A stretch of 64,000 bases of DNA from the NCBI RefSeq assembly GCF_021390395.1, contig NZ_JAJUWT010000022.1, forward strand, positions 124,001 to 188,000, read 5' to 3'. The notes beneath the pieces were generated by a model. It saw only the letters and a program-made list of their open reading frames with translations. It did no database searches and was not told the origin of the DNA. The stretch is from Saccharothrix sp. S26. GTDB taxonomy: Bacteria; Actinomycetota; Actinomycetes; Mycobacteriales; Pseudonocardiaceae. Shown here piece by piece: positions 1-64,000 of the stretch; the stretch's first letter is position 1, and each line of letters opens with the position of its first letter. A program made the position numbers and the translations under genes.

Positions 1-1
1 C

Positions 2-2143
2 GACCAGTTGGTGCCGCAGCGGCTGGAGGCGGCCGGGCTGGAGATCCGGGTCGAGGAGGGGCACGGCGGCGGCTCGCAGTTCGACCTGTCGCTGCTGATC
101 CGCCAGTCCGAACCCACGCTCGCCGGGCACCTGGAGTACGCGACCGCCGTGTGGGGCGTGGCCGAGGTCGAGGGTTTCGTGGCCGACTTCCAGGCCGCGG
201 CGGCGGAGCTGGCCGCCGCCGGCGGCGCGCTGGAGGAGGTGCGGTGCGTCGCGCCGGAACGGCGTGCGTCGCTGGACCGGATCAACGAGACGCGCCGCGA
301 CTTCCCCGTGGCGTCGCTGGACGAGCTGTTCCGCGACATCGCGCGCAGCACGCCCGACGCGGTGGCGGTGCGCGAGGGCGACGTGGAGCTGACCTACCGG
401 CAGTTGGCCGACGCGGCGGCGCACCAGGCCGGGCTGCTGCGCGAGGCCGGGGTGCGGCCCGGTGACCGGGTGCTCGTCGGCGTGGAGCGGTCGGTCGCCG
501 AGGTGGTCGCGGTGCTGGGCGTGGTGTGGGCGGGCGCGGCCTACGTCGGCGTCGACCTGGGCCTGCCGGCCGCGCACACGGCGAAGATCGTGGCCAAGGC
601 CGCGCCGACGGCGGCGTTGATCGCCCAGGGTGCGGCGGATCGGGTGCCCGGTGTGCCGGTGGTGTCCACTTGGGACGCCACGTGGACCGCCGACGGGACG
701 CAAGCCCCGGACGGGCCGGACGTGGTGCCTGGCGGGAACGGGACGCGGGCGGCGGGCGGGTCGACCGCGGTGTCCGACCCGGCGCCGACGGGCGTCCTGT
801 CCGTCGACCCGGACCGGTTGGCCTACGTGGCGTTCACGTCCGGCTCGACCGGGCAGCCCAAGGGCGTGGCCATCCCGCACCGCGCGGTCGTGCGGCTGGT
901 GCACGAGGCCGACTTCGTCCGGCTCGGCGCGGGGGAGCGGGTGCTGCGGCTGTCGCCGCTGGCGTTCGACGCGTCCACGCTGGAGCTGTGGGGCGCGCTG
1001 CTCACCGGCGCGGCGCTGGAGGTGCACCCGGCCGGCCTGCCCACGCCCAGCGAGCTCGGCGACTTCCTGCTGGAGCGCGAGGTCACCGTGGCGTGGCTGA
1101 CCGCGGGCCTGTTCCGGCTGGTCGAGGAGTTCGCGCCGGACTCGTTCGCGGGCTTGCGCCAACTGCTGTCCGGCGGCGACGTCGTGCCGCACGACCACGT
1201 CGCCCGCGTGCTGCGGCGGCACCCCGGCCTGGTCGTCACCAACGGCTACGGGCCCACCGAGAACACCACGTTCACCACCACGTACTCGGTCAGCGACCCC
1301 GAGGAGGTCGACGGCCCGCTGCCCATCGGCACCCCGCTGCCCGGCACCCGCGTCTACGTGCTGGACGAGCGCGGTCGGCGCGTGCCGCCCGGCGCGGTCG
1401 GCGAGCTGTACGCGGCGGGGGAGGGCCTGGCCGTCGGCTACCTCGACGACGAGGCGGAGACCGCGCGGGCGTTCGGGCACTTCTCGCCCGAGATCGGCGA
1501 ACGGCTCTACCGCACCGGCGACGTGGTGCGCCTCGACACCCGCGGCCGGCTGCGGTTCCTGGGCCGCCGCGACGACCAGGTCAAGCTGCGCGGCTACCGG
1601 GTCGAGCTGTCCGCGATCAGCGACGCCCTGGTCACCCACCCGGACGTGCACGACGCCGTGGTCACCGTGACCGGCGACAACAGCGCCGACAAGCGCCTGG
1701 TCGCCGCCGTGGTCCTCAAGGAGGAGACGGGGACCGCCGAGCTGCGGGACTTCCTCTCCGAACGGCTCCCCGCCTACATGGTGCCGGTGCTGTGGGCCGT
1801 CGTGGACCGGATCCCGTTGACCGGCAACGGCAAGGTGGACCGCCGCGCGCTCGTCGCGCAGGCCGCGCCCGCCGGTCACCGCGCCCCGAAACCGGTCGTG
1901 GCCGACCGCGGCGCGGACGAGGGCCTCGTGCCGCTGTTCGTGGAGGCCATCGGCGGCCAGCCGACCACCGCGGTCGACGCCGACACCGACTTCTTCGTCG
2001 TGGGCGGCAACTCCATGGGCGCGGTGCGCCTGGTGAAGCTGGTCAAGGACCGGCTCGGCGTCACGCTGCGGCTGCGCGACTTCCTGCGCACCCCCACCCC
2101 GGCCGGCCTGCGGCAGCTCGTGGACCGGGCGGGCGCGAAATGA
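2..2143 (+). CDS. NRPS module, partial: end of condensation domain, adenylation, carrier
   Basis: The frame is open at the left edge, so the protein starts outside the window. The first ~90 codons look like the C-terminal lobe of a condensation domain. A full adenylation domain follows: TSGSTGQPKG (A3), FDASTLELWG (A4), NGYGPTEN (A5), YRTGDVV (A7), and a lysine in GNGKVDRR (A10). A carrier domain with GGNSMGAV follows, its phosphopantetheine serine near base 2012. Aligning by eye to GrsA gives a pocket code D-A-L-W-L-G-G-T-F-K, close to the valine-type code DAFWIGGTFK; this is inference. The module activates one amino acid and passes the carrier-bound peptide to the PKS encoded next, whose ATG overlaps this stop (ATGA). 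No epimerase or thioesterase domain is present. Confidence 0.95.
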   Translation, partial: DQLVPQRLEAAGLEIRVEEGHGGGSQFDLSLLIRQSEPTLAGHLEYATAVWGVAEVEGFVADFQAAAAELAAAGGALEEVRCVAPERRASLDRINETRRDFPVASLDELFRDIARSTPDAVAVREGDVELTYRQLADAAAHQAGLLREAGVRPGDRVLVGVERSVAEVVAVLGVVWAGAAYVGVDLGLPAAHTAKIVAKAAPTAALIAQGAADRVPGVPVVSTWDATWTADGTQAPDGPDVVPGGNGTRAAGGSTAVSDPAPTGVLSVDPDRLAYVAFTSGSTGQPKGVAIPHRAVVRLVHEADFVRLGAGERVLRLSPLAFDASTLELWGALLTGAALEVHPAGLPTPSELGDFLLEREVTVAWLTAGLFRLVEEFAPDSFAGLRQLLSGGDVVPHDHVARVLRRHPGLVVTNGYGPTENTTFTTTYSVSDPEEVDGPLPIGTPLPGTRVYVLDERGRRVPPGAVGELYAAGEGLAVGYLDDEAETARAFGHFSPEIGERLYRTGDVVRLDTRGRLRFLGRRDDQVKLRGYRVELSAISDALVTHPDVHDAVVTVTGDNSADKRLVAAVVLKEETGTAELRDFLSERLPAYMVPVLWAVVDRIPLTGNGKVDRRALVAQAAPAGHRAPKPVVADRGADEGLVPLFVEAIGGQPTTAVDADTDFFVVGGNSMGAVRLVKLVKDRLGVTLRLRDFLRTPTPAGLRQLVDRAGAK

Positions 2144-5100
2144 CCCCCGTCGCCGTCATAGGGATGGCCGCCCGCCTGCCGGGCGCGGACGACGTCCGCG
2201 AGCTGTGGGCGTTGCTGCGCGGCGGCGTGGAGGGCATCTCCCGCTTCGACCCCGAGGACCTGATCCGGCGCGGCGCGGACCCCGACTACGTGCGGCGGCC
2301 GAACTTCGTGCCCGCCATGGGCACGATCCGCGAGCCGTACCACTTCGACTGGTCCTACTTCGGCTACAGCCGGGCCGAGGCGGCCAACATCGACCCGCAG
2401 CAACGGGTGTTCCTCCAGGCCGCCACCGCCGCCCTGGACGACGCGGCGATCGACCCGACGAGGTTCCCCGGCTGGATCGGCGTGTACGCGGGCGCGGACA
2501 AGGTCGCCGCCCGCGCCGACGACCAGCTCAGCGAGCTGGCCCAGTACATCGGCACGGAGAAGGACTTCCTGGCCACCCGGGTGGCGTACAAGCTCGGGCT
2601 GCGCGGCCCGGCGGTGAACGTGCAGTCGGCGTGCTCGACCTCGCTGGTCGCCGTGCACCTGGCCGCGGCCGCGCTGCGCGGCGGCGAGTGCGACGTGGCC
2701 CTGGCGGGCGGCGTCGCGGTCACCGGCAAGGGCGAGTGGGGCTACCTGTACGAGCCGGGCGGCATCCTGTCCCGCGACGGCCACTGCCGCCCGTTCGACG
2801 CCGACGCCGACGGCACCGTGCCCAGCGAGGGCGTCGGCGTGGTGGTGCTCAAGCGCCTCGACGACGCGCTGCGCGACGGCGACCGCGTCGACGCCGTGAT
2901 CCTGGGTTCGGCGATCAACAACGACGGCGCGGAGAAGATGGGCTACACCGCGCCGTCCATCCCCGGCCAGAGCGACGTCATCCGCTACACCCAGAAGGTC
3001 GCCGACGTCGACCCGGCCGACCTGGACTACGTCGAGGCGCACGGCACCGCGACCAAGCTCGGCGACCCGGTCGAGGTGTCCGCGCTGACCGACGTGTTCC
3101 GCGACTCCACCGACGCCACCGGCTGGTGCCACCTGGGCGCGGTCAAGTCCAACCTCGGCCACACCGGTTCGGCGGCCGGCGTCGCGGGCCTGATCAAGAC
3201 CGTGCTGATGCTCAAGCACGGCGAGCTCGTGCCCACGCTGCACTACGGCAGCCCCAACCCGCTGCTCGACCTCGACGCCACCCCGTTCCGGGTGGTCACG
3301 ACCACGCAGCCGTGGCCCGACCGCGGCACCCGGCTCGCGTCGGTCAGCTCGTTCGGCGTGGGCGGCACCAACGCCCACGTGATCGTGCAGGGAGCACCGC
3401 TGCGCACCGCACCCGTCGCCCGTCGTGGCGCACGCGTGCTGGCGCTGTCCGCGGCGTCCACCGACGCCCTGGGACGCATGCGCGACAACCTCGCGCGAGC
3501 GCTGCGGTCCGAGCCGAAGCTCGACCTGCCCGAGGTGGCCCGGACGCTCGCCGACCGGCGAGCGCACGGGCACCGCCAAGCGTTCGTCGCGGGCGACCCG
3601 GCCGAGGCGGCGAGCCTGCTGGAGCAGGCCGGCGAGCCCGCCCCGCCCGGCCGGCTCGACAAGGTCGCGTTCCTGTTCCCCGGCCACGGCCCGCTCGGGC
3701 ACGCCGCGGGGGAGGCCGCCCACCGCCTGCTGCCCGGCTTCCGCGGCGGCTTCGACGAGATCCGCGAATCCGTGCGCGACCGCCACGGCATCGACCTGAC
3801 CCCGGTGGTCAGCCGCGAGGCCGCCACCGACGAGTGGTTCGCCGACATCGTCAACCACCAGCTCGGCCTGTTCGCGCTCGGCTACGCGCTGGGCCGCCAG
3901 CTCGCCGACTGGGGCGTGCGGCCGCACGCCATGTTCGGCAACAGCATCGGCGAGTACGCGCCCGCGACCCTGGCCGGCCTGTGGTCGCCGACCGACGCCG
4001 CCGAGCTGGTGTTCCAGCGCGCCAGTGCGATGGCCGCCACCGAACCCGGCCGGATGGCCGCGGTCAACGCCCCCGCCGACGAGGTGCGGCAGCGGCTGGG
4101 CGACGACAGCGGCGTCACCGTCGCCGTCATCGGGCCCGGCGGCGTGGTGATCTCCGGCCCCTCGGCCCGCGTGGACGCGGTCCTCGACGGCGACGCGCTG
4201 CGCGGCCTGGACGTGCGGCCGCTCAACATCAAGCAGGCCTCGCACTGCGCCGCGATGGAACCGGCCGCCGCCGTGCTGGCCGAGGCCGTCGCGGCGACCC
4301 CGAGCACCCGGCCGAGGCTGCGGTTCGTGTCCAACACCAGCGGCGACTGGGCCGACCCCGACGCCGTCACCGGGCCGGGGTACTGGGCCGAGCAGCTGCG
4401 CCGGCCCGTGCTGCTCGACGGCGGCCTGGCCACCGTGCTCGCGGCGGGCTGCGACACGTTCCTCGAGCTCGGCCCCGGCACCTCCATGGCCGGTGCGCTG
4501 CGCCGCCACCGCGACTGGGACACCGGCCACCTCACCGTGCCGCTGCTGGGCAGGCCCGAGGACGGCGAGCGCGGCCTGCTGCGGGCCTTGGCCGCGCTGT
4601 GGGAGCGCGGCGCGGACGTGGTGCTGGACGAGGTGCGCGACGACGTGTTCCCGGTCTCGCTGCCGACCTACTCGTTCACCCCGCACGACCCGCAGGTCGA
4701 CGCACCGAAGCTCGAACCGGCTGCCCCCAAGGGGAAACCTGGGGCCACACCGACGCGCAAGCCCGCGGGGCAGCCGGTTCGGTCCACTGTGGAGCGCTTG
4801 TGGCGGGCCGCGCTCGGCGTGCCGTCGGTCGCGCCGGACGACGACTTCTTCGCCCTCGGCGGCGAGTCGCTGATGGCCGTCGACCTCATGGCGAAGATCC
4901 GCGAGGCGACCGGCCTGTCGGTCACCGTCACCGAGTTCACCCGCGACCCGACGTTCGGCGCGCTCGCCGCGTTGGCCGACCAGGCGGACGCGGCGGCCGT
5001 GGTGCACGTGGTGGACTCCGTCGTGTTGCGCGAGGGGACGGGCCGGCCGATCGTGCTGGTCGCCGACTCGGCGGGCAGCGTGCTGAGCTACCGGCAGCTC

Positions 5101-5721
5101 GCCGAGGAGCTGGGCGACCGGGCGGTGCTCGGCCTGGAGCCGCGGGAGGCGCTGCACACCCGCGTCGAGGACCAGGCCGCGCACCACGTGGACGCGTTGC
5201 GCCGGGTCCAGCCGCACGGCCCGTACACGCTGGGCGGCTGGTCGTTCGGTGCGGTGCTGGCGCACGAGATGGCACGGCAGCTCACCGCGCGCGGCGAGAC
5301 CGTGGACGTGGTGTTCAGCCTGGACGCGTTCGTGCAGGGCCGGCCCGGCGTGCCGATCGGGCTCGACCCGGAGTTCCTCTACAGCCACGCGCACATCCAG
5401 GTCAGCGCCGCCCTGGGGCTGGGGTTGATCGGCGCGCAGGTGCGCCGCAACCCGGCGCTGCGCGCGTTGTTGCGCACCAAAGCCAAGGTGCTGGCCACGT
5501 ACACGCCCCGGCCGGTCCCGGCCCGTGCCGTGGTGTTCCGGGTGGGCGCGGACCGGCGCGCCCGGCAGCGCCTCACCCGACGGCTGGCCCCGCTGTACGG
5601 CGGGGGCGTCGAGGTGCGCTCCGCCGGCGGCGACCACTGGTCGATGTTGGCCCGGCCCCACGTGGGCGAGCTCGCCGAAGGGCTGCTCGCCGCCTTGTCC
5701 GACGCCGAGAGGGTGCAGTGA
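2140..5721 (+). CDS. type I polyketide synthase module KS-AT-ACP-TE
   Basis: 1193 aa; cytosolic. The KS (about 1-425) has its Cys165 in QSACSTSL and the two histidines at 301 (EAHGTA) and 341 (NLGHTG). The SACSTSL wording resembles KS domains that accept an NRPS-made chain. The AT (about 505-810) has Ser602 in GNSIGEY and His702 in QASH. These depart from the usual GHSxG and HAFH/YASH motifs, and the usual PGQG reads PGHG, so I cannot assign malonyl or methylmalonyl. The ACP has Ser910 in [10 protein letters not shown]-terminal thioesterase (about 965-1190) has Ser1035 in GGWSFGA and His1166 in GGDHWS. There is no KR, DH or ER, so the last added unit should stay a beta-keto unit before hydrolysis or cyclisation. 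The TE makes this the last module of the assembly line. Confidence 0.95.
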
Positions 5722-7184
5722 TGGCAGGAAAACCCGCAGTGACGACCACCGGGACCACGGCCCCGCCCGCGGGCGCGGCGGCGGGTGGTCCGACCGCGCC
5801 GGAAGGGCGGGCGGTGATCGCGGACGCGACGCCCGCCGAGCAGGCCGCGACGTCGGCACCCGCGGATCAGGCACCTTCGGGCCAGGCACCCTCAGGCCAG
5901 GCATCCGCGGGCCAGGCATCCGCGGGCCAGGATCCCTCGGACCCGGCATCGGTCGAGCAGACCGCGCCGGAGAAGCCGCTGTTCCGCAACCGCGACTTCC
6001 AGGCGCTGTGGATCAGCCAGTTCCTGGCCGCGGTCGCCAAGGAGTCCGCGGAGATCGCCTACCCGCTGCTCATCCTCGCCACCACCGGCTCGGCCACCTA
6101 CGCGGGCGCGGTCGGGTCGGTCGCGCTGGTCGTGGCCGGCCTGATGTCGATCCCCGGCGGCTCGCTGACCGACCGGTTCGACCGGCGCAAGATCATGCTG
6201 CTCACCGACGGCATCCGGCTCGTGCTGCTGGCGCTGTTCAGCGTGCTGGTGTTCAGCGGCGTCACCAGCATGCCGCTCATCTTCGCCATCGTGATCATCT
6301 CGTCGGCGTGCCTGGGCGTGGCCAACCCGGCGGGCCTGGCCGCGATCAAGCAGCTCGTGCCGCCCTCGCAGCTCACCCAGGCCACCGCGCAGAACCAGAT
6401 CCGGTTCTTCGGCGCGACGGTCGCCGGCCCGCCCATCGGTGGCGCGCTCTACGGCATCGCCCGCGCCCTGCCGTTCCTCGGCGCGGCGATCGCGTTCCTG
6501 GCCTCCGCGGTGATCCTGCTGTTCATCCGCAAGCCCATGCAGGCCCCGCCCGCGCCGTCCGGCGGCCAGAAGCGGGGCGCGTGGGAGGGCTTCAAGTTCA
6601 TCGCCCGCCAGCCCATCATCCGCATCCTGATCCTCTGGGTGATGGTCTCGAACATGGCGTTCAACCACTCCGGCATGTTCCTCGCGCTCATCGCCACCGC
6701 GGAGAGCCGCGAGGCGTCGGAGGCGGTGATCGGCACGACGCTGGCCATCGCGGGCTTCGGCGGCCTGGCCGGCTCGCTGATCGCGCCGGTCGTGCTGCGG
6801 TTCGTCAAGCCGTCGCTGATCATGGCCTACGCGATCTGGGTCGGCCCGGTCGCCGCGGTGCTGCTCGCGATCGTGCCCGGCACGATGCCGCTGGGCATCA
6901 TCGTGGCCTGCATCTTCCTGCGCGCCGGCGTGGTGAACGCGCTGTTCTTCGGCTACATCGCCGCGCTCGTGCCGGACGAGAAGCAGGGCCGCGTCATCGG
7001 CGCGATCATGTTCATCTCCATGATCGCCCAGCCCATCGGCATCTTCGCCATCGGCGCGATCTTCGACCTGGCCGGCGCCACGTCGGTGTTCATCACCATG
7101 GCCGTGGCGGGCGTGATCGCCGCCGTGCCGACGCTGTCCCAGCAGATCCGCAAGCTCCCCGCTCCCGAAGAGCTTTCCGCCTGA
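5721..7184 (+). CDS. MFS exporter of the NRPS-PKS cluster
   Basis: 487 aa, starting within the PKS stop (TGATG). It resembles the 12-helix drug/siderophore exporter type of the major facilitator superfamily. Motif A-like LTDRFDRRK lies between helices 2 and 3, and long hydrophobic segments follow throughout. The likely job is export of, or self-resistance to, the cluster product; the substrate is not readable from sequence. The unusual part is an ~80-residue hydrophilic N-terminal tail rich in Ala, Gly, Pro, Ser and Gln, including a run of PSGQA/SAGQA pentapeptides built from 15-base direct repeats near 5877-5935. Typical relatives start close to the first helix, here around LFRNRDFQALW. A later start is possible, but no better start with a ribosome site is evident. 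Confidence 0.9.
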   Translation: MAGKPAVTTTGTTAPPAGAAAGGPTAPEGRAVIADATPAEQAATSAPADQAPSGQAPSGQASAGQASAGQDPSDPASVEQTAPEKPLFRNRDFQALWISQFLAAVAKESAEIAYPLLILATTGSATYAGAVGSVALVVAGLMSIPGGSLTDRFDRRKIMLLTDGIRLVLLALFSVLVFSGVTSMPLIFAIVIISSACLGVANPAGLAAIKQLVPPSQLTQATAQNQIRFFGATVAGPPIGGALYGIARALPFLGAAIAFLASAVILLFIRKPMQAPPAPSGGQKRGAWEGFKFIARQPIIRILILWVMVSNMAFNHSGMFLALIATAESREASEAVIGTTLAIAGFGGLAGSLIAPVVLRFVKPSLIMAYAIWVGPVAAVLLAIVPGTMPLGIIVACIFLRAGVVNALFFGYIAALVPDEKQGRVIGAIMFISMIAQPIGIFAIGAIFDLAGATSVFITMAVAGVIAAVPTLSQQIRKLPAPEELSA

Positions 7185-7204
7185 GTCTTTCGGAGGACAA
7201 GCAC

Positions 7205-8473
7205 ATGACGACCGAAGCCCACCCTGCGCGAGCTCAGCAGACGACGCCGGGGCACTGCCCCGCGCTGCCGCCGGAGTTCTTCACCCAGCCCGGCGCGAAC
7301 CCCTACCCGGCGTTCGCCGAGCTGCGCCAGAAGTGCCCCGTGCGGCAGATCAACCACCCGCCGGGCGCGGAGGCGTACGTGGTCGCCGACTACGACACGG
7401 TGTCGAAGCTGTTCGGCGACCCGCGCATCTCCAAGAGCGTCAACAGCGGCCCGAAGTGGTTCCGCGACGTGCTCAACGAGTCCAGCCCGATCCTGATCAA
7501 GAACATGCTGACCGCCGACCCGCCGGAGCACACCCGGCTGCGCAAGCTGGTCAGCCGCGCGTTCGTGCCGCGCCGCATGGAGCTGCTGCGCCCGCGCATC
7601 CAGGAGATCACCGACGAGCTGATCGACGCGTTCCCCGAGACCGGCGAGGTCGACCTGTTCAACGACTTCGCGCTCGCCCTGCCGATGAAGGTGATCTGCG
7701 AGTTCCTGGGCGTGCCGGTGCAGGACCGGCCCGCGCTGCACGAGTGGGGCCTGATCCTCAGCGGCGCGCCCTACGCCGACGAGGAGTCCAACGCGCGGCT
7801 GAAGTGGGCCAGCGAGAAGACCGAGGCCTACCTGCTGGACCTGCTGGCGCAGCGCCGCGAGAACATCGGCGAGGACCTGGTGTCCAGCCTCATCCGCGCC
7901 ACCGACGAGGACGTGTTCACCAACGACGAGCTGGTCTCCACGCTCATCCTGCTGATCATCGCGGGCCACAAGACCACCGCGAACCTCATCGGCAACGGCA
8001 CCCAGGCCCTGTTGCGGCACCCCGACCAGTTCGAGCTGCTCAAAAACGACCCGGGCCTGGTCGACAACGCGATCGAGGAGTTCCTCCGCTACGAGGGCCC
8101 GGTCTACCGCGGCACGCTGCGCCTGGCCGCGCAGGACATGGAGATCAACGGCGTGCCGATCCCCAAGGAGAGCTTCGTCCACCTGCTGCTCAACTCGGCC
8201 AACCGCGACCCGGAGGTGTTCGAGGACCCCGACCGGCTCGACATCACCCGCCAGGGCATCCGGCACTTCGCGTTCGGCCACGGCGCGCACTTCTGCCCGG
8301 GCGCGCCGCTGTCCCGGGTGGAGGGGCAGGTCGCGTTCACCACCCTGCTGCGCCGCCTGCCCGGCCTCGCGCTCGCGGTGAAGCCGGACGAGCTGGAGTG
8401 GGTGTTCGACAACTCCGCCAGCCGCGGCCTGGCCAAGCTGCCCGTCACCTACGACCGCAGGCTGCCGCGGTGA
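7205..8473 (+). CDS. cytochrome P450, cluster tailoring enzyme
   Basis: 422 aa, soluble bacterial class I type. A clear ribosome site (CGGAGGACAA) precedes the ATG. The K-helix ExxR is in EEFLRYEG, and the heme-binding loop FAFGHGAHFCPG supplies Cys364. The I-helix reads LIIAGHKTTANL, with Lys256 where most bacterial P450s have an acidic residue (AGHETT/AGxDT). It lies between the exporter and a type II thioesterase, with a stand-alone A-T protein next. That order resembles cassettes where a P450 hydroxylates an amino acid held on a dedicated carrier (OxyD- or NikQ-like), but it could equally oxidise the finished product. Ferredoxin and reductase partners are not encoded nearby. Confidence 0.93.
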   Translation: MTTEAHPARAQQTTPGHCPALPPEFFTQPGANPYPAFAELRQKCPVRQINHPPGAEAYVVADYDTVSKLFGDPRISKSVNSGPKWFRDVLNESSPILIKNMLTADPPEHTRLRKLVSRAFVPRRMELLRPRIQEITDELIDAFPETGEVDLFNDFALALPMKVICEFLGVPVQDRPALHEWGLILSGAPYADEESNARLKWASEKTEAYLLDLLAQRRENIGEDLVSSLIRATDEDVFTNDELVSTLILLIIAGHKTTANLIGNGTQALLRHPDQFELLKNDPGLVDNAIEEFLRYEGPVYRGTLRLAAQDMEINGVPIPKESFVHLLLNSANRDPEVFEDPDRLDITRQGIRHFAFGHGAHFCPGAPLSRVEGQVAFTTLLRRLPGLALAVKPDELEWVFDNSASRGLAKLPVTYDRRLPR

Positions 8474-9165
8474 CCGCGCGGCTGGTGTGCCTGCCGTTCG
8501 GCGGCGCGGGCGCGTCGTTCTTCCGGCCGTGGTCGGCGATCGCCGGCGACCGGCTGGAGGTCGTGCCCGTGCAGCTGCCCGGCCGGGAGCGCCAGATCGA
8601 CCTCGACCCCTACACCGACGTGCACGAGGCCGTGACCGGACTGCTGCCCGACCTGCTCGCGCAGCTCGACGGGTCGCGGGTGGTGCTGTTCGGGCACAGC
8701 CTGGGCGCGGTGCTGGCCCACGAGCTCGCGCACCGGCTGCTCGCCGCGCCGGGCGTGGAGCTGCTGCGGCTGGTCGTCAGCGGCTCGCCCGCGCCCGGCG
8801 TGCGGCGCGAGCTGACCGCCACCGGCCTGGCCGACGACGACGAGTTCCTGGCCAGGGTGAAGCAGATCGCGGGCTACGCGCACGAGGCGTTGGACGACCC
8901 GGAGATGCGGGAGCTGATCCTGCCGACCCTGCGCGCCGACGTGGAGATGCACGAGACCTACGTGCCGTCCACCGAGGAGCCGCTGGCCGTGCCCATCACC
9001 GCCGTGCGCGGCGTCGACGACGCGCTGGTGTCGGCCGACGAGGCGGCGGGCTGGGCCAAGGTCACCAGCCGCGACTTCGAGCTGGTCGAGGTGCCCGGCG
9101 GGCACATGTACCTGACCGACTCCGCGCCCGCGCTGCTCGACCTGATCCACTCGACCGTCCACTGA
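8470..9165 (+). CDS. type II thioesterase (alpha/beta-hydrolase)
   Basis: 231 aa, with a GTG start overlapping the P450 stop (GTGA). It starts LVCLPFGGAGASFF, typical of editing thioesterases of NRPS/PKS systems. The nucleophile is Ser77 in FGHSLGAV, and the histidine is His212 in PGGHMYL. Known members strip misprimed acyl or aminoacyl groups from carrier domains. Because it sits between the P450 and the A-T gene, it may instead release a modified amino acid from that carrier protein. Both roles are inference from family and position. Confidence 0.93.
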   Translation: MTARLVCLPFGGAGASFFRPWSAIAGDRLEVVPVQLPGRERQIDLDPYTDVHEAVTGLLPDLLAQLDGSRVVLFGHSLGAVLAHELAHRLLAAPGVELLRLVVSGSPAPGVRRELTATGLADDDEFLARVKQIAGYAHEALDDPEMRELILPTLRADVEMHETYVPSTEEPLAVPITAVRGVDDALVSADEAAGWAKVTSRDFELVEVPGGHMYLTDSAPALLDLIHSTVH

Positions 9166-9176
9166 GGGGGAACACC

Positions 9177-11276
9177 GTGGCGCACGCGCCGGACTGGGGA
9201 CTGGGGCGCGGCCGGGGCACGGGCACGCTCACCGTGCCGCTGCCCGCCGACACCGACGTGGCCGAGCCGGGCTGGCGGGCGGCGCTCGCCACCACCCTGC
9301 GCGCCTACGACGGCGAGCACGCCGCCGAGCCGACCACCGCGGTCGGTCTCGGCGACGGCTTCGCGCTGGCCATCACGGTCACCCGCGGCGAGCTGCGCGC
9401 CGCGTACGACCGGGAGCACTTCGCGCCGGAGATCGTCGAGCAGTTCACCCGGCACCTGGTGTCGGTGCACCGCCACGGCGTGCTGCTCGACGACGCCGAA
9501 CGGGCCCGCATCGCCGCGCTGGGCCGTCCCGGTGTCGAGCTGGTCACCACGCCCACCACGATCCACGAGGCGTTCACCCGGGTGGCGGCCGAACGCCCGG
9601 ACGCGATCGCGTTGTGCGACAACGAGGTCCGCCTCACCTACCGGGAGCTGGACGAGCGGGCCGACCGGGTCGCGGGCGGGCTGCGCGCGCGGGGCGTGCG
9701 CGGCGGCGACCACGTCGGCGTGTGCCTGGAGCGGTCGGCGGAGCTGGTCGTGGCGCTGCTCGGCGTGCTCAAGGCGGGCGCGGTGTACGTGCCGACCGAC
9801 CCCGCGTACCCCGCCGAACGGCTCGCCTACACCGCGGCCGACGCGGCGCTGGGCGTGGTCGTGACCAGGCTGGCGGAGTTCCCACGAGGTGACGGCCTCA
9901 CCGTCGTCACGCCCGACGACCTGGACGGCGAGCCGGCCGCGAGCGGCGCGACCCCGGACGACCCGGCCTACGTCATCTACACCTCCGGGTCCACGGGACG
10001 GCCCAAGGGCGTCGTCGTGCCGCACCGCAACGTGATCAGCCTGGTCGACGCGACCCGTGACGAGTACGGCCTCGGCCACGACGACGTGTGGACGTTGTTC
10101 CACTCCAGCGCGTTCGACTTTTCGGTGTGGGAGATCTGGGTCTGCCTGCTCACCGGCGGCCGGCTGGTCGTGGTGCCCTACTTCGTCTCCCGCGAGCCGG
10201 ACCGGTTCCACGAGCTGCTGGCCGCCGAACGCGTCACCGTGCTCAGCCAGACGCCATCGGCGTTCGCGCAGCTGCTCGACGTGGACGCCCGCTCCGAAGC
10301 GGGGCTCGCGGTGCGGCTGGTGGTGTTCGGCGGTGAGCCGCTGGACGCCCGGATGCTGCTGCCGTGGTTCGACCGGCACCCCGGCAGCCGGCTGGTGAAC
10401 ATGTTCGGCATCACCGAGACCACCGTGCACGTCACGCACCAGACCGTGACCCGGGAGCTGGCCGAGGCGGCGACCCGGTCGGTCGGCCCGGCGCTGCCCG
10501 GCTGGCACCTCTACGTGCTGGACTCCACCGGTGAGCTGGTGCCCCCCGGGGTCGCCGGTGAGATCCACGTCGGCGGCGCGGGCGTCGCCTCGCACTACCT
10601 CAACCAGGACGAGCTGACCGCGCGCCGGTTCCTGCCCGACCCGTTCACCGGCGGCCGGATGTACCGCAGCGGCGACCTGGGCCGGCTGCGCCCGGACGGC
10701 GCGCTGGAGCACCTGGGCCGCATCGACAGCCAGGTCAAGATCCGCGGCTTCCGCATCGAGCTGGACGAGATCCGCAACGTGCTGCTGGAGGACCCGGACG
10801 TGCGGGCGGCGGCCGTCGTGGTGCGGCGGGAGAACCCCGACGACGCCGCGACCGCGCGCCTGGACGCCTACGTGGTGCTCACCGGCGGCGACCCGGCGGG
10901 CGTGCGCAAGCGGGCGGCCGGGATCCTGCCCGACTACATGGCGCCCGCCACCGTGACGGCGCTGGACGCGCTGCCGCTGACCACCAACGGCAAGCTCGAC
11001 GCGGCCCGCCTGCCCGCGCCCGCGTTCGCCACCGGCGCGGACGACCCGCCCAGCGAGGGCTTGGCGGGCACCCTGCGGGAGGTGTGGCGCGAGGTGCTGG
11101 GCGTGCCCGTGGGCGTGGACGACGACTTCTTCGAGCTCGGCGGCAACTCCCTGGTGGCGGTGCGCATCGGCGCGGCGCTGCGGGCCCGCGGCCTGCCGTC
11201 GGTGCCGCTGCGCGAGCTCTACCGCAACCCGACCATCCGGGACCTGGTCGCGGTGCTCGGCGGCGAGACCCGCTGA
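9177..11276 (+). CDS. stand-alone NRPS A-T protein with truncated C-domain remnant
   Basis: 699 aa, GTG start 11 bases after the thioesterase stop, with GAGGGGGA as ribosome site. Residues 1-~115 match only the last lobe of a condensation domain; the HHxxxDG half is absent. The adenylation domain follows (IYTSGSTGRPKG, FDFSVWEIW, NMFGITETT, YRSGDLG, TTNGKLD), then a carrier with Ser658 in GGNSLVAV. The by-eye pocket code is D-F-W-S-V-G-M-V-H-K, close to the threonine code DFWNIGMVHK. It may load threonine, or a relative, on its own carrier for modification in trans or for delivery to an assembly line encoded left of the window. No MbtH-like gene is seen in the window. Confidence 0.93.
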   Translation: MAHAPDWGLGRGRGTGTLTVPLPADTDVAEPGWRAALATTLRAYDGEHAAEPTTAVGLGDGFALAITVTRGELRAAYDREHFAPEIVEQFTRHLVSVHRHGVLLDDAERARIAALGRPGVELVTTPTTIHEAFTRVAAERPDAIALCDNEVRLTYRELDERADRVAGGLRARGVRGGDHVGVCLERSAELVVALLGVLKAGAVYVPTDPAYPAERLAYTAADAALGVVVTRLAEFPRGDGLTVVTPDDLDGEPAASGATPDDPAYVIYTSGSTGRPKGVVVPHRNVISLVDATRDEYGLGHDDVWTLFHSSAFDFSVWEIWVCLLTGGRLVVVPYFVSREPDRFHELLAAERVTVLSQTPSAFAQLLDVDARSEAGLAVRLVVFGGEPLDARMLLPWFDRHPGSRLVNMFGITETTVHVTHQTVTRELAEAATRSVGPALPGWHLYVLDSTGELVPPGVAGEIHVGGAGVASHYLNQDELTARRFLPDPFTGGRMYRSGDLGRLRPDGALEHLGRIDSQVKIRGFRIELDEIRNVLLEDPDVRAAAVVVRRENPDDAATARLDAYVVLTGGDPAGVRKRAAGILPDYMAPATVTALDALPLTTNGKLDAARLPAPAFATGADDPPSEGLAGTLREVWREVLGVPVGVDDDFFELGGNSLVAVRIGAALRARGLPSVPLRELYRNPTIRDLVAVLGGETR

Positions 11277-11352
11277 GCCGACCCCACCACGTCGGCGCCG
11301 TCCTTCGCTACCGTCGGTCCCGCAGCACGACCACCCTGGGAGGAAACCCGCA

Positions 11353-12354
11353 ATGGACTACCGCACCATCGGCCAGGACCCGAAGACGCGTCGGGAGGTG
11401 AGCGTGCTCGCCCTCGGCGCGATGCTGATGGGCACGGCCACCGACGAGGAGACGTCGTTCGCGATCCTCGACCGGTACGTCGAGGCGGGTGGCACGTTCA
11501 TCGACACGTCGAACAACTACGCGTTCTGGTACAACGCCAGCCAGGGCGGGGAGAGCGAGGCCCTGCTCGGCCGGTGGCGGCGCAGCCGCGGTGTCGGTTC
11601 CGAGGTCGTGATCGCGACCAAGCTGGGCGGCCGGCCCAACGCGGCCGGGCTCGCGTTCGCCGACACGGCCAAGTCCGAGAACGTCGAAGGCCTGTCGGCC
11701 AAGGTGATCCGCGAGTCCGCCGAACGCAGCCGCGAGGCGTTGGGCGTGGACCGGCTCGACCTGCTCTACGCGCACGTGGAAGACCCGCTCGTGCCGTTGC
11801 AGGAGACCGTCGAGGGCTTCGCCGAGCTGGTGGCCGAGGGCACCGTGGGCCTGCTCGGCGTGAGCAACCACTGGTCGTGGCGCGTGGAGCGGGCCCGCGC
11901 CCTCGCCGCCGCCGCGGGCCTGCCGGGCTACGAGGTGCTCCAGTACCACCACAGCTACCTGCGCGCCCGCACCGACCGCCCGGGCAGGCGCTCGCCGGAC
12001 GGCAACCAGGGCGTGGTGAGCGGCGACCTGCTGGCCTACCTGCGCGCCGAGCCGTCGCTGACCCTGGTCGCCTACTCGCCGCTGCTGTCCGGCGCCTACG
12101 TGCGCGACGACAAGCCGCTGGGCCCCGACCACGACCACGCGGGCACCGCGCCGCGCCTGGCCGCGTTGCGCGAGGTGGCCGCCGAGACCGGCGCCACGGT
12201 CAACCAGGTCGTGCTGTCCTGGCTGATCGGCGGCGAGATCCCGGTCATCCCGCTGGTGGGAGCCTCCTCGGTCGCCCAACTGGAGGAGAGCCTGGCCGCC
12301 GTCGACCTGCACCTGACCGCCGACCAACGAGCCCGCCTGGACGCCGCCCACTGA
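11353..12354 (+). CDS. aldo/keto reductase
   Basis: 333 aa, strong ribosome site GGGAGGAAA before the ATG. A TIM-barrel NAD(P)H oxidoreductase of the YajO/Tas-like branch: GTFIDTSNNYAFW carries the catalytic Asp-Tyr pair, VVIATKLGG the catalytic lysine, and LLYAHVEDP the usual histidine position. LGVSNHWSW is the conserved mid-barrel motif, and the C-terminal VIPLVGASS binds the cofactor phosphate. It begins 76 bases after the NRPS-PKS operon and has its own candidate -10 (TACCGT at 11309-11314). It could tailor the cluster product or be a neighbouring housekeeping enzyme; nothing in the sequence decides this. Confidence 0.9.
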   Translation: MDYRTIGQDPKTRREVSVLALGAMLMGTATDEETSFAILDRYVEAGGTFIDTSNNYAFWYNASQGGESEALLGRWRRSRGVGSEVVIATKLGGRPNAAGLAFADTAKSENVEGLSAKVIRESAERSREALGVDRLDLLYAHVEDPLVPLQETVEGFAELVAEGTVGLLGVSNHWSWRVERARALAAAAGLPGYEVLQYHHSYLRARTDRPGRRSPDGNQGVVSGDLLAYLRAEPSLTLVAYSPLLSGAYVRDDKPLGPDHDHAGTAPRLAALREVAAETGATVNQVVLSWLIGGEIPVIPLVGASSVAQLEESLAAVDLHLTADQRARLDAAH

Positions 12355-12367
12355 CCGCCGACGAGCA

Positions 12368-12393
12368 CGCGGGCACCCCATCGGGTGCCCGCG
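12368..12393 (+). terminator. terminator hairpin after the aldo/keto reductase
   Basis: Perfect 11-base arms CGCGGGCACCC (12368-12378) and GGGTGCCCGCG (12383-12393) around a CATC loop, 14 bases past the stop. No T-run follows, which is normal in high-GC actinomycetes. It probably separates this gene from the downstream hydrolase. Confidence 0.7.
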
Positions 12394-12469
12394 CGCTCCG
12401 CGTCCCCGTACCGCGGCCACGAGTGCGTACCCTTCCTCCGAGTCGGTGACCGAAGGAGCGGGTGCGGGG

Positions 12470-13426
12470 ATGACGGCAGGACGACCGGTGCCCACGCGGG
12501 ACGACGTGCTCGGCTACTTCGACACGCTGTCGAACTGGGGGCGCTGGGGCGACGACGACCAGCTCGGCACGCTCAACCACATCACCGACGACGTCCGACT
12601 GGCCGCGGCACGGGCCGTGCGCCACGGCCGCGGCGTGTCGTGCGCCTGGGAAGTCGCCGTGCCGCGGGATGTGGAGCGGTCCACGACCACCTGCCCGTGC
12701 GCCGCCGACATGCCGGGCGGCGAGAACGTGCCCGTGCCCGCCTTCCACGCCGACCGCCGCTGGGGCTTCTCGACCGAACGGCTCGGCCTGACCTTCCACG
12801 GCAACACCATCACCCACCTCGACTCGCCTTGCCACCTCTTCTGGGACGGCAAGATGTACAACGGGCGGCCGCACACGCTGGTCGACACCGAGACCGGATC
12901 GGCGTGGGCGGCCGTCACGGCGGCGGCGAACGGGATCGTCACGCGCGGCGTGCTGCTCGACGTCGCACGGGTCCGCGACGTGCCGTGGCTGGAACCGGGG
13001 GAGGGCGTGTTCCCGGAAGACCTCGAGGAGGCCGAGCGCCGCCAGGGCGTGCGGGTGCGGCCCGGCGACGCGGTGCTGCTGCGGACCGGCTACGGCCGGG
13101 CCCGGCACGAGGTCGGCGAGTCCGCCGGCTTCACGCAAGCCGGCTGGCACGCGTCCTGCCTGCCCTGGCTGCACGAACGGCAGGTCGCGCTGATCGGCGC
13201 GGACAGCCCTCAGGACGTGCAGCCGTCGGGGTACGACGACGTGCTGATGCCGGTCCACGCCGTGGGCCTCGTCGCGATGGGCCTGTGGCTGCTGGACAAC
13301 TGCGACCTGGAGGCGTGCGCGGCGACGGCCACCGACCTCGACCAGTGGGACTTCCAGCTCGCCGTCGCCCCGGTCCGCTTCGCCGGCACCTCCGGCAGCC
13401 CGGTCAACCCGATCGCCACCTTCTGA
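12470..13426 (+). CDS. cyclase-family metal hydrolase (kynurenine formamidase-like)
   Basis: 318 aa. The ATG at 12470 is preferred over an upstream GTG (12446) because GAAGGAG sits upstream of it. The family signature is in GNTITHLDSPCHLFW, a variant of the HxGTHxDxPxH metal-binding motif. The first His and Gly positions are replaced here, but the His-x-Asp-x-x-x-His core is kept. Relatives hydrolyse N-formylkynurenine, isatin or related cyclic amides using Zn or Mn. The opening FDTLSNWGRWG is typical of the long actinobacterial subgroup. It converges with the epoxide hydrolase gene; no pathway partner is adjacent. Confidence 0.85.
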   Translation: MTAGRPVPTRDDVLGYFDTLSNWGRWGDDDQLGTLNHITDDVRLAAARAVRHGRGVSCAWEVAVPRDVERSTTTCPCAADMPGGENVPVPAFHADRRWGFSTERLGLTFHGNTITHLDSPCHLFWDGKMYNGRPHTLVDTETGSAWAAVTAAANGIVTRGVLLDVARVRDVPWLEPGEGVFPEDLEEAERRQGVRVRPGDAVLLRTGYGRARHEVGESAGFTQAGWHASCLPWLHERQVALIGADSPQDVQPSGYDDVLMPVHAVGLVAMGLWLLDNCDLEACAATATDLDQWDFQLAVAPVRFAGTSGSPVNPIATF

Positions 13427-13452
13427 CCGAGCCGATCAGGACCGCCACCAGC

Positions 13453-14535
13453 CTACGAGCGACCGGCGAAGAACTCCCTGATGTCCCCGACCAGCAGGTC
13501 CGGCACCTCCATCGCCGCGAAATGCCCGCCCCGCGAGAACTCGCTCCAGTGCTCGACCGGGTACACCCGCTCGGCCACCTTCCGCACCGACAGCACGATG
13601 TCGTGCGCGAACACCGCCACGCCCAACGGCGCCGGGCACGCGTTCGTGACGATCCCCGTCTCCCGCGCCAACCGGGCCGACGACCCGGCCGTCCCGGTGA
13701 GCCAGTACAGCGTCACGTCGGCCAGCACCCGGTCCACGTCGATCCGCGACTCCGGATCCGTCCACTCGGTGAACTTCTCCGCGATCCACGCCAACAACCC
13801 GACCGGCGAATCGGTCAACGCGTACGACACCGTCTGCGGCCGCGTCGCGTGCAGCACCTGGTACCCGGGCCGGTTGCGCATCATCGCCCTGATCCGCTCC
13901 AACCGCCGCTCGTCCTCCTCGGACAACCCGTCCAACCCCTCCACCGGCGGCGTGGGCAGGTAGTTCACGTGCACCGCCACCACGTTCTCCGGCGCGACGA
14001 CGGCCATCTCCTTGGCGATCCCGGACCCCCAGTCCCCACCCTGCGTCCCGTACCGCCGGTACCCCAACCGCTCCATCAGCTCGGCGAACGCCCTCGCCAC
14101 CCGCCCGACGTCCCAACCCCGCGAGGTCGTCGGCCCGGACAACCCGAAACCGGGGATCGACGGGATCACCAGGTGGAAGTCCCGCGACAACGGCTCGATC
14201 ACGTCCAGGAACTCCAGCACCGACCCCGGCCACCCGTGGACCAACACCAACGGCAACGCATCGTCCCGCGCCGACCGCACGTGCAGGAAGTGCACCCGCT
14301 GCCCATCGATCTCCGTCGTGAACTGCGGCCACCCGTTCAACTCCGCCTCGTGCCGCCTCCAGTCAAACCCCTCCCGCCACCGCTCGACCAACCGCCGAAC
14401 CTCACCCAGCGGAAACCCGTAGTCGAACCCGGCATCGGGCAACTCCTCGGGCCACCGCGTCCGCGCCAACCGATCCGCCAGCTCATCCAGCTCCGCCTGC
14501 GGCACGTCCAGCACGAAGGGCTTGATCATCATCAC
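13453..14535 (-). CDS. epoxide hydrolase, EHN-domain family
   Basis: 360 aa, starting at a run of three ATG codons behind GGAG. An N-terminal EHN region (residues ~5-110, including LARTRWPEE) precedes an alpha/beta-hydrolase core. HGWPGSVLEF forms the oxyanion hole, the nucleophile Asp is in GGDWGSG, and the histidine is in GGHFAAME. Members open epoxides to diols, and some are xenobiotic- or antibiotic-linked. The start region carries three operator-like dyads, so expression is probably repressor-controlled. No TetR gene is beside it; the divergent side is occupied by the double-hairpin element at 14639. Confidence 0.93.
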   Translation of the reverse strand: MMMIKPFVLDVPQAELDELADRLARTRWPEELPDAGFDYGFPLGEVRRLVERWREGFDWRRHEAELNGWPQFTTEIDGQRVHFLHVRSARDDALPLVLVHGWPGSVLEFLDVIEPLSRDFHLVIPSIPGFGLSGPTTSRGWDVGRVARAFAELMERLGYRRYGTQGGDWGSGIAKEMAVVAPENVVAVHVNYLPTPPVEGLDGLSEEDERRLERIRAMMRNRPGYQVLHATRPQTVSYALTDSPVGLLAWIAEKFTEWTDPESRIDVDRVLADVTLYWLTGTAGSSARLARETGIVTNACPAPLGVAVFAHDIVLSVRKVAERVYPVEHWSEFSRGGHFAAMEVPDLLVGDIREFFAGRS

Positions 14536-14541
14536 TCACTC

Positions 14542-14602
14542 CATTGGTCTCACCAACGTTGGCAGGACCAACGATACCTCATAACCGTTGGTCAGACCAA
14601 CG
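14542..14602 (-). promoter_or_regulatory. three operator-like dyads in front of the epoxide hydrolase
   Basis: Three 17-base sites: CATTGGTCTCACCAACG (14542-14558), CGTTGGCAGGACCAACG (14557-14573) and CGTTGGTCAGACCAACG (14586-14602). The last is a perfect palindrome around a central A; the others keep the TTGG/CCAACG arms. The nearest site ends 7 bases from the start codon. The pattern suggests a TetR-type repressor. The sites are seen directly; the regulator is inference. Confidence 0.75.
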
Positions 14603-14638
14603 ACCACCCTGGCGCACTGCGGTACCCCCGGCCCCCTG

Positions 14639-15110
14639 CCCGTCCACTGGCACGCCCTTCCCGCAAAACGAGGGCTTCGTGTCATCCCGCCGACCTGGCT
14701 CCGCCCTGCCGCACGTGTCAAGGGGAGCGCGGGTTCGGCTTTGCCCGCGGCCTTCACTGTGGGCCGCGCTCCCCTTGACGCGTGTGGTAGCCCGTAGGGA
14801 GGTCGGTGGGATGACACGAAACCCGGCCCCACAACACAACAGGGGCTTTCAGGCGTAGTTGGGGTCATCCTGCTGATCTGCCCGTCCGGCGAGGACTCTT
14901 TCATCTTTGCTTTTGAAGCTTTTCGTTTCTACCCCAAGCCGCTACTCACTCCCGGCTCGATTTGACATGGGGCCCTTACGGGCACTCCAGGCAGGCCAAA
15001 GCCGGCAGGCCCGGCGGGGAAAAGCGTCCCGCCAGGCCTGCCGGCTTCGACCAGCCTAAAGCACCCGAACCCATGTCAAATCGGGCCTCTGCGGTGGGGT
15101 TCCGGGTCCG
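14639..15110 (+). repeat. double-hairpin repeat element, copy 1
   Basis: 472 bases matched almost base for base by the reverse complement of 59323-59786. It has two large imperfect stem-loops. Hairpin A (14673-14823) has outer arms around GTGTCATCCCGCCGACCT and inner arms GTCAAGGGGAGCGCGG (14717-14732) / CCGCGCTCCCCTTGAC (14764-14779). Hairpin B (14958-15083) has outer arms CGATTTGACATGGG / CCCATGTCAAATCG and inner arms of GCCGGCAGGCC type. Between them lies a spacer whose first ~23 bases (about 14838-14860) differ between copies while the rest is conserved. No terminal inverted repeats, target duplication or protein are evident. It could be a MITE-like element, a BIME-like repeat or a structured RNA. 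Confidence 0.9.
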
Positions 15111-15162
15111 ATGTGGGGCTGTTGAGGCTGGTTTCGAGGTCCGTTGTGGTGATTGGGTTTTG

Positions 15163-16374
15163 TCACCAAGTGCTGTTGGACAGTCCGGTTCCGAGGTAGA
15201 TCTGGTCGAATCCGTTGCCGTCGTTGTCGTCGGTGTAGACGACCGTGATCTGTCCCCAGGCGTCGACGCCGAGTGCCGGTTCGTCCTGCCTGCCCGTGGC
15301 GGTCGACACGGTGGCCTGTCGTGGCAGGCGGCCGGTGACCGAGCCGTCCGCGTTGAGGCCCTGCGTGACGACGTCCTGGGCGTCCACCGCCGACACCACG
15401 ACGTTGATCTGGTCGTCGATGCCGATCTGCGGGTCCGCACCCGCGAGCACGGCATCCGCCGCGGTCCGTGCCGCACCGCCGGCGGTGAACGAGCGCACGC
15501 CCACCTGTGCCGTGCCGGTGTGGTCGGTTTCCCACGCGACCGCGTGGTCGCCGTTGAAGTTCGCTGCCACGACCGGCCGTCGTTGTTGGCCGTCGCCGGT
15601 GGCGTTGGCGACGCCCTGGGCGAGCTTCGCCCCGCCTGACGGGGTCAGGATCTTCCGGCCGATGTTGAAGTAGCCGTTGCCGTCGCCGTCCTCGTCCCAC
15701 ACCACGATCGCGTTGCCCGCCGCGCCCATGGCCACGTCCGGCCGTTGGTGGGTGCCGCCCGCGGTGTGGACCTGGGCCTCGTAGGTCTTCGCCGTCACGG
15801 ACGCGTAGCCGGCGATGCGGACCGTGGGGTTGGTGGAGGTCTGCTTGTCCTCCCACACGACGGCGAAGCCGGTGCCGTCGGGGTCGGCGGCGACGGCGGG
15901 GTTGAGCTGTTGGCCGTCGGTGCCGGCGTTGGCCCGCGCCGAGCCGGTGACCGTGCCGCTGGTGTTCAGCTCCCGCACCTGGATGTTGTAGTAGCCGTTG
16001 CCGTCGCCGTCGTCGGCCCACACGACGACCGCCGAGCCGTTGTCGTGCACGGCGACGTCCGGCTGCACGTGCCGCCAGGTGCCGGTGCCGCCGGTGGACA
16101 GCTTCTTCTCGTAGCGGGACACGCCGTCCTTGAACAGCCGGACCCACACGTCGCTGTGCGCGGGGTCGTCGGGCGTGGTGTCGTCGCGGTCGTCTTCCCA
16201 GACCACGGCGGTCCAGCCGTTGCGGACCGCGGACACGGCGGCGTTGTCCTGGTCGCCGGTGGCGGTGCTGTTCGCGGTGGTCCACGTGGCCGCCGCCGAG
16301 GCCGTCGTGGCGGCACCCAGCAGCAGGGGCGCGGCGAGCACCGGCGCCGCGATCATCATCGTCAGCTTCTTCAT
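15163..16374 (-). CDS. secreted FG-GAP/propeller-like protein with Asp-rich calcium-type loops
   Basis: 403 aa with a classical signal peptide (MKKLTMMIAAPVLAAPLLL, cleavage near ASAA). The mature part is made of repeated blades, each with a VVW-DxDGDGNGYxNI type loop (ADDGDGNGYYNI, DEDGDGNGYFNI, TDDNDGNGFDQI), resembling calcium-binding loops of VCBS/FG-GAP propellers. No catalytic motif is recognised. Its ATG overlaps the stop of the upstream phosphatase gene (ATGA), so the two are co-translated. It may bind or assist extracellular substrates of that phosphatase, or simply be a cell-surface propeller; function is not known. Confidence 0.75.
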   Translation of the reverse strand: MKKLTMMIAAPVLAAPLLLGAATTASAAATWTTANSTATGDQDNAAVSAVRNGWTAVVWEDDRDDTTPDDPAHSDVWVRLFKDGVSRYEKKLSTGGTGTWRHVQPDVAVHDNGSAVVVWADDGDGNGYYNIQVRELNTSGTVTGSARANAGTDGQQLNPAVAADPDGTGFAVVWEDKQTSTNPTVRIAGYASVTAKTYEAQVHTAGGTHQRPDVAMGAAGNAIVVWDEDGDGNGYFNIGRKILTPSGGAKLAQGVANATGDGQQRRPVVAANFNGDHAVAWETDHTGTAQVGVRSFTAGGAARTAADAVLAGADPQIGIDDQINVVVSAVDAQDVVTQGLNADGSVTGRLPRQATVSTATGRQDEPALGVDAWGQITVVYTDDNDGNGFDQIYLGTGLSNSTW

Positions 16375-17882
16375 GGCGCCTGCAATCCTGGGTTGCCTGC
16401 CTGGACGACGTAGCTCTGCAACGTGCGGACCGGGTAGTCCCGCGTGGTGACCCGGTCGACGAAGCGGAAGTCGACGTCCACCCGGGTCGGGGACGTGACG
16501 GTGCGGACGTAGCCGCGCAGGTTCTTGTAGAACTTCACGTGCGGGTTGAGGCTGGACAGGCCGGTGTCGGCGGCGCTGCCGTCACCGCCGGACGTGATCG
16601 ACGTGGTCACCAGCTCGGTGCCGACGACCCGGTCCTGCGCGGCGTAGTCGTTCATCAGGTCGGCCGCCCACGACCGGTGCACGTCACCGGTCAGCACCAC
16701 GGTGTTGCGCAGTCCCGCCGCGTCCCAGCCGCGCTGCAACCGGCCCCGGTTGGCGCTGTAGCCGTCCCACGAGTCCATCGACTTCGCGCCGTCGGCCGAG
16801 GCCAGCTTCTGCGCGAAGAACACCTGCTGCCCCAGGAAGTCCCAGGTGCCCAGCTTCTGCCGCATGCCGTCGAGCAACCACGCCTCCTGCGTGGCGCCGA
16901 GCAGGGTGCGGGCCGGGTCGTCGGCCTCCGGGCACACCTTCGTGCCGTCGCCGCACGCCTGGTCGTCGCGGTACTGGCGGGTGTCGAGCAGGTGGAACGT
17001 CGCCAGGCTGCCCCAACGCACCCGCCGGTACAGCTGCATGTTCTCCGCCACCGGCGCCTGCGCGGCGCGCAACGGCATGTGCTCGTAGTACGCCTTGTAC
17101 GCCGCCGCGCGCCGCACCTTGAAGTCGCCGGCGGGGGAGGTGTTGGCGCGCACCAGGTTCGCGTAGTTGTTCTCGACCTCGTGGTCGTCCCACACGACCA
17201 GCCACGGCGCGGCGGCGTGCGCGGCCTGAAGGTCGACGTCCGTCTTGTACTGCGCGTGCCGCACCCGGTAGTCGGCCAGGTTCGCGATCTCCGCCGACGG
17301 CGCGAACTGGCGCACCTTGGTGGTGCTCGCCCCGCCCTCGTAGATGTAGTCGCCCAGGTGCAGGATGAGGTCCGGGTTCTCCTCGGCCATGCGCCGGTAC
17401 GCGGTGAAGTAGCCCTCCTCGTAGTGCGAGCAGGAGGCGAACAGCATGGTCAGCGACGGGCTCGTGCCGACCGCCGGCGCGGTGACGCCGCGGCCGACGG
17501 GGGAGATGTGCCCGGCGGCGCGGAACCGGTAGAAGTACTCGCGGCCGGGCAGCAGGCCGGTCACCTCGACGTGCACGCTGTGCGCCCACGACTGCGTCGC
17601 GGTCGCCGTGCCGCTGCGCACGACCTGGGTGAACCGCTGGTCCGTCGCGACCTGCCAGTCCACCGCGACCGAGGTGCTGCCCATGCCGCCGAGGCCGTCG
17701 GCGTTGAGCGGGCTGGGCGCGAGGCGGGTCCAGATGACGAAGCCGTCCGCGGCGGGTTCACCGGAGGCGACGCCCAACGTGAACGGGTAGGAGATGGCGT
17801 TCGCGGTGGTGGGGGCGAGGACCGTCACGCCGGCGCTCGCGATGCCGCCGGCGATGAGCGTTCGTCGGGTCAGTGGGGACAT
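16371..17882 (-). CDS. phoD: alkaline phosphatase D (PhoD family), Tat-exported
   Basis: 503 aa from an ATG preceded by GAAGGAGA. The N-terminus SPLTRRTLIAGG is a twin-arginine signal. A PhoD N-terminal domain (about 40-140) precedes the phosphoesterase core. Metal-binding motifs visible are ASCSHYEEGY, LHLGDYIYEGG, WDDHEVENNYAN and GDVHRSWAAD. Known members are calcium/iron-dependent phosphodiesterases/phosphomonoesterases secreted under phosphate limitation. It leads a two-gene operon with the propeller protein at 15163. I found no clear tandem PHO box in the 260 bases upstream, only single TTCACC-like words. Confidence 0.93.
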   Translation of the reverse strand: MSPLTRRTLIAGGIASAGVTVLAPTTANAISYPFTLGVASGEPAADGFVIWTRLAPSPLNADGLGGMGSTSVAVDWQVATDQRFTQVVRSGTATATQSWAHSVHVEVTGLLPGREYFYRFRAAGHISPVGRGVTAPAVGTSPSLTMLFASCSHYEEGYFTAYRRMAEENPDLILHLGDYIYEGGASTTKVRQFAPSAEIANLADYRVRHAQYKTDVDLQAAHAAAPWLVVWDDHEVENNYANLVRANTSPAGDFKVRRAAAYKAYYEHMPLRAAQAPVAENMQLYRRVRWGSLATFHLLDTRQYRDDQACGDGTKVCPEADDPARTLLGATQEAWLLDGMRQKLGTWDFLGQQVFFAQKLASADGAKSMDSWDGYSANRGRLQRGWDAAGLRNTVVLTGDVHRSWAADLMNDYAAQDRVVGTELVTTSITSGGDGSAADTGLSSLNPHVKFYKNLRGYVRTVTSPTRVDVDFRFVDRVTTRDYPVRTLQSYVVQAGNPGLQAP

Positions 17883-18144
17883 CGGCTCTCCTTCGGTGCA
17901 GGGCCGGGAAGAACGCGTTCCGGTACTGCGTACACGCCGAAGGTGATCAGTGGCCATCCCCGACGTGTACGCCGGGTGGAGCGGCCGAAGCCGCCTCGGG
18001 CGCGGCCGACCGGCCGCCCACCGGAGCGGGGGCACGACTGCGCAGGTGAATGGCTGTCCAACTAGCCGATGTATTGGTTACAGAAGAACCTGGCGAATGC
18101 CGACGACACCCGCCGATCGGGAAATTCCATCGCGCGAGGGCCGG

Positions 18145-18585
18145 TCAGGCCGCGGTGAGGGCGTCGCGCAACGCCTCGAACGCCGCGTACTCCTCCTTCT
18201 GGTCCACCGGCAACTGGTAGGCGACCGAGAGCAGCTTCGGCACCGACGGGATCACCGTGAACCGGAACGTGCGGCCGTCCGTCGTCCTGACCACGAACCG
18301 GCCCTGGAAGTCGCGCCGGCGCACGGCGGCGCGGTTGACGTCGGTGATCGGCACCGGCGCGCCGGCCCGGATCACGCCCCGCTCCTCGTCCACCGGAACC
18401 ACCACGAGATCGGTCCCACCCGGCCGGAAGCCCACGACGAAGTCGGTGACGGTGGTGGTGCGCAGCACGATGAAGTTCTTCTGCCTGATCTCCGCCGCGT
18501 ACACCTTCGTGTAGCTCGCGCCGTCCTCGACCACCGAGTCGAAGGCGGCGTGCAGGGCGGCCTTGAGCTCTTCCTTGCTGGGCAT
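18145..18585 (-). CDS. conserved hypothetical protein
   Basis: 146 aa. The ATG at 18585 follows GGGAGGGG and a -10-like TACAGT (18620-18625), so the longer upstream reading is rejected. The protein starts with a short helix (SKEELKAALHAAFDSVV) and continues as alternating beta strands rich in Val, Thr and Arg. It has no signal peptide, membrane segment or cysteine motif, so it is probably a small cytosolic beta-rich fold. It lies just downstream of the LacI-type regulator gene on the same strand, with its own promoter-like box. I do not recognise the family. Confidence 0.7.
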   Translation of the reverse strand: MPSKEELKAALHAAFDSVVEDGASYTKVYAAEIRQKNFIVLRTTTVTDFVVGFRPGGTDLVVVPVDEERGVIRAGAPVPITDVNRAAVRRRDFQGRFVVRTTDGRTFRFTVIPSVPKLLSVAYQLPVDQKEEYAAFEALRDALTAA

Positions 18586-18645
18586 CGGGAAACCCCTCCC
18601 GGGCTCGAGGTGGCAGCGCACTGTACCGGTGCCCGCCGACACCGG

Positions 18646-19641
18646 TCAGCCGCGCGTGCTCTCCCGCACCACGAGCGAGAACGGCGTCCGCACGTGCTCC
18701 GGCGGCCGTCCCGGGTCGTCCACGCGCCGCCGCAGCAGGTCCACCGCGGCCCGCGCGATCGCCGCCTTGTCCGGCGCGACCGTGGTCAGCGACGGCAGGC
18801 TGTACCCGCCCTCCTCGGTGTTGTCGAACCCGACCACGGCCACGTCGTCCGGCACCCGCGCACCGCGTTCCGCCGCGGCCCGCACCGCGCCCACCGCCAG
18901 CAGGTCGTTGAAGCAGAACACCGCGTCCGGCGGCTCGACCGCGGCCAGCAGCCGCGACATCGCCTCCGCGCCGTCACGCCGGTGGTAGTTCACCGCGGTC
19001 GCGACCAGCTCCTCGCGCACCGGCAGCCCGGCTTCGGCGAGAGCCCTCCGGTAGCCCTCCAGGCGCTGCGCCGCCGTGCCCCGGTGGGGGTGCGCGCCGA
19101 TCGCCGCGATCCTCGTGCGCCCCAGCCCGACCAGGTGCGCCACGGCCACCCGCGCCGCCTCCACGTTGTCGATGCCGACGTGGTCGATCGGCAGGTCCAC
19201 CGAGTGCTCGCCCAGCATCACCACCGGGATGCCCGGCGCCAGCTCGCCGAAATCACCCGCCTGCAACGCCTCCGGGCTCACGATCGCACCGTCGATCATG
19301 TGCGGGCCGAGCGAGGCCAACGTGTCCCGCTCACCCTCGCGCGTGCCCAGGGTCTGCTCGATCAGCACGTTCCACTCGTGCTCCTGCGCCGCACCGAGCA
19401 CCAGCCCGGCCAGCTCCGCGAAGTACGGCACGACCAGCTCCGGCAGCACCAGTGCCAGGAAGCCGGTCCGGCCGCGACGCAGGTTGCGCGCGCCGAGGTG
19501 GGGCCGGTAGCCGGTGGCGGTCAGCGCCTCCTCGACCCGGCGGCGGTTCTCCGGCTTCACGAACGCGTACCCGTTGACCACGTTCGACACCGTCTTCACC
19601 GACACGCCGGCCAGCGCGGCGACGTCCTTGAGCGTGGCCAA
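18646..19641 (-). CDS. LacI-family transcriptional repressor
   Basis: 331 aa. The N-terminal helix-turn-helix TLKDVAALAGVSVKTVSNVVNG includes the hinge helix. It is followed by a periplasmic-binding-protein-like sugar-sensing domain (about 60-331; e.g. VVPYFAELAGLV and DAVFCFNDLLAVGAV). It is divergent from the secreted GH2 glycosidase at 19781. The 139-base gap holds a perfect LacI-type dyad, so it probably represses that gene and itself until a sugar from the glycosidase substrate is present. The inducer is not known. Confidence 0.93.
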   Translation of the reverse strand: MATLKDVAALAGVSVKTVSNVVNGYAFVKPENRRRVEEALTATGYRPHLGARNLRRGRTGFLALVLPELVVPYFAELAGLVLGAAQEHEWNVLIEQTLGTREGERDTLASLGPHMIDGAIVSPEALQAGDFGELAPGIPVVMLGEHSVDLPIDHVGIDNVEAARVAVAHLVGLGRTRIAAIGAHPHRGTAAQRLEGYRRALAEAGLPVREELVATAVNYHRRDGAEAMSRLLAAVEPPDAVFCFNDLLAVGAVRAAAERGARVPDDVAVVGFDNTEEGGYSLPSLTTVAPDKAAIARAAVDLLRRRVDDPGRPPEHVRTPFSLVVRESTRG

Positions 19642-19668
19642 GCGGCGCCTCCGGTCGTCTCGATCGCT

Positions 19669-19692
19669 TTACAACGTTGTACCAACGATGTA
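19669..19692. promoter_or_regulatory. LacI-type operator pair
   Basis: TACAACGTTGTA (19670-19681) is a perfect 12-base palindrome of the ACAACGTTGT type used by many LacI proteins. A second, imperfect half-match, CCAACGATGTAA, abuts it. It lies 28 bases from the regulator start and about 90 from the glycosidase start, placed to control both. Confidence 0.75.
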
Positions 19693-19780
19693 AGAACAAG
19701 AGAAGTGACCCAGGTCACTGCTGCACGCACCGCGTCACGAGCACCCACGTCACCGCACCCTGCCGATCGTGGAGCCACCC

Positions 19781-22504
19781 ATGCGCAAGCCGATGTCCGC
19801 CCTGACCGCACTGCTGGTCCTGGGCACCCTCGTCCTCGCCCTGCCCGGCACCGCCACCGCCGCCGTCTGGCAGCCCAAACCACCACCCCTCACCACCCCG
19901 TGGACCGCTCAGGTGTCGCCGACCAACGCGTTGCCCGAGTACCCGCGCCCCCAGCTGGTCCGCCCGGACTGGCTCAACCTCAACGGCGTGTGGGAGTTCA
20001 CGGGCGCACCGAACCTGTCCTCGCCACCGTTCGGCCGCCCACTCGCCGAGGGCGTCCTGGTGCCCTACCCGATCGAGTCCGCGCTGTCGGGCATCAAGCG
20101 GCACGAGGACCACATGTTCTACCGCCGCACGTTCACCACGCCGGCCGGGTGGAACGGCCGCCGGGTGAAGCTGAACTTCGGCGCGGTCACCTGGGAGACC
20201 CGCGCCTGGGTCAACGGCGTCGCCGTCGGCACGCACACCGGCGGGTTCGACGCGTTCACGTTCGACATCACCGACGCCCTGCGCGCCGGCGACAACGAGG
20301 TCATCGTCGGCGTGCGGTCCACCGTGGACGGCAGCCTGCACCCGATCGGCAAACAACGCCGCACCCCCGGCGGCATCTTCTACACCGCCGCCTCCGGCAT
20401 CTGGCAGACCGTGTGGCTCGAACCGGTCGCCCCCAACCACATCACGCGCCTGGACACCACGCCGGACGTGCCCGCCGGCGTCCTCGACCTGGTCGTCCAG
20501 GGCACCACGGGCCAACCCGTGCGCGCCGAGGTGCTCACCGGCGGCCGGGTCGTCGGCACGGCCACCGGCACCTCCGGCACCCACCTGCGCGTGCCGGTGC
20601 CCGACGCCCGGCTGTGGTCGCCCGACGACCCGTTCCTCTACGACCTGCGCGTCACCATGGGCAGCGACGTCGTCACCGGCTACTTCGGCATGAGGTCGCT
20701 GGGCAAGGCGATGGTCGGCGGCGTCATGCGACCGCTGCTCAACGGCAGGTTCGTCTTCCAACTGGGCACCCTCGACCAGGGCTACTGGCCCGACGGCGTC
20801 TACACCGCGCCCACCGACGCCGCCCTGCGGTTCGACCTGGAGCGGCAGAAGGCGCTGGGTTTCAACATGGTGCGCAAGCACATCAAGGTCGAGCCCGCCC
20901 GCTGGTACTACCACGCCGACCGGCTCGGCCTGATGGTGTGGCAGGACATGCCGTCGTTGGACGCCGTCGACGAGGTGCCCAGCGGCCGCGCCCACTTCGA
21001 GTCCGAACTGCGGCGCGTGATCGAGCAGCTCAAGGGCATCACGTCCATCGTGCAGTGGGTGCCGTTCAACGAGGGCTGGGGCGAGTACGACGCCGGCCGG
21101 ATCGTCGACCTCGTCCGGTCGATCGACACCACCCGCCTGGTCAACCACAACTCGGGCGCCAACTGCTGCGTCTCCGACCCCGACCCGGGCAACGGCGACG
21201 TCATCGACGACCACGCCTACCAGATGTCCGCCGGCACCCGGCCACCCGACGCCAACCGCGTCGCCGTGCTCGGCGAGTTCGGCGGCCTCGGCCGGCGGGT
21301 CACCGGCCACGAGTACCAACCGGGCGCGGGGTTCGCGTACGGCGAGCTCTACCCGGACGAGGCGTCGTTGACCGGGCGGTACGTGGAGATCACCAAGGAG
21401 GTCGGCCGGTTCGTGCACGCGCGGGGCCTGTCGGCGTCCGTCTACACCGAACCGTACGACGTGGAGAACGAGATCAACGGCCTCTACACCTACGACCGCC
21501 AGGTGCTCAAGGTGTCCGAAGCCCGCGTCCGCGAGGTCAACCGGCGGGTGCTGGCGATCGCCGACGGCACCGAGGTCGGCCGCGGCGAGGCGATCTCGCT
21601 GCGCGTCACCACCCCCGGCTACACCGACCGGCACCTGCGGCACCGGGACGGGCCGGCCCGCACCGACGTGATCTCCGACGACCTGGGCCGGCTGGACGCC
21701 ACCTTCTGGGCCAGGCCGGGGTTGGCCGACCCGGCGTGCCTGTCGTTCGAGTCGCGCAACTACCCCGGCCGGTTCCTGCGGCACTCCGCGTTCCGGGTGC
21801 GGTCCGACCAGGGCGACGGGTCGGCCGCGTTCGCTTCCGACGCCACGTTCTGCGCCCGCGCCGGGGCCGGCGGCACGGTGCTGGAGTCGCGCAACCTGCC
21901 CGGCCACTACCTGCGGCACTACCAGGAGAACGTCTACCTGGCCCGGTCCGGCGGGCCCAACCCGTGGGACGGCGCCACCAGCTTCGCGGCCGACACCACG
22001 TGGGCGGCCGTCGTGCCGCTGTGGCGCAGCGGCGCGGACCTCCCGCTGGACCAGGCGCGGTCGTTCCGGGTCACCACGCCCGGCTTCACCGACCGGTACC
22101 TGCGGCACCGCGACGGCCTCGCCCGCACCGACGTGGTCGACGCGGGCAGCCCGGCGCTGCTGAAGGCCGACGCGACGTTCGTCGTCCGGCGCGGGTTGGC
22201 CGAGCCGTCGTGCTACTCGTTCGAGTCGCGCAACTACCCGGGCCAGTACCTGCGGCACGCGCAGTTCCGGGTGCGGTTGGCCGCGTCGGACGGCAGCGAG
22301 CTGTTCCGGCGCGACGCGACGTTCTGCGCCCAGCCCGGTGTCGGCGGCGTGCGGTTGGCGTCGGTGAACGAGTTGGGCGCGAGCGTCCGGCACTACGCGG
22401 AAGAGGTGTGGGTGGCGGTGAACGGCGGCGCCCACACCTACGACAGCCCCACGTCGTACGACGCGGACGTGAGCTGGGCGGTGAGCGCGCCGTGGGCACC
22501 GTGA
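19781..22504 (+). CDS. secreted GH2 glycosidase with two AbfB (CBM42-like) domains
   Basis: 907 aa. The signal peptide spans ~1-32 (ALLVLGTLVLALPGTATAA). The GH2 sugar-binding and immunoglobulin-like domains lie at about 60-270. The TIM barrel carries acid/base Glu431 in FNEGWGEY and nucleophile Glu499 in LGEFGGLG. After ~600 come two tandem AbfB-type modules, each opening RVTTPGxTDRxLRHRDG and containing FESRNYPGxxLRH and DATFCA, typical of arabinofuranose-binding CBM42. This suggests an enzyme acting on arabinose- or galactose-decorated plant polysaccharide outside the cell. Exact specificity (beta-galactosidase, arabinosidase or other) cannot be read. It is probably controlled by the divergent LacI regulator. 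Confidence 0.93.
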   Translation: MRKPMSALTALLVLGTLVLALPGTATAAVWQPKPPPLTTPWTAQVSPTNALPEYPRPQLVRPDWLNLNGVWEFTGAPNLSSPPFGRPLAEGVLVPYPIESALSGIKRHEDHMFYRRTFTTPAGWNGRRVKLNFGAVTWETRAWVNGVAVGTHTGGFDAFTFDITDALRAGDNEVIVGVRSTVDGSLHPIGKQRRTPGGIFYTAASGIWQTVWLEPVAPNHITRLDTTPDVPAGVLDLVVQGTTGQPVRAEVLTGGRVVGTATGTSGTHLRVPVPDARLWSPDDPFLYDLRVTMGSDVVTGYFGMRSLGKAMVGGVMRPLLNGRFVFQLGTLDQGYWPDGVYTAPTDAALRFDLERQKALGFNMVRKHIKVEPARWYYHADRLGLMVWQDMPSLDAVDEVPSGRAHFESELRRVIEQLKGITSIVQWVPFNEGWGEYDAGRIVDLVRSIDTTRLVNHNSGANCCVSDPDPGNGDVIDDHAYQMSAGTRPPDANRVAVLGEFGGLGRRVTGHEYQPGAGFAYGELYPDEASLTGRYVEITKEVGRFVHARGLSASVYTEPYDVENEINGLYTYDRQVLKVSEARVREVNRRVLAIADGTEVGRGEAISLRVTTPGYTDRHLRHRDGPARTDVISDDLGRLDATFWARPGLADPACLSFESRNYPGRFLRHSAFRVRSDQGDGSAAFASDATFCARAGAGGTVLESRNLPGHYLRHYQENVYLARSGGPNPWDGATSFAADTTWAAVVPLWRSGADLPLDQARSFRVTTPGFTDRYLRHRDGLARTDVVDAGSPALLKADATFVVRRGLAEPSCYSFESRNYPGQYLRHAQFRVRLAASDGSELFRRDATFCAQPGVGGVRLASVNELGASVRHYAEEVWVAVNGGAHTYDSPTSYDADVSWAVSAPWAP

Positions 22505-22565
22505 CGCCGACACACCCGTGAGTCCTTTGTGGACCCGCACGGCGGTGCTGCTACCGTGCGGGTCC

Positions 22566-22862
22566 ATGAAGGGCTTCGCCGTGCTCGGCACGGTGCTGGT
22601 GTGCGTTCTCGCGCCGATCGCCATGGTGTACGGGTTGATGGCGTTCACGCCGACCGGCAGCTGCGACTACTCGGTGTCCGGTGTGTGCTCGTACGGGCGG
22701 TTGCCGATGATCGTGGCGTCCGGGGGGACCGCGCTGGTGTGGGCGGTGTCGGTCGTGCTGACCTGGGCGGGCACCCGCGGCCGGCCTCGGGTGTACGTGC
22801 CCTACGCGGCGCTCGTGGTGATCGTGCTGCTGCTCGTCGTGGCCGGGCGGGTGGCCGGGTAG
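22566..22862 (+). CDS. small membrane protein, three predicted helices
   Basis: 98 aa with three hydrophobic segments (AVLGTVLVCVLAPIAMVYGL, IVASGGTALVWAVSVVLTW, YAALVVIVLLLVVAG) and a short loop with two cysteines (SCDYSVSGVCSY). A TACCGT box eight bases before the ATG suggests a leaderless or nearly leaderless transcript. No family is recognised. Its last 61 bases overlap the end of the convergent membrane gene at 22802, which is unusual and leaves some doubt about one of the two ends. Confidence 0.7.
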   Translation: MKGFAVLGTVLVCVLAPIAMVYGLMAFTPTGSCDYSVSGVCSYGRLPMIVASGGTALVWAVSVVLTWAGTRGRPRVYVPYAALVVIVLLLVVAGRVAG

Positions 22863-23380
22863 ACCGAGCGGGCGAGCCAGACGAGCGCGCCGCCGACGAT
22901 GACGTGCAGGGCGCTGGTCAGCGGGGTGTCCGGCAGGCGTGCGGCGAGGGTGAAGACCGGGAGCGCGACGGCGTAGGCCCAGGTCGGGACGGGCGGGTGG
23001 ACGCGCGCCCGGATCATGCTGATCGCGAAGGTGACCGTGCCGAGGGCGAAGATCAGGGCGCTGGCGCCGAGGACCGCCACGGTCGGTGCCGCGAGCTTCG
23101 GTTCGTCGAGGTGGAAGACCACGATGTTCAACGCGTACGCCGCCGCCCCGAACAACCCGAGCCCCACGAAGTTCACCACGTACCCGACCGTGCCGAGCGT
23201 GGTGCGGGGTTGCTTGAGGTAGAGGGCGGTGATCAAGGGCGCGGCCAACGCCGGCGACACCCCGATCACGAGACTGGTCGCGGCCGTCTCCCCGACAAAC
23301 CCCTCGACCGCTCCGGGCAGGGCTATGAAGAGCCCCGACAGCACACCGCAGAAGGCACCGAACCGCATCAGGAACGTCAT
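22802..23380 (-). CDS. multi-pass membrane protein of unknown function
   Basis: 192 aa with about six hydrophobic helices (for example GAFCGVLSGLFIALPGAVEG, YVVNFVGLGLFGAAAYALNI, LGASALIFALGTVTFAISMI). The chosen ATG has a -10-like TATCGT eight bases upstream; a longer reading from 23473 runs into low-quality coding sequence and is rejected. It resembles the general layout of small DUF4386-like membrane proteins, but I cannot name a family. It is divergent from the sensor kinase and overlaps the small membrane gene at its 3' end by 61 bases. Confidence 0.75.
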   Translation of the reverse strand: MTFLMRFGAFCGVLSGLFIALPGAVEGFVGETAATSLVIGVSPALAAPLITALYLKQPRTTLGTVGYVVNFVGLGLFGAAAYALNIVVFHLDEPKLAAPTVAVLGASALIFALGTVTFAISMIRARVHPPVPTWAYAVALPVFTLAARLPDTPLTSALHVIVGGALVWLARSVYPATRPATTSSSTITTSAA

Positions 23381-23597
23381 GCTTTCGGACGATATTGCCG
23401 CTGGTAGCGGCCCTGGGAGTGCTGATCGACTACTCTCGGGGGTGCCGATCGACACGTGCCACCACGCCGCCACGATCGGGTGAACTCACACATCGACTCA
23501 AAGAAAACGCTGTTTTGCCTGCCCTCGAACGTCGGTTGAAACAAGGAGGCCGCCACCAACCCCCCCGATGCCACCCCGAAACCCCCACCCCGGGCCG

Positions 23598-23603
23598 TAA
23601 CCT
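23598..23603 (+). promoter_or_regulatory. -10 box for leaderless sensor kinase start
   Basis: TAACCT followed by exactly seven bases and the GTG at 23611. The same geometry recurs at 31930, 33593 and 49057. It fixes the kinase start, since no ribosome site lies near that GTG. Confidence 0.6.
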
Positions 23604-23610
23604 GCCGGAC

Positions 23611-25221
23611 GTGCGCCCACTGCCGTGGTTGTCGCCCCTGCTGTGCGGGGTGGTGCTGGCCGCCGGCACCTACGCCGGCCTGACCGGCCTGGGAGAGACG
23701 CGGTGGACACCGTTCGCCGCCGGCCTGACCGCCCTCGCCCTGCTCGACACCCTCACCACGCGCCGCCGAGCTGCCGGCCGACGCCCCCCGACAGGCGCGC
23801 CGCGACCACGGTCGTCGACAGCGGTGTCACGGCCCTCGGGACTCGGTCGGCGGTCCCTGCGACTCGGACCCCAGCCGCTCGGACCCCAGCCGCTCGGGTC
23901 GCGGTCGCTCGGGCTGCGGTCGTTCGGGTCGCGGTCGTTCGGGTCGCGGTCGCCGGCGGTCGAGCCGCAGTCGTCCACGGTCGAGCCGCAGTCGTCCACG
24001 GTCGAGACACTGCCTCCGGACCTCGTGCCGCAGCCACCAGCAGCCGGGCCGCGATCGTCAGGGGCCGAGCCGCAGCCTTCACGAGTCGAGCCGTCGTCGT
24101 CGCGGGCCGCGGCGGGGGCGCCGGTGGTCGGGGCGCGGTCGCCGGGCCCGGGGTCGCCGGGCCCGGGGTCGCGCTCGCCGGGTGGGGATTCGCGGTCTTC
24201 GGGCGTGCGGGCGGGATCGTCGGGGACCGGGTCGCCGTCGGGGCCTTCCGGGTCGTCGTGGTGGCGTTCGGGGTCGGCGGCATGGGGTTGGGTGGTCGGG
24301 GCGTGGTGGCGGGCGGTCGGGGGGTGGTGGCAGGCGCTTGGGTGGCGGCTCGGGTGGCGGCTCGGGTGGCGGGTGGCGGCGGCGTTGGTGTTGGTGGTGC
24401 AGGCGGGGCTCGTGGTGGTGGTGGCGTTCGCCGATGGGTCCGGGATGGCGCGGGTGTTGTTCTTGTTGTTGCCGTTCGGGGCGTACTTCGCGTTCGGGCG
24501 GGTGGTGGCGGTCGGGGTTGGGGTCGGGGTCGTGGTCTTCCTGGTGGCGGCGTTCGAGATCACCGTGCCGGGGTGGACCCGGTCCGTCGAGCACGTGTCC
24601 GACCTGGTGATGTTCGGCATCGGGGTGGTGTTGGCGTTGGCCATGGCGGAGATGTCGGCGGCGGCGGAGCGGAATCGGGTGGCGCGGGACGTCCATGACG
24701 GGCTCGGGCACCACCTGACGGCGGTGTCCGTGCTGCTGGAGAAGGCGTCGGCGTTCCGGGAGATCGACCCGGAGGTGGCCGATCGGGCGGTCGCGGACGC
24801 TCGGGAGGCGGCGCGGCGGGCGTTGGAGGACGTGCGGACGTCGGTGAGGGCGTTGCGGGAGCCCTTCCGGTTGGGTGAGTCGTTGGGGCGGCTCGTCCAC
24901 GGGCTCGGCGTGTCTGTCACCTGTACGGGTGACGAATCCCGGTATGCGCCCGCCGTGTTGTCGGCGCTCTACCGGGCCGGGCAGGAAGGGATCACGAACG
25001 CGATGCGGCACGGCGGGTCCGACGTCACCGTGACGGTGCACTGCGGGCGCCGTGAAGCCCGGCTGGTGGTCGAGGACGACGGACCGGGCTTCCCGCCGGA
25101 ACGAGAAGGGTTCGGGCTGAGCGGGGTGCGGGAGCGGATCGGGCAGGTCGGTGGGTCGGTCGAGGTGGACTGCGCGGCGGGCACCCGGCTCACCGTGGTC
25201 GTGCCGAGGGTGATGGGGTGA
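23611..25221 (+). CDS. NarL-type sensor histidine kinase with repeat-rich linker
   Basis: 536 aa. Two membrane helices lie at the start (LLCGVVLAAGTYAGL; FAAGLTALALLDTL). Then come ~160 residues rich in Pro, Ser, Arg and Gly, built of short repeats (LGPQPLGPQPL, FGSRSFGSRS, EPQSSTVEPQSSTVE, GPGSPGPGS). A Trp-rich stretch with a tandem GWRLGWRLGWR and several further helices follow. The HisKA_3 phosphoacceptor is His362 in RDVHDGLGHHLTAV, and the ATPase domain has EGITNAMRHG and VVEDDGPGFPP. It phosphorylates the response regulator encoded next (GTGA overlap). The linker is much longer than in usual relatives and looks like repeat expansion; the signal sensed is unknown. Confidence 0.88.
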   Translation: MRPLPWLSPLLCGVVLAAGTYAGLTGLGETRWTPFAAGLTALALLDTLTTRRRAAGRRPPTGAPRPRSSTAVSRPSGLGRRSLRLGPQPLGPQPLGSRSLGLRSFGSRSFGSRSPAVEPQSSTVEPQSSTVETLPPDLVPQPPAAGPRSSGAEPQPSRVEPSSSRAAAGAPVVGARSPGPGSPGPGSRSPGGDSRSSGVRAGSSGTGSPSGPSGSSWWRSGSAAWGWVVGAWWRAVGGWWQALGWRLGWRLGWRVAAALVLVVQAGLVVVVAFADGSGMARVLFLLLPFGAYFAFGRVVAVGVGVGVVVFLVAAFEITVPGWTRSVEHVSDLVMFGIGVVLALAMAEMSAAAERNRVARDVHDGLGHHLTAVSVLLEKASAFREIDPEVADRAVADAREAARRALEDVRTSVRALREPFRLGESLGRLVHGLGVSVTCTGDESRYAPAVLSALYRAGQEGITNAMRHGGSDVTVTVHCGRREARLVVEDDGPGFPPEREGFGLSGVRERIGQVGGSVEVDCAAGTRLTVVVPRVMG

Positions 25222-25880
25222 ACGAGGTGGACGACGTGCGGGTGGTCGTGGTGGACGACCAGCAGCTCATCCGCGAGAGCATCGCCGCCCTGTTGGGCCT
25301 CCAACCCGGCATCGCGGTCGTCGGCACGGCCGCCGACGGGCGGGCGGCCGTCGACCTCGTCCTCACGCACAACCCCGACGTCGTCCTGATGGACGTCCGG
25401 ATGCCCGTGATGGACGGCATCGACGCGCTCCGCCGGTTGCGCGACCACCGGTCCAAAGTGGTCATGTTGACCACCTTCGACGACGAGGAGTACGTGGTGC
25501 GCGCCCTGAAAGAGGGTGCGAGCGGCTACCTGCTCAAGGACCGGCCCGCGGCCGAGCTCGCCGCCGCCGTCCGGCTCGCCCACTCGGGTGTGGTCCAGTT
25601 CGACCCCGCCGCCGCCGCCCGCCTGGCCGCCGCGCTGCGACCCGCGCCCACCGAACGGGCCGACGGCCTGACCGAACGCGAGCTGGACGTGCTCCGCCTG
25701 CTCGCCACCGGCCGCACGAACCGCGAGATCGCCACCCGCCTGCACGTCAGCGAGGGCACGGTGAAGAACCACGTCTCCCGCATCCTCGGGCGGCTCGGCC
25801 TGCGCGACCGCACGCAGGCCGCCGTCTACGCCCGCGACCAGGGCCTGCTCCCGCGCCCTACACCGGGATCATCCCCATGA
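25218..25880 (+). CDS. NarL/LuxR-family response regulator
   Basis: 220 aa, GTG start inside the kinase stop. The receiver domain (1-~125) has the acidic pair in VVVDDQQLIRES, phosphoacceptor Asp59 in VVLMDVRMPVMDG, and the Thr/Lys switch residues in MLTTFDDEE and LLKDRPA. A GerE-type helix-turn-helix follows (LTERELDVLRLLATGRTN, HVSEGTVKNHVSRIL). With the kinase it forms a two-component pair that controls transcription of unknown targets. The 3' end overlaps the convergent subtilase gene by 23 bases. Confidence 0.95.
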   Translation: MNEVDDVRVVVVDDQQLIRESIAALLGLQPGIAVVGTAADGRAAVDLVLTHNPDVVLMDVRMPVMDGIDALRRLRDHRSKVVMLTTFDDEEYVVRALKEGASGYLLKDRPAAELAAAVRLAHSGVVQFDPAAAARLAAALRPAPTERADGLTERELDVLRLLATGRTNREIATRLHVSEGTVKNHVSRILGRLGLRDRTQAAVYARDQGLLPRPTPGSSP

Positions 25881-27078
25881 ACAGCACCAGGTTCGGCGAC
25901 CCCGCACCCGGGTTCGCGATCACCCCGGGCGTGGCGTTGGCCCGCAGCGCCTCGGCCACCGCCACCGCCGAGTCGCCGGGGAACCGGTGCCGCCACAGCG
26001 CCGCCACGCCCGCCGCGTGCGCGGACGCCGTGGAGCCGCTGATCGTCGAGTACGCGGTGTCCGACGTGCCCCACGCCGACGTGATGTTCACGCCCGGTGC
26101 CCACACGTCGATGCACGGGCCGTAGTTGGAGAAGCTCGCCTTCGCGTCGTTGGCGTCGGTCGCGCCCACGGTCGTGGCCAACGGCGTGCTGCCGGGGGAG
26201 AAGGCGCACGCGTCGGCGTTGGAGCCGCCGGACACCACCGAGTAGTGCACGTTCGCGTTGATCGACCGGGTGATGGCGTCGTTGAACGCCTGGTTCGCGC
26301 TGCCGCCCAGCGTCATCAGCGCCACCGCCGGTCGCCCGCCGGCCGCCGCGTCACGGGTCGCCCAGTCGATCCCGGCGATGATCTGCGCGTACGTGCCGGA
26401 GCCCTGGCAGTTCAGCACCCGCACGGACACCAGCGTCACGTCCTTCGCCACGCCGGTGGTCCGGCCGCCGACCGTGCCGGCCATGTGCGTGCCGTGGCCG
26501 TTGCAGTCGTTGCCGGGCGGGGTGACGCCGCCGACCGCGTCGAAGCCGGGCACGGCCCTCCCGCCGAACTCCTGGTGCGCGTAGCGGATGCCGGTGCCGA
26601 AGACGTACGCCCGCACGGACGACGCCGTGTTCGGGTGGAAGTACTTCTTGTCCAACGGCAGCGAGCGCTGGTCGATCCGGTCCAGGCCCCAGGAAGGCGG
26701 GTCGGGCTGCACCACGACGTCCCGCGCCACGACGTCAGGCGCCACGACGTCGCGCACGGCGGCCGGGCGGTCCTGCGCGCCCAACCCGACCCGGACGTCC
26801 TGCGCCACGTACGCGACGCGCGGGTCGGCCGCGAGCCGCCGGGCCCGCGCCGCGTCGGCCCGCATCGCGAACCCCGGCAGCGCCGCACCGTAGGTGAACG
26901 TGACCTCCGGCGCGGCGGACCGGGTGGCGGCCAGGTCCTCGTGCCGCTTCAGCACCACGATGTAGCTGCCGGCCACGGCCTGGGGGTGGTCGGCGTACCG
27001 CACCGGCGCGGCGTGAGCGGTCGGGGCGACGAGGCCGGCTAACAGCGCGCTCGCCACGGTGACGTGTCCGATCTTCAC
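25858..27078 (-). CDS. secreted subtilase (S8) homologue lacking the catalytic Asp
   Basis: 406 aa. It has a strong ribosome site (GGAGGAG), a signal peptide to about AHA-24, an I9-type propeptide (about 25-95; SYIVVLKRHED), then a proteinase-K-like S8 domain. His195 in NGHGTHMAG and Ser349 in SGSTASAHAAG are kept. The Asp motif, normally VIDTGI, reads VFGTGI with Gly161. GGC versus GAC is one base. The usual AAGN oxyanion-hole motif reads SGGS-N. It is therefore probably inactive or altered as a protease and may act as a binding protein or inhibitor. The rest of the reading frame is intact, with clean S8 spacing, so it is not a decayed pseudogene. A sequencing error at one base would restore Asp but not the oxyanion motif. 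Confidence 0.9.
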   Translation of the reverse strand: MKIGHVTVASALLAGLVAPTAHAAPVRYADHPQAVAGSYIVVLKRHEDLAATRSAAPEVTFTYGAALPGFAMRADAARARRLAADPRVAYVAQDVRVGLGAQDRPAAVRDVVAPDVVARDVVVQPDPPSWGLDRIDQRSLPLDKKYFHPNTASSVRAYVFGTGIRYAHQEFGGRAVPGFDAVGGVTPPGNDCNGHGTHMAGTVGGRTTGVAKDVTLVSVRVLNCQGSGTYAQIIAGIDWATRDAAAGGRPAVALMTLGGSANQAFNDAITRSINANVHYSVVSGGSNADACAFSPGSTPLATTVGATDANDAKASFSNYGPCIDVWAPGVNITSAWGTSDTAYSTISGSTASAHAAGVAALWRHRFPGDSAVAVAEALRANATPGVIANPGAGSPNLVLFMGMIPV

Positions 27079-27339
27079 AGCTCCTCCAACAGGCAGGGTT
27101 TCGTCGGGGAACGTGCTCGTCCTTGAACCACAGCACGACCACCCGCGCGGCGACAGGTCCGATCAGAGTTCAACGATCAGTCGCCCGGTGGTCAACTTTC
27201 AGCCTTCTCGGGGGTGGAAACTGCATTCGGTGGTCAGGCGTTGGGCTGAACGGGTGAACGGAACGGGGTCGGGCTAACACCGGATCGGGGGACGTCGACA
27301 GCAAGGCCACCGGCGCGCACACACAGGGGGTTTGCGCTC

Positions 27340-29169
27340 ATGGTCAAGAAGAAGAACGGTTCGCCGGCCTCGCTGCGGCAGTTCGTGCGCACCAAGGGCG
27401 CGGACTACCTGCGCGACCCGAACGTGTCGTCGATCGGCATCGGCTACCGGGTCGTCGACGGCAAGCCGACGAACGAGATCGCCATCCAGTTCACCGTCCG
27501 GCAGAAGGCCGAGCCCGAGGCGTTGCGCGCGCTCGGCACCGCGCCGCTGCCCGAGACGATCGAGGTGGACGGCGTCGCCGTGCCCACCGACGTGCTGCAA
27601 CGCGAATACCGCGTCGACTTCCAAGTGGTGGAGGAGAGGGTCAGCGACGTGCGCAAGACGCGCGTCGACCCGGTGGTGCCGGGGGTGAGCGTCGGGCACG
27701 TGCGCGTCTCCGCCGGCACGGTCGGCTGCGTCGTCTACGACCGCCTCGACGGCACCCCGTACGTGCTCAGCAACTGGCACGTCCTGCACGGCCCGACCGG
27801 GGCGATCGGCGAGGACGTGGTGCAGCCCGGGGTGCACGACGACAACCGCACCGACCGCAACCGCCTCGGCCGGCTCGTCCGGTCGCACCTGGGCGCGGCG
27901 GGCGACTGCGCCGTCGCCACCGTCGAGGACCGGCGGTTCGAGGCGGAGATCCTCGACCTCGGCGTGCGGGTGGACAGCCTGGGCGAGCCGGAGCTGGGCG
28001 ACAAGGTCGTCAAGAGCGGCCGCACGACCGGCGTCACGCACGGCGTGGTCCGGCGCGTGGACACCCTGGTCAAGATCGACTACGGCCCGGGGGTCGGCGA
28101 GCGGCAGATCGGCTGCTTCGAGATCGCGCCGGACCCCGCGCGCCCCGCCGCCAACGGCGAGATCAGCATGGGCGGCGACTCGGGCGCGGCGTGGGTGTTC
28201 AAGGCGGCCAACGGCCGGACCGGCCGCACCCTGGCGGGCCTGCACTTCGCGGGCGAGTCCGGCGACAGCCCCGACGAGCACGCGCTGGCGTGCCTGCCCG
28301 GCTCGGTGTTCGAGAAGCTCGGCATCACGCTCACGCCGCCGCGCGCACCTCAGACGCGCGCCGCGCTCGTCGGGTTCGACGAGGACTTCCTCGGCACGCC
28401 GGTGGGCGTGCCCGAGCTGGGTGAGGCGGCACGGGCGGACGCGGTCGAGCTGAACGGCTCCGCCGTGATCGACTACACGCACTTCTCGTTGGCGCAGAGC
28501 AAGTCGCGGCGGTTCGCGTTCTGGGTGGCGTGGAACATCGACGGCGGCGACCTGAAGTCGATCAACCGCACCGGCATCCCGTTCGTGCTCGACCCGCGGC
28601 TGCCCGCCGAGTTCCAGGTCGGCGACGAGCTGTACCGGGGCAACCGGCTCGACCGCGGGCACCTGGCGCGGCGCGCGGACCTGCTGTGGGGCCCGAAGGC
28701 GGTGGCGGAGCGGGCGAACGTCGACTCGTTCTTCTTCACCAACATCACGCCCCAGATGGACGACTTCAACCAGAGCATGCGGCAGGGGCTGTGGGGCCGC
28801 CTCGAGGACGCCGTGATGTCCGATGTGGACGTCGACGACCTGCGGGTCAGCGTCTACGGCGGCCCGGTGTTCCGGCCGGACGACCGGGTGTTCCGCAGGG
28901 TGGCGCTGCCGCGCGAGTACTGGAAGGTGATCGCGTTCGCCTCGGGCGGCACGCTGAAGGCGCGGGCGTTCGTGCTCACGCAGAACCTGAACCACCTGGA
29001 GTCGCTGGAGCTGGACGAGTTCCGCGTGTTCCAGGTGCGGCTGGCCGAGGTCGAGCAGCGCTGCGGCTTCACGTTCCCGGCGGTGTTGACGGCCGCGGAC
29101 ACGCTCGTGGTGCCGGAGTCGTTGGACGAGCGCGCGCCGCTGGAGGCGTTGAGCGACATCCAGTGGTGA
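27340..29169 (+). CDS. trypsin-like protease fused to NUC1 DNA/RNA endonuclease
   Basis: 609 aa with no signal peptide, so probably cytosolic. Residues ~1-95 form an N-terminal module (DPNVSSIGIGYRVVDG). A trypsin-like domain follows with His147 (VLSNWHVLHG), Asp189 (AAGDCAVATVED) and Ser281 (MGGDSGAAWV), a complete triad. From about 370 a non-specific endonuclease domain follows with the DRGH motif at 438-441 (LDRGHLARRADLLWG), the metal-binding Asn468 in TNITPQMDDFNQ, and GGPVF. All catalytic residues appear intact. A protease joined to a nuclease in one cytosolic chain suggests a proteolytically switched nuclease, as in conflict or cell-death effectors. No immunity or sensor gene is obvious beside it. 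Confidence 0.9.
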   Translation: MVKKKNGSPASLRQFVRTKGADYLRDPNVSSIGIGYRVVDGKPTNEIAIQFTVRQKAEPEALRALGTAPLPETIEVDGVAVPTDVLQREYRVDFQVVEERVSDVRKTRVDPVVPGVSVGHVRVSAGTVGCVVYDRLDGTPYVLSNWHVLHGPTGAIGEDVVQPGVHDDNRTDRNRLGRLVRSHLGAAGDCAVATVEDRRFEAEILDLGVRVDSLGEPELGDKVVKSGRTTGVTHGVVRRVDTLVKIDYGPGVGERQIGCFEIAPDPARPAANGEISMGGDSGAAWVFKAANGRTGRTLAGLHFAGESGDSPDEHALACLPGSVFEKLGITLTPPRAPQTRAALVGFDEDFLGTPVGVPELGEAARADAVELNGSAVIDYTHFSLAQSKSRRFAFWVAWNIDGGDLKSINRTGIPFVLDPRLPAEFQVGDELYRGNRLDRGHLARRADLLWGPKAVAERANVDSFFFTNITPQMDDFNQSMRQGLWGRLEDAVMSDVDVDDLRVSVYGGPVFRPDDRVFRRVALPREYWKVIAFASGGTLKARAFVLTQNLNHLESLELDEFRVFQVRLAEVEQRCGFTFPAVLTAADTLVVPESLDERAPLEALSDIQW

Positions 29170-29179
29170 GCCGCGCGCG

Positions 29180-29770
29180 TCACCCCGCCTTGCCGGCGCC
29201 GGCGCGGCGGGCGTAGGCGCGGGCGGCTCGGGCGCGGTCGCCGCACCGGGTGGAGCACCACTGGCGGCGGCCGTGGCGCAGCAGGTAGCGGTTGCACGGG
29301 GCGGAGTCGCACCGGGTGAGGCGTTCGGCGTCGGGGCCGGTGAGCAGGTCGGCTCCGTTGGCCGCGAGGGTGGCCAGCGCCCGGTCGAGGATCTCGTTGG
29401 TCGGGCACGGGGTCGCGCGGTAGGGGCCGGTCTTCTCGTCCCACTGCAACAGCGCGGCCGTGGGTGCCTTGCTCAACGCGTCGTTGACCGCGGACAGGGC
29501 CGACGGCAGGGCGGGCACGCCGGTGACCCGTGCCGCGAACAGCGACCTGAGGTTCTCCCGCAACGAGCGCAGCTGCGTCACGCACATCTCCCGCACCCCG
29601 GCGTCGGCCGGCGCGAGGCCGCGGTCGAAGAGCCACTGGTTCGTGCTCTCCGGCGTGCCCAGCAGGTCGATGAACTGCCCGCCCGGCAGCGCCACGGCGC
29701 TGTTGACGAAGTCGAGGGCGAGGTGGTCCTCCGCGCCGGGGGCGGGCGACGGCACAGGCTCGTCGGTCAT
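29180..29770 (-). CDS. CGNR zinc-finger transcriptional regulator
   Basis: 196 aa from the ATG of MTDEPVPS; a start nine bases upstream is also possible. The N-terminal half (HLALDFVNSAVALPGG) is the ABATE-type stress-sensing domain. The C-terminal zinc ribbon has Cys pairs CDSAPC and CSTRC, with CGDR where the family has CGNR. Members are DNA-binding regulators of unknown ligands. It is divergent from the metallo-hydrolase at 29856; the gap carries repeated CCGTGAG half-sites that are likely its operator. Confidence 0.9.
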   Translation of the reverse strand: MTDEPVPSPAPGAEDHLALDFVNSAVALPGGQFIDLLGTPESTNQWLFDRGLAPADAGVREMCVTQLRSLRENLRSLFAARVTGVPALPSALSAVNDALSKAPTAALLQWDEKTGPYRATPCPTNEILDRALATLAANGADLLTGPDAERLTRCDSAPCNRYLLRHGRRQWCSTRCGDRARAARAYARRAGAGKAG

Positions 29771-29797
29771 GCTTCTCATGGTACGAGTTGTTTTCTT

Positions 29798-29850
29798 CCG
29801 TGAGAGGGGGCTACCGTCCCTCACGGATAACCACTTGATCATCCGTGAGG
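29798..29850. promoter_or_regulatory. CCGTGAG operator repeats between CGNR regulator and metallo-hydrolase
   Basis: CCGTGAG (29798-29804), inverted CTCACGG (29820-29826) and CCGTGAGG (29843-29850), spaced 22-23 bases. The first two flank a -10-like TACCGT (29812-29817); the third overlaps the ribosome site of the downstream gene. This is consistent with repression by the divergent regulator; inference. Confidence 0.6.
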
Positions 29851-29855
29851 TTCTG

Positions 29856-30623
29856 ATGACTGGCCGTGATCGCCTCCCCGTCCGCGTCTTCGGCGGGCCG
29901 ACCGCCCTGTTCGAGTACGGCGGGCTGAGGTTCCTGACCGACCCCACGTTCGACGCACCCGGCGACTACCCCGTGCCGCGCGGCCTGCTGACCAAGACCG
30001 CGCCGGCCGCCGCCACCCCGGCCGACCTCGGCCGGATCGACGTGGTGCTGCTCTCCCACGACGAGCACCCCGACAACCTCGACCACGCGGGCCGCGCCCT
30101 GCTCGCCGACGTGCCGCTCACCCTGACCACGCCCGGTGGCGCGCAGCGGCTGGGGGAGAAGGCGAAGGGGCTCGCGGACTGGGAGTCCGTCCGGCTCGGC
30201 GACGGCGCGGTCACGGTGACCGGCGTGCCCGCCGTGCACGGTCCCCGGGCCAGGGAGGAGGTCGAGCCGCTCACCGGCCAGGTCGTCGGCTTCGTGCTGA
30301 CCGGCGACGGCCTGCCCACCGTCTACGTCAGCGGCGACAACGCCTCGCTGGACGCGGTCGAGCGGATCGCCGAGTGCTTCGGCCCGGTGGACACGGCGAT
30401 CCTGTTCGCCGGCGCGCCCCGCTTCCCGATCCTGTTCGACGGCGGCCTCATCGTCCTCGACAGCGCCCAGGCCGCGCGGGCCGCCGAGATCCTCGGCGCG
30501 CGTCAGGTGGTGCCCGTCCACTACGACAGTTGGACGCACTTCACCGAGGGGCGGGACGACCTGGTGGCCGCGTTCACCGCCGCGGGCCTGCTCGACCGCC
30601 TCGACCTGGGCGTGCGCGGCTGA
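29856..30623 (+). CDS. metallo-beta-lactamase-fold hydrolase (UlaG-like)
   Basis: 255 aa, ATG behind GTGAGG. Metal-binding motifs are the HxHxDN-type LLSHDEHPDNLD, VPAVHGPR, SGDNAS and the late VPVHYDSW. It lacks a signal peptide and is probably cytosolic. The fold resembles UlaG and the N-acyl-phosphatidylethanolamine phospholipase-D-like branch; substrate unknown. It is likely controlled by the divergent CGNR regulator, so it may handle the compound that regulator senses. Confidence 0.9.
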   Translation: MTGRDRLPVRVFGGPTALFEYGGLRFLTDPTFDAPGDYPVPRGLLTKTAPAAATPADLGRIDVVLLSHDEHPDNLDHAGRALLADVPLTLTTPGGAQRLGEKAKGLADWESVRLGDGAVTVTGVPAVHGPRAREEVEPLTGQVVGFVLTGDGLPTVYVSGDNASLDAVERIAECFGPVDTAILFAGAPRFPILFDGGLIVLDSAQAARAAEILGARQVVPVHYDSWTHFTEGRDDLVAAFTAAGLLDRLDLGVRG

Positions 30624-30628
30624 CCGCG

Positions 30629-30670
30629 ACCGCTCCCGGCGGCCCCCGCGAAGGGTCCGCCGGGAGCGGT
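30629..30670. terminator. bidirectional terminator hairpin
   Basis: Perfect 14-base arms ACCGCTCCCGGCGG (30629-30642) and CCGCCGGGAGCGGT (30657-30670) with a 14-base loop, placed between the convergent metallo-hydrolase and TerC genes. Confidence 0.75.
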
Positions 30671-30676
30671 CGGTGG

Positions 30677-31693
30677 TCAGTCCGTCGGCGTGGCGGCGTC
30701 CTCCGGCACGTCGGCACGACGGCGGGAACGCAGGCTGGTCAGCGTCACGGTGGCCAGCACCAGGATGATCACCGCCAGGGACAGCGGCGTCGGGATCTCC
30801 GGCACGCCGGGCCAGATCCCGTGCGCCCAGTGCAGCACCAGCTTCACCCCGATGAACGCGAGGATGATCGCCAGCCCGTGGTTGAGGTGGACGAGCTTGG
30901 CCAGCGCGGACTGAAGCACGAAGTACAGGGCGCGCAGTCCCAGCAGGGCGAACGCGTTGGTGGCGAACACCAGGTACGGGTCGTCGGTGATGCCGTAGAC
31001 GGCGGGCACCGAGTCCACGGCGAACACCACGTCGGTCGCGAACACCGCCACCACCACGACCGCCAACGGCGTGAGCGCGCGCCGCCCGTGCTCGCGGACG
31101 GTGAGGCGGGCGCCGCGGTAGTCGTCGGTGACCGGCATCAACCGGCGCAGCAGCCGCACCGACCGCATCCGGGAGATGTCGCGCTCGCCGCCGTGCCCGG
31201 TCATGGCCTCGTGCAGGATCTTCACCGCCGAGGCGAACAGCACCAGCCCGAACACCAGGAACGCCCACGTGCCCGCCGCCAGCATCGCCGCGCCGGCCGC
31301 GATGAACACGCCACGCAGCACCAGGGCGCCGACGATGCCGTAGAGCAGCACGCGCTGCTGCACGTCGGACGGGACGGCGAAGGCGGCGAGCAGCAGCATG
31401 AACACGAACAGGTTGTCCACCGACAGGGACTTCTCGACCACGAACCCGGTCATGAACTCCACCGCCCGGTCGGTGCCGAAGGCGCTCCACAACCAGACGC
31501 CGAACCCCACCGGCAGCGCGAGGTAGAACACCGACCAGCCGGCGGCCTCCCGCATCGACACCTCGTGCGGGCGGCGGGTGACCGCGAAGTCGGCGACCAG
31601 CAGCGCGACCAGGACGGCGATGCTGACCACCCACAGGCCCGTCGACCCGACGGACTCCACGGGGCTCGCCGAAGCGGCGGCGTGCACAGGCAT
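30677..31693 (-). CDS. TerC-family membrane metal exporter
   Basis: 338 aa from an ATG behind GAGGAG. About eight to nine transmembrane helices are visible. The family motifs are FVVEKSLSVDNLFVFML and FATDVVFAVDSVPAVYG, with acidic residues inside the membrane. TerC proteins (MeeF/MeeY type) export manganese and help metallate secreted proteins; some act in tellurite resistance. The leader carries a yybP-ykoY riboswitch, which supports a manganese role. A short charged C-terminal tail (SLRSRRRADVPED) follows the last helix. Confidence 0.93.
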   Translation of the reverse strand: MPVHAAASASPVESVGSTGLWVVSIAVLVALLVADFAVTRRPHEVSMREAAGWSVFYLALPVGFGVWLWSAFGTDRAVEFMTGFVVEKSLSVDNLFVFMLLLAAFAVPSDVQQRVLLYGIVGALVLRGVFIAAGAAMLAAGTWAFLVFGLVLFASAVKILHEAMTGHGGERDISRMRSVRLLRRLMPVTDDYRGARLTVREHGRRALTPLAVVVVAVFATDVVFAVDSVPAVYGITDDPYLVFATNAFALLGLRALYFVLQSALAKLVHLNHGLAIILAFIGVKLVLHWAHGIWPGVPEIPTPLSLAVIILVLATVTLTSLRSRRRADVPEDAATPTD

Positions 31694-31708
31694 GACAGGC
31701 TCCTCGAA

Positions 31709-31816
31709 CACCGGACGTCCGAGGTCTCCTTCACCCTGTCGGGCGGCCCACCGGGGACACCTCACGGGATGTCCGTACTGACCGGCCAGGCACTTGGGAA
31801 GTACTCCCCTCGGCGC
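31709..31816 (-). promoter_or_regulatory. yybP-ykoY manganese riboswitch
   Basis: On the minus strand the leader contains the family landmarks in order: GAGGGGAGTA at the 5' side, CCGGTCAGTACGG in the middle (GTCAGTACGG core), and GGTGAAGGAGACC at the 3' side, followed by a CGGACGTCCG-type stem before the TerC start. This matches the consensus of the Mn-sensing yybP-ykoY class, which commonly precedes TerC genes. Recognition is by pattern, without covariance scoring. Confidence 0.85.
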
Positions 31817-31818
31817 CC

Positions 31819-31847
31819 ATTATCAACGACGGGGAGCGGTTAGTAAA
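31819..31847 (-). promoter_or_regulatory. promoter upstream of the riboswitch
   Basis: On the minus strand GATAAT (31819-31824) with TTTACT (31842-31847) 17 bases upstream fits a housekeeping promoter. Transcription would start just before the riboswitch core. Confidence 0.6.
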
Positions 31848-31929
31848 GCAGCGGTAAAGGTGACCGGGATCGCGTCGGGTCGTCCACCGTGCGTGACGAT
31901 GTGTCTCACTCGCACGGGTGAGTGGCCAC

Positions 31930-31935
31930 TAGACT
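31930..31935 (+). promoter_or_regulatory. -10 box for leaderless lipoprotein gene
   Basis: TAGACT, seven bases, then the GTG at 31943. This favours 31943 over the in-frame GTG at 31922. Confidence 0.6.
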
Positions 31936-31942
31936 GGGCCGC

Positions 31943-33439
31943 GTGCCCCCAGGTCGTCGGCTTCTCGCGCTGCTTGCCGCCTCCGCGCTCCTGGGCACGG
32001 TGACGGCGTGCAGCGACCCGGAGGCCAGCGGCTCGGTGCCGATCTCGCCCGTGGAGAAGGCCGCGTCGCCCGTGCCCGCGCCGCCACCCGTGCCGAAGAA
32101 GCTCACGCTCGCCGTCGACCGCCCGCGCGAGAGCGCCGGGGTCGTGGTGCAGGGCGTCGGTGACGCGCCGTACAACTACGCGCCCGCCGTGATGCGCGAC
32201 GGCGGGCGGATCAGGGCCTGGTGGTGCAGCCAGATGGGCATCGCGCACCCCGGCGGCGACGACATCCTCCACAGCGAGGGGCCGTCGCTGGACGGCGGGT
32301 TCAGCACCGCCGCGCCGGTGTTCTCCGGCAGCTCCACCAGCTTCGACGCGATGCACGTGTGCGACCCGTCGGTGATCCGGGTCGGCGGCGTCTACTACAT
32401 GTACTACACGGGCGCGTCCCGCGACGACCACGCCAACGGCAGCTCCATCGGCGTCGCGCTCAGCCCGGACGGCGTCACGTGGACCCGGGCCAACCAGGGT
32501 CGGCCGATCGTGGTGCCGGCCAACGACGTCATCCGCGAGAACGTCTACGGCGCGGGCCAGCAGTCCGTCGTGCACGTCGACGGCTGGTTCTACCTGATGT
32601 TCACCGACACCACGGGCCGCGCGTCGCACCCGAACGGCGCGGGCCAGTACGTGCTGCGCGCCCGCGACCCCCTGTTCACCAAGGGCTTGCAGGCGTTGGG
32701 CGACAAGGGGATGGAGCCGGTGGCGGCGACGAACCTGCCGCGCACCCGGTCGGTGGTCGAGGCGTTCAGCGCGGACTGGATGTGGATCGACGCGGTGTCG
32801 GCGTTCGCGATCGCCCACTCGACCGACGCGGGCACCACGGTGACGTTCTGGAACGAGGACTTCACCCGTCAGCCGTTCGACCCGGTGCTGATCCCCGGCG
32901 TGTGGCGCGAGGGCCCCGGCCTGGTGCGCACCCCCGAGGGCCACGCGCCCGTCGACCCGGTCGACCCGTGCGGCCGGGTGTCGTTGGACGTGTTGCGCGC
33001 CACCGTGATCGGCGGGGCGAACGCGCCGACCGACATCCGGCACTTCGGCCTCGACGCGGTCGGGATGGCGGGCTGCGCCACGAAGTCCGAGGCGAGCGCG
33101 CTCGACCGCTTCGCCGTGCCGTCGCCGGAGAACACGGTCGACCTGGTGGTCGGCGACGAGGTGCTCCGCTTCGAACGCCGGTCCGTGGCCAAGGAACTGG
33201 CCCGCGCCGTGCTGGACGAACGGCCCGCCGTGGTCGACTCGCTGCCGGTCGCGGCCCGCGTGCCCGCGGGCGCGGAGGCGGTGCGCTCACCGGACGGCGC
33301 GGTCGGGCTGGTGCTGGACGGGAAGCTGTGGGTGGTCGGCTCGGTCGACGTGGCGGTGCTGAACTCCTCGCCGGTCAAGGCCGTGTCCGCCGAGCAGTGG
33401 TCCCGCTACGCGCGGGGCGGGGAGCTCACCGCGCCCTGA
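31943..33439 (+). CDS. lipoprotein with five-bladed-propeller glycosidase-like fold
   Basis: 498 aa. A lipoprotein signal ends in LLGTVTAC, followed by a Pro-rich tether (SPVPAPPPVPKK). The body has blades like those of GH43/GH32-type propellers: APAVMRDGGRIRAWW, DPSVIRVGGVYYMYYTG, GIALSPDGVTW-like text and QQSVVHVDGWFYLMFTD. I cannot assign the catalytic trio or a substrate. A C-terminal ~120-residue region (SPENTVDLVVGDEVLRF onward) looks separate. It is anchored to the outer face of the cell membrane. Confidence 0.8.
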   Translation: MPPGRRLLALLAASALLGTVTACSDPEASGSVPISPVEKAASPVPAPPPVPKKLTLAVDRPRESAGVVVQGVGDAPYNYAPAVMRDGGRIRAWWCSQMGIAHPGGDDILHSEGPSLDGGFSTAAPVFSGSSTSFDAMHVCDPSVIRVGGVYYMYYTGASRDDHANGSSIGVALSPDGVTWTRANQGRPIVVPANDVIRENVYGAGQQSVVHVDGWFYLMFTDTTGRASHPNGAGQYVLRARDPLFTKGLQALGDKGMEPVAATNLPRTRSVVEAFSADWMWIDAVSAFAIAHSTDAGTTVTFWNEDFTRQPFDPVLIPGVWREGPGLVRTPEGHAPVDPVDPCGRVSLDVLRATVIGGANAPTDIRHFGLDAVGMAGCATKSEASALDRFAVPSPENTVDLVVGDEVLRFERRSVAKELARAVLDERPAVVDSLPVAARVPAGAEAVRSPDGAVGLVLDGKLWVVGSVDVAVLNSSPVKAVSAEQWSRYARGGELTAP

Positions 33440-33592
33440 GCGGTCGTGGCCGGCCTTCCCCGCTGTCCATGGGCGCGAGGGGCCGCGGCCCGGTCGCCCG
33501 CATGGACCCCGAGCCGACGGCCCGGTCGTCCACCGCCTCGGACCGCCCGGGACGGTCCGGATAATCCGTCGCCCGTCCCACCACCGCGGACC

Positions 33593-33598
33593 TACAGT
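33593..33598 (+). promoter_or_regulatory. -10 box for leaderless methyltransferase
   Basis: TACAGT, seven bases, then the ATG at 33606; no ribosome site is present. Confidence 0.6.
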
Positions 33599-33605
33599 CG
33601 TCCGA

Positions 33606-34316
33606 ATGGACTTGAGCGCCCTTGCCGTTCCCCACACCCTCGCCCGCCTGGAACCGTTGCTGCCGCCGTCCCCGGCACGTGTCCTGGAGGCCGGCTGCGG
33701 TCGGGGCGCGCTCGCCGCCGCGTTGGCCGACCTGGGTCACCGGGTCACCGGTGTGGACCGTGACGCCGACATGGCCGCCGCGGCCCGGGAACGCGGGGTG
33801 ACGGTCGTCGAGGCCGACATCCGTGAGGTCTCCGGCGAGCACGACGTCGTCCTGTTCACCCGTTCCCTGCACCACGCCGACGACCTCGACGGCATCCTCG
33901 CGCACGCCCGCCGCCTGCTCGTGCCCGGCGGGCGGATCATCATCGAGGAGTTCGCCTGGGAACTCGTGGACGAAGCGGCCGCGGATTTCGTCTACGACAA
34001 CGGCGCCCTCCTGGTCGCCGCTGGCCTGCTCGATGCCGAGATCGCAGGCGAGGACCTGCTCGACCACTGGATCACCGGCCACGAATTCCTGCACGAGGGC
34101 TCCGCCATGCTCGACGCCCTCGGTCGCGTCGGCTCGGACCTGACCGACCTCCGCACCGCCATGCTGTGGCGCCTGGTCCACGGCCGCGGCGGCACCTGGA
34201 CCGGACCGGCCACCCGCGCCGCCGACGCCCTCGACGCCGTCCGCCGAGCCGAGGAACGCCGCATCGCCACCGGCACGCTCCCACCCATCGGCATCCTCGC
34301 GTCCGTGCGCCGATAA
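33606..34316 (+). CDS. class I SAM-dependent methyltransferase
   Basis: 236 aa. The Rossmann core shows VLEAGCGRGALAAAL (SAM-binding motif I), GVDRDADM (motif II acid), VEADIREV and the DVVLFTRSLHHADDLD segment, typical of methyltransferase-11-like small-molecule enzymes. The C-terminal half (from ~125) is helical and may form the acceptor pocket. No neighbour points to the substrate. The gene stands alone with a leaderless-type start. Confidence 0.9.
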   Translation: MDLSALAVPHTLARLEPLLPPSPARVLEAGCGRGALAAALADLGHRVTGVDRDADMAAAARERGVTVVEADIREVSGEHDVVLFTRSLHHADDLDGILAHARRLLVPGGRIIIEEFAWELVDEAAADFVYDNGALLVAAGLLDAEIAGEDLLDHWITGHEFLHEGSAMLDALGRVGSDLTDLRTAMLWRLVHGRGGTWTGPATRAADALDAVRRAEERRIATGTLPPIGILASVRR

Positions 34317-34408
34317 CATCGGAAGCCGCGGCGGGCACCGCGTGCCGTCGCCGGTCCTGTGCGATGCTGGTCGGGGGGGCGATCCGACGGGAGTGGCGAC
34401 GACAAGTG

Positions 34409-34642
34409 GTGATCTTCGGCTTCTCGACCAAGGTCGTCGTCCTGGCGATGCTGACGTTGGTGTGCCCGAGGTGCGGCAACCAGTCCGCCCACCCGCTGCA
34501 CAAGGCGGTCACGAGGTTCACGTTGTTCTTCGTCCCGCTGATCCCCGTGAAGACCCGGTACGGCACGCAGTGCACGTTCTGCGGCGTCACCAACCGGCTG
34601 TCCGCGGACGAGGCGGCACGCCTGCGCCACCAGGTGGGCTGA
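34409..34642 (+). CDS. small zinc-ribbon protein
   Basis: 77 aa from a GTG; the GTG one codon earlier is equally possible. After a hydrophobic start (IFGFSTKVVVLAMLTLV) come two CxxC pairs, CPRCGNQ and CTFCGVT, with FTLFFVPLIPVKTRYG between, the layout of a widespread actinobacterial zinc-ribbon family. The paired cysteines should hold one zinc. The molecular role is unknown; the hydrophobic middle hints at membrane association. Confidence 0.8.
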   Translation: MIFGFSTKVVVLAMLTLVCPRCGNQSAHPLHKAVTRFTLFFVPLIPVKTRYGTQCTFCGVTNRLSADEAARLRHQVG

Positions 34643-34653
34643 CCGCGCCGGGG

Positions 34654-35487
34654 TCAGGTCCGGGCCGCGCCGACCTTCCAGTAACCGCTGAACATGACCG
34701 AGCGGCGGTCCAGGCCGCGGTCCTTCACCAGGTGCCTGCGGACCGCGGTGGCCAGGGACGACTCGCCGCACACCCAGGCGTAGGCCGGGGTGGGGCCGGG
34801 CAGGTCGGTCACCGCGCGCAGCACGTGCGAGCCCGGCGCGTCGGTGCCGCGGTGCAGCCAGGTGACCGCGGCGTCGACGTCCACGTGGAAGTCCTCGGTC
34901 GGCACCTCGGCGAAGATCCGGGTGCCCGCGGGGACGCCCGCCTCCACGATCGCGCACAGGGCGGGCAGGGCGGTCTCGTCGGCGACCAGCAGCACCGAGC
35001 CCGTCGACGGCGGGCGGTAGCCCGAGTTGCCCGCGCGGAAGCCGACGGACGCGCCCGCCCCGGCCCGGCTCGCCCAGCGCGTGCCCGGGCCCGCGTCACC
35101 GTGCAGCACGAAGTCCACGTCGATCTCGGCCGCCTCGGGCCGGTGCGCCCGGACGGTGTACCAGCGCAGGTCGGGCTGGTCCGCCGCGGGCAGGGCGCGG
35201 ATCGCGGTGCGCACGTTGACCCGGTCCTCGCTCGGCATGGTCAACGGGCGGCCGGGCGGCGGCACCAGCAGGCCGAAGCACTCGTCCGGGCCCGTGACCC
35301 GGTACCCGGCGAACTCCGGCGCGTGGAACGTGACCCGGCGCAGGTGCGGCCCGATGTCGGCGACCGCCGTGACCGTTATGACGAACTGGTCGAACACGGC
35401 GCGTTGGTTGGGCGTCGCCGTGAGCAGGCCCGCGGCCTTGGTGAGCACCTTGAGCTGCAACTGGTCCAACGTCGAGTACCGAGGCAT
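34654..35487 (-). CDS. siderophore-interacting FAD protein (SIP family)
   Basis: 277 aa. The FAD-binding barrel (about 30-140; LRRVTFHAPEF) precedes the NAD(P)H/SIP domain (VLLVADETALPAL, YAWVCGESS, and the family C-terminus FSGYWKVGAA). Members such as ViuB/FscN reduce ferric siderophores in the cytosol to release iron. A DtxR/IdeR-type iron box overlaps its start, so it should be repressed by iron. No siderophore synthesis or uptake gene is adjacent. Confidence 0.95.
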   Translation of the reverse strand: MPRYSTLDQLQLKVLTKAAGLLTATPNQRAVFDQFVITVTAVADIGPHLRRVTFHAPEFAGYRVTGPDECFGLLVPPPGRPLTMPSEDRVNVRTAIRALPAADQPDLRWYTVRAHRPEAAEIDVDFVLHGDAGPGTRWASRAGAGASVGFRAGNSGYRPPSTGSVLLVADETALPALCAIVEAGVPAGTRIFAEVPTEDFHVDVDAAVTWLHRGTDAPGSHVLRAVTDLPGPTPAYAWVCGESSLATAVRRHLVKDRGLDRRSVMFSGYWKVGAART

Positions 35488-35506
35488 GCAAGTTAGGCTA
35501 ACCTAA
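35488..35506 (-). promoter_or_regulatory. iron box (DtxR/IdeR type) over a leaderless -10
   Basis: The 14-base core TTAGGCTAACCTAA (35493-35506) matches the right side of the consensus TTAGGTTAGGCTAACCTAA; the left side is less conserved. On the minus strand TAGCCT, seven bases, ATG forms a leaderless start, so the operator covers the -10. Confidence 0.85.
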
Positions 35507-35527
35507 GATCGACGCTGGGGGCACCGG

Positions 35528-37351
35528 CTACTCGACCGTCACGCTCTTGGCCAGGTTGCGCGGACGGTCCACGTCACGCCCCAGCGCGTGCGCGAGGTGG
35601 TAGGCGAACAACTGCAACGGCACCGACAGCGTGATCGGGGCCAACGCGTCGTGCGCCTTCGGCACCCGGATCACGTCCGTCGCCAGACCCGCCGGCAGCT
35701 CGGCGTCGGTGACCGCGATGACCGGCCCGCCGCGCGCCTTGATCTCCTCGATCGTGGCGGTGTTCTTGGCCAGCAGCTCGTCGTCGGGCACCAGCACCAC
35801 CGTCGGCATCTCCGGGTTGATCAACGCCAACGGCCCGTGCTTCAGCTCCGACGCCTGGTATGCCTCGGCGTGCACGTAGGAGATCTCCTTGAGCTTCTGC
35901 GCGCCCTCCCGCGCGGCGGGCCACCCGCGCACCCGGCCGACGAAGAACATGTGCCGCGCGCCCGCGTACTTGCGCGCCACGGCCGCGATGTCGTCCTCGG
36001 CGGCCAGGACCCGCGCGATCTGGTGCGGCAGCTCCGACAGGCCGGTGACCAGGCGCCGGCCTTCGGTGATGGACAGGTCGCGCACCCGGCCCAGGTCCAG
36101 GGCCAGCATCGCCAGCGCCACGGCCATGGTGGTGAACGACTTCGTCGCCGCCACCGACACCTCCGGGCCCGCGTGCAGGAAGATGCCGTGGCCGCACTCG
36201 CGGGCGATCGTGCTGCCGACCGCGTTGACCACGCCGATCACGTGCCCGCCCTTGCGCTTGAGCTCCTGCACCGCGGCGAGCGTGTCCAGCGTTTCGCCCG
36301 ACTGGCTGATCGCCACGTACAGCGTGTCCGGGTCGACCACCGGGTTGCGGTAGCGGAACTCCGACGCGGGCTCCGCGTCGGCCGGGATCCGGGCCAGCTC
36401 CTCGATCAACTGCGCGCCCAACTGGCCCGCGTAGTAGGCCGAACCGCAGCCCAGCAGCTTGACCCGGCGGATCCGCTGGTAGTCCTGCGGGGTGAGGCCC
36501 ACGCCGTCCAACCGGGCCGAGGAGAACCGGTGGTCCAGCCGCCCGCGCAGGCAGCGGTCCACCGCGTCGGGCTGCTCGCGCATCTCCTTGTACATGAAGT
36601 CCGGGTGCTCGCCCAGCTCGTACTCCGCGCTCGCCACGTCGATCGCCGTGGGCGAGCGGGTGGTGCTCGTGGCGCGGGCGTCCATGGTGGACGTGCGGTA
36701 GCCGTCCGCGGTGACCGTGGCGATCTCGTCGTCGTCCAGGTAGATCACCTGCTGGGTGAAGCGGACCAGCGCGGTGACGTCGGAGGCGACCAGCATCTCC
36801 TGCTCGCCGACGCCGAGCACGACCGGGCTGCCGCGCCGCGCGGCGACCAGCTCGCCGGGCCGGTCGGCGTCCATCACGATCACCCCGTACGTGCCCTCCA
36901 CCTGCGCCAACGCCTCGCGCACGGCATCTTCGAGGGTGGCCGCGCGGCTGCGGGCGACGAGGTGGGCGAGCACCTCGCTGTCGGTGTCGGAGGCGAGCGC
37001 GACGCCGTCGGCGACGAGCTGCGCGCGCAGCCGGTCGGAGTTCTCGAACACGCCGTTGTGGACGATCGCGACCCGTGCCGCCGCGTCCACGTGCGGGTGG
37101 GCGTTGCGGTCGCTCGGCTCGCCGTGGGTGGCCCACCGGGTGTGCGCGATGCCGATGGGGCCCGCCGCGCCGTCCGGCACGGCCTTGCGCAGGTCGCCGA
37201 CCCGCCCGGCGGTCTTCACCACCCGCAGCTCCCCGCCGTCCGCGACCGCGACGCCCGCCGAGTCGTACCCCCGGTACTCGAGCCGGTGCAGGCCCTCCAG
37301 CAGCACGGGGACCGCGTCCCTCGGACCGACGTACCCGACGATTCCGCACAT
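35528..37351 (-). CDS. glmS: glutamine-fructose-6-phosphate aminotransferase
   Basis: 607 aa, the usual full length. Cys2 of MCGIVGYVG is the glutaminase nucleophile, with HTRWATHGEPSDRNAHPH behind it. Two SIS sugar-isomerase domains follow (GCGSAYYAG; SQSGETLDT; FFVGRVRGWPAAREGAQKLK; ELKHGPLAL). The C-terminus ends in NLAKSVTVE. It makes glucosamine-6-phosphate for peptidoglycan and nucleotide sugars. The gene follows a 93-aa gene by 15 bases, suggesting an operon. I saw no glmS ribozyme in the short leader. Confidence 0.98.
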   Translation of the reverse strand: MCGIVGYVGPRDAVPVLLEGLHRLEYRGYDSAGVAVADGGELRVVKTAGRVGDLRKAVPDGAAGPIGIAHTRWATHGEPSDRNAHPHVDAAARVAIVHNGVFENSDRLRAQLVADGVALASDTDSEVLAHLVARSRAATLEDAVREALAQVEGTYGVIVMDADRPGELVAARRGSPVVLGVGEQEMLVASDVTALVRFTQQVIYLDDDEIATVTADGYRTSTMDARATSTTRSPTAIDVASAEYELGEHPDFMYKEMREQPDAVDRCLRGRLDHRFSSARLDGVGLTPQDYQRIRRVKLLGCGSAYYAGQLGAQLIEELARIPADAEPASEFRYRNPVVDPDTLYVAISQSGETLDTLAAVQELKRKGGHVIGVVNAVGSTIARECGHGIFLHAGPEVSVAATKSFTTMAVALAMLALDLGRVRDLSITEGRRLVTGLSELPHQIARVLAAEDDIAAVARKYAGARHMFFVGRVRGWPAAREGAQKLKEISYVHAEAYQASELKHGPLALINPEMPTVVLVPDDELLAKNTATIEEIKARGGPVIAVTDAELPAGLATDVIRVPKAHDALAPITLSVPLQLFAYHLAHALGRDVDRPRNLAKSVTVE

Positions 37352-37366
37352 GCCCGGTGATCTCCT

Positions 37367-37648
37367 CTAGCCGTAGACGATGCGACGCAGCTGACGTTCG
37401 GACAACGGGGGCGCGGCCACGGGCCGCACGTCCAGCTCCTCCCGCAACACCACCCAGATCCGCGCGTTGCCGACCCCGTCGCGCCGCAACTCGGCGTGCC
37501 GCCGCAGGACGTACTCCTCCGCCGTCTCGACGAAGTAGCCCATCACGTCGGACACCACGCGCCGCGCGAGCGCGGGAGGCAACCCGGTCGTCCTGACCAC
37601 GTGCCGGAGGAGCTCCTCCGGCACCTCGTCTCCCACGGGCTCCAGCAT
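37367..37648 (-). CDS. small conserved protein upstream of glmS
   Basis: 93 aa; upstream in-frame GTG codons are alternatives. Mostly helical and charged: DEVPEELLRHVVRTTGLPP, MGYFVETAEEYVLRRHAEL, WVVLREELDVRPV, ending RQLRRIVYG. It has no signal peptide or cysteines. The family is not recognised. It lies 15 bases before glmS on the same strand, and a perfect dyad (37675-37698) sits 27 bases before its start, so it may be co-regulated with amino-sugar synthesis. Confidence 0.75.
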   Translation of the reverse strand: MLEPVGDEVPEELLRHVVRTTGLPPALARRVVSDVMGYFVETAEEYVLRRHAELRRDGVGNARIWVVLREELDVRPVAAPPLSERQLRRIVYG

Positions 37649-38125
37649 GGCCACAGCCAACCACCGGTCCAAATGCCGTGCCCGATTTCGGGCACGGCCC
37701 ACCCGGCGGCCGCAAGGGACCTCGCGTAGGTGCCCGCGGATCGCACAACCCCGACGCATCCCGCTGGGCCGGGTCGTCCGAGCTGCGCAGGGTTCAGGAA
37801 CGACAGGTCCCGACGCCTCTTGGTCGCCGACCCGCGACGACGTCCAGCGGCCGGCGCGTTCCGGCCTGACATCACGCCGGACCTGGCCGGAGCCCGCTTC
37901 GACGGCGACGCCGGCTGCTCGCCATCCCCCCCGACCTCGGAGACCGCACGTCTGCACGACCTGCCGGGCCGCTGGGGCCGCCTTTACGACCGGTGACGCT
38001 CGACCTCGCTCGATCGAGCGCGGCAGCGACCGCCGGCACCGACGAGATGCCGGACGCCGAAGGTCAGGGGCCGCCGCCGCGCCTTCGGGGTGCCGGCGCT
38101 TCGTCGCGCACCCCGTTCGCACCGG
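37649..38125. other. 477-base stretch without a supported gene
   Basis: Contains the perfect dyad at 37675-37698 and a 14-base palindrome CGCTCGATCGAGCG (38007-38020). Open frames here have poor codon use and no start signals. I see no gene. Confidence 0.5.
37675..37698. promoter_or_regulatory. perfect 24-base dyad upstream of the glmS operon
   Basis: Arms GCCGTGCCCGA (37675-37685) and TCGGGCACGGC (37688-37698) with a two-base centre. Its position 27 bases before the start codon suits an operator; a tight hairpin in the leader is the alternative. Confidence 0.6.
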
Positions 38126-38707
38126 TCAACGGCGCACCCGGTAGCGCAGGTGCAGCACCCGGTCGCCCCGGATCACCACGTCCGGGTCCTCCAACAGGTG
38201 CTGCGCGCGGACCGATCCGAAGTAGCGCTTGCCGGAGCCGAGCACGACCGGGACGACGTCCATGCGCACCTCGTCGACCAGGCCGGCGGCGAGCACCTGG
38301 CCGCCCACGTCACCGGCGGCGACCTCGACCACGCGGTCGCCGGCGAGGTCCTGGGCCCGGGCCACGGCGGCCTCGACGCCGTCGACGAAGTGGAACGGCG
38401 CCTCGGGGTCCCAGCCCTCCGGCGCCGGCCGGTGCGTCACGACCACCACGTGGTCGACCCCGCCCGGAGGTGTCCCGTCCCAGCCGTCCGTGATGTCGAA
38501 GACGTGGCGGCCGACGACCGTCGCCCCGATCCCGTCCCAGTACGGCCGGGTGTAGTCATAGGAGGGGCGCGACACCTTCAGCACGCCGCTCGCGTCCAAC
38601 GGGACGTCCCCGTTGGACAACCAGTCGAACAGCGGTCCGGGCTGGTCGTGCTCGTCGGCGACGAAGCCGTCCACCGACACCGAGCTGTACATGACCACCT
38701 TGCCCAC
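38126..38707 (-). CDS. dihydrofolate-reductase-like (RibD C-terminal) protein
   Basis: 193 aa, GTG start behind GAAGGAGGG. It starts KVVMYSSVSVDGFVADEHD, the hallmark of the YyaP/RibD-C family, with GATVVGRHVFD and DHVVVVTHRP carrying the NADPH-site elements and VDEVRMDVVPVVLGSG at the C-terminal core. Members are NADPH-linked reductases of mostly unknown substrates. The gene is followed upstream (toward higher coordinates) by the AraC regulator gene on the same strand. Confidence 0.93.
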   Translation of the reverse strand: MGKVVMYSSVSVDGFVADEHDQPGPLFDWLSNGDVPLDASGVLKVSRPSYDYTRPYWDGIGATVVGRHVFDITDGWDGTPPGGVDHVVVVTHRPAPEGWDPEAPFHFVDGVEAAVARAQDLAGDRVVEVAAGDVGGQVLAAGLVDEVRMDVVPVVLGSGKRYFGSVRAQHLLEDPDVVIRGDRVLHLRYRVRR

Positions 38708-38770
38708 AGGGCCCTCCTTCGCTTGGATGCCCCAAGCTAGTGGCCCGCGAGCCGTCGCTCTTGTAGGAAA

Positions 38771-39610
38771 TCACCCGACCGGCAGGGGCCAGCCGTCCAG
38801 CACGTGGCCGGGGTGCTCGCGCAGGAACCGCCGCCGGACCTCGAGGTACCGGGTCGGCGTGAGCCCGGTGAACGCCCGGAACTCGTGGCCGAAGTGGGCC
38901 TGGTCGAAGTAGCCCGCGCCACCGGCGAGGTCGGCCCAGTCGACCGGTCCGGCGGGGTCGATGGCGAACACGGCGGCGGCGAAGCGGTAGGTGCGGGCCA
39001 GCCGCTTGGGCGTGACGCCGACGAGCTCCTTGAACCGCCGTGCGAGCTGGGTGCCGCTGACCCCGGCGGCCGCGCCCAGGTCGGCGATCGCCGTCGCCCC
39101 GGCGGTCGCCGCGATGACGCCGCTCGTGTGGCGCACCAGCCCCAGGCCGGTGGTCTCGCGCAGCCGGCGCCGCAGCTCCTCTTCGAGCAGCGCCAGCATC
39201 TCGTGCGGTCCGTCCGCCGAGGCCAGTCGGTCCCGCAGCTCGGCGACGGCGGCCCGGCCCCAGACCTGCTCCACGGTCACCGGCCGGTCGCACAGCTCGG
39301 CCACGGGCATCGGCAGGAACGCCGCGGGCCCCCACGGCTTGAAGTGCACGCCGACGGACCGGGTCCCGGGCGGGTAGCCGAACTCCACCGCGCGGGTGGG
39401 CGTGGTGACCACGCAGCCGTCGGCGTACTCGGTCGTCGCGATGTCGGTGCCGGCGCGGATGCGGAACGGTGGCCCGAGGTTGACGATGAGCAACGCCGCC
39501 GGCATCGGGGGCAGCGTCAGCCGGGCGTACGGCGGCGTGCCCGCCAGGTAGTAGAGGTCGTCGATCAGCCCGTCCAGCGGCGGTCGCGGCACTCTGGACA
39601 CGTACTCCAC
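38771..39610 (-). CDS. AraC-family transcriptional regulator
   Basis: 279 aa from a GTG with GATGCT six bases upstream (leaderless-like); a GTG two codons earlier is possible. The N-terminal sensor half includes GYPPGTRSVGVHFKPWG, typical of DUF6597-type AraC proteins. The C-terminal double helix-turn-helix has IADLGAAAGVSGTQLARRFK and GYFDQAHFGHEFRAFTGLTP. It probably controls the downstream RibD-like gene 63 bases away; inference from position. Confidence 0.92.
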   Translation of the reverse strand: MEYVSRVPRPPLDGLIDDLYYLAGTPPYARLTLPPMPAALLIVNLGPPFRIRAGTDIATTEYADGCVVTTPTRAVEFGYPPGTRSVGVHFKPWGPAAFLPMPVAELCDRPVTVEQVWGRAAVAELRDRLASADGPHEMLALLEEELRRRLRETTGLGLVRHTSGVIAATAGATAIADLGAAAGVSGTQLARRFKELVGVTPKRLARTYRFAAAVFAIDPAGPVDWADLAGGAGYFDQAHFGHEFRAFTGLTPTRYLEVRRRFLREHPGHVLDGWPLPVG

Positions 39611-39720
39611 GCCCACAGCATCGCCCACGCCCCGCGGGCGCCGCGCGCCGACCTCCGCACCCTCGCCCGCCGCCTCAGGGAAGGTCGCTATCCCTCCCGG
39701 CACGACCCGGTCACCTGGGG

Positions 39721-40503
39721 TCACGGCCCCTGCGCCACCCCGTCCACCGGGAACCGCACCGACACCCGCCCCTCCTGCCGGTCGATCCACGCGGTCAGCG
39801 CGTCGGCCCGCCGGGTCGGCCGCCAGGACTGCACGATGGCCAACCGGCGGCCGCGTTGGCGGACCAGCCTGGTGAAGAACTCCGCCAGCCGCACGCCGTC
39901 GAACGGGTCGCGTCCGGCCAGGAACAGCACCGTGCCCCGCGCCGACACCGCGTACAGCACGTGACCGCCGGGCACCGCGCCGGCCGGCTGCGACTGCGGC
40001 CCGGTCAGCCGGTGCGCGGGCGCGTGGTGCACCCACAACGCCTCCACGCCCGCGGGCAGGGACGGTCGGCCGCCGGGCCGTTGGAGCAGCACGGACTCGG
40101 CGAGCACACCCCACCGGATCAGGTAGTTGCGCGCCGTCGTGACCGACAGGGCGATCCCGAACCGGCTGTTGACCAGCTCCACCACGGCCTGGTTCGTCCA
40201 CAGCCAGTACCCGAGCCCGACCTGTTCCGGGCCGCACGTCGTCACGATCCGGATCGTCCACAGCTGCTGCGCGTAGGACAGGGCGAGCTGCTCGCCCCTC
40301 CGCCTGCCCCTCCTCCTGCTCTGCAACGCCTCCTCGCCCCTGCTGCGGTACTCGCGGTGCCAGGTGCTGATCGTCTGCCGCGACACCCCGAACACCCGCG
40401 CGACCTCCGCCCGGGTGACACCCGACTCGACCGCGGCGATGGCGCGGCGGCGCAGGGCCTCCAGCGCGTCGGGTGGCAGTCTGCGCGCGTCCTGAGGGGA
40501 CAT
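39721..40503 (-). CDS. IS630-like transposase-derived protein without DDE residues
   Basis: 260 aa. The N-terminal half is typical of IS630/Tc1-like transposases: a helix-turn-helix (VTRAEVARVFGVSRQTISTW), a basic linker (SRRRGRRRG), then a winged helix (YWLWTNQAVVELVNSRFG, TTARNYLIRWG). The C-terminal half keeps the RNase-H-like strand pattern (VLYAVSARGTVLFLAG, LAEFFTRLVRQRG). But the sites expected to carry DDE acids read LWVHHAP and IVQSWRPTRR, and the protein ends early. I see no terminal inverted repeats around it. It is probably a domesticated DNA-binding protein. It lies 32 bases after copCD on the same strand and might regulate the copper block. Confidence 0.8.
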   Translation of the reverse strand: MSPQDARRLPPDALEALRRRAIAAVESGVTRAEVARVFGVSRQTISTWHREYRSRGEEALQSRRRGRRRGEQLALSYAQQLWTIRIVTTCGPEQVGLGYWLWTNQAVVELVNSRFGIALSVTTARNYLIRWGVLAESVLLQRPGGRPSLPAGVEALWVHHAPAHRLTGPQSQPAGAVPGGHVLYAVSARGTVLFLAGRDPFDGVRLAEFFTRLVRQRGRRLAIVQSWRPTRRADALTAWIDRQEGRVSVRFPVDGVAQGP

Positions 40504-40535
40504 GAGGTCACCATCCGTTCGTCCGACCACCGCGG

Positions 40536-42269
40536 TCAGGCGATGGTCACGGGAACCCGCACGATGGCCTCGTCGACATCGGATGTGCGAATGGCCAACG
40601 ACATCTCCCACCGTCCGGATACGGGCAGCGACAGCGCGTCGGAGATGTAATGTCCCGCCACACCGCCGTAACGCAACGGCACCGTCATCGGCCCCGGTGA
40701 CCGCTCGGCGTGGCTCAAGGTCGCGCGCACCTCGGCGACCTGCCTCGGCTGCCCCCGCTCGTCCAGCACGGCCACGTGCACCTCGCTGCCCCCGGACGCG
40801 CCGGGTGCCACCAGCGCCGCGACCTTGCCGCGCCCGGCCGCACCGCCGGCGTCGAAGTCGGCCACGACGGGCTCGCCGGGCGCGGTCTGCGCCACGGCGA
40901 CCTGCTCCACCTCGGCGGGATCCGTGGTGACCAGCACCGCCGTCAGCGCGAGCACCAGCGTCGCGATGCCCGCCTCCGCCGCCACGACCGCGCCGAAGCG
41001 CCGCACCGGCCCGGCACCGGGTCCGCGGGCCACCCGCCGCCGATCCGACACCGTGACGACGGGGAAGCCGTAGTGGCGCCGCACCCAGCGGCGGGCCGCC
41101 GCGCCGAGCACCAGGAGCACGACCACCAGCGCGAGCTTGCCCAGCAGCACCCGCCCGTACGGCGTGCCGACCAGGGCCGACGGGCCGTCCACGAGCCGCC
41201 ACGACTGGAACGCGCCGGTCACGACCAGCACGAGCACCGACACCAGCGCCACCCGGGAGAACCGCGGCACCGCCACGCGCATCCCGGGCACGTCGTCGGA
41301 CCGCACCACGACGGCCGCGACCACGACCAGGCCGCCCAGCCACACGGCCATCGCGGTGAGGTGCACCGCGTCCGTCACCAGGGACAGGCCGACCAGGCTG
41401 CCCGCCGCGCTGTGCGACGCGGCGCTCCACGTGAACGCGAGCAGGCACGTCACCCCCAACACCACGGCGGCACGACGGCCGCGTTGCACCTCCACGCGGC
41501 CCCGGCGCAGGAACCACAGCAGCGCGAACCCCACCAACCCCAGCACCAGCAGACGGGCCACCACCATCACGCCCAGCCGCGTGCCGATCGTGTCCGCGAC
41601 CAGCGAAGGGTCCAGCGCGGCGGTGATCGGCCGGGACGTGGCGTAAGGCCCGTAGAACAGCAGCACCAGGGCGGTGGCCGCCACCGAAACCCACCACCCG
41701 CTCACCAGCAGCACGCGGACCCGCCGCCCGGCCGCGGCGGCGGCCTGGCACCACGCGACGAAGAACACCGCGCCGCCCAGCAGCGCGAACCCGGCGAAGG
41801 ACAACCACCGGGACGTGCCGTAGGCGGCCACCGCGAACCCGTCCGCCTCGACCGCCGCCCCCGGCGCCGAGGTCGACGGCCGACCCACGCTGAACACGAA
41901 CGCGCCACGGGCCGGGTGCGTGTCCGCCGACGTGACCTGCCAGTTCACCGTGTAGCTGCCGTCGGACAGCACCCTCGGCAAGGCCACCGACAGCACCTGC
42001 GGCCTGCCCTCGGCGTGCGCCGGCGCGGCGGTGCCGATCGCGTCGCCGGCCGGCCCGACGAGCCGCACCGTGGCCAGGCCCAGGTCCACGGGCTCGCTGA
42101 AGGTCAACGACACCTCGGCGGGTGAGGTGTCGAGCACCGCCCACCCGGCCGGGCTGGTCGAGACGACGGCGGCGTGCGCCCGGGCGACACCGGGCCCGCC
42201 GGGGAACGACAGCAGCACCGGCACCAGCGCCAAGGCGAACACGAGGCACGCGCGCACGAAGTGGTTCAC
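40536..42269 (-). CDS. CopC-CopD copper protein fusion
   Basis: 577 aa, GTG behind GAGAGGAAGAG. A signal peptide leads to the CopC domain, whose predicted mature N-terminus AHA places His32 for Cu(II) binding. Further copper-site text is TSADTHPARGAFVFSVG. A CopD membrane domain with about eight helices follows (ASHSAAG; AMAVWLGGLVVVA). A C-terminal ~145-residue extracellular domain follows a last helix (SLAIRTSDVDEAIVRVPV), resembling FixH/YtkA-like folds. The fusion moves or buffers copper across the membrane. It is the third partner of a same-strand copper block with ycnI and the multicopper oxidase. Confidence 0.93.
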   Translation of the reverse strand: MNHFVRACLVFALALVPVLLSFPGGPGVARAHAAVVSTSPAGWAVLDTSPAEVSLTFSEPVDLGLATVRLVGPAGDAIGTAAPAHAEGRPQVLSVALPRVLSDGSYTVNWQVTSADTHPARGAFVFSVGRPSTSAPGAAVEADGFAVAAYGTSRWLSFAGFALLGGAVFFVAWCQAAAAAGRRVRVLLVSGWWVSVAATALVLLFYGPYATSRPITAALDPSLVADTIGTRLGVMVVARLLVLGLVGFALLWFLRRGRVEVQRGRRAAVVLGVTCLLAFTWSAASHSAAGSLVGLSLVTDAVHLTAMAVWLGGLVVVAAVVVRSDDVPGMRVAVPRFSRVALVSVLVLVVTGAFQSWRLVDGPSALVGTPYGRVLLGKLALVVVLLVLGAAARRWVRRHYGFPVVTVSDRRRVARGPGAGPVRRFGAVVAAEAGIATLVLALTAVLVTTDPAEVEQVAVAQTAPGEPVVADFDAGGAAGRGKVAALVAPGASGGSEVHVAVLDERGQPRQVAEVRATLSHAERSPGPMTVPLRYGGVAGHYISDALSLPVSGRWEMSLAIRTSDVDEAIVRVPVTIA

Positions 42270-42303
42270 CGCTCTTCCTCTCACCAGGGTGACGGGGGTG
42301 GGC

Positions 42304-42340
42304 GCGGGGTCGACGGCCGTCGAAGGACCGTCGACCCCGC
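42304..42340 (-). terminator. hairpin between ycnI-like and copCD genes
   Basis: Perfect 13-base arms GCGGGGTCGACGG (42304-42316) and CCGTCGACCCCGC (42328-42340). It may end or attenuate transcription between two genes of the copper block. Confidence 0.65.
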
Positions 42341-42344
42341 GTGG

Positions 42345-43121
42345 TCAGACCCGTGCGGGCTCGTTCCCGGTCGACGTGGTCCGGTCGGCTCCCTCACCGG
42401 ACGCGCGCACCCCGGGACCCGCCGCGCGGGCCGCCCCGCCGTCCGCCGGCGGGGCCGACCGCCGACGGCCGACCACGACCAGGGCGATCGCGGCCAGACC
42501 GGCCAGCAGCCCCGCGCCGCCGAGCACCCGGCCGAGCGCGTCCACGTCCGAGTCGGGCGCGACCGGCGTCGGCGCGGGCGCGGCGACCACCGACAGCGTC
42601 GGGGCCGGGTGCTCCGGCCGGGACTCGCCCTCCCGCTCGACGTCGATCCACCGGACCACCTCGCCGCTGGAGTAGGTCTGCACCGCCTTGAACACCAGCT
42701 TCGTGTCCGCGGCGGGCAGCGGGCCCAGCGAGACCGGGAACTCCTGGAACTGGCCGGGCAGCACCGTCCCGCCCTCCCAGACCACGGTCGTGACGGCCTC
42801 GGTCACCGTGTGCCCGCCCACCTGCGCGGGCGGGTCCACCTTCACCTTGCTCGTGGTCGCCGTCCACCCGGGAACCGGTTGCACGGACGCGGAAGCGAAC
42901 CGGTGGTCGGTCGGGAAGGACACCTCCACCCGGGTCGTCGAGGCGTCGTCGCGCTCGTTCGGCACGCGGAACACCACGCGGGCGTAGCCACCGGGTTGCG
43001 CGGTGCCCGGCGAGACGGTGACGTGGGCCGACGCGACGGGCGTCGACAGGACCGTGACGGCGGCGGAGGCGAACGCCGCCAGGACGAGGGTGAGCGCGGC
43101 GCGCCGCGGGGAGCCGGACAT
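42345..43121 (-). CDS. YcnI-like copper-binding envelope protein
   Basis: 258 aa. A signal peptide ends at VASA, leaving His33 first in AHVTVSPGTAQPGG, the histidine brace position of YcnI (DUF1775). The domain continues to about residue 165 with VVWEGGTVLPGQFQEFPVS and VRWID, which holds the conserved Trp. A linker rich in Ala and Pro leads to one C-terminal helix (GGAGLLAGLAAIALVVVGRR) and a cytosolic tail, so it is membrane-anchored. YcnI proteins bind Cu(II), consistent with the CopCD neighbour 75 bases on. Confidence 0.93.
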   Translation of the reverse strand: MSGSPRRAALTLVLAAFASAAVTVLSTPVASAHVTVSPGTAQPGGYARVVFRVPNERDDASTTRVEVSFPTDHRFASASVQPVPGWTATTSKVKVDPPAQVGGHTVTEAVTTVVWEGGTVLPGQFQEFPVSLGPLPAADTKLVFKAVQTYSSGEVVRWIDVEREGESRPEHPAPTLSVVAAPAPTPVAPDSDVDALGRVLGGAGLLAGLAAIALVVVGRRRSAPPADGGAARAAGPGVRASGEGADRTTSTGNEPARV

Positions 43122-43172
43122 GGTTTTCCCTTCACCGGTTTGGGTTGCGTCGGGCTGGTGGGTGGCCACGGG

Positions 43173-44207
43173 TCAGCCGCCCAGGGGCAGCGGGAGGCCG
43201 ACGGCGGGCGGGTCGACGTTGACGATGGACACCAGCCCCGCCATCCCGTGGTGGGTCTCCGAGTGGGAGAAGATGTGGCAGTGGATCATCCACTTGCCGA
43301 CCCTCGTCGGTGTCCAGACGATGTCGTAGGTCTGCCCGACCCCGACCAGCAGCGTGTCCATCTGCTGCGGTGACGGCAGCCGCCTGCCGTCCTGCGCCAC
43401 CAGGTCGAAGTGCCCGAGGTGCAGGTGGATCGGGTGGATCATCTCGGGGCCGGCGCCGATCAGCCGGATGCGCACCCGCTCGCCCACCCGGGCCCGCAGC
43501 GGCGCGGTGGCCGGGAAACCCTTGCCGTTGAACACGAAGCCCAGCGGGCCGTCGCCGATGATCAGCCGGTAGTCGCGGTCCGACGCGATGTCGCCGAACC
43601 TCGGCACCACCTCCAGCGAGCCGTACAGGCCCTTGCCCTCCTGGTCGCCGTGCATGTGCGAGTGGTACCAGTGGGTGCCGGTGCTGATGGCCTTCCACTG
43701 GTAGGTGAAGCTCTGCCCCGGCTCGACCTCCGGCTGGGTCAGGCCCGGCACGCCGTCCTGGTCGTTGGGCAGGTCCATGCCGTGCCAGTGCAGGGAAGTG
43801 GGCTCCGGCAGGTCGTTCTGCAGCACGAAGCGCACGGTGTCGCCCTCGTTGATCCGGATCACCGGTCCGGGCACGATCCCGTTGTAGGCGAACGCCTCGC
43901 GGACGTTGCCGGGGGAGACCTCCCAGTTGACCGGCGCCGCCCGCAGGGTGAACACCTTGACCCCGCTGACGACCTCGTAGGGCGCGAGCCGCGTCCCGTC
44001 GCCGAGGTCGTCGCCCGCCGCGGCCGGCGGCACCGGGTCCGCGACCGGCGTCCGCGTCGGCGTCGGCGTGCCGGACGCCGTCACGCCCACCACGACGGCG
44101 GTCAGCGTGAGCAGGAAGACCATCAGGACCGGCAGGGCTCTGCGCCGTCCGCGCGTGCGGGGCGCGTCTGTCGTGAACATCTCTTCGCTTGCCAGCTCGG
44201 TGGACAT
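43173..44207 (-). CDS. two-domain multicopper oxidase
   Basis: 344 aa, ATG behind GGAAGG. An N-terminal anchor helix (LPVLMVFLLTLTAVVVGVTA) places the enzyme outside. Copper motifs: SLHWHGMDLPND, GTHWYHSHMHGDQ, HPIHLHLGHFDL and the type 1/trinuclear HCHIFSHSETHHGM. The length suits two-cupredoxin laccases that work as trimers. Likely substrates are Cu(I) or phenolic/metal reductants; its place in a copper block favours cuprous oxidase activity. It is followed by the ycnI-like gene 51 bases on. Confidence 0.95.
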   Translation of the reverse strand: MSTELASEEMFTTDAPRTRGRRRALPVLMVFLLTLTAVVVGVTASGTPTPTRTPVADPVPPAAAGDDLGDGTRLAPYEVVSGVKVFTLRAAPVNWEVSPGNVREAFAYNGIVPGPVIRINEGDTVRFVLQNDLPEPTSLHWHGMDLPNDQDGVPGLTQPEVEPGQSFTYQWKAISTGTHWYHSHMHGDQEGKGLYGSLEVVPRFGDIASDRDYRLIIGDGPLGFVFNGKGFPATAPLRARVGERVRIRLIGAGPEMIHPIHLHLGHFDLVAQDGRRLPSPQQMDTLLVGVGQTYDIVWTPTRVGKWMIHCHIFSHSETHHGMAGLVSIVNVDPPAVGLPLPLGG

Positions 44208-44283
44208 GGGCCGCCTTCCGCAGGGCAGCGCGGGGCCGGGAAGCCGTCGGCGGGACGGCTCCCCGACCACGCGGTGGGGTTTG

Positions 44284-47022
44284 TCAGCAATCGGTGGCGA
44301 AGGTGAGCGGGTGCCGCTGACGGCAGGTCAGCAGGTCGTTCACCGGGTTGCTGGGCACCTTCTGCACCCAGCCCTCGTAGACCAGCGGCACGGCCAGCAC
44401 GCCCATGCCTCCCATGCCCACGTGGTCCACGACCTGGTCGTCGGTCGCGGTGGTGGGGGTCGGGTCGAGCACCATCTTGCCGACCACGGCGGCGTCGGCC
44501 GGGTTGCCGTCACCGTTCGGGTCGATGTCGACCACGGCCAGCGTGTTGGCGAACTTGCTGGAGACGTAGGCGTAGTAGCCGCCACCCCGCTTCGCGCCGT
44601 AGTTGATGCCGTGGCAACCGGAGTCGCACGGCAACCACTTGACGATCTCGTCGGTCTTCGGGTCGATGACGGTGATGTTGGACGACAGCGTGTTCGCCAC
44701 GAGCAGCGCGTTGCCGTCCGGGCTCACGGGCAGCTGGATCGGCAGACCGCCGTAGGAGCCGCGCTCGCCCGCCACCGGGTCGTAGTTGCGCCACAGGTCG
44801 ATCTGCTTGTTGTGCACCGTGGCGCCGCCGTCCTTGCAGGCGTTCTCCTTGAGCGAGATGCACGAGACCGTGCCGCCCATGAAGTTCGCCTCGTACGCCT
44901 TCGCGCCGTCGGGCGTGATGCCGGTCGCGATGGGCAGTTCGCCGGTGGCCTCCTTCCGGATCGAGCCCGACGCGATGTCCACGATGGTCGAGTCGTAGCT
45001 GTTGACGTTCGGCGTGACCATGGTCTTGCCGTCACCGGTCATCCAGTGGGCGTGCGGGTTCGCGACCTTCTCGCCCGGACCCTGCACCGGGATGCGGCGG
45101 TCGATCTTCGTCGCGCCCGGCGACAGCTCGACCACCGACGCGCCGCCGTTGAGCGCGACGTGCAACTGGTCGGTGTCGGTCCTCGTCATCACGTGCGACG
45201 GGTCGGGCCCGACCTCGATCTGCCGCACGAACCGGCCCGTCGCCCGCTCGAAGACGTCGAGCTTGTTGCCGAACCACTCGGTTTGGTAGATGTACTTCTC
45301 GTCCTTGTCGGTCCACATGTTGTGCGGGTTGTTCATGTTGATCCCGGGCAGCGCCACCTTGCGGTCCACGGTCCACGAGCTGACGTCGACCTTGGTCGCG
45401 GTGCCCGACTTGGTCTTGCCCGCCGTCTTCTCCATCTGCGTGTCGACCCAGACCTCGCCCACGCCGGGTGTGCCGGGGCGCTGGTTCAACGCGGGCAGAG
45501 TCTTCGGCGTGTTGAACTTGCTCTTGAAGTAGGCGTCGAGGATCGGCACGAGCTGTGGGTTGCCGTTCGAGTCGTGCATCAGGATGGGCGCGGGCGGGAA
45601 CGTCGGGTTCCAGGTCCGCGCCTCGGTGTTGCTGAACTTCTGCCAGTTGTTCGGCGAGGTGATGTTGAAGAACTTCTGCACCAGCTGGGCGATGATGTCG
45701 GCGTCCGACGGGACGTTGAGCGCCCGGCTGTTGACCTTGAGCTTCTTGCCGAAGTCGAGGCCAGGGGTCAACGGGTCGTCCACGACGACCGCGCCCAGCA
45801 TGTACGGGTGGATCTTGCAGACGAACGCGTAGAGCCCCGGTTCGGTGAGCTGCGCGGTGGTGCTGCCCACGAACGCGCCGGGCTGGTCGAACGGGAAGCC
45901 CGCCGCGTTCTCCGGCCAGATCAGGTTCGTGATGGTGTGCGCCGACTCCGCGGCCGGGGCCGAGATGTCGAAGTTCACCGTCACGGGCAGGCTGATCGTG
46001 GTCGTCTGCACGTACTTCTGGACGTCGGCGAGCACCTTCATCAGCTCCACGCCGACCGGCAGGTCGAGCAGCGCGGTCTTGGCGTTGGCCGGGCGCGCCG
46101 CCATCTGCTGGGACAACTGGCTGATCAGCGCGTTCGCCCTGATCAAGCGCAGGTCCAGAGGTGGCAGCACCTTCCCCAGCGCGGTGCGCAGGTTGTCGAG
46201 CCCGAGCAGTTGCGCCGGGTCGACGCCCAGGCTGGAGATCAGCGTCGAGCCGGTGTTGAACGGCAGCTGCGTCAGTTGGGACAGGTCACCGTTGAGCAGG
46301 TCGCTCGCGGCCGAGCCGAGCAGCGCCCCGTTGCCCAGCAGCGGCAGGCCGTTGAGCGGCAGGCCCGGGAGCAGCCCGCCGGTCTTGACCCTGGGCAGTT
46401 CGGCCACGGCCAGGGACCGCGTGCCGAACAGGTTGAGGTTCGTGTCGTACCAGGAGCCCTGGGCGTCGGTGAGGTGGAACGACACCGGGATCGGCCCGAC
46501 GCCGACCGGCAGGCCACCCGAGCCGGTGGTCGTGGTCGGCGCCGGCGCCTGCGTGGTGGTGGTCGTCGTGGGCGCGGTCGCGGTGGTCGTGGTGGTGGTC
46601 GTGGTCGTGGTCGGGCCCGTGGTGGTGGTCGTGGGCGTCGTGCCGCCGACCACGACCGTGCCGAGCATGTCGGGGTGGAAGCGGCAGCGGTAGTTGACGG
46701 TGCCCGGGGTGGTGAAGGTGAACGAGTAGGACTCCCCGGCGTTCACGTCCGCCGACAGGGGACCGCCGGTGACGCTGTGCACGACGCCGTTGGTCTCGTC
46801 GTTGGACCACCGGACCGTGTCGCCGACGGCCACGTTCAGCGTCGGCGGGTCGTACTGGAGGTTCCGCATCGACACCGTGAACGTGGCCGCGGTGGCCGCC
46901 GGGGCGTTCATCAGGGCCCCGACCACGGTGAGCAGCAGCGCGGACCCGAGCGCGATCGCCCGTGTCCCGCGACGCCGTCTCCCTCCCGAGGAGAACATGC
47001 GTGGTACGTGTGGAGAGCGCAT
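44284..47022 (-). CDS. large secreted protein: two cupredoxin domains plus YVTN-type propeller
   Basis: 912 aa, ATG behind AGAAGGGAAA. Signal peptide ~1-45. Cupredoxin 1 (about 45-122) has His in NGVVHSVTGG and Cys-His-Met in YRCRFHPDML. A nearly pure Thr linker follows (about 125-165). A second cupredoxin ends with FVCKIHPYMLG. The C-terminal half is a beta-propeller with repeated blades (PHNMWTDKDEKYIYQTEWFG, NVNSYDSTIVDIASGSI, NTLSSNITVIDPKTDEIV) of YVTN/nitrous-oxide-reductase-like type. This looks like an extracytoplasmic copper electron-transfer protein heading the copper block. A propeller redox centre is not certain; many His and Met residues are present. Confidence 0.88.
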   Translation of the reverse strand: MRSPHVPRMFSSGGRRRRGTRAIALGSALLLTVVGALMNAPAATAATFTVSMRNLQYDPPTLNVAVGDTVRWSNDETNGVVHSVTGGPLSADVNAGESYSFTFTTPGTVNYRCRFHPDMLGTVVVGGTTPTTTTTGPTTTTTTTTTTATAPTTTTTTQAPAPTTTTGSGGLPVGVGPIPVSFHLTDAQGSWYDTNLNLFGTRSLAVAELPRVKTGGLLPGLPLNGLPLLGNGALLGSAASDLLNGDLSQLTQLPFNTGSTLISSLGVDPAQLLGLDNLRTALGKVLPPLDLRLIRANALISQLSQQMAARPANAKTALLDLPVGVELMKVLADVQKYVQTTTISLPVTVNFDISAPAAESAHTITNLIWPENAAGFPFDQPGAFVGSTTAQLTEPGLYAFVCKIHPYMLGAVVVDDPLTPGLDFGKKLKVNSRALNVPSDADIIAQLVQKFFNITSPNNWQKFSNTEARTWNPTFPPAPILMHDSNGNPQLVPILDAYFKSKFNTPKTLPALNQRPGTPGVGEVWVDTQMEKTAGKTKSGTATKVDVSSWTVDRKVALPGINMNNPHNMWTDKDEKYIYQTEWFGNKLDVFERATGRFVRQIEVGPDPSHVMTRTDTDQLHVALNGGASVVELSPGATKIDRRIPVQGPGEKVANPHAHWMTGDGKTMVTPNVNSYDSTIVDIASGSIRKEATGELPIATGITPDGAKAYEANFMGGTVSCISLKENACKDGGATVHNKQIDLWRNYDPVAGERGSYGGLPIQLPVSPDGNALLVANTLSSNITVIDPKTDEIVKWLPCDSGCHGINYGAKRGGGYYAYVSSKFANTLAVVDIDPNGDGNPADAAVVGKMVLDPTPTTATDDQVVDHVGMGGMGVLAVPLVYEGWVQKVPSNPVNDLLTCRQRHPLTFATDC

Positions 47023-47518
47023 CGATTTCCCTTCTGGCACCTGTTACGGCACATCGGAAAACCCCCACGCACGACCACCTGCGCACCGTCGGCAGTAGCT
47101 GTAGTCGTTGCCGTGAAGGCATCTCAATACATCCACGGGCAATGTCGGCGCGATTGCGCGAACGTTAACGGTCGGTCAACTGGCTCGCACCCAACGATGT
47201 TCGGTGATGTGACCACCACCTAACTAAACACCGTGGCCGAACGAATGCACGACACCTGGAGTTAGCTGCGCGTATCCGCAAAACAGCAGGTCAAGTCGTG
47301 TGCGTTGCCGCTCTCGCGAGCTGTCTGGTGACATCTATTTACTGTGCCAAGTTGATACCCGACGCCAGTGCGACCCGATCGTAGGCGACGAATCGTCACG
47401 TCTTTCCGGAGGGTGTTGTAAAAACGTCGACCCCTCTGCCAGCATGACGTCGGGCACTCATACCGGGACGGCCGTCACGACAATGCGCGTCCCGGTCGAG
47501 CGAGAACAGCGAGGGGAT
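47023..47518. other. 496-base intergenic region between copper block and MmpS-like gene
   Basis: Divergent promoter region with lower GC than its neighbours. It contains short dyads such as GTTAAC near 47163 and CGCGATTGCGCG near 47150, but no convincing gene. I cannot assign a copper-regulator operator. Confidence 0.5.
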
Positions 47519-47989
47519 ATGTCTTCCTCCACGAGCACGCGCAATCGCGGTCGACTGATTTCCCCGGCGGCCGGGCCGCGCCGTCGGAAGGGCCGGCTCG
47601 TCGTGCTGGCCGCGGTGGTCGTCACCGGGGGCATGGTCGTCCGCGCGGTCACCGACGAGGGGGACCCGCCCCCCGCCCCGTCCGGTCACGTGGTCGTCTA
47701 CGAGGTCACCGGGCCGGGCGGCAGGTCGCCCGAGATCAGGTTCACCGGGGAAGGGGTGAACAGCAGCGAGAAGGTCGAGGCCGTCGACCTGCCGTGGCGG
47801 CGGGAGCTGACCATCCCGGCCGGCCCGGGTCTCGGCGTGGCGCAGGTGATGGCGGCCAACGGCCAGGGTGAGTCGATCTCGTGCACCATCACCGTGGACG
47901 GCCATGTCGTCGCCAACAACACCGCCGACGGCGAGTTCACCACCGTGTCGTGCTCGAACATGATCACCCCGGTCGGCTCCAACAGGTGA
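47519..47989 (+). CDS. MmpS-family transport accessory protein
   Basis: 156 aa from the ATG behind GAGGGGAT. A basic N-terminus (RRRKGR) precedes one membrane anchor (LVVLAAVVVTGGMVV). The extracellular domain then shows VVYEVTGPGG, VDLPWRRELTIPAG and SCTITVDGHVVANNTADGEF. This is the MmpS pattern (ITY strand, LPW, CxIxVDG). MmpS proteins partner MmpL lipid or siderophore exporters; no MmpL gene is in the window. The two Cys residues (in ISCTI and VSCSN) could form a disulfide. Confidence 0.85.
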   Translation: MSSSTSTRNRGRLISPAAGPRRRKGRLVVLAAVVVTGGMVVRAVTDEGDPPPAPSGHVVVYEVTGPGGRSPEIRFTGEGVNSSEKVEAVDLPWRRELTIPAGPGLGVAQVMAANGQGESISCTITVDGHVVANNTADGEFTTVSCSNMITPVGSNR

Positions 47990-47991
47990 CC

Positions 47992-48024
47992 GGCGGGTGC
48001 GGATCGTCGCGATCCGCACCCGCC
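47992..48024. terminator. strong terminator hairpin
   Basis: Perfect 15-base arms GGCGGGTGCGGATCG (47992-48006) and CGATCCGCACCCGCC (48010-48024) with a TCG loop, between the convergent MmpS-like and imine-reductase-like genes. Confidence 0.8.
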
Positions 48025-48100
48025 GGGGTCGTCGTCCCGCCGGGTCAGCCGGCGCGCTCGACGGATCCTGTGTGGACGGTGGCCGGGTCGGCCGCGGTGA

Positions 48101-48985
48101 TCACCCGCCGACCTTCAGGGACTCGACGGCACGAGCCAGGCTGGCCGCGCCGTGACCGGCTGCGACCTGCCGGTCGATCAGGTCCTTGAGCGGGACCAGG
48201 GTGGTGGCGGGGACGCCCTGCGCCTGGCTCGCCCGGATGATCGTGGCCAGCCCGGACTGGTTCATCGCCAGGCTGGAGTCCTTGGTGGAGTAGTCCTCCT
48301 CGTCGATCTCCCGCGCGAACGTGGACAGTGCCGGGAACAGGCCCGTCAACCAGGACACCAGCTTCGGGGTCAGGTCGGCCGCCTCGATCCCGGCGGCCCG
48401 CGCCATCGCGGCGGCGTGCAGGAAACCGCTGATCGTGCCGTACATGCCGGCGAGGACGGCCACGTCGTAGCCCGACGCCAGGCCCGGCTCCGCACCGAGG
48501 AACGTGCCCCGGCCGAGGATCCCCAGCCGGTCCCGCCACCGCTCGTGGACGGCCGCGGAACCGCTGTAGCTCAGCGACGACCCGGCCGTGCCGATCGTCT
48601 CCGGCACCGCGTAGACGGCACCGTGGAGGTACTCCGCACCCTGCTCCCGCGCCCAGGCGGCCAACTCCCGCGCGTCCTCCGGCGCACCGGACGTGAGGTT
48701 CACCAGCGCACGCCCGCGAACCGCCTCGGCCGCACCGGTCAGCACCTCCCGCGCCGCCGGGGCGTCCAGCAGCGTGACCAGCACCAGTTCGCCCGCGGCG
48801 ATCGCCTCGGCCGCCGTGCCCGCCACCACCGCCCCGCGCTCCGCGAGCGGCCGCGCCCTGGCCGCGGACCGGTTCCAGACCGCCGTCGGGTGTCCGTCGC
48901 GCAGGAACGCCTCGGCCACCACGCGCCCGAGGTTGCCCAGCCCGATGACGGTGACCGGCTCGCGGTCTGTCCTCGTTGTGTTCAT
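48101..48985 (-). CDS. NADPH-dependent imine-reductase-like oxidoreductase
   Basis: 294 aa. An N-terminal Rossmann fold (VTVIGLGNLGRVVAEAFLRDG, VWNRSAARA) is joined by a long helix to an all-helical C-terminal domain typical of imine reductases and beta-hydroxyacid-dehydrogenase relatives (GYDVAVLAGMYGTISGFLHA, IDEEDYSTKDSSLAM, GHGAASLARAVE). It probably reduces a cyclic imine or related carbonyl with NADPH as a dimer. It is divergent from a GlxA-type regulator, 84 bases apart, which likely controls it. Confidence 0.9.
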   Translation of the reverse strand: MNTTRTDREPVTVIGLGNLGRVVAEAFLRDGHPTAVWNRSAARARPLAERGAVVAGTAAEAIAAGELVLVTLLDAPAAREVLTGAAEAVRGRALVNLTSGAPEDARELAAWAREQGAEYLHGAVYAVPETIGTAGSSLSYSGSAAVHERWRDRLGILGRGTFLGAEPGLASGYDVAVLAGMYGTISGFLHAAAMARAAGIEAADLTPKLVSWLTGLFPALSTFAREIDEEDYSTKDSSLAMNQSGLATIIRASQAQGVPATTLVPLKDLIDRQVAAGHGAASLARAVESLKVGG

Positions 48986-49056
48986 GGCACCAGGTTCGCC
49001 GGCGCGGGCCGGCGCCACCAGTGACGGTGATGACCCGTGCCACCAAATTCCTGCCA

Positions 49057-49062
49057 TACGAT
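49057..49062 (+). promoter_or_regulatory. -10 box for leaderless GlxA-type regulator
   Basis: TACGAT, seven bases, then the ATG at 49070; it supports this start over the in-frame ATG at 49061. Confidence 0.6.
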
Positions 49063-49069
49063 GTGGACC

Positions 49070-50065
49070 ATGAGCGCCGGTTCTGTCGCCCTCGTCGTGC
49101 CCGACGCGATCGGCGTCCTCGACCTGTACGAGCTGAGCATCCCCGCCACCGTGTTCGGCATGCCCCAACCCGACCTCGCCGACCCCTGGTACGACCTGTG
49201 GCTGTGCGGGCTCGGGGAACCGGCGCAGGCGTCCCTGCCCGGGTTCGCGCTGCGCGGCGGGCACGGGATGGACGACCTCGCGCACGCGGACACGGTCATC
49301 GTCGCCTGGGTGCCGGACGAGGTCGTCTACGACGACGCGCCCGTGCCGCCCGAGCTGGTCACCGCACTGCGCCGGGCACACGACGCCGGGGCCAGGATGG
49401 TGTCGCTGTGCGCGGGCGCGTTCGCGCTCGCCGAGGCCGGGTTGCTCGACGGGCGGCGGGCCACCGCGCACTGGATGCACGCGGGCCGGCTGGCCGAGCG
49501 CTACCCGAAGGTCGAAGTGGACGACTCGGTGCTCTACGTGGACGACGGCGACGTGCTCACCAGCGCCGGCATGACCGCCGCGCTCGACCTCTGCCTGCAC
49601 CTGGTCCGCCACGACCTCGGCGCGCACGTGGCCAACCAGCTCGCCCGCCGGCTGGTGGTGCCGACCCACCGCCCGGGCGCGCAGTCGCAGGTCGTCGACC
49701 TGTCGGTGCCCGCCACCGACGACCAGGGCCTGGCACGGGTGCTCGACTGGGCGCGCGCCCACCTCGACCAGCCGCTGACGATCGACGACCTGGCCCGGCG
49801 TGCCGCCGTGAGCCCGCGCACGCTCTACCGGCGACTCCAGGCGGCCACCGGCACCACGCCGCTGCGGTGGCTGCTGAACCAGCGCCTGGCCAGGGCGCAG
49901 ACCCTGCTCGAGGCGACCGACCTCGCCGTGGACCGGGTCGCGGAGCTCAGCGGCCTCGGCACGGCGAACAACCTGCGCCACCACTTCCTCAAGCAGGTCG
50001 GGATCTCACCGAGCGACTACCGCCGCACCTTCCCCCGCCGCCCGCAACCGACCGCGGGCTCCTGA
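49070..50065 (+). CDS. GlxA-type regulator (DJ-1/PfpI domain plus AraC helix-turn-helix)
   Basis: 331 aa. The N-terminal DJ-1/PfpI-like domain (about 1-180) has the nucleophile-elbow Cys in SLCAGAFALAEAGLLDG. The C-terminal AraC domain has IDDLARRAAVSPRTLYRRLQ and the second helix-turn-helix VAELSGLGTANNLRHHF. Members sense small nitrogen compounds or quaternary amines in some cases. Divergent from the imine-reductase-like gene, its probable target. Confidence 0.93.
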   Translation: MSAGSVALVVPDAIGVLDLYELSIPATVFGMPQPDLADPWYDLWLCGLGEPAQASLPGFALRGGHGMDDLAHADTVIVAWVPDEVVYDDAPVPPELVTALRRAHDAGARMVSLCAGAFALAEAGLLDGRRATAHWMHAGRLAERYPKVEVDDSVLYVDDGDVLTSAGMTAALDLCLHLVRHDLGAHVANQLARRLVVPTHRPGAQSQVVDLSVPATDDQGLARVLDWARAHLDQPLTIDDLARRAAVSPRTLYRRLQAATGTTPLRWLLNQRLARAQTLLEATDLAVDRVAELSGLGTANNLRHHFLKQVGISPSDYRRTFPRRPQPTAGS

Positions 50066-50075
50066 CGTCCCACCG

Positions 50076-50093
50076 CGGGAGCTGTCGCTCCCG
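50076..50093 (+). terminator. short terminator hairpin after the GlxA-type regulator
   Basis: CGGGAGC / GCTCCCG arms around TGTC, 11 bases after the stop. Confidence 0.55.
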
Positions 50094-50295
50094 GAAGCCG
50101 GTGCGGCGATGCGCTGAGCCACCGACCCGCTTCGGGGGACGTGCGCGGAGGTGGTGCTCGACCGCTGCGCCGCTTTGGGCGCGCAGCACGCCCGGTACTC
50201 CTACCGCCTCTGCGCGATCCAGACCGGCGGTCAGTCGAGGCTCCGGGTCGCCGGTCGCGTGCCTCCGAGGAGTGGGCAGCCGCCATGATGGGCCG

Positions 50296-51705
50296 ATGAC
50301 CACTCCCGCCGCGGGTCCGACCGTTCCGCCCCCAGCCGGTCCGCCGACGCGGGCCGTGATCCCGTTGTCGGGGAAGGCGGTGCTCACCGCGGTGGTGGGG
50401 GTCGTGCTCGTGGTGGCCGCCGCGGTGACCGCCCTGTGGCTGACCCTCACCCCCGGCGCTGCCGATCCGGCCCGGGTGACCGTGCGGCTGGAGGTGCTGC
50501 GGATCGGGCTGAGCCTAGGGTTGGGCGGCGGCGGTCTGTTCGCGCTCTACCTGGCGTGGCGGCGGCAGCGTTCCACGGAGATCGCCCTGCTCCAGAAGGA
50601 ACGCGACCAGGCCGACGTGGCTCGCGCCTACGCCCTCCAAGAGCGCGTCGCCGCCGCCACCGAGGCCGACGCGGCCGCCCGCCGCATCACCGAGCTGTTC
50701 ACCAAGGCCGTCGAGCACCTCGGGGCGAGCGAGGCACCGGTCCGGCTGGGCGGGCTCTACGCGCTGGAACGGCTGGCCCAGGACAACCCCGGGCAGCGGC
50801 AGACCATCGTGAACGTTCTGTGCGCCTACCTGCGGATGCCGGTGGACCTGCCGCGGGAACCGCCCGACGACCCCGACGCGGACCGGCTTCGGCGGCGCGA
50901 GCACGAGGTCCGCCTGACCGCCCAACGCGTGCTGATCAGCCACCTTCGCCCCGGTGAGGACCTCGACCACCCCGACGTGGTGTTCTGGCCGGACCTCGAA
51001 CTCGACCTGACCGGCGTGGAACTGCACGACGTCGACTTCAGCGGCTGCCGCGTGCGCGCGCTGCGGCTGGCCGGCGCGACGCTCCTCGGCGAAGCCCGCT
51101 TCACCGGGGCGACCTTCACCGCCGACGCCACCTTCGAGCAGACCACGCTCGCCGGCGATGTCCGCTTCGACCGCTGCACCTTCGCGGGCCGCGCGCTGTT
51201 CCGCGGGATGACCTTCACCGGGAACATCGACTTCGCCGAGGCGAGGTTCGCGCGGGGTGCCCGGTTCGAAGGCACGTCGTTCGGGGCTGACGCCGGGTTC
51301 AGCGGGGCGGGGTTCGCCCGCAGCGCCTGGTTCACCGACACGACCTTCGCCCGCGAGGCCGAGTTCGGCGAGGTCCGCTTCGGCGGCAACGCCGAGTTCC
51401 GGGGCGCCGTCTTCACCGGCACCACGCGGTTCGTCGGCGCCACGTTCACGGCCAACGCCAACTTCCACGGCGTCGCCTTCCGCCACGACGTCAGCTTCCG
51501 CGAGGCCACCTTCGCCCGCAACGCGACCTTCCGCGGGGCCACGTTCGACGGCAACGTCGGCCTGCGCGACGCGACCTTCCGCAAGGACGCCGACTTCCAC
51601 GCCGCCGGCTTCGCCCACATCCCCCGGTTCACACCCGACCAGTTCCCCGCGGGCGTGCCGCAGGCACTGTCCCCGCCGAACCGGACGGACGACCTTCAGG
51701 GCTGA
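50296..51705 (+). CDS. membrane-anchored pentapeptide-repeat protein
   Basis: 469 aa. A Pro-rich start is followed by two membrane helices (VLTAVVGVVLVVAAAVTALW; GLSLGLGGGGLFALYLAW), a helical coiled-coil-like stretch (QKERDQADVARAYALQERV) and a region ELFTKAVEHLGASEAPVRLG typical of these proteins. From about residue 235 pentapeptide repeats begin (LTGVELHDVDFSG), continuing as FxxAxFxGATF units to the C-terminus, which should fold as a right-handed quadrilateral beta helix. The role is unknown; relatives are common in actinomycetes. Its stop overlaps the convergent MFS gene by 10 bases. Confidence 0.9.
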   Translation: MTTPAAGPTVPPPAGPPTRAVIPLSGKAVLTAVVGVVLVVAAAVTALWLTLTPGAADPARVTVRLEVLRIGLSLGLGGGGLFALYLAWRRQRSTEIALLQKERDQADVARAYALQERVAAATEADAAARRITELFTKAVEHLGASEAPVRLGGLYALERLAQDNPGQRQTIVNVLCAYLRMPVDLPREPPDDPDADRLRRREHEVRLTAQRVLISHLRPGEDLDHPDVVFWPDLELDLTGVELHDVDFSGCRVRALRLAGATLLGEARFTGATFTADATFEQTTLAGDVRFDRCTFAGRALFRGMTFTGNIDFAEARFARGARFEGTSFGADAGFSGAGFARSAWFTDTTFAREAEFGEVRFGGNAEFRGAVFTGTTRFVGATFTANANFHGVAFRHDVSFREATFARNATFRGATFDGNVGLRDATFRKDADFHAAGFAHIPRFTPDQFPAGVPQALSPPNRTDDLQG

Positions 51706-52931
51706 GCGTCGTTCTCCCGGAGGTTCCCGAACAGCGGCAGCAACAACAGCGAGGCCAACAGCACCGTGCCGGCGACGAAGAACGGGATCCTGATGCCGAA
51801 CGCGGTGCCGAGCACCCCGCTCATCGCGGCGCCGACGGGGATCCCGCTCCACCCGATCAGGCGGTAGGCGCCGCCCACGCGGCCCATGAACTGCCGCGGG
51901 ACCAGCCGCTGCCGGAGGGACGACGACTGCACGTTCCACACGACCAGTCCGAAGCCGCCGACGGCGTAGGCGGCGGCCAGCCACCACACCGAGCGACCGG
52001 CCCCGCAGGCCAGCAGTGACAGCCCGATCGCGGAGATGGACGACGCCATCGTCGCCGTGACGCCGATCTTCGCGCGGATGCGGGCCGCGACCAGCGTCGC
52101 GCCGAACCCGCCCACCGCACCGGCGGCGAGGACGAGCCCGAAAGCCGACTCCGGCGCGTCCAGCGTCGAGGTGACCAGCAGGACGAGCATGGTGTTGCCC
52201 AGCTGCACCGCCGCGGTCGCGATGCCGAGCACCAGCGCGAGGACGCGCAGACCGCGATGTCCCCAGAGCCAGCGCACACCCTCGCCGATGTCCTTCGCCA
52301 GGCTGCGGCGCACCCGGTCGGACCGGGGTTGCGGGGGAGTGGTGAGGCGCGTCAACGGCCGGACCAAGAGAGCTGCGACCAGGAACGTGACCGCGTCGAC
52401 GGCGAACGGGGCCGCGGTGGAGAACCCGAAGACCGTCGCCCCGGCCAGGGGCCCCAGGAGCTGGAGGACGATGACCTGCGAGCCCTGCATGCGCGCGTTC
52501 GCGCTCTCCAGACCAGCGCTCGGCACGATCTCCGGCACCAATGCGTTCGACGCGGTCAAGTAAAGGACCTGTGCGCAGCCCAACAACAACGTGAACACGG
52601 CCAGCGTCACCAAGGAGGGCGGACTGACGAGGATGACGACGGCGAACGTCCCCACGACCGCGGTCTGGCACAGACCGGTGAGCCACAGCAACCGGGCCCG
52701 CTGAACGCGGTCCACCAGCGCACCGCCCACCAGCGAGAACAGCAACCACGGCAGGCTGCCCGCGACGGTCGTCGCGCTCACGGCGGCCGCCGAGTCCGAC
52801 ACCGCGGCGGCGAGCAGGGGCAGCGCCGCGACGCGCATGCCGTCACCGAGCATCGAGACGGTGGAGGCCGACCACAGCAACGCGAACCCGCGGCCGTTCG
52901 AACGGCTCGTGCCCGCCTCGCTGCGAGTCAC
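51696..52931 (-). CDS. MFS transporter (MFS_3/EntS-like)
   Basis: 411 aa. The GTG start overlaps the stop of a 64-aa gene (GTGA), which favours it over a longer reading from 52976. Twelve hydrophobic segments are visible. FALLWSASTVSMLGDGMRVAA and GALVDRVQRARLL are typical of the macrolide-efflux/enterobactin-exporter branch. The likely role is export of a small molecule. The N-terminal tail is short and polar. The translational coupling with the small gene suggests they work together. Confidence 0.9.
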   Translation of the reverse strand: MTRSEAGTSRSNGRGFALLWSASTVSMLGDGMRVAALPLLAAAVSDSAAAVSATTVAGSLPWLLFSLVGGALVDRVQRARLLWLTGLCQTAVVGTFAVVILVSPPSLVTLAVFTLLLGCAQVLYLTASNALVPEIVPSAGLESANARMQGSQVIVLQLLGPLAGATVFGFSTAAPFAVDAVTFLVAALLVRPLTRLTTPPQPRSDRVRRSLAKDIGEGVRWLWGHRGLRVLALVLGIATAAVQLGNTMLVLLVTSTLDAPESAFGLVLAAGAVGGFGATLVAARIRAKIGVTATMASSISAIGLSLLACGAGRSVWWLAAAYAVGGFGLVVWNVQSSSLRQRLVPRQFMGRVGGAYRLIGWSGIPVGAAMSGVLGTAFGIRIPFFVAGTVLLASLLLLPLFGNLRENDAQP

Positions 52932-53122
52932 CCGCCGATCCGGGTGGTGAGCCACCCGGTCAGGGCATCGAGGCAACCCGGAGCCGGGTGGCCGCCGTCG
53001 TGCCGGTCGGACGGCCCGGAACCGCCCACCCCGGGCAGCGGCGCGCCCATGTCGGGCACGGCCAACGAACCGGCCAACGCCACCCCCGCGCCGGCGAACG
53101 CGACGCCGCGTGAGATCCCCAT
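52928..53122 (-). CDS. small hydrophobic/Gly-rich protein coupled to MFS gene
   Basis: 64 aa. The ATG has GATACT six bases upstream, fitting a leaderless start. The first ~25 residues are hydrophobic and signal-like (GVAFAGAGVALAGSLAV); the rest is Gly/Pro-rich (GAPLPGVGGSGPSDRHDGGH). Its TGA overlaps the MFS GTG, so ribosomes can pass from one to the other. No family recognised; it could also be just an upstream regulatory frame for the transporter. Confidence 0.55.
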   Translation of the reverse strand: MGISRGVAFAGAGVALAGSLAVPDMGAPLPGVGGSGPSDRHDGGHPAPGCLDALTGWLTTRIGG

Positions 53123-53161
53123 GGCCGCAGTATCCCGGTGATCACCCGGCCGTGGGCGTGA

Positions 53162-55204
<2,043 letters not shown>

Positions 55205-55213
55205 CCCCCGCCG

Positions 55214-56110
55214 CTACTCGCCCTCCCGCGCGGCCAACCAGCCGTCCAGCTCCGCCATCGCGGTCGCCCCGTCGGCGTAGAACCGGACCGCCTCGACCAG
55301 CGCCGCCACCCCGCCCGGGTAGTTCTCGCAGGTCCGCAGGATGCTCACCACGTCACCGCGGTCGGTGGGCAGGCGCGGCACCGACCCCGCGAACGGCAGG
55401 TCCCGCAGCACCAGGTCACGCCCCTCACGGGTGTCGAACCCCGGCGTGCGGAGCAGGATCTCCACCCCCGCGTGCAACGCCGTCGGCTGCTGCGCCCCAC
55501 GCTGAGGACGACCGGGCGACGCCTGCGGCAGGTAGTCGTCCACCAACCTGACCCACGCCTTCGCCCGCACCTCCTTCACCTCCACCCGCACCAGGCGGAA
55601 CGCGTCCGGGTGCGCCGCCGGGTGGTGCACCACCACCGACTGGTAGAACGGGTCCGACGCGATCAGCACCAACGTCGCGTTCGACGACTTCAACGCCGAC
55701 TTCGCCTCGGCCGCGTCCAGAATCCGGCACACGAAGATCAGCTCCGGGCCGGTCTTGCCGCCGAACACGTCGTACGCGACCTCCCCGAAGTGCACCGCCA
55801 TCCGCATCCGCAGCCGCGCACCGTGCGAATGGGCCGCGTTGTGCTCCCGCAGCTTCGCCGCCACGCTCGTCGGCAACCGGTCGACCAGCCGCGCCTTCGG
55901 CACCTCACCCGGCAGCACCACGATCAGGCTGTCACCCGCGTCGTCCACCGACTTGCCGTCCCACGGCAGCCCGCACTCCGCGAACGCATCCATCAACACC
56001 TGGTACATGCCCCCGCGCGCGGCGAGCCGCTGGTGGGTCGTGCGCGTCGGATCGCCGTAACCCTCCACGTCGACCACCACGAACGACCGGTGCACCGCAG
56101 CCGACCCCAT
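55214..56110 (-). CDS. class III nucleotide cyclase-like protein with C-terminal effector-associated domain
   Basis: 298 aa, ATG behind GGGGAGG. Residues ~1-175 resemble class III cyclases: Asp14 in VVVDVEGYGD and Asp60 in VDDAGDSLIVVLP sit at the two metal-Asp positions, then MRMAVHFGEVAYD. I cannot confirm the substrate-defining residues, so activity is open. Residues ~215-295 (VEILLRTPGFD, VSILRTCENYPGGVAALVEA) match the effector-associated domain pattern (EAD2-like), an adaptor helical domain known from predicted bacterial conflict systems, where EADs recruit matching effectors. No effector with the same domain is adjacent. Divergent from the CNNM gene. Confidence 0.8.
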   Translation of the reverse strand: MGSAAVHRSFVVVDVEGYGDPTRTTHQRLAARGGMYQVLMDAFAECGLPWDGKSVDDAGDSLIVVLPGEVPKARLVDRLPTSVAAKLREHNAAHSHGARLRMRMAVHFGEVAYDVFGGKTGPELIFVCRILDAAEAKSALKSSNATLVLIASDPFYQSVVVHHPAAHPDAFRLVRVEVKEVRAKAWVRLVDDYLPQASPGRPQRGAQQPTALHAGVEILLRTPGFDTREGRDLVLRDLPFAGSVPRLPTDRGDVVSILRTCENYPGGVAALVEAVRFYADGATAMAELDGWLAAREGE

Positions 56111-56210
56111 GCGACCTCCCCACGCCTGTTGTAGCCCAGTCGGTCGCTCGAAGGCAGCCGCTCCACTCGAAATGACCAACCCTCCGGTTGCGGGACGCCC
56201 CGGTTCGGGT

Positions 56211-57488
56211 ATGGAGTCGGGTGTGGACGGGTACGGGTGGACGATCGGGCTTGTCGCGGTGCTGGTGGCGCTGAACGCGCTGTTCGCGGGCAGCGAGATG
56301 GCGTTGATCAGCCTGCGCGAGGGGCAGCTGCGGGCGCTGGAGCGCGACGACAAGCCGTCCGCGAAGACACTCGTGCGCCTCGCACGCGACCCCAACCGGT
56401 TCCTGGCCACCATCCAGATCGGCATCACCCTGGCCGGGTTCCTCGCCTCGGCGACGGCCGCCGTGTCACTGGCCGCACCGCTCGTGCCGGCGCTGTCGTT
56501 CCTCGGCGAGGCCGCGGACGCCGTCGCGATCGCGCTGGTCACGATCGTGCTGACGTTCCTGACCCTGGTGTTCGGCGAGCTCGCGCCCAAGCGGCTCGCG
56601 ATGCAGTACGCGCTGCGCTGGGCACTGCTCGTGGCACGGCCGCTGCACGTGCTGTCCACCGCCTCGCGGCCCGCCGTGTGGGCGTTGAGCGCGTCCACGA
56701 ACGTCGTGGTCCGGCTGTTCGGCGGCAAACCGGAAGCCGAGTCCGAGCAGATGTCCGCGGAGGAGCTGCGCGAGCTGGTGTCCGCCCAACGCGGCCTCAA
56801 CGCCGAACAACGCATGATCATGACCGGGGCGCTGGAGATCACCGAGCGCCGCCTGCGCGAAGTCCTCGTGCCACGCCGGTCCGTCGTCACGCTGACCGCC
56901 GAGATGGACGTGCCGTCCGCCCGCGCCGAACTCGCCGCCTCCGGCCACTCCCGCGCACCCGTGGCCCGCGGCGGGCACCTCGACGACGTCGTCGGCGTCG
57001 TCCACCTGCGCGACCTGCTCGACGACGGCGCCAAGCTGATCGACCTCGCCCGGCCACCGGTCGTGTTCCCCGACTCGGTGCGGGTGTCCGACGCGCTGCG
57101 CCGGTTCAAGGCCGAGCGCGAGCAGATGGGCCTGGTCGTGGACGAGCACGGCGCGGTCGACGGCATCATCACCCTCGAAGACCTGCTGGAGGAGATCGTC
57201 GGCGAGATCCTCGACGAAACCGACCGCGACGTGATGGCCGTCCGCAACGCCGCGGACGGCTCACTCGTCCTGCCCGGCACGTTCCCGATGCACGACCTGT
57301 CCGACATCGGCGTCGAGCTGCCCGACGCGCCCGAGGGCGACTACGCCACCATCGCCGGCCTGGTGCTGGTCGTGCTCGGCCGCATCCCCGAACGCCCCGG
57401 CGACCGGATCACGATCTCCGGCTGGACCGCCGAGGTGCTGAAAGTCGAACACCACGCCATCACGTCGGTGCGCCTGCGCCGCCGCTGA
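56211..57488 (+). CDS. CNNM/CorC-type membrane protein with CBS pair
   Basis: 425 aa; a GTG at 56223 behind GGAG is an alternative start. The DUF21/CNNM membrane domain (about 1-190; NALFAGSEMALISLREGQLR, ATIQIGITLAGFLAS, FGELAPKRLAMQYAL) precedes a CBS pair (VLVPRRSVVTLTAEMDV, LVVDEHGAVDGIITLEDLLE) and a CorC_HlyC domain (EGDYATIAGLVLVVLGRIP). Members export or gate magnesium/sodium; older names call them hemolysin C. Standing divergent from the cyclase-EAD gene, with no clear partner downstream. Confidence 0.93.
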   Translation: MESGVDGYGWTIGLVAVLVALNALFAGSEMALISLREGQLRALERDDKPSAKTLVRLARDPNRFLATIQIGITLAGFLASATAAVSLAAPLVPALSFLGEAADAVAIALVTIVLTFLTLVFGELAPKRLAMQYALRWALLVARPLHVLSTASRPAVWALSASTNVVVRLFGGKPEAESEQMSAEELRELVSAQRGLNAEQRMIMTGALEITERRLREVLVPRRSVVTLTAEMDVPSARAELAASGHSRAPVARGGHLDDVVGVVHLRDLLDDGAKLIDLARPPVVFPDSVRVSDALRRFKAEREQMGLVVDEHGAVDGIITLEDLLEEIVGEILDETDRDVMAVRNAADGSLVLPGTFPMHDLSDIGVELPDAPEGDYATIAGLVLVVLGRIPERPGDRITISGWTAEVLKVEHHAITSVRLRRR

Positions 57489-57579
57489 CCGGTGGCGCAG
57501 GCGCACAGCCCAGGGCCGGCCCGCCTCTGCCCTGGCCCGCCACCGCCTGCCAACCCTGCTGCTTGCCAACCCTGCCGCG

Positions 57580-57650
57580 TGCCGACCTACCAGCCCTGCC
57601 GCCTGCCGACCTACCGACCTGTGCCGACCTACCAGCCCTGCCGCCTACCG
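57580..57650. repeat. 42-base direct repeat between genes
   Basis: The block starting TGCCGACCTACCAGCCCTGC at 57580 recurs at 57622, about 1.7 copies, made of shorter CTGCC/GACCTACC words that also run back to about 57540. It lies in the gap between the convergent CNNM and peptidase genes and touches the peptidase stop. Confidence 0.7.
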
Positions 57651-59060
57651 GCCTGCCGCCGCGACCCACGCCTCCAGGCCCGCCACGTCGCGCGGCAGCG
57701 CCGCCGACAGCACGCGGTTGCCGCCCTCGGTCACCACGACGTTCTCCTCCAGCCGCACGCCGATGCCCCGCAGCTCCGGCGGCACGGTCTCGTCGTTCGG
57801 GTGGAAGTACAAGCCGGGCTCCACGGCCAGCGTCATGCCGACCTCCAACGTGCCCTCGTGGTAGGCCTCGGCCCGCGAGTTCGCGCAGTCGTGCACGTCC
57901 AACCCGAGGAAGTGCCCGACGCCGCACGTGATGTAGCGGCGGTGGTGCTGGCCGTCCGGGTCCAGCGACTCCTCCACCGACACGGGCAGCAGGCCCCAGT
58001 CGTGCAAGCCCTCGGCGAGCACCCGCATCGCCTCCCGGTGGAAGTCCCGGTACGCCGCACCCGGCCGCACCACCGCCAACGCCGCCACCGACGCCCGTTC
58101 GATCAGCTCGTGCACCTGCCGCTGCGCCGGGCTGTACGCGCCGGACACGGGCAACGTCCGGGTGATGTCCGCGGTGTAGAGCGTGTCCAGCTCCACGCCC
58201 GCGTCCAGCAGCAACACGGAGTCCTCGGGCACGGGACCGTCGTTGCGCACCCAGTGCAGCACGGGCGCGTGCGGCCCGGCGGCCACGATCGAGGCGTACC
58301 CCGGCCCGTTGCCGGCGGTACGGGCCCGCCGGTCGAACGTCCCCTGCAACCACCGCTCGCCACCGCCCTTGACGGCGGCCTGCAACTCGGCCGCCACGTC
58401 GGCGAAGCCGAGGATCGTCGCGTCGACCGCGGCCTGGAGCTGGTCGACCTCCCAGTCATCCTTGACCCGCCGCAGCTCGGCCAGCACGGTGCGCAGCTGG
58501 GCGGTGTGGTCCGCGCCGGTCAACGCGTCCAGCAGCGGGTCGACACCCCAGGTCGCGTGCACGGCCGGCAGCCGCCCGCGCAGCGCCGACGGCAGCTCGT
58601 GCAGCGGGCGGCAGTGCACGCCCAGCGCCTCGCCCCACTCGGCCAGCCCGGGCACCGGCCCGATCCACAGCTCGCCGTCCCGGGCGTTGGCGAAGAAGTC
58701 CGGCTCGTCCGGCCCGGCGGGGGGCCGCAGGAACAGCTCGGCGTCGTGCCCACCGGCCACCGGCTGCATCACCAGCACCGCGCCCTCCGCGGCGCAGCCC
58801 GTCAACCAGGAGAAGTCGGAGTCGGGCCGGAACCCGTAGTCGGTGTCGTTGGACCGCACGGGAGCCCATCCCGCCGCCACGGCGATGCGCGCGCCGGGCA
58901 GCGCGGCACTGAGCCGATCCCGATGCGCCGCCGCTGCCTGCGCCGCGCCGGGCGCGACGCGGGCGGCGCGGTCGGCCGGGCCCCAGCCGTGCTGGACGAA
59001 CTCGCGGAACCCGGAGGCGTCGACGAGCTTGCTCGGGTCGCGGCGGGCAGGTTTGGTCAC
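57645..59060 (-). CDS. Xaa-Pro aminopeptidase (M24, PepP-like)
   Basis: 471 aa, GTG start. The N-terminal domain (about 45-175; NDTDYGFRPDSDFSWLTG) is the aminopeptidase-P creatinase-like part. The pita-bread catalytic domain carries the dinuclear metal ligands: Asp in LLLDAGVELD and YTADITR, His in GVGHFLGLDVHD, Glu in LAVEPGLYF and RLEENVVV. It removes the first residue before proline in peptides, in the cytosol. The gene end abuts the direct-repeat gap; its upstream side faces copy 2 of the double-hairpin element. Confidence 0.95.
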   Translation of the reverse strand: MTKPARRDPSKLVDASGFREFVQHGWGPADRAARVAPGAAQAAAAHRDRLSAALPGARIAVAAGWAPVRSNDTDYGFRPDSDFSWLTGCAAEGAVLVMQPVAGGHDAELFLRPPAGPDEPDFFANARDGELWIGPVPGLAEWGEALGVHCRPLHELPSALRGRLPAVHATWGVDPLLDALTGADHTAQLRTVLAELRRVKDDWEVDQLQAAVDATILGFADVAAELQAAVKGGGERWLQGTFDRRARTAGNGPGYASIVAAGPHAPVLHWVRNDGPVPEDSVLLLDAGVELDTLYTADITRTLPVSGAYSPAQRQVHELIERASVAALAVVRPGAAYRDFHREAMRVLAEGLHDWGLLPVSVEESLDPDGQHHRRYITCGVGHFLGLDVHDCANSRAEAYHEGTLEVGMTLAVEPGLYFHPNDETVPPELRGIGVRLEENVVVTEGGNRVLSAALPRDVAGLEAWVAAAGR

Positions 59061-59884
59061 CGTGGGCAGCCTTTCGGGTCGGGGCCGTGTGCGCGCCCGA
59101 CCGCGATCGGCGACCAGGCGACAACCACGATGCTCTCACCAACCCCGACCGCACCCCGTCACCCCATCACCCCCGTCACCCATCCCTCCACCTGTCATCC
59201 CTCCACCTGCCATGCCTCCCCGCCGCCGGGCCGGCCGTTTTATCCGGCTAACGTGAGAAATGCGGTTTAGGTTGTCAAAGGTTGCATCATTCACTCGACC
59301 GAGTGGTCCAACCCAACCGCAACGGACCCGGAGCCCCACCGCAGAGGCCCGATTTGACATGGGTTCGGGTGCTTTAGGCTGGTCGAAGCCGGCAGGTCTG
59401 GCGGGACGCTTTTCCCCGCCGGGCCTGCCGGCTTTGGCCTGCCTGGAGTGCCCGTAAGGGCCCCATGTCAAATCGAGCCGGGAGTGAGTAGCGGCTTGGG
59501 GTAGAAACGAAAAGCCAAAAGAAAAAGAGTCCTCGCCGGACGGGCAGATCAGCAGGATGACCCCAACCGCTGCGGGAAGTTCCTGTTTCGTCGTGGGGCC
59601 GGGTTTCGTGTCATCCCACCGACCTCCCTACGGGCTACCACACGCGTCAAGGGGAGCGCGGCCCACAGTGAAGGCCGCGGGCAAAGCTGAACCCGCGCTC
59701 CCCTTGACACGTGCGGCAGGGCGGAGCCAGGTCGGCGGGATGACACGAAGCCCTCGTTTTGCGGGAAGGGCGTGCCAGTGGACGGGTAGGCGCGGGGTGT
59801 GCGGGGTGGGTTTTGCTGAAACGGGCTCCTCTGCGTGGGCGATCCGGTAGGTAACACCTACGGCGACCTACGGCAGGTGAGTGG
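59061..59884. other. 824-base intergenic region holding repeat copy 2
   Basis: Between the divergent peptidase and membrane-hydrolase genes. It holds a 15-base tandem repeat CATCCCTCCACCTGT/C (59181-59210), the double-hairpin copy (59323-59786), and a GGTGAG ribosome site before the ATG at 59885. No gene is seen. Confidence 0.6.
59323..59786 (-). repeat. double-hairpin repeat element, copy 2 (inverted)
   Basis: 464 bases, the near-exact reverse complement of 14639-15110. Hairpins B and A come in mirrored order, with the same arms and only scattered substitutions. The main differences are the ~23-base variable stretch beside hairpin A and a small length change in the T-rich spacer. The flanking sequences are unrelated to copy 1, so the unit boundaries are sharp at CCCGTCCACTGG on one side and GGTTCCGGGTCCG (GGCTCCGGGTCCG here) on the other. 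Confidence 0.9.
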
Positions 59885-62416
59885 ATGCGTCCCGAGGACG
59901 TGGTCGAACTGCGGGTGCACGGGGTGTCGGGCACCCCGCCGGAAGCGATGCTCGGGGATCCGTTCCCCACGCCGGTGGCGGGTGACGACGTGGCCAGGTT
60001 CCTGCGGGCCGGGAAGCCGGTGACGGCGGTCGGCAGTGGGCGGGTGCGGGTGGTGGAGGCGTTCCACTGGGGGCGGTTCACGTCGGGTGGGGCCAGTCGG
60101 GCGTTGTGGTTGGTGTTGATCCCGTTCGCGATCCTGAACCTGGCCCGGTACGCGTTGTTGGGGGCCGGGCGGTTCGCCGAGGCGGTGTTGCGGCTGCTCG
60201 GGCTCGTGCTGACCGGCATGTTGGTCACGGCCACGGCGTACGTGTCGTTGGAGCTGCTGGTGCGGCAGTGCGCGGGGACGGCGGTGTGCCGGGCGGAGCG
60301 CCTCGGGTTCTTCGAGGGGTGGCCGTTCGGGGCGTTGCTGCTGGTCGGGATGGTGCCGCCGGGGTTGGTGATCACCGTGTTGTGGTGGTTCGGCCGGCAG
60401 ACGTTCCTGTACGAGCCGAAGGGCACCCATCACGTGTGGGAGACGCGGACGGGCAGCTTGGGCGACTACGCGTTCTGGCACACGTCGCCGCGCACGCCGG
60501 TGTTGCGGGACGCGCACGTGGCGGCGGCGTGCGCGCTGGTCGGGGTGCTGTACGCGGGGGCGTTGCGGACGGCGCAGCCGGGGCGGCCGTCGGACGTGCT
60601 GTCGTGGACGGTGGTGGGGCTGGGCGCGCTGGTGCTGGCGTGGGCGGTCGGGTGCGTGGTGGTGTCGCCGGATCGGCGGGACGTGGACTCGCGGGCGCTC
60701 AAGTGGGTGTCGGTGGGGTACTTGCTGGTCGCGGCGGGGTTGGCGACGTGGTTCCTGTGGCGGGTGCCGACCGGTGCGGACGGGTCGGTGACGCCGTTGG
60801 CCGGGTTCGAGGCGGTGACCAACGTGCTGTCGGCGGCGGCGATGGTGCTGTTGGTCGTGTTGCTGGGGGCGTGCGTGCGCATGCGGCGCTCGGCGCGCGG
60901 GGTCGAGTTGATGGGGGTGGACAAGCGGTTCCGGCCCCTGTGGCACGGGTACGCGGCGGTGGTGATCGCGGCGCTCGCCACGACGTTGGCGGTCGGGTTC
61001 AGCGGTGGGTTGGCGTACCGGGTGGTGGACTGGGTCGGCGAGCCGGTGGCGCGGGCCGGGCGGCCGGGGTTGGTGCTGGGCACGGGCTACCTGGTCGGCG
61101 CGGGCTTGTGGGGTGTGCTGGCGATCGCGTTCCCGCTGCTGGTGGCCCCGGTGGTGGCGGCGATGGTGCGGCAGGTGTCGAGCGCGCTGGTGTTCGCGGC
61201 CGGGTCGGTGGTCGCGGCGGTGGCGGTGGTGTTGCGGTGGACGTCCCTGCCGGGGTGGGCGTCCTGGGGTGCGGTGGTCGTGGCCGGGGCGTTGTACGCG
61301 GTGGGGGTGGTTTCCTGCCTGCGGCACGCGATCGGCGTGGCGGTCCGCGACGGTGTGGTGGCCGACTACCCGGGACGACCGGACCGGCCCGGGATCGGCA
61401 AGGTGGCGTTGACCCAGCGGCTGGCGTCGGCGAAGTACCGCTACCACTGGCTGCTCGGCGCGGTCGCGTTGTCGGGCGGGGTGCTGGTGGCGGCGGGCGG
61501 TGGTCTCGCGCTGGCCCGGCTCGTCCACCCCGACTGGCGGGCCGCGCCGCCGTCGGGCCTGGCCGACTGGCTGTCGACGGTTCCGGCACGGGAGCTGGGC
61601 GCGCTGGGCAGCCTCGTGGTGTCCGGTGTCGTGGTGGTCTTGTTGTTGTTGGGTGTGCGGACGTGGCAGAGCCCGCGGATGCGCACGGTGGTCGGGATCG
61701 TGTGGGACCTGGTGGCCTTCTGGCCGCGGTTGGCGCACCCGATCTGCCCGCCGCCCTACGGCGGCCGCGCCACCATCGAGCTGACGTCCCGCGCGGTCCG
61801 GCTGGCCGGGCACCACGACGTGGGCGCGGTCGTGCTGTCCGGGCACAGCCAGGGCAGCGTGGTGTGCTTCGCCGCCCTGTCGTTGTTGCGGCGGGAGGCC
61901 GAGCGGCCAGACCCGGCCGACGGCGAGCGGTACATCAGGCAGGCGGACGCGGTCGCGGCGCTGCGCCGGGTCGGCCTGGTCACCTACGGCTCGCAGTTGC
62001 AGTGGGCGTACTCGCGGCTGTTCCCGCACTACCTCGGGCACGCCGAGCTCGCCCGCCTGCACGCCGACCTGGGCGACCGGTGGTGGAACGTGCACCGGGC
62101 CACCGACCCGCTGGGCGGCCCGGTGCAGGTGTGGCCGGAGACGGTGCAGGAGCGGCTGACCGCCGGCCCGAAGCTGTGGGGCGTGCGGTGCGGCAACGAC
62201 GTGCGGCTGCGCGACCCGGAGTTCCTCGACCCCGACCCGGACATGGTCGCCTCGCCGTTGCGCGGGCACAGCTACTACTACGACGACCCGGTGTTCGACG
62301 AGGTGGTGGCGCGGGTCGCGGACGCTGTCACGGCACCCCGCACCACCGTCGTGCTCGGCGACCTCACGTTGTCGGGCGACCCCCTGGCACGGGGACGCGT
62401 CAACCCAGGCGGGTGA
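59885..62416 (+). CDS. large membrane protein with C-terminal alpha/beta-hydrolase
   Basis: 843 aa. The N-terminus VVELRVHGVSGTPPEAML is a hydrolase-like oxyanion strand. About ten to twelve membrane helices follow (~75-610). The cytosolic C-terminal part has the nucleophile Ser655 in VVLSGHSQGSVV and a late GHSYYYDDPVF that may hold the catalytic His. The fold thus appears split around a long membrane insertion. Similar actinobacterial proteins are annotated only as integral membrane or lipase-like; substrate unknown, a lipid is plausible. The last 17 bases overlap the convergent sigma-factor gene. Confidence 0.85.
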   Translation: MRPEDVVELRVHGVSGTPPEAMLGDPFPTPVAGDDVARFLRAGKPVTAVGSGRVRVVEAFHWGRFTSGGASRALWLVLIPFAILNLARYALLGAGRFAEAVLRLLGLVLTGMLVTATAYVSLELLVRQCAGTAVCRAERLGFFEGWPFGALLLVGMVPPGLVITVLWWFGRQTFLYEPKGTHHVWETRTGSLGDYAFWHTSPRTPVLRDAHVAAACALVGVLYAGALRTAQPGRPSDVLSWTVVGLGALVLAWAVGCVVVSPDRRDVDSRALKWVSVGYLLVAAGLATWFLWRVPTGADGSVTPLAGFEAVTNVLSAAAMVLLVVLLGACVRMRRSARGVELMGVDKRFRPLWHGYAAVVIAALATTLAVGFSGGLAYRVVDWVGEPVARAGRPGLVLGTGYLVGAGLWGVLAIAFPLLVAPVVAAMVRQVSSALVFAAGSVVAAVAVVLRWTSLPGWASWGAVVVAGALYAVGVVSCLRHAIGVAVRDGVVADYPGRPDRPGIGKVALTQRLASAKYRYHWLLGAVALSGGVLVAAGGGLALARLVHPDWRAAPPSGLADWLSTVPARELGALGSLVVSGVVVVLLLLGVRTWQSPRMRTVVGIVWDLVAFWPRLAHPICPPPYGGRATIELTSRAVRLAGHHDVGAVVLSGHSQGSVVCFAALSLLRREAERPDPADGERYIRQADAVAALRRVGLVTYGSQLQWAYSRLFPHYLGHAELARLHADLGDRWWNVHRATDPLGGPVQVWPETVQERLTAGPKLWGVRCGNDVRLRDPEFLDPDPDMVASPLRGHSYYYDDPVFDEVVARVADAVTAPRTTVVLGDLTLSGDPLARGRVNPGG

Positions 62417-63239
62417 GCTTGTCCGGGTTGGTGATGGAGTAGACGCCGGCGACCAGGTCGCCGCGCAGCTCCAGCACCAGCACGGCGAACGGCCCGCCGT
62501 CGGCGAACAGCAGCACCGCCGGGTCGCCGTGCACGCGGCGCAACCGCACGTCCACCGTGTCCGGCACGCCCTCGGCCACGGCGATCAGCAGCCGTGCCAC
62601 CCGCTCGCGGCCGTGCACCGGGTCCGGGCTGGTGGCGGGGCCCTTGCCGCCGCCGTCGGTCCACAGCGCCACGTCCGGCGCGAGCACGCGCAGCAGCCCT
62701 TCGAGGTCGCCGCCGAGCGCGGCGGCCATGAACCGCTCGGTGACCTGCCGCCGCGTGCGCGGGTCCACCGCGTACCGGGGCCGCCGGGCCTCGACGTGCT
62801 CGCGCGCCCGGTGCGCGAGCTGGCGGACCGCGGCCGGGCTGCGGCCGAGGATGGCCGCGATCTCCGGGTGCGCGTACCCGAACACCTCGTGCAGCACGAA
62901 CACCGCCCGTTCGGCCGGGGTGAGGGTCTCCAGCACCACCAGCACGGCCATGGAGAACTCCTCGCCGCGCACCACCTCGTCCGCCGCGTCACCCACGAGC
63001 GGTTCGGGCAGCCACTGGCCCGGGTAGGTCTCGCGGCCGGCGCGCTCACGGCGGCGCAACGCGTGGTTGACCGCGATCCGGACCAGGTAGGCGCGCGCGT
63101 TGCGGACGTCCCGCTCGGGCGCCCACGACAGCCACGTCTCCTGGAGCACGTCCTCGGTGTCGGCGACCGTGCCGAGCATCCCGTAGACGATGGAGAACAG
63201 CAGTTCCCGGTGTTCGACGAACGCGTCCGTGCCGCCCAT
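62400..63239 (-). CDS. ECF41-type sigma factor with SnoaL-like C-terminal domain
   Basis: 279 aa, ATG behind GGGAGGG. Sigma-2 (VADTEDVLQETWLSW), sigma-4 (HPEIAAILGRSPAAVRQLAHRAR) and a C-terminal SnoaL-like domain. The ECF41 signatures WLPEP, DGGGK and NPDKL are all present; in ECF41 the C-terminal domain acts as a built-in anti-sigma/sensing domain. An ECF41-like promoter lies before its start, so it is probably autoregulated. It is divergent from an amidohydrolase, a possible regulon member. Confidence 0.95.
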   Translation of the reverse strand: MGGTDAFVEHRELLFSIVYGMLGTVADTEDVLQETWLSWAPERDVRNARAYLVRIAVNHALRRRERAGRETYPGQWLPEPLVGDAADEVVRGEEFSMAVLVVLETLTPAERAVFVLHEVFGYAHPEIAAILGRSPAAVRQLAHRAREHVEARRPRYAVDPRTRRQVTERFMAAALGGDLEGLLRVLAPDVALWTDGGGKGPATSPDPVHGRERVARLLIAVAEGVPDTVDVRLRRVHGDPAVLLFADGGPFAVLVLELRGDLVAGVYSITNPDKLTRLG

Positions 63240-63274
63240 GGTCCCTCCCTCGTGTCCCATCCCAGAGCGATGTG

Positions 63275-63301
63275 GACAGCGGATCGTGACGCGGTGTGAC
63301 G
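63275..63301 (-). promoter_or_regulatory. ECF41-like autoregulatory promoter
   Basis: On the minus strand CGTCACA (63295-63301), 16-base spacer, TGTC (63275-63278). ECF41 promoters are TGTCACA-N16-CGTC, so each element differs by one base. It lies 35 bases before the sigma-factor ATG. Confidence 0.55.
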
Positions 63302-63378
63302 TGGACCTCAGCACGTCACGGTCACCCGGCCGCGCTCCCTCTTGGTTGGCGACTCGATCCGCTGGAGAGGAGAACACC

Positions 63379-64000
63379 ATGCGAACCCTGATCCGCGACG
63401 TGCGCCTGTTCGACGGCCACCGCGTCGTGCCGCGCGCCGACGTGCTGGTCGACGGCCCGCTGATCGCCGAGCCCGGTGGCCGGTGCGACGTCGAGGTGGA
63501 CGGCCGGGGCAGGACCCTGCTGCCCGGCCTGATCGACGGGCACACCCACACCTTCGACGGGAGCCTGGCCGCGGCGCTGGCGGCGGGGGTGACGACCGAG
63601 CTGGACATGTTCTGCCTGCCGGGCAACCTCGCCCGGCAGCGCGCGCTGGCCGCGTCCCGTGACGACGTGGCCGACCTGCGCAGCGCGGGCGTGCTGGCCA
63701 CCGCGCCGGGCGGGCACCCCAGCCAGCTCTTGGCGTCGTCGGGCGACGAGTTCGGCGACGCCGCGCGGCCGTTCGAGACCGTGGCCGACGTGGCGCAGGC
63801 GCGGGCGTTCGTCGCCGCACGCGCGGCGGAGAGGGTGGACTACCTGAAGGTCGTGATCGACGACGGCGCCGTGCACGGCACGACCTTGCCCACCCTCGCC
63901 CCGGAGGTGGTGGAAGCGCTGGTCGACGCCGCGCACGGGCACGGCCTGAAGGTCATCGCGCACGCCATCACGGCCCAGGAGGTCGGGATCGCGGTGGACG
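63379..64000 (+). CDS. amidohydrolase, partial (runs off the right edge)
   Basis: 207 codons are visible, starting at an ATG behind GGAGAGGAG; no stop is reached. The start shows a small beta domain (RTLIRDVRLFDGHRVVPRAD), then LLPGLIDGHTHTFDG with the HxH metal motif. The carbamylated-lysine position is probably in DYLKVVIDDG, and a further metal His is in KVIAHAIT. This is the imidazolonepropionase/prolidase-like branch of amidohydrolases. It is divergent from the ECF41 sigma gene. Confidence 0.93.
   Translation, partial: MRTLIRDVRLFDGHRVVPRADVLVDGPLIAEPGGRCDVEVDGRGRTLLPGLIDGHTHTFDGSLAAALAAGVTTELDMFCLPGNLARQRALAASRDDVADLRSAGVLATAPGGHPSQLLASSGDEFGDAARPFETVADVAQARAFVAARAAERVDYLKVVIDDGAVHGTTLPTLAPEVVEALVDAAHGHGLKVIAHAITAQEVGIAVD

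Follow-up and report, generated by a model that had tools for sequence, protein, structure and literature searches.

Two near-identical palindromic stretches stand in opposite orientation about 44 kb apart in the genome of Saccharothrix sp. S26, and the question that this locus raises is what such a pair is and whether its arrangement means anything. The window analysed here is a stretch of 64,000 nucleotides of contig NZ_JAJUWT010000022.1 (positions 124,001 to 188,000). The original prediction offered three readings of the pair, namely that the copies promote inversion of the segment between them, that they form structured RNAs, or that they belong to a non-autonomous mobile family. The idea of a mobile family is borne out by dozens of dispersed copies and by orthologous sites that are occupied in some genomes and empty in others, and the idea of structured RNAs is favoured by compensated stems and strand-biased wobble pairs. 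Our preferred reading, to which we assign a probability of roughly 0.6 from sequence comparison, is that each composite joins members of two mobile repeat families, both small, non-coding, non-autonomous and independent of each other, of which module A would provide a terminator-like RNA 3' end and module B would fold on the opposite strand.

Inside the window, BLASTN aligns 14635-15116 of the forward strand with 59317-59790 of the reverse strand at 456 of 482 positions (95%, 8 gaps, E = 0.0), and the sequence outside this pair does not align between the copies, in agreement with the earlier description of near-identical reverse complements in unrelated surroundings. Since the copies differ by 5%, an assembly duplication of one locus is argued against. 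The sharp boundaries that had been claimed hold insofar as the flanks of the copies do not align, but are less sharp at site 2, the position of the second copy, where the stretch unmatched in relatives is longer than the aligned pair and includes a further repeat, module C, beside module B. Both copies contain two long imperfect palindromes, as predicted; those of copy 1, at site 1, give self-complementary matches with E = 2e-20 and 8e-18, and the 472-base stretch folds with z = -11.2 and -10.4 on its two strands, none of 100 shuffles being equally stable. The composite consists of module A (a hairpin of about 150 bp, a 17-nt core and a T-rich tail) and module B (a hairpin of about 134 bp), and its parts lie as follows.

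14639-14908, + strand (strand of the presumed RNA): module A, copy 1, with hairpin, linker and core; query positions 1-270, which recur as a separate dispersed repeat.
14672-14824, + strand: hairpin A, copy 1, with foot GTCATCCC / GGGATGAC; from the self-complementary match and the fold.
14880-14896, + strand: conserved core GCCCGTCCGGCGAGGAC, copy 1.
14897-14925, + strand: T-rich tail 3' of the core, copy 1 (end approximate); from the family tail profile.
14945-15110, - strand (presumed RNA strand): module B, copy 1; strand from conserved G-U pairs.
14954-15087, - strand: hairpin B, copy 1; from the self-complementary match and the alignment of B copies.
59145-59815, no strand: all of the site 2 sequence to which nothing corresponds in seven relatives (approximate limits).
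59218-59300, + strand: module C, a third repeated stretch adjoining module B at site 2 (limits approximate, by eye); a similar stretch lies beside B in L068 and at site 1 of G004 (L272).
59323-59488, + strand (presumed RNA strand): module B, copy 2.
59346-59479, + strand: hairpin B, copy 2.
59517-59786, - strand: module A, copy 2.
59529-59545, - strand: conserved core, copy 2.
59601-59753, - strand: hairpin A, copy 2.

Module C is about 80 bp long, with CGTTAGCCGGA-like and CAACCTTTGAC-like parts, and adjoins module B in several places (59218-59300, L068 and L272). Complete copies of module A in the genera examined run from the hairpin, with a foot such as CATCCC...GGGATG, through a linker and a repeat of the 5' foot motif (CATCC) to the core and the T-rich tail. 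Across 156 distinct tails, T makes up 64-81% at positions 3-6 after the core and averages 47% in the first 15 nt, compared with 14.5% at positions 31-45. The hairpin is absent between the direct repeats of the foot in several A copies, for example L131, L139, L150 and L297, which is the pattern expected from slippage across a palindrome. An explanation by a known element or relic found no support: no Rfam family matched anywhere in the window at its gathering score, a relaxed threshold returned only sub-threshold matches, of which nearly all are to microRNA hairpins and the best, itself such a hairpin, has E 0.0008 and 34 bits where the gathering score is 82, and no phage or plasmid record matched at E 1e-5. 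A plasmid or phage origin was accordingly rejected; the 14 viral-contig matches to the 17-mer, judged by eye among the matches listed, show no such hairpin context.

When the 472-base query was searched by BLASTN against the window's own genome (9.08 Mb) and its relatives, it split into two parts that recur separately as dispersed repeats. In the window's genome, positions 1-270 (module A) recur alone or as outward-facing pairs, and positions from about 314 to 472 (module B) recur mostly alone. The counts that follow for the composite, the core, the B foot, the order-wide search and the named records are all taken among the matches listed. A near-full composite of A and B occurs twice in the window's genome and also in G016 (84% and 77%) and G004 (81% and 80%). 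The exact 17-nt core has 20 occurrences in the window's genome (G000) and is present in 16 of the 25 genus genomes, with 27 in G007 and a maximum of 76 in G021, and the control gave no match in this genus-wide search. Across the order, 41 of 397 genomes contain it, 30 of them among the 79 of the window's family and 11 among the 318 outside, each of these 11 with a single match; at least two exact cores are found in 14 of the 79 sampled family genomes and in none of the 318 others (the order-wide control pattern gave one match each in two genomes, G139 and G053). The exact B foot is present in 10 of the 25 genus genomes, with about 31 copies in the window's genome (B arms 31/32). Genomes G007, G021, G001 and G003 have 22-76 A cores and no exact B foot, G017 and G020 have 12-13 B copies and no exact A core, and G019 has about 20 B copies and one core. 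These unlike distributions indicate that A and B are separate families. The same A architecture was recognised by eye in named records of Saccharothrix, itself a member of the Pseudonocardiaceae, and of Amycolatopsis, Prauserella, Saccharomonospora and Pseudonocardia.

Further observations concern the dispersal of the modules. The 17-mer also stands beside hairpin-like repeats in records of Streptomyces, Clostridia (Flavonifractor group) and Deltaproteobacteria (L143, L147, L155, L161, L166, L186, L188, L189 and others), sometimes twice on one contig; in a collection so large these distant matches could be due to chance, or the motif could be shared. In G004 and G010, the A cores of outward-facing pairs are spaced 343-539 bp apart among the places listed, mostly about 505-540 bp, and the paired outward form of A may be a mobile unit of its own. 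A transposon with module A at both ends was considered and set aside because a 4-kb outward pair on C10 holds ordinary genes, which we take to be relA-like, PPIase-like and hisS-like. At L074 (4290-5202), a second B end comes within 0.9 kb after a copy of module B, the sequence between the two being presumably transposase-like.

The comparison of orthologous sites shows that the elements come and go, as the sites are occupied in some relatives and empty in others. Eight site 2 loci were fetched out of 20 relatives with an M24 match, and 12 site 1 loci out of 22 with a PhoD match, both tallies including the window's own genome. Site 2 is empty in seven of the eight relatives fetched: its flanks, separated by about 670 bp in the window, lie only 27-61 bp apart, with the element absent, in G004, G010, G022, G016, G019, G017 and G006, while those of G014 are separated by about 3.6 kb that includes other genes. 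Among the 12 relatives at site 1, both modules are present in G016, A only in G010, B with module C in G004, a shortened B with a compensated change in its foot in G014, and neither module in the remaining eight, several of which, as judged by eye, have a plain G+C hairpin there instead. No target-site duplication around a whole element was recognised at sites 1 and 2, where the exact element ends are uncertain. The short direct repeats that were found, including CTGCCCGTCC, which opens A and recurs in its core, do not frame a whole element.

Both copies had been described as lying directly upstream of divergent or regulated genes. This is correct as to divergence for site 2, between 57645-59060 (- strand) and 59885-62416 (+ strand), and incorrect for site 1, which in the window lies between two minus-strand genes. 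In G016, G010 and G004, site 1 lies between a YjbR-like gene (PF04237, tested on the G010 copy) and a convergent gene. This YjbR-like gene, which in relatives stands between the epoxide hydrolase gene and the element (L277, L272 and L271), is missing from the window (14536-14640), and its absence is why site 1 of the window lies between two minus-strand genes. Repeated TTGGTC/ACCAAC palindromes occur directly before the epoxide hydrolase gene (14549-14603 of the window), where they look like a regulator's operator, and similar palindromes are found at the same place in G022, G010, G004 and G016.

The stems of both hairpins vary in a manner that preserves pairing. For hairpin A, the G007 set of 17 hairpins (13 distinct), recognised at 17 of 22 cores in 21 loci, shows both-sided changes in 14 of 51 pairs with 99.8% of cells paired; none of 500 shuffles reached this level, and slid controls gave 1-2 both-sided pairs. 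For hairpin B, both-sided changes were seen in 13 of 53 pairs in an alignment of 28 of 39 reference copies (132 nt, in the RNA direction), the other references differing in length, being shortened, or repeating a copy in reverse. In its middle, the G007 stem takes 10 different sequences in 17 copies with complementary arms in 16. A specially hypervariable, guide-like role for this 12-nt block was rejected as the linker is comparably variable, the mean pairwise difference of block and linker being 0.35 and 0.21 in G007 and 0.18 and 0.27 in nine G021 copies; the mid-stem is a free sequence under a pairing rule, and not proven hypermutation. Within the fetched loci, mostly of 1.5 kb, the block was seen nowhere but in the element arms, with four occurrences in L098, a locus with two elements.

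Because a G-U pair on one strand reads as an A-C mismatch on its complement, the ratio of the two shows which strand's fold is kept. Module A gives 41 G-U and 12 A-C contexts on the core strand, with 14:1 in subfamily S1, 9:2 in S2 (p = 0.065, alone not significant) and a reversed 2:7 in S3. Module B gives 15 G-U and 2 A-C contexts on the strand opposite to that of A in the composite, and at four positions a wobble pair is present in 21-27 of the 28 aligned copies. The count omits A hairpins of at least 200 nt (at least one, of 1687 nt), and other mismatches number 49 in A and 13 in B. Since the contexts are non-independent and a strand-biased mutation could act in the same way, the evidence is suggestive, and what it suggests is that the kept fold is that of the core strand for A, in two of three subfamilies, and of the opposite strand for B.

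The position of module A relative to genes was classified for 55 copies (19 from the window's own genome, 16 from G007 and 20 from others), 17 A copies and one B copy with uncallable neighbours being omitted. Convergent genes flank 30 of the 55, compared with 34 of the 193 gaps that form the background in the window's genome (Fisher 1.6e-7), and divergent genes flank three, compared with 50 of the 193 (Fisher 6e-4); no classified copy lies within a called gene. Figures are given for A because the classification counted some B copies on both strands. These figures count both members of an A pair and rest on a simple gene caller trained on the window and on background gaps from the window's genome that include element-holding ones, and some called neighbours are more than 1 kb away, so that genes were probably missed. 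The convergent enrichment is explained equally well by tolerance of insertion and by function, and the tolerance argument is also made for pneumococcal repeats (PMC3049150). In tandem gaps the two directions of A are equal, 11 and 11, which does not favour one-way termination.

It is near certain that modules A and B are mobile repeats scattered through these genomes, and likely, though unproven, that they serve as terminator-like 3' ends of RNAs. If module A is transcribed from the core strand, its RNA would fold into a long hairpin ahead of the core and a U-rich tract, and thus form a terminator-like 3' end; module B would fold on the other strand, and in the composite two RNAs would face each other and could set a two-way 3' boundary between convergent genes. 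The elements would persist mainly through tolerated insertion behind genes, some of them being used as 3'-end hairpins. As to the hallmarks of an intrinsic terminator, the T-rich tail is present, and a consensus terminator scan of 14400-15400 found no terminator-like site, the core stem having only about 4 bp. The reversed wobble bias of S3 counts against the core-strand RNA reading, as does the position of the site 2 copy between divergent genes against the terminator-like one. That no target-site duplication was recognised around an insert also weighs against the preferred reading.

An inversion switch for the 44-kb segment is the reading that the arrangement itself calls to mind, since recombination is conceivable between inverted repeats of about 474 bp that are 95% identical, and it is nevertheless extremely improbable. 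The two copies are two among many genome-wide, and relatives have the same gene junctions at either end of the segment: the epoxide hydrolase gene adjoins the 15163-16374 gene in seven of 12 fetched loci, the other five having none in the fetched stretch, and the M24 peptidase gene adjoins the 59885 gene in seven of eight. A fixed inversion is likewise unsupported, given these junctions. The relative order of PhoD and M24 is not universal, being reversed in G007 with an M24 that is 68% identical, and it is uninformative on inversion because both genes are inside the segment. On the preferred reading, the window copies are ordinary members of their families and their inverted arrangement is incidental. 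A different function could be imagined for module A as a regulatory RNA with two alternative folds, in which the 3' arm would pair either with the 5' arm or with the third copy of the foot that precedes the core, this competition switching the terminator. Among 126 elements with all three parts recognised, the third copy does vary together with the foot, matching in 14 of 18 elements whose arms agree on a sequence other than TCATCC, and in 67 of 87 with the common foot TCATCC. Shared descent and slippage between repeats could yield the same pattern, however, and the G021 elements keep TCATCC as their foot although their third copy drifts (GGATCC, AGATCC). In stability the long hairpin would also far exceed any 7-nt competitor, and we regard such a switch as quite improbable.

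A more serious alternative, though one that we still consider doubtful, is that the modules are purely selfish, MITE-like foldback DNA repeats moved in trans by a transposase, with arm pairing serving DNA recognition or arm-to-arm correction and the gene-end position reflecting tolerance. It accounts for orthologous sites that are both empty and occupied, and a convergent bias is reported for pneumococcal IS elements too (PMC3049150). It is also consistent with the variable block of G007, which changes on both arms with almost no intermediates, pairs 42-53 showing no one-sided change and one unpaired cell. Against it stand the T-rich tail, which is kept, and the wobble pairs, whose bias in A is towards one strand and in B towards the other (except in subfamily S3), and a search of the Y1 transposase family (PF01797) counts against it as well: there was no match in G000 or in any other genus genome with at least 12 cores, and the five of 25 genus genomes with a match, G005, G006, G012, G017 and G024, have 3, 3, 10, 0 and 2 cores. 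Outward-facing A pairs have symmetric ends, solo A and solo B do not, and there is no autonomous copy among the places listed. A REP/RAYT system for the modules was rejected as the cognate Y1 transposase was not detected in the window's genome. Retroposition by a resident reverse transcriptase was rejected because PF00078 has no match there either; it was not found in G000, G001, G003, G007, G010, G016 and G022 and was found in 10 of 25 genus genomes, including G004 and G021.

Returning to two families of mobile repeats with terminator-like RNA ends, a bolder version can be stated for module A, which we think rather unlikely. It would be a Pseudonocardiaceae family-wide mobile RNA element serving transcripts as a two-way boundary that is both portable and exchangeable: the core and U-tract would end transcripts, hairpin families would interchange at the same convergent gap, and the stem would be renewed by arm-to-arm copying so that its sequence drifts while its pairing stays perfect. 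Our literature searches returned no recognised description of modules A and B. If the preferred reading is true, a repeat system with no description found and absent from Rfam exists in a family known for antibiotic producers, and the 3' ends of many of its genes may be set by these modules. The same gap with the element, without it or with another hairpin would then offer natural replicates for the recruitment of hairpins as terminators. Many odd intergenic palindromes in genomes of the family would also be explained, with caution advised in calling such pairs inversion switches.

With many dispersed copies outside genes, no protein, a stable stem-loop and polymorphic orthologous sites, modules A and B belong to the small interspersed intergenic palindromic repeats of the ERIC, BOX and SPRITE kind. 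REP/BIME elements, which are associated with the RAYT (Y1) transposase, are dispersed palindromes, some in inverted pairs. Modules A and B resemble them in both respects and differ in that the Y1 family was not found in the window's genome or in the other core-rich genomes (at least 12 cores). ERIC or IRU elements are described in PMC2229807 as intergenic repeats of 127 bp with stable transcribed stem-loops whose orientation matters, and module B (134 bp) resembles them by description; a 5'-TA-3' end motif and a target duplication are tabulated there for ERIC, and no target duplication was recognised for our modules. The BOX repeats (boxA/B/C), as PMC3049150 describes them, are likewise modular composites of separately occurring repeats that proliferated in one lineage. 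Terminal repeats and target duplications are described for BOX and RUP, and a proposed IS partner for RUP (PMC2229807 and PMC3049150), features by which they seem to differ from modules A and B. SPRITE is also alike in being a dispersed hairpin with a U-rich tract (about 48% U, against 47% T after the core of module A) and in its enrichment between convergent genes, and for it, too, no target duplication is established and no IS ends match (PMC3049150). Compared with SPRITE by description, modules A and B are found in a G+C-rich genome, are longer and composite, carry a 17-nt core and a repeated foot motif, and are spread across genera of one actinobacterial family.
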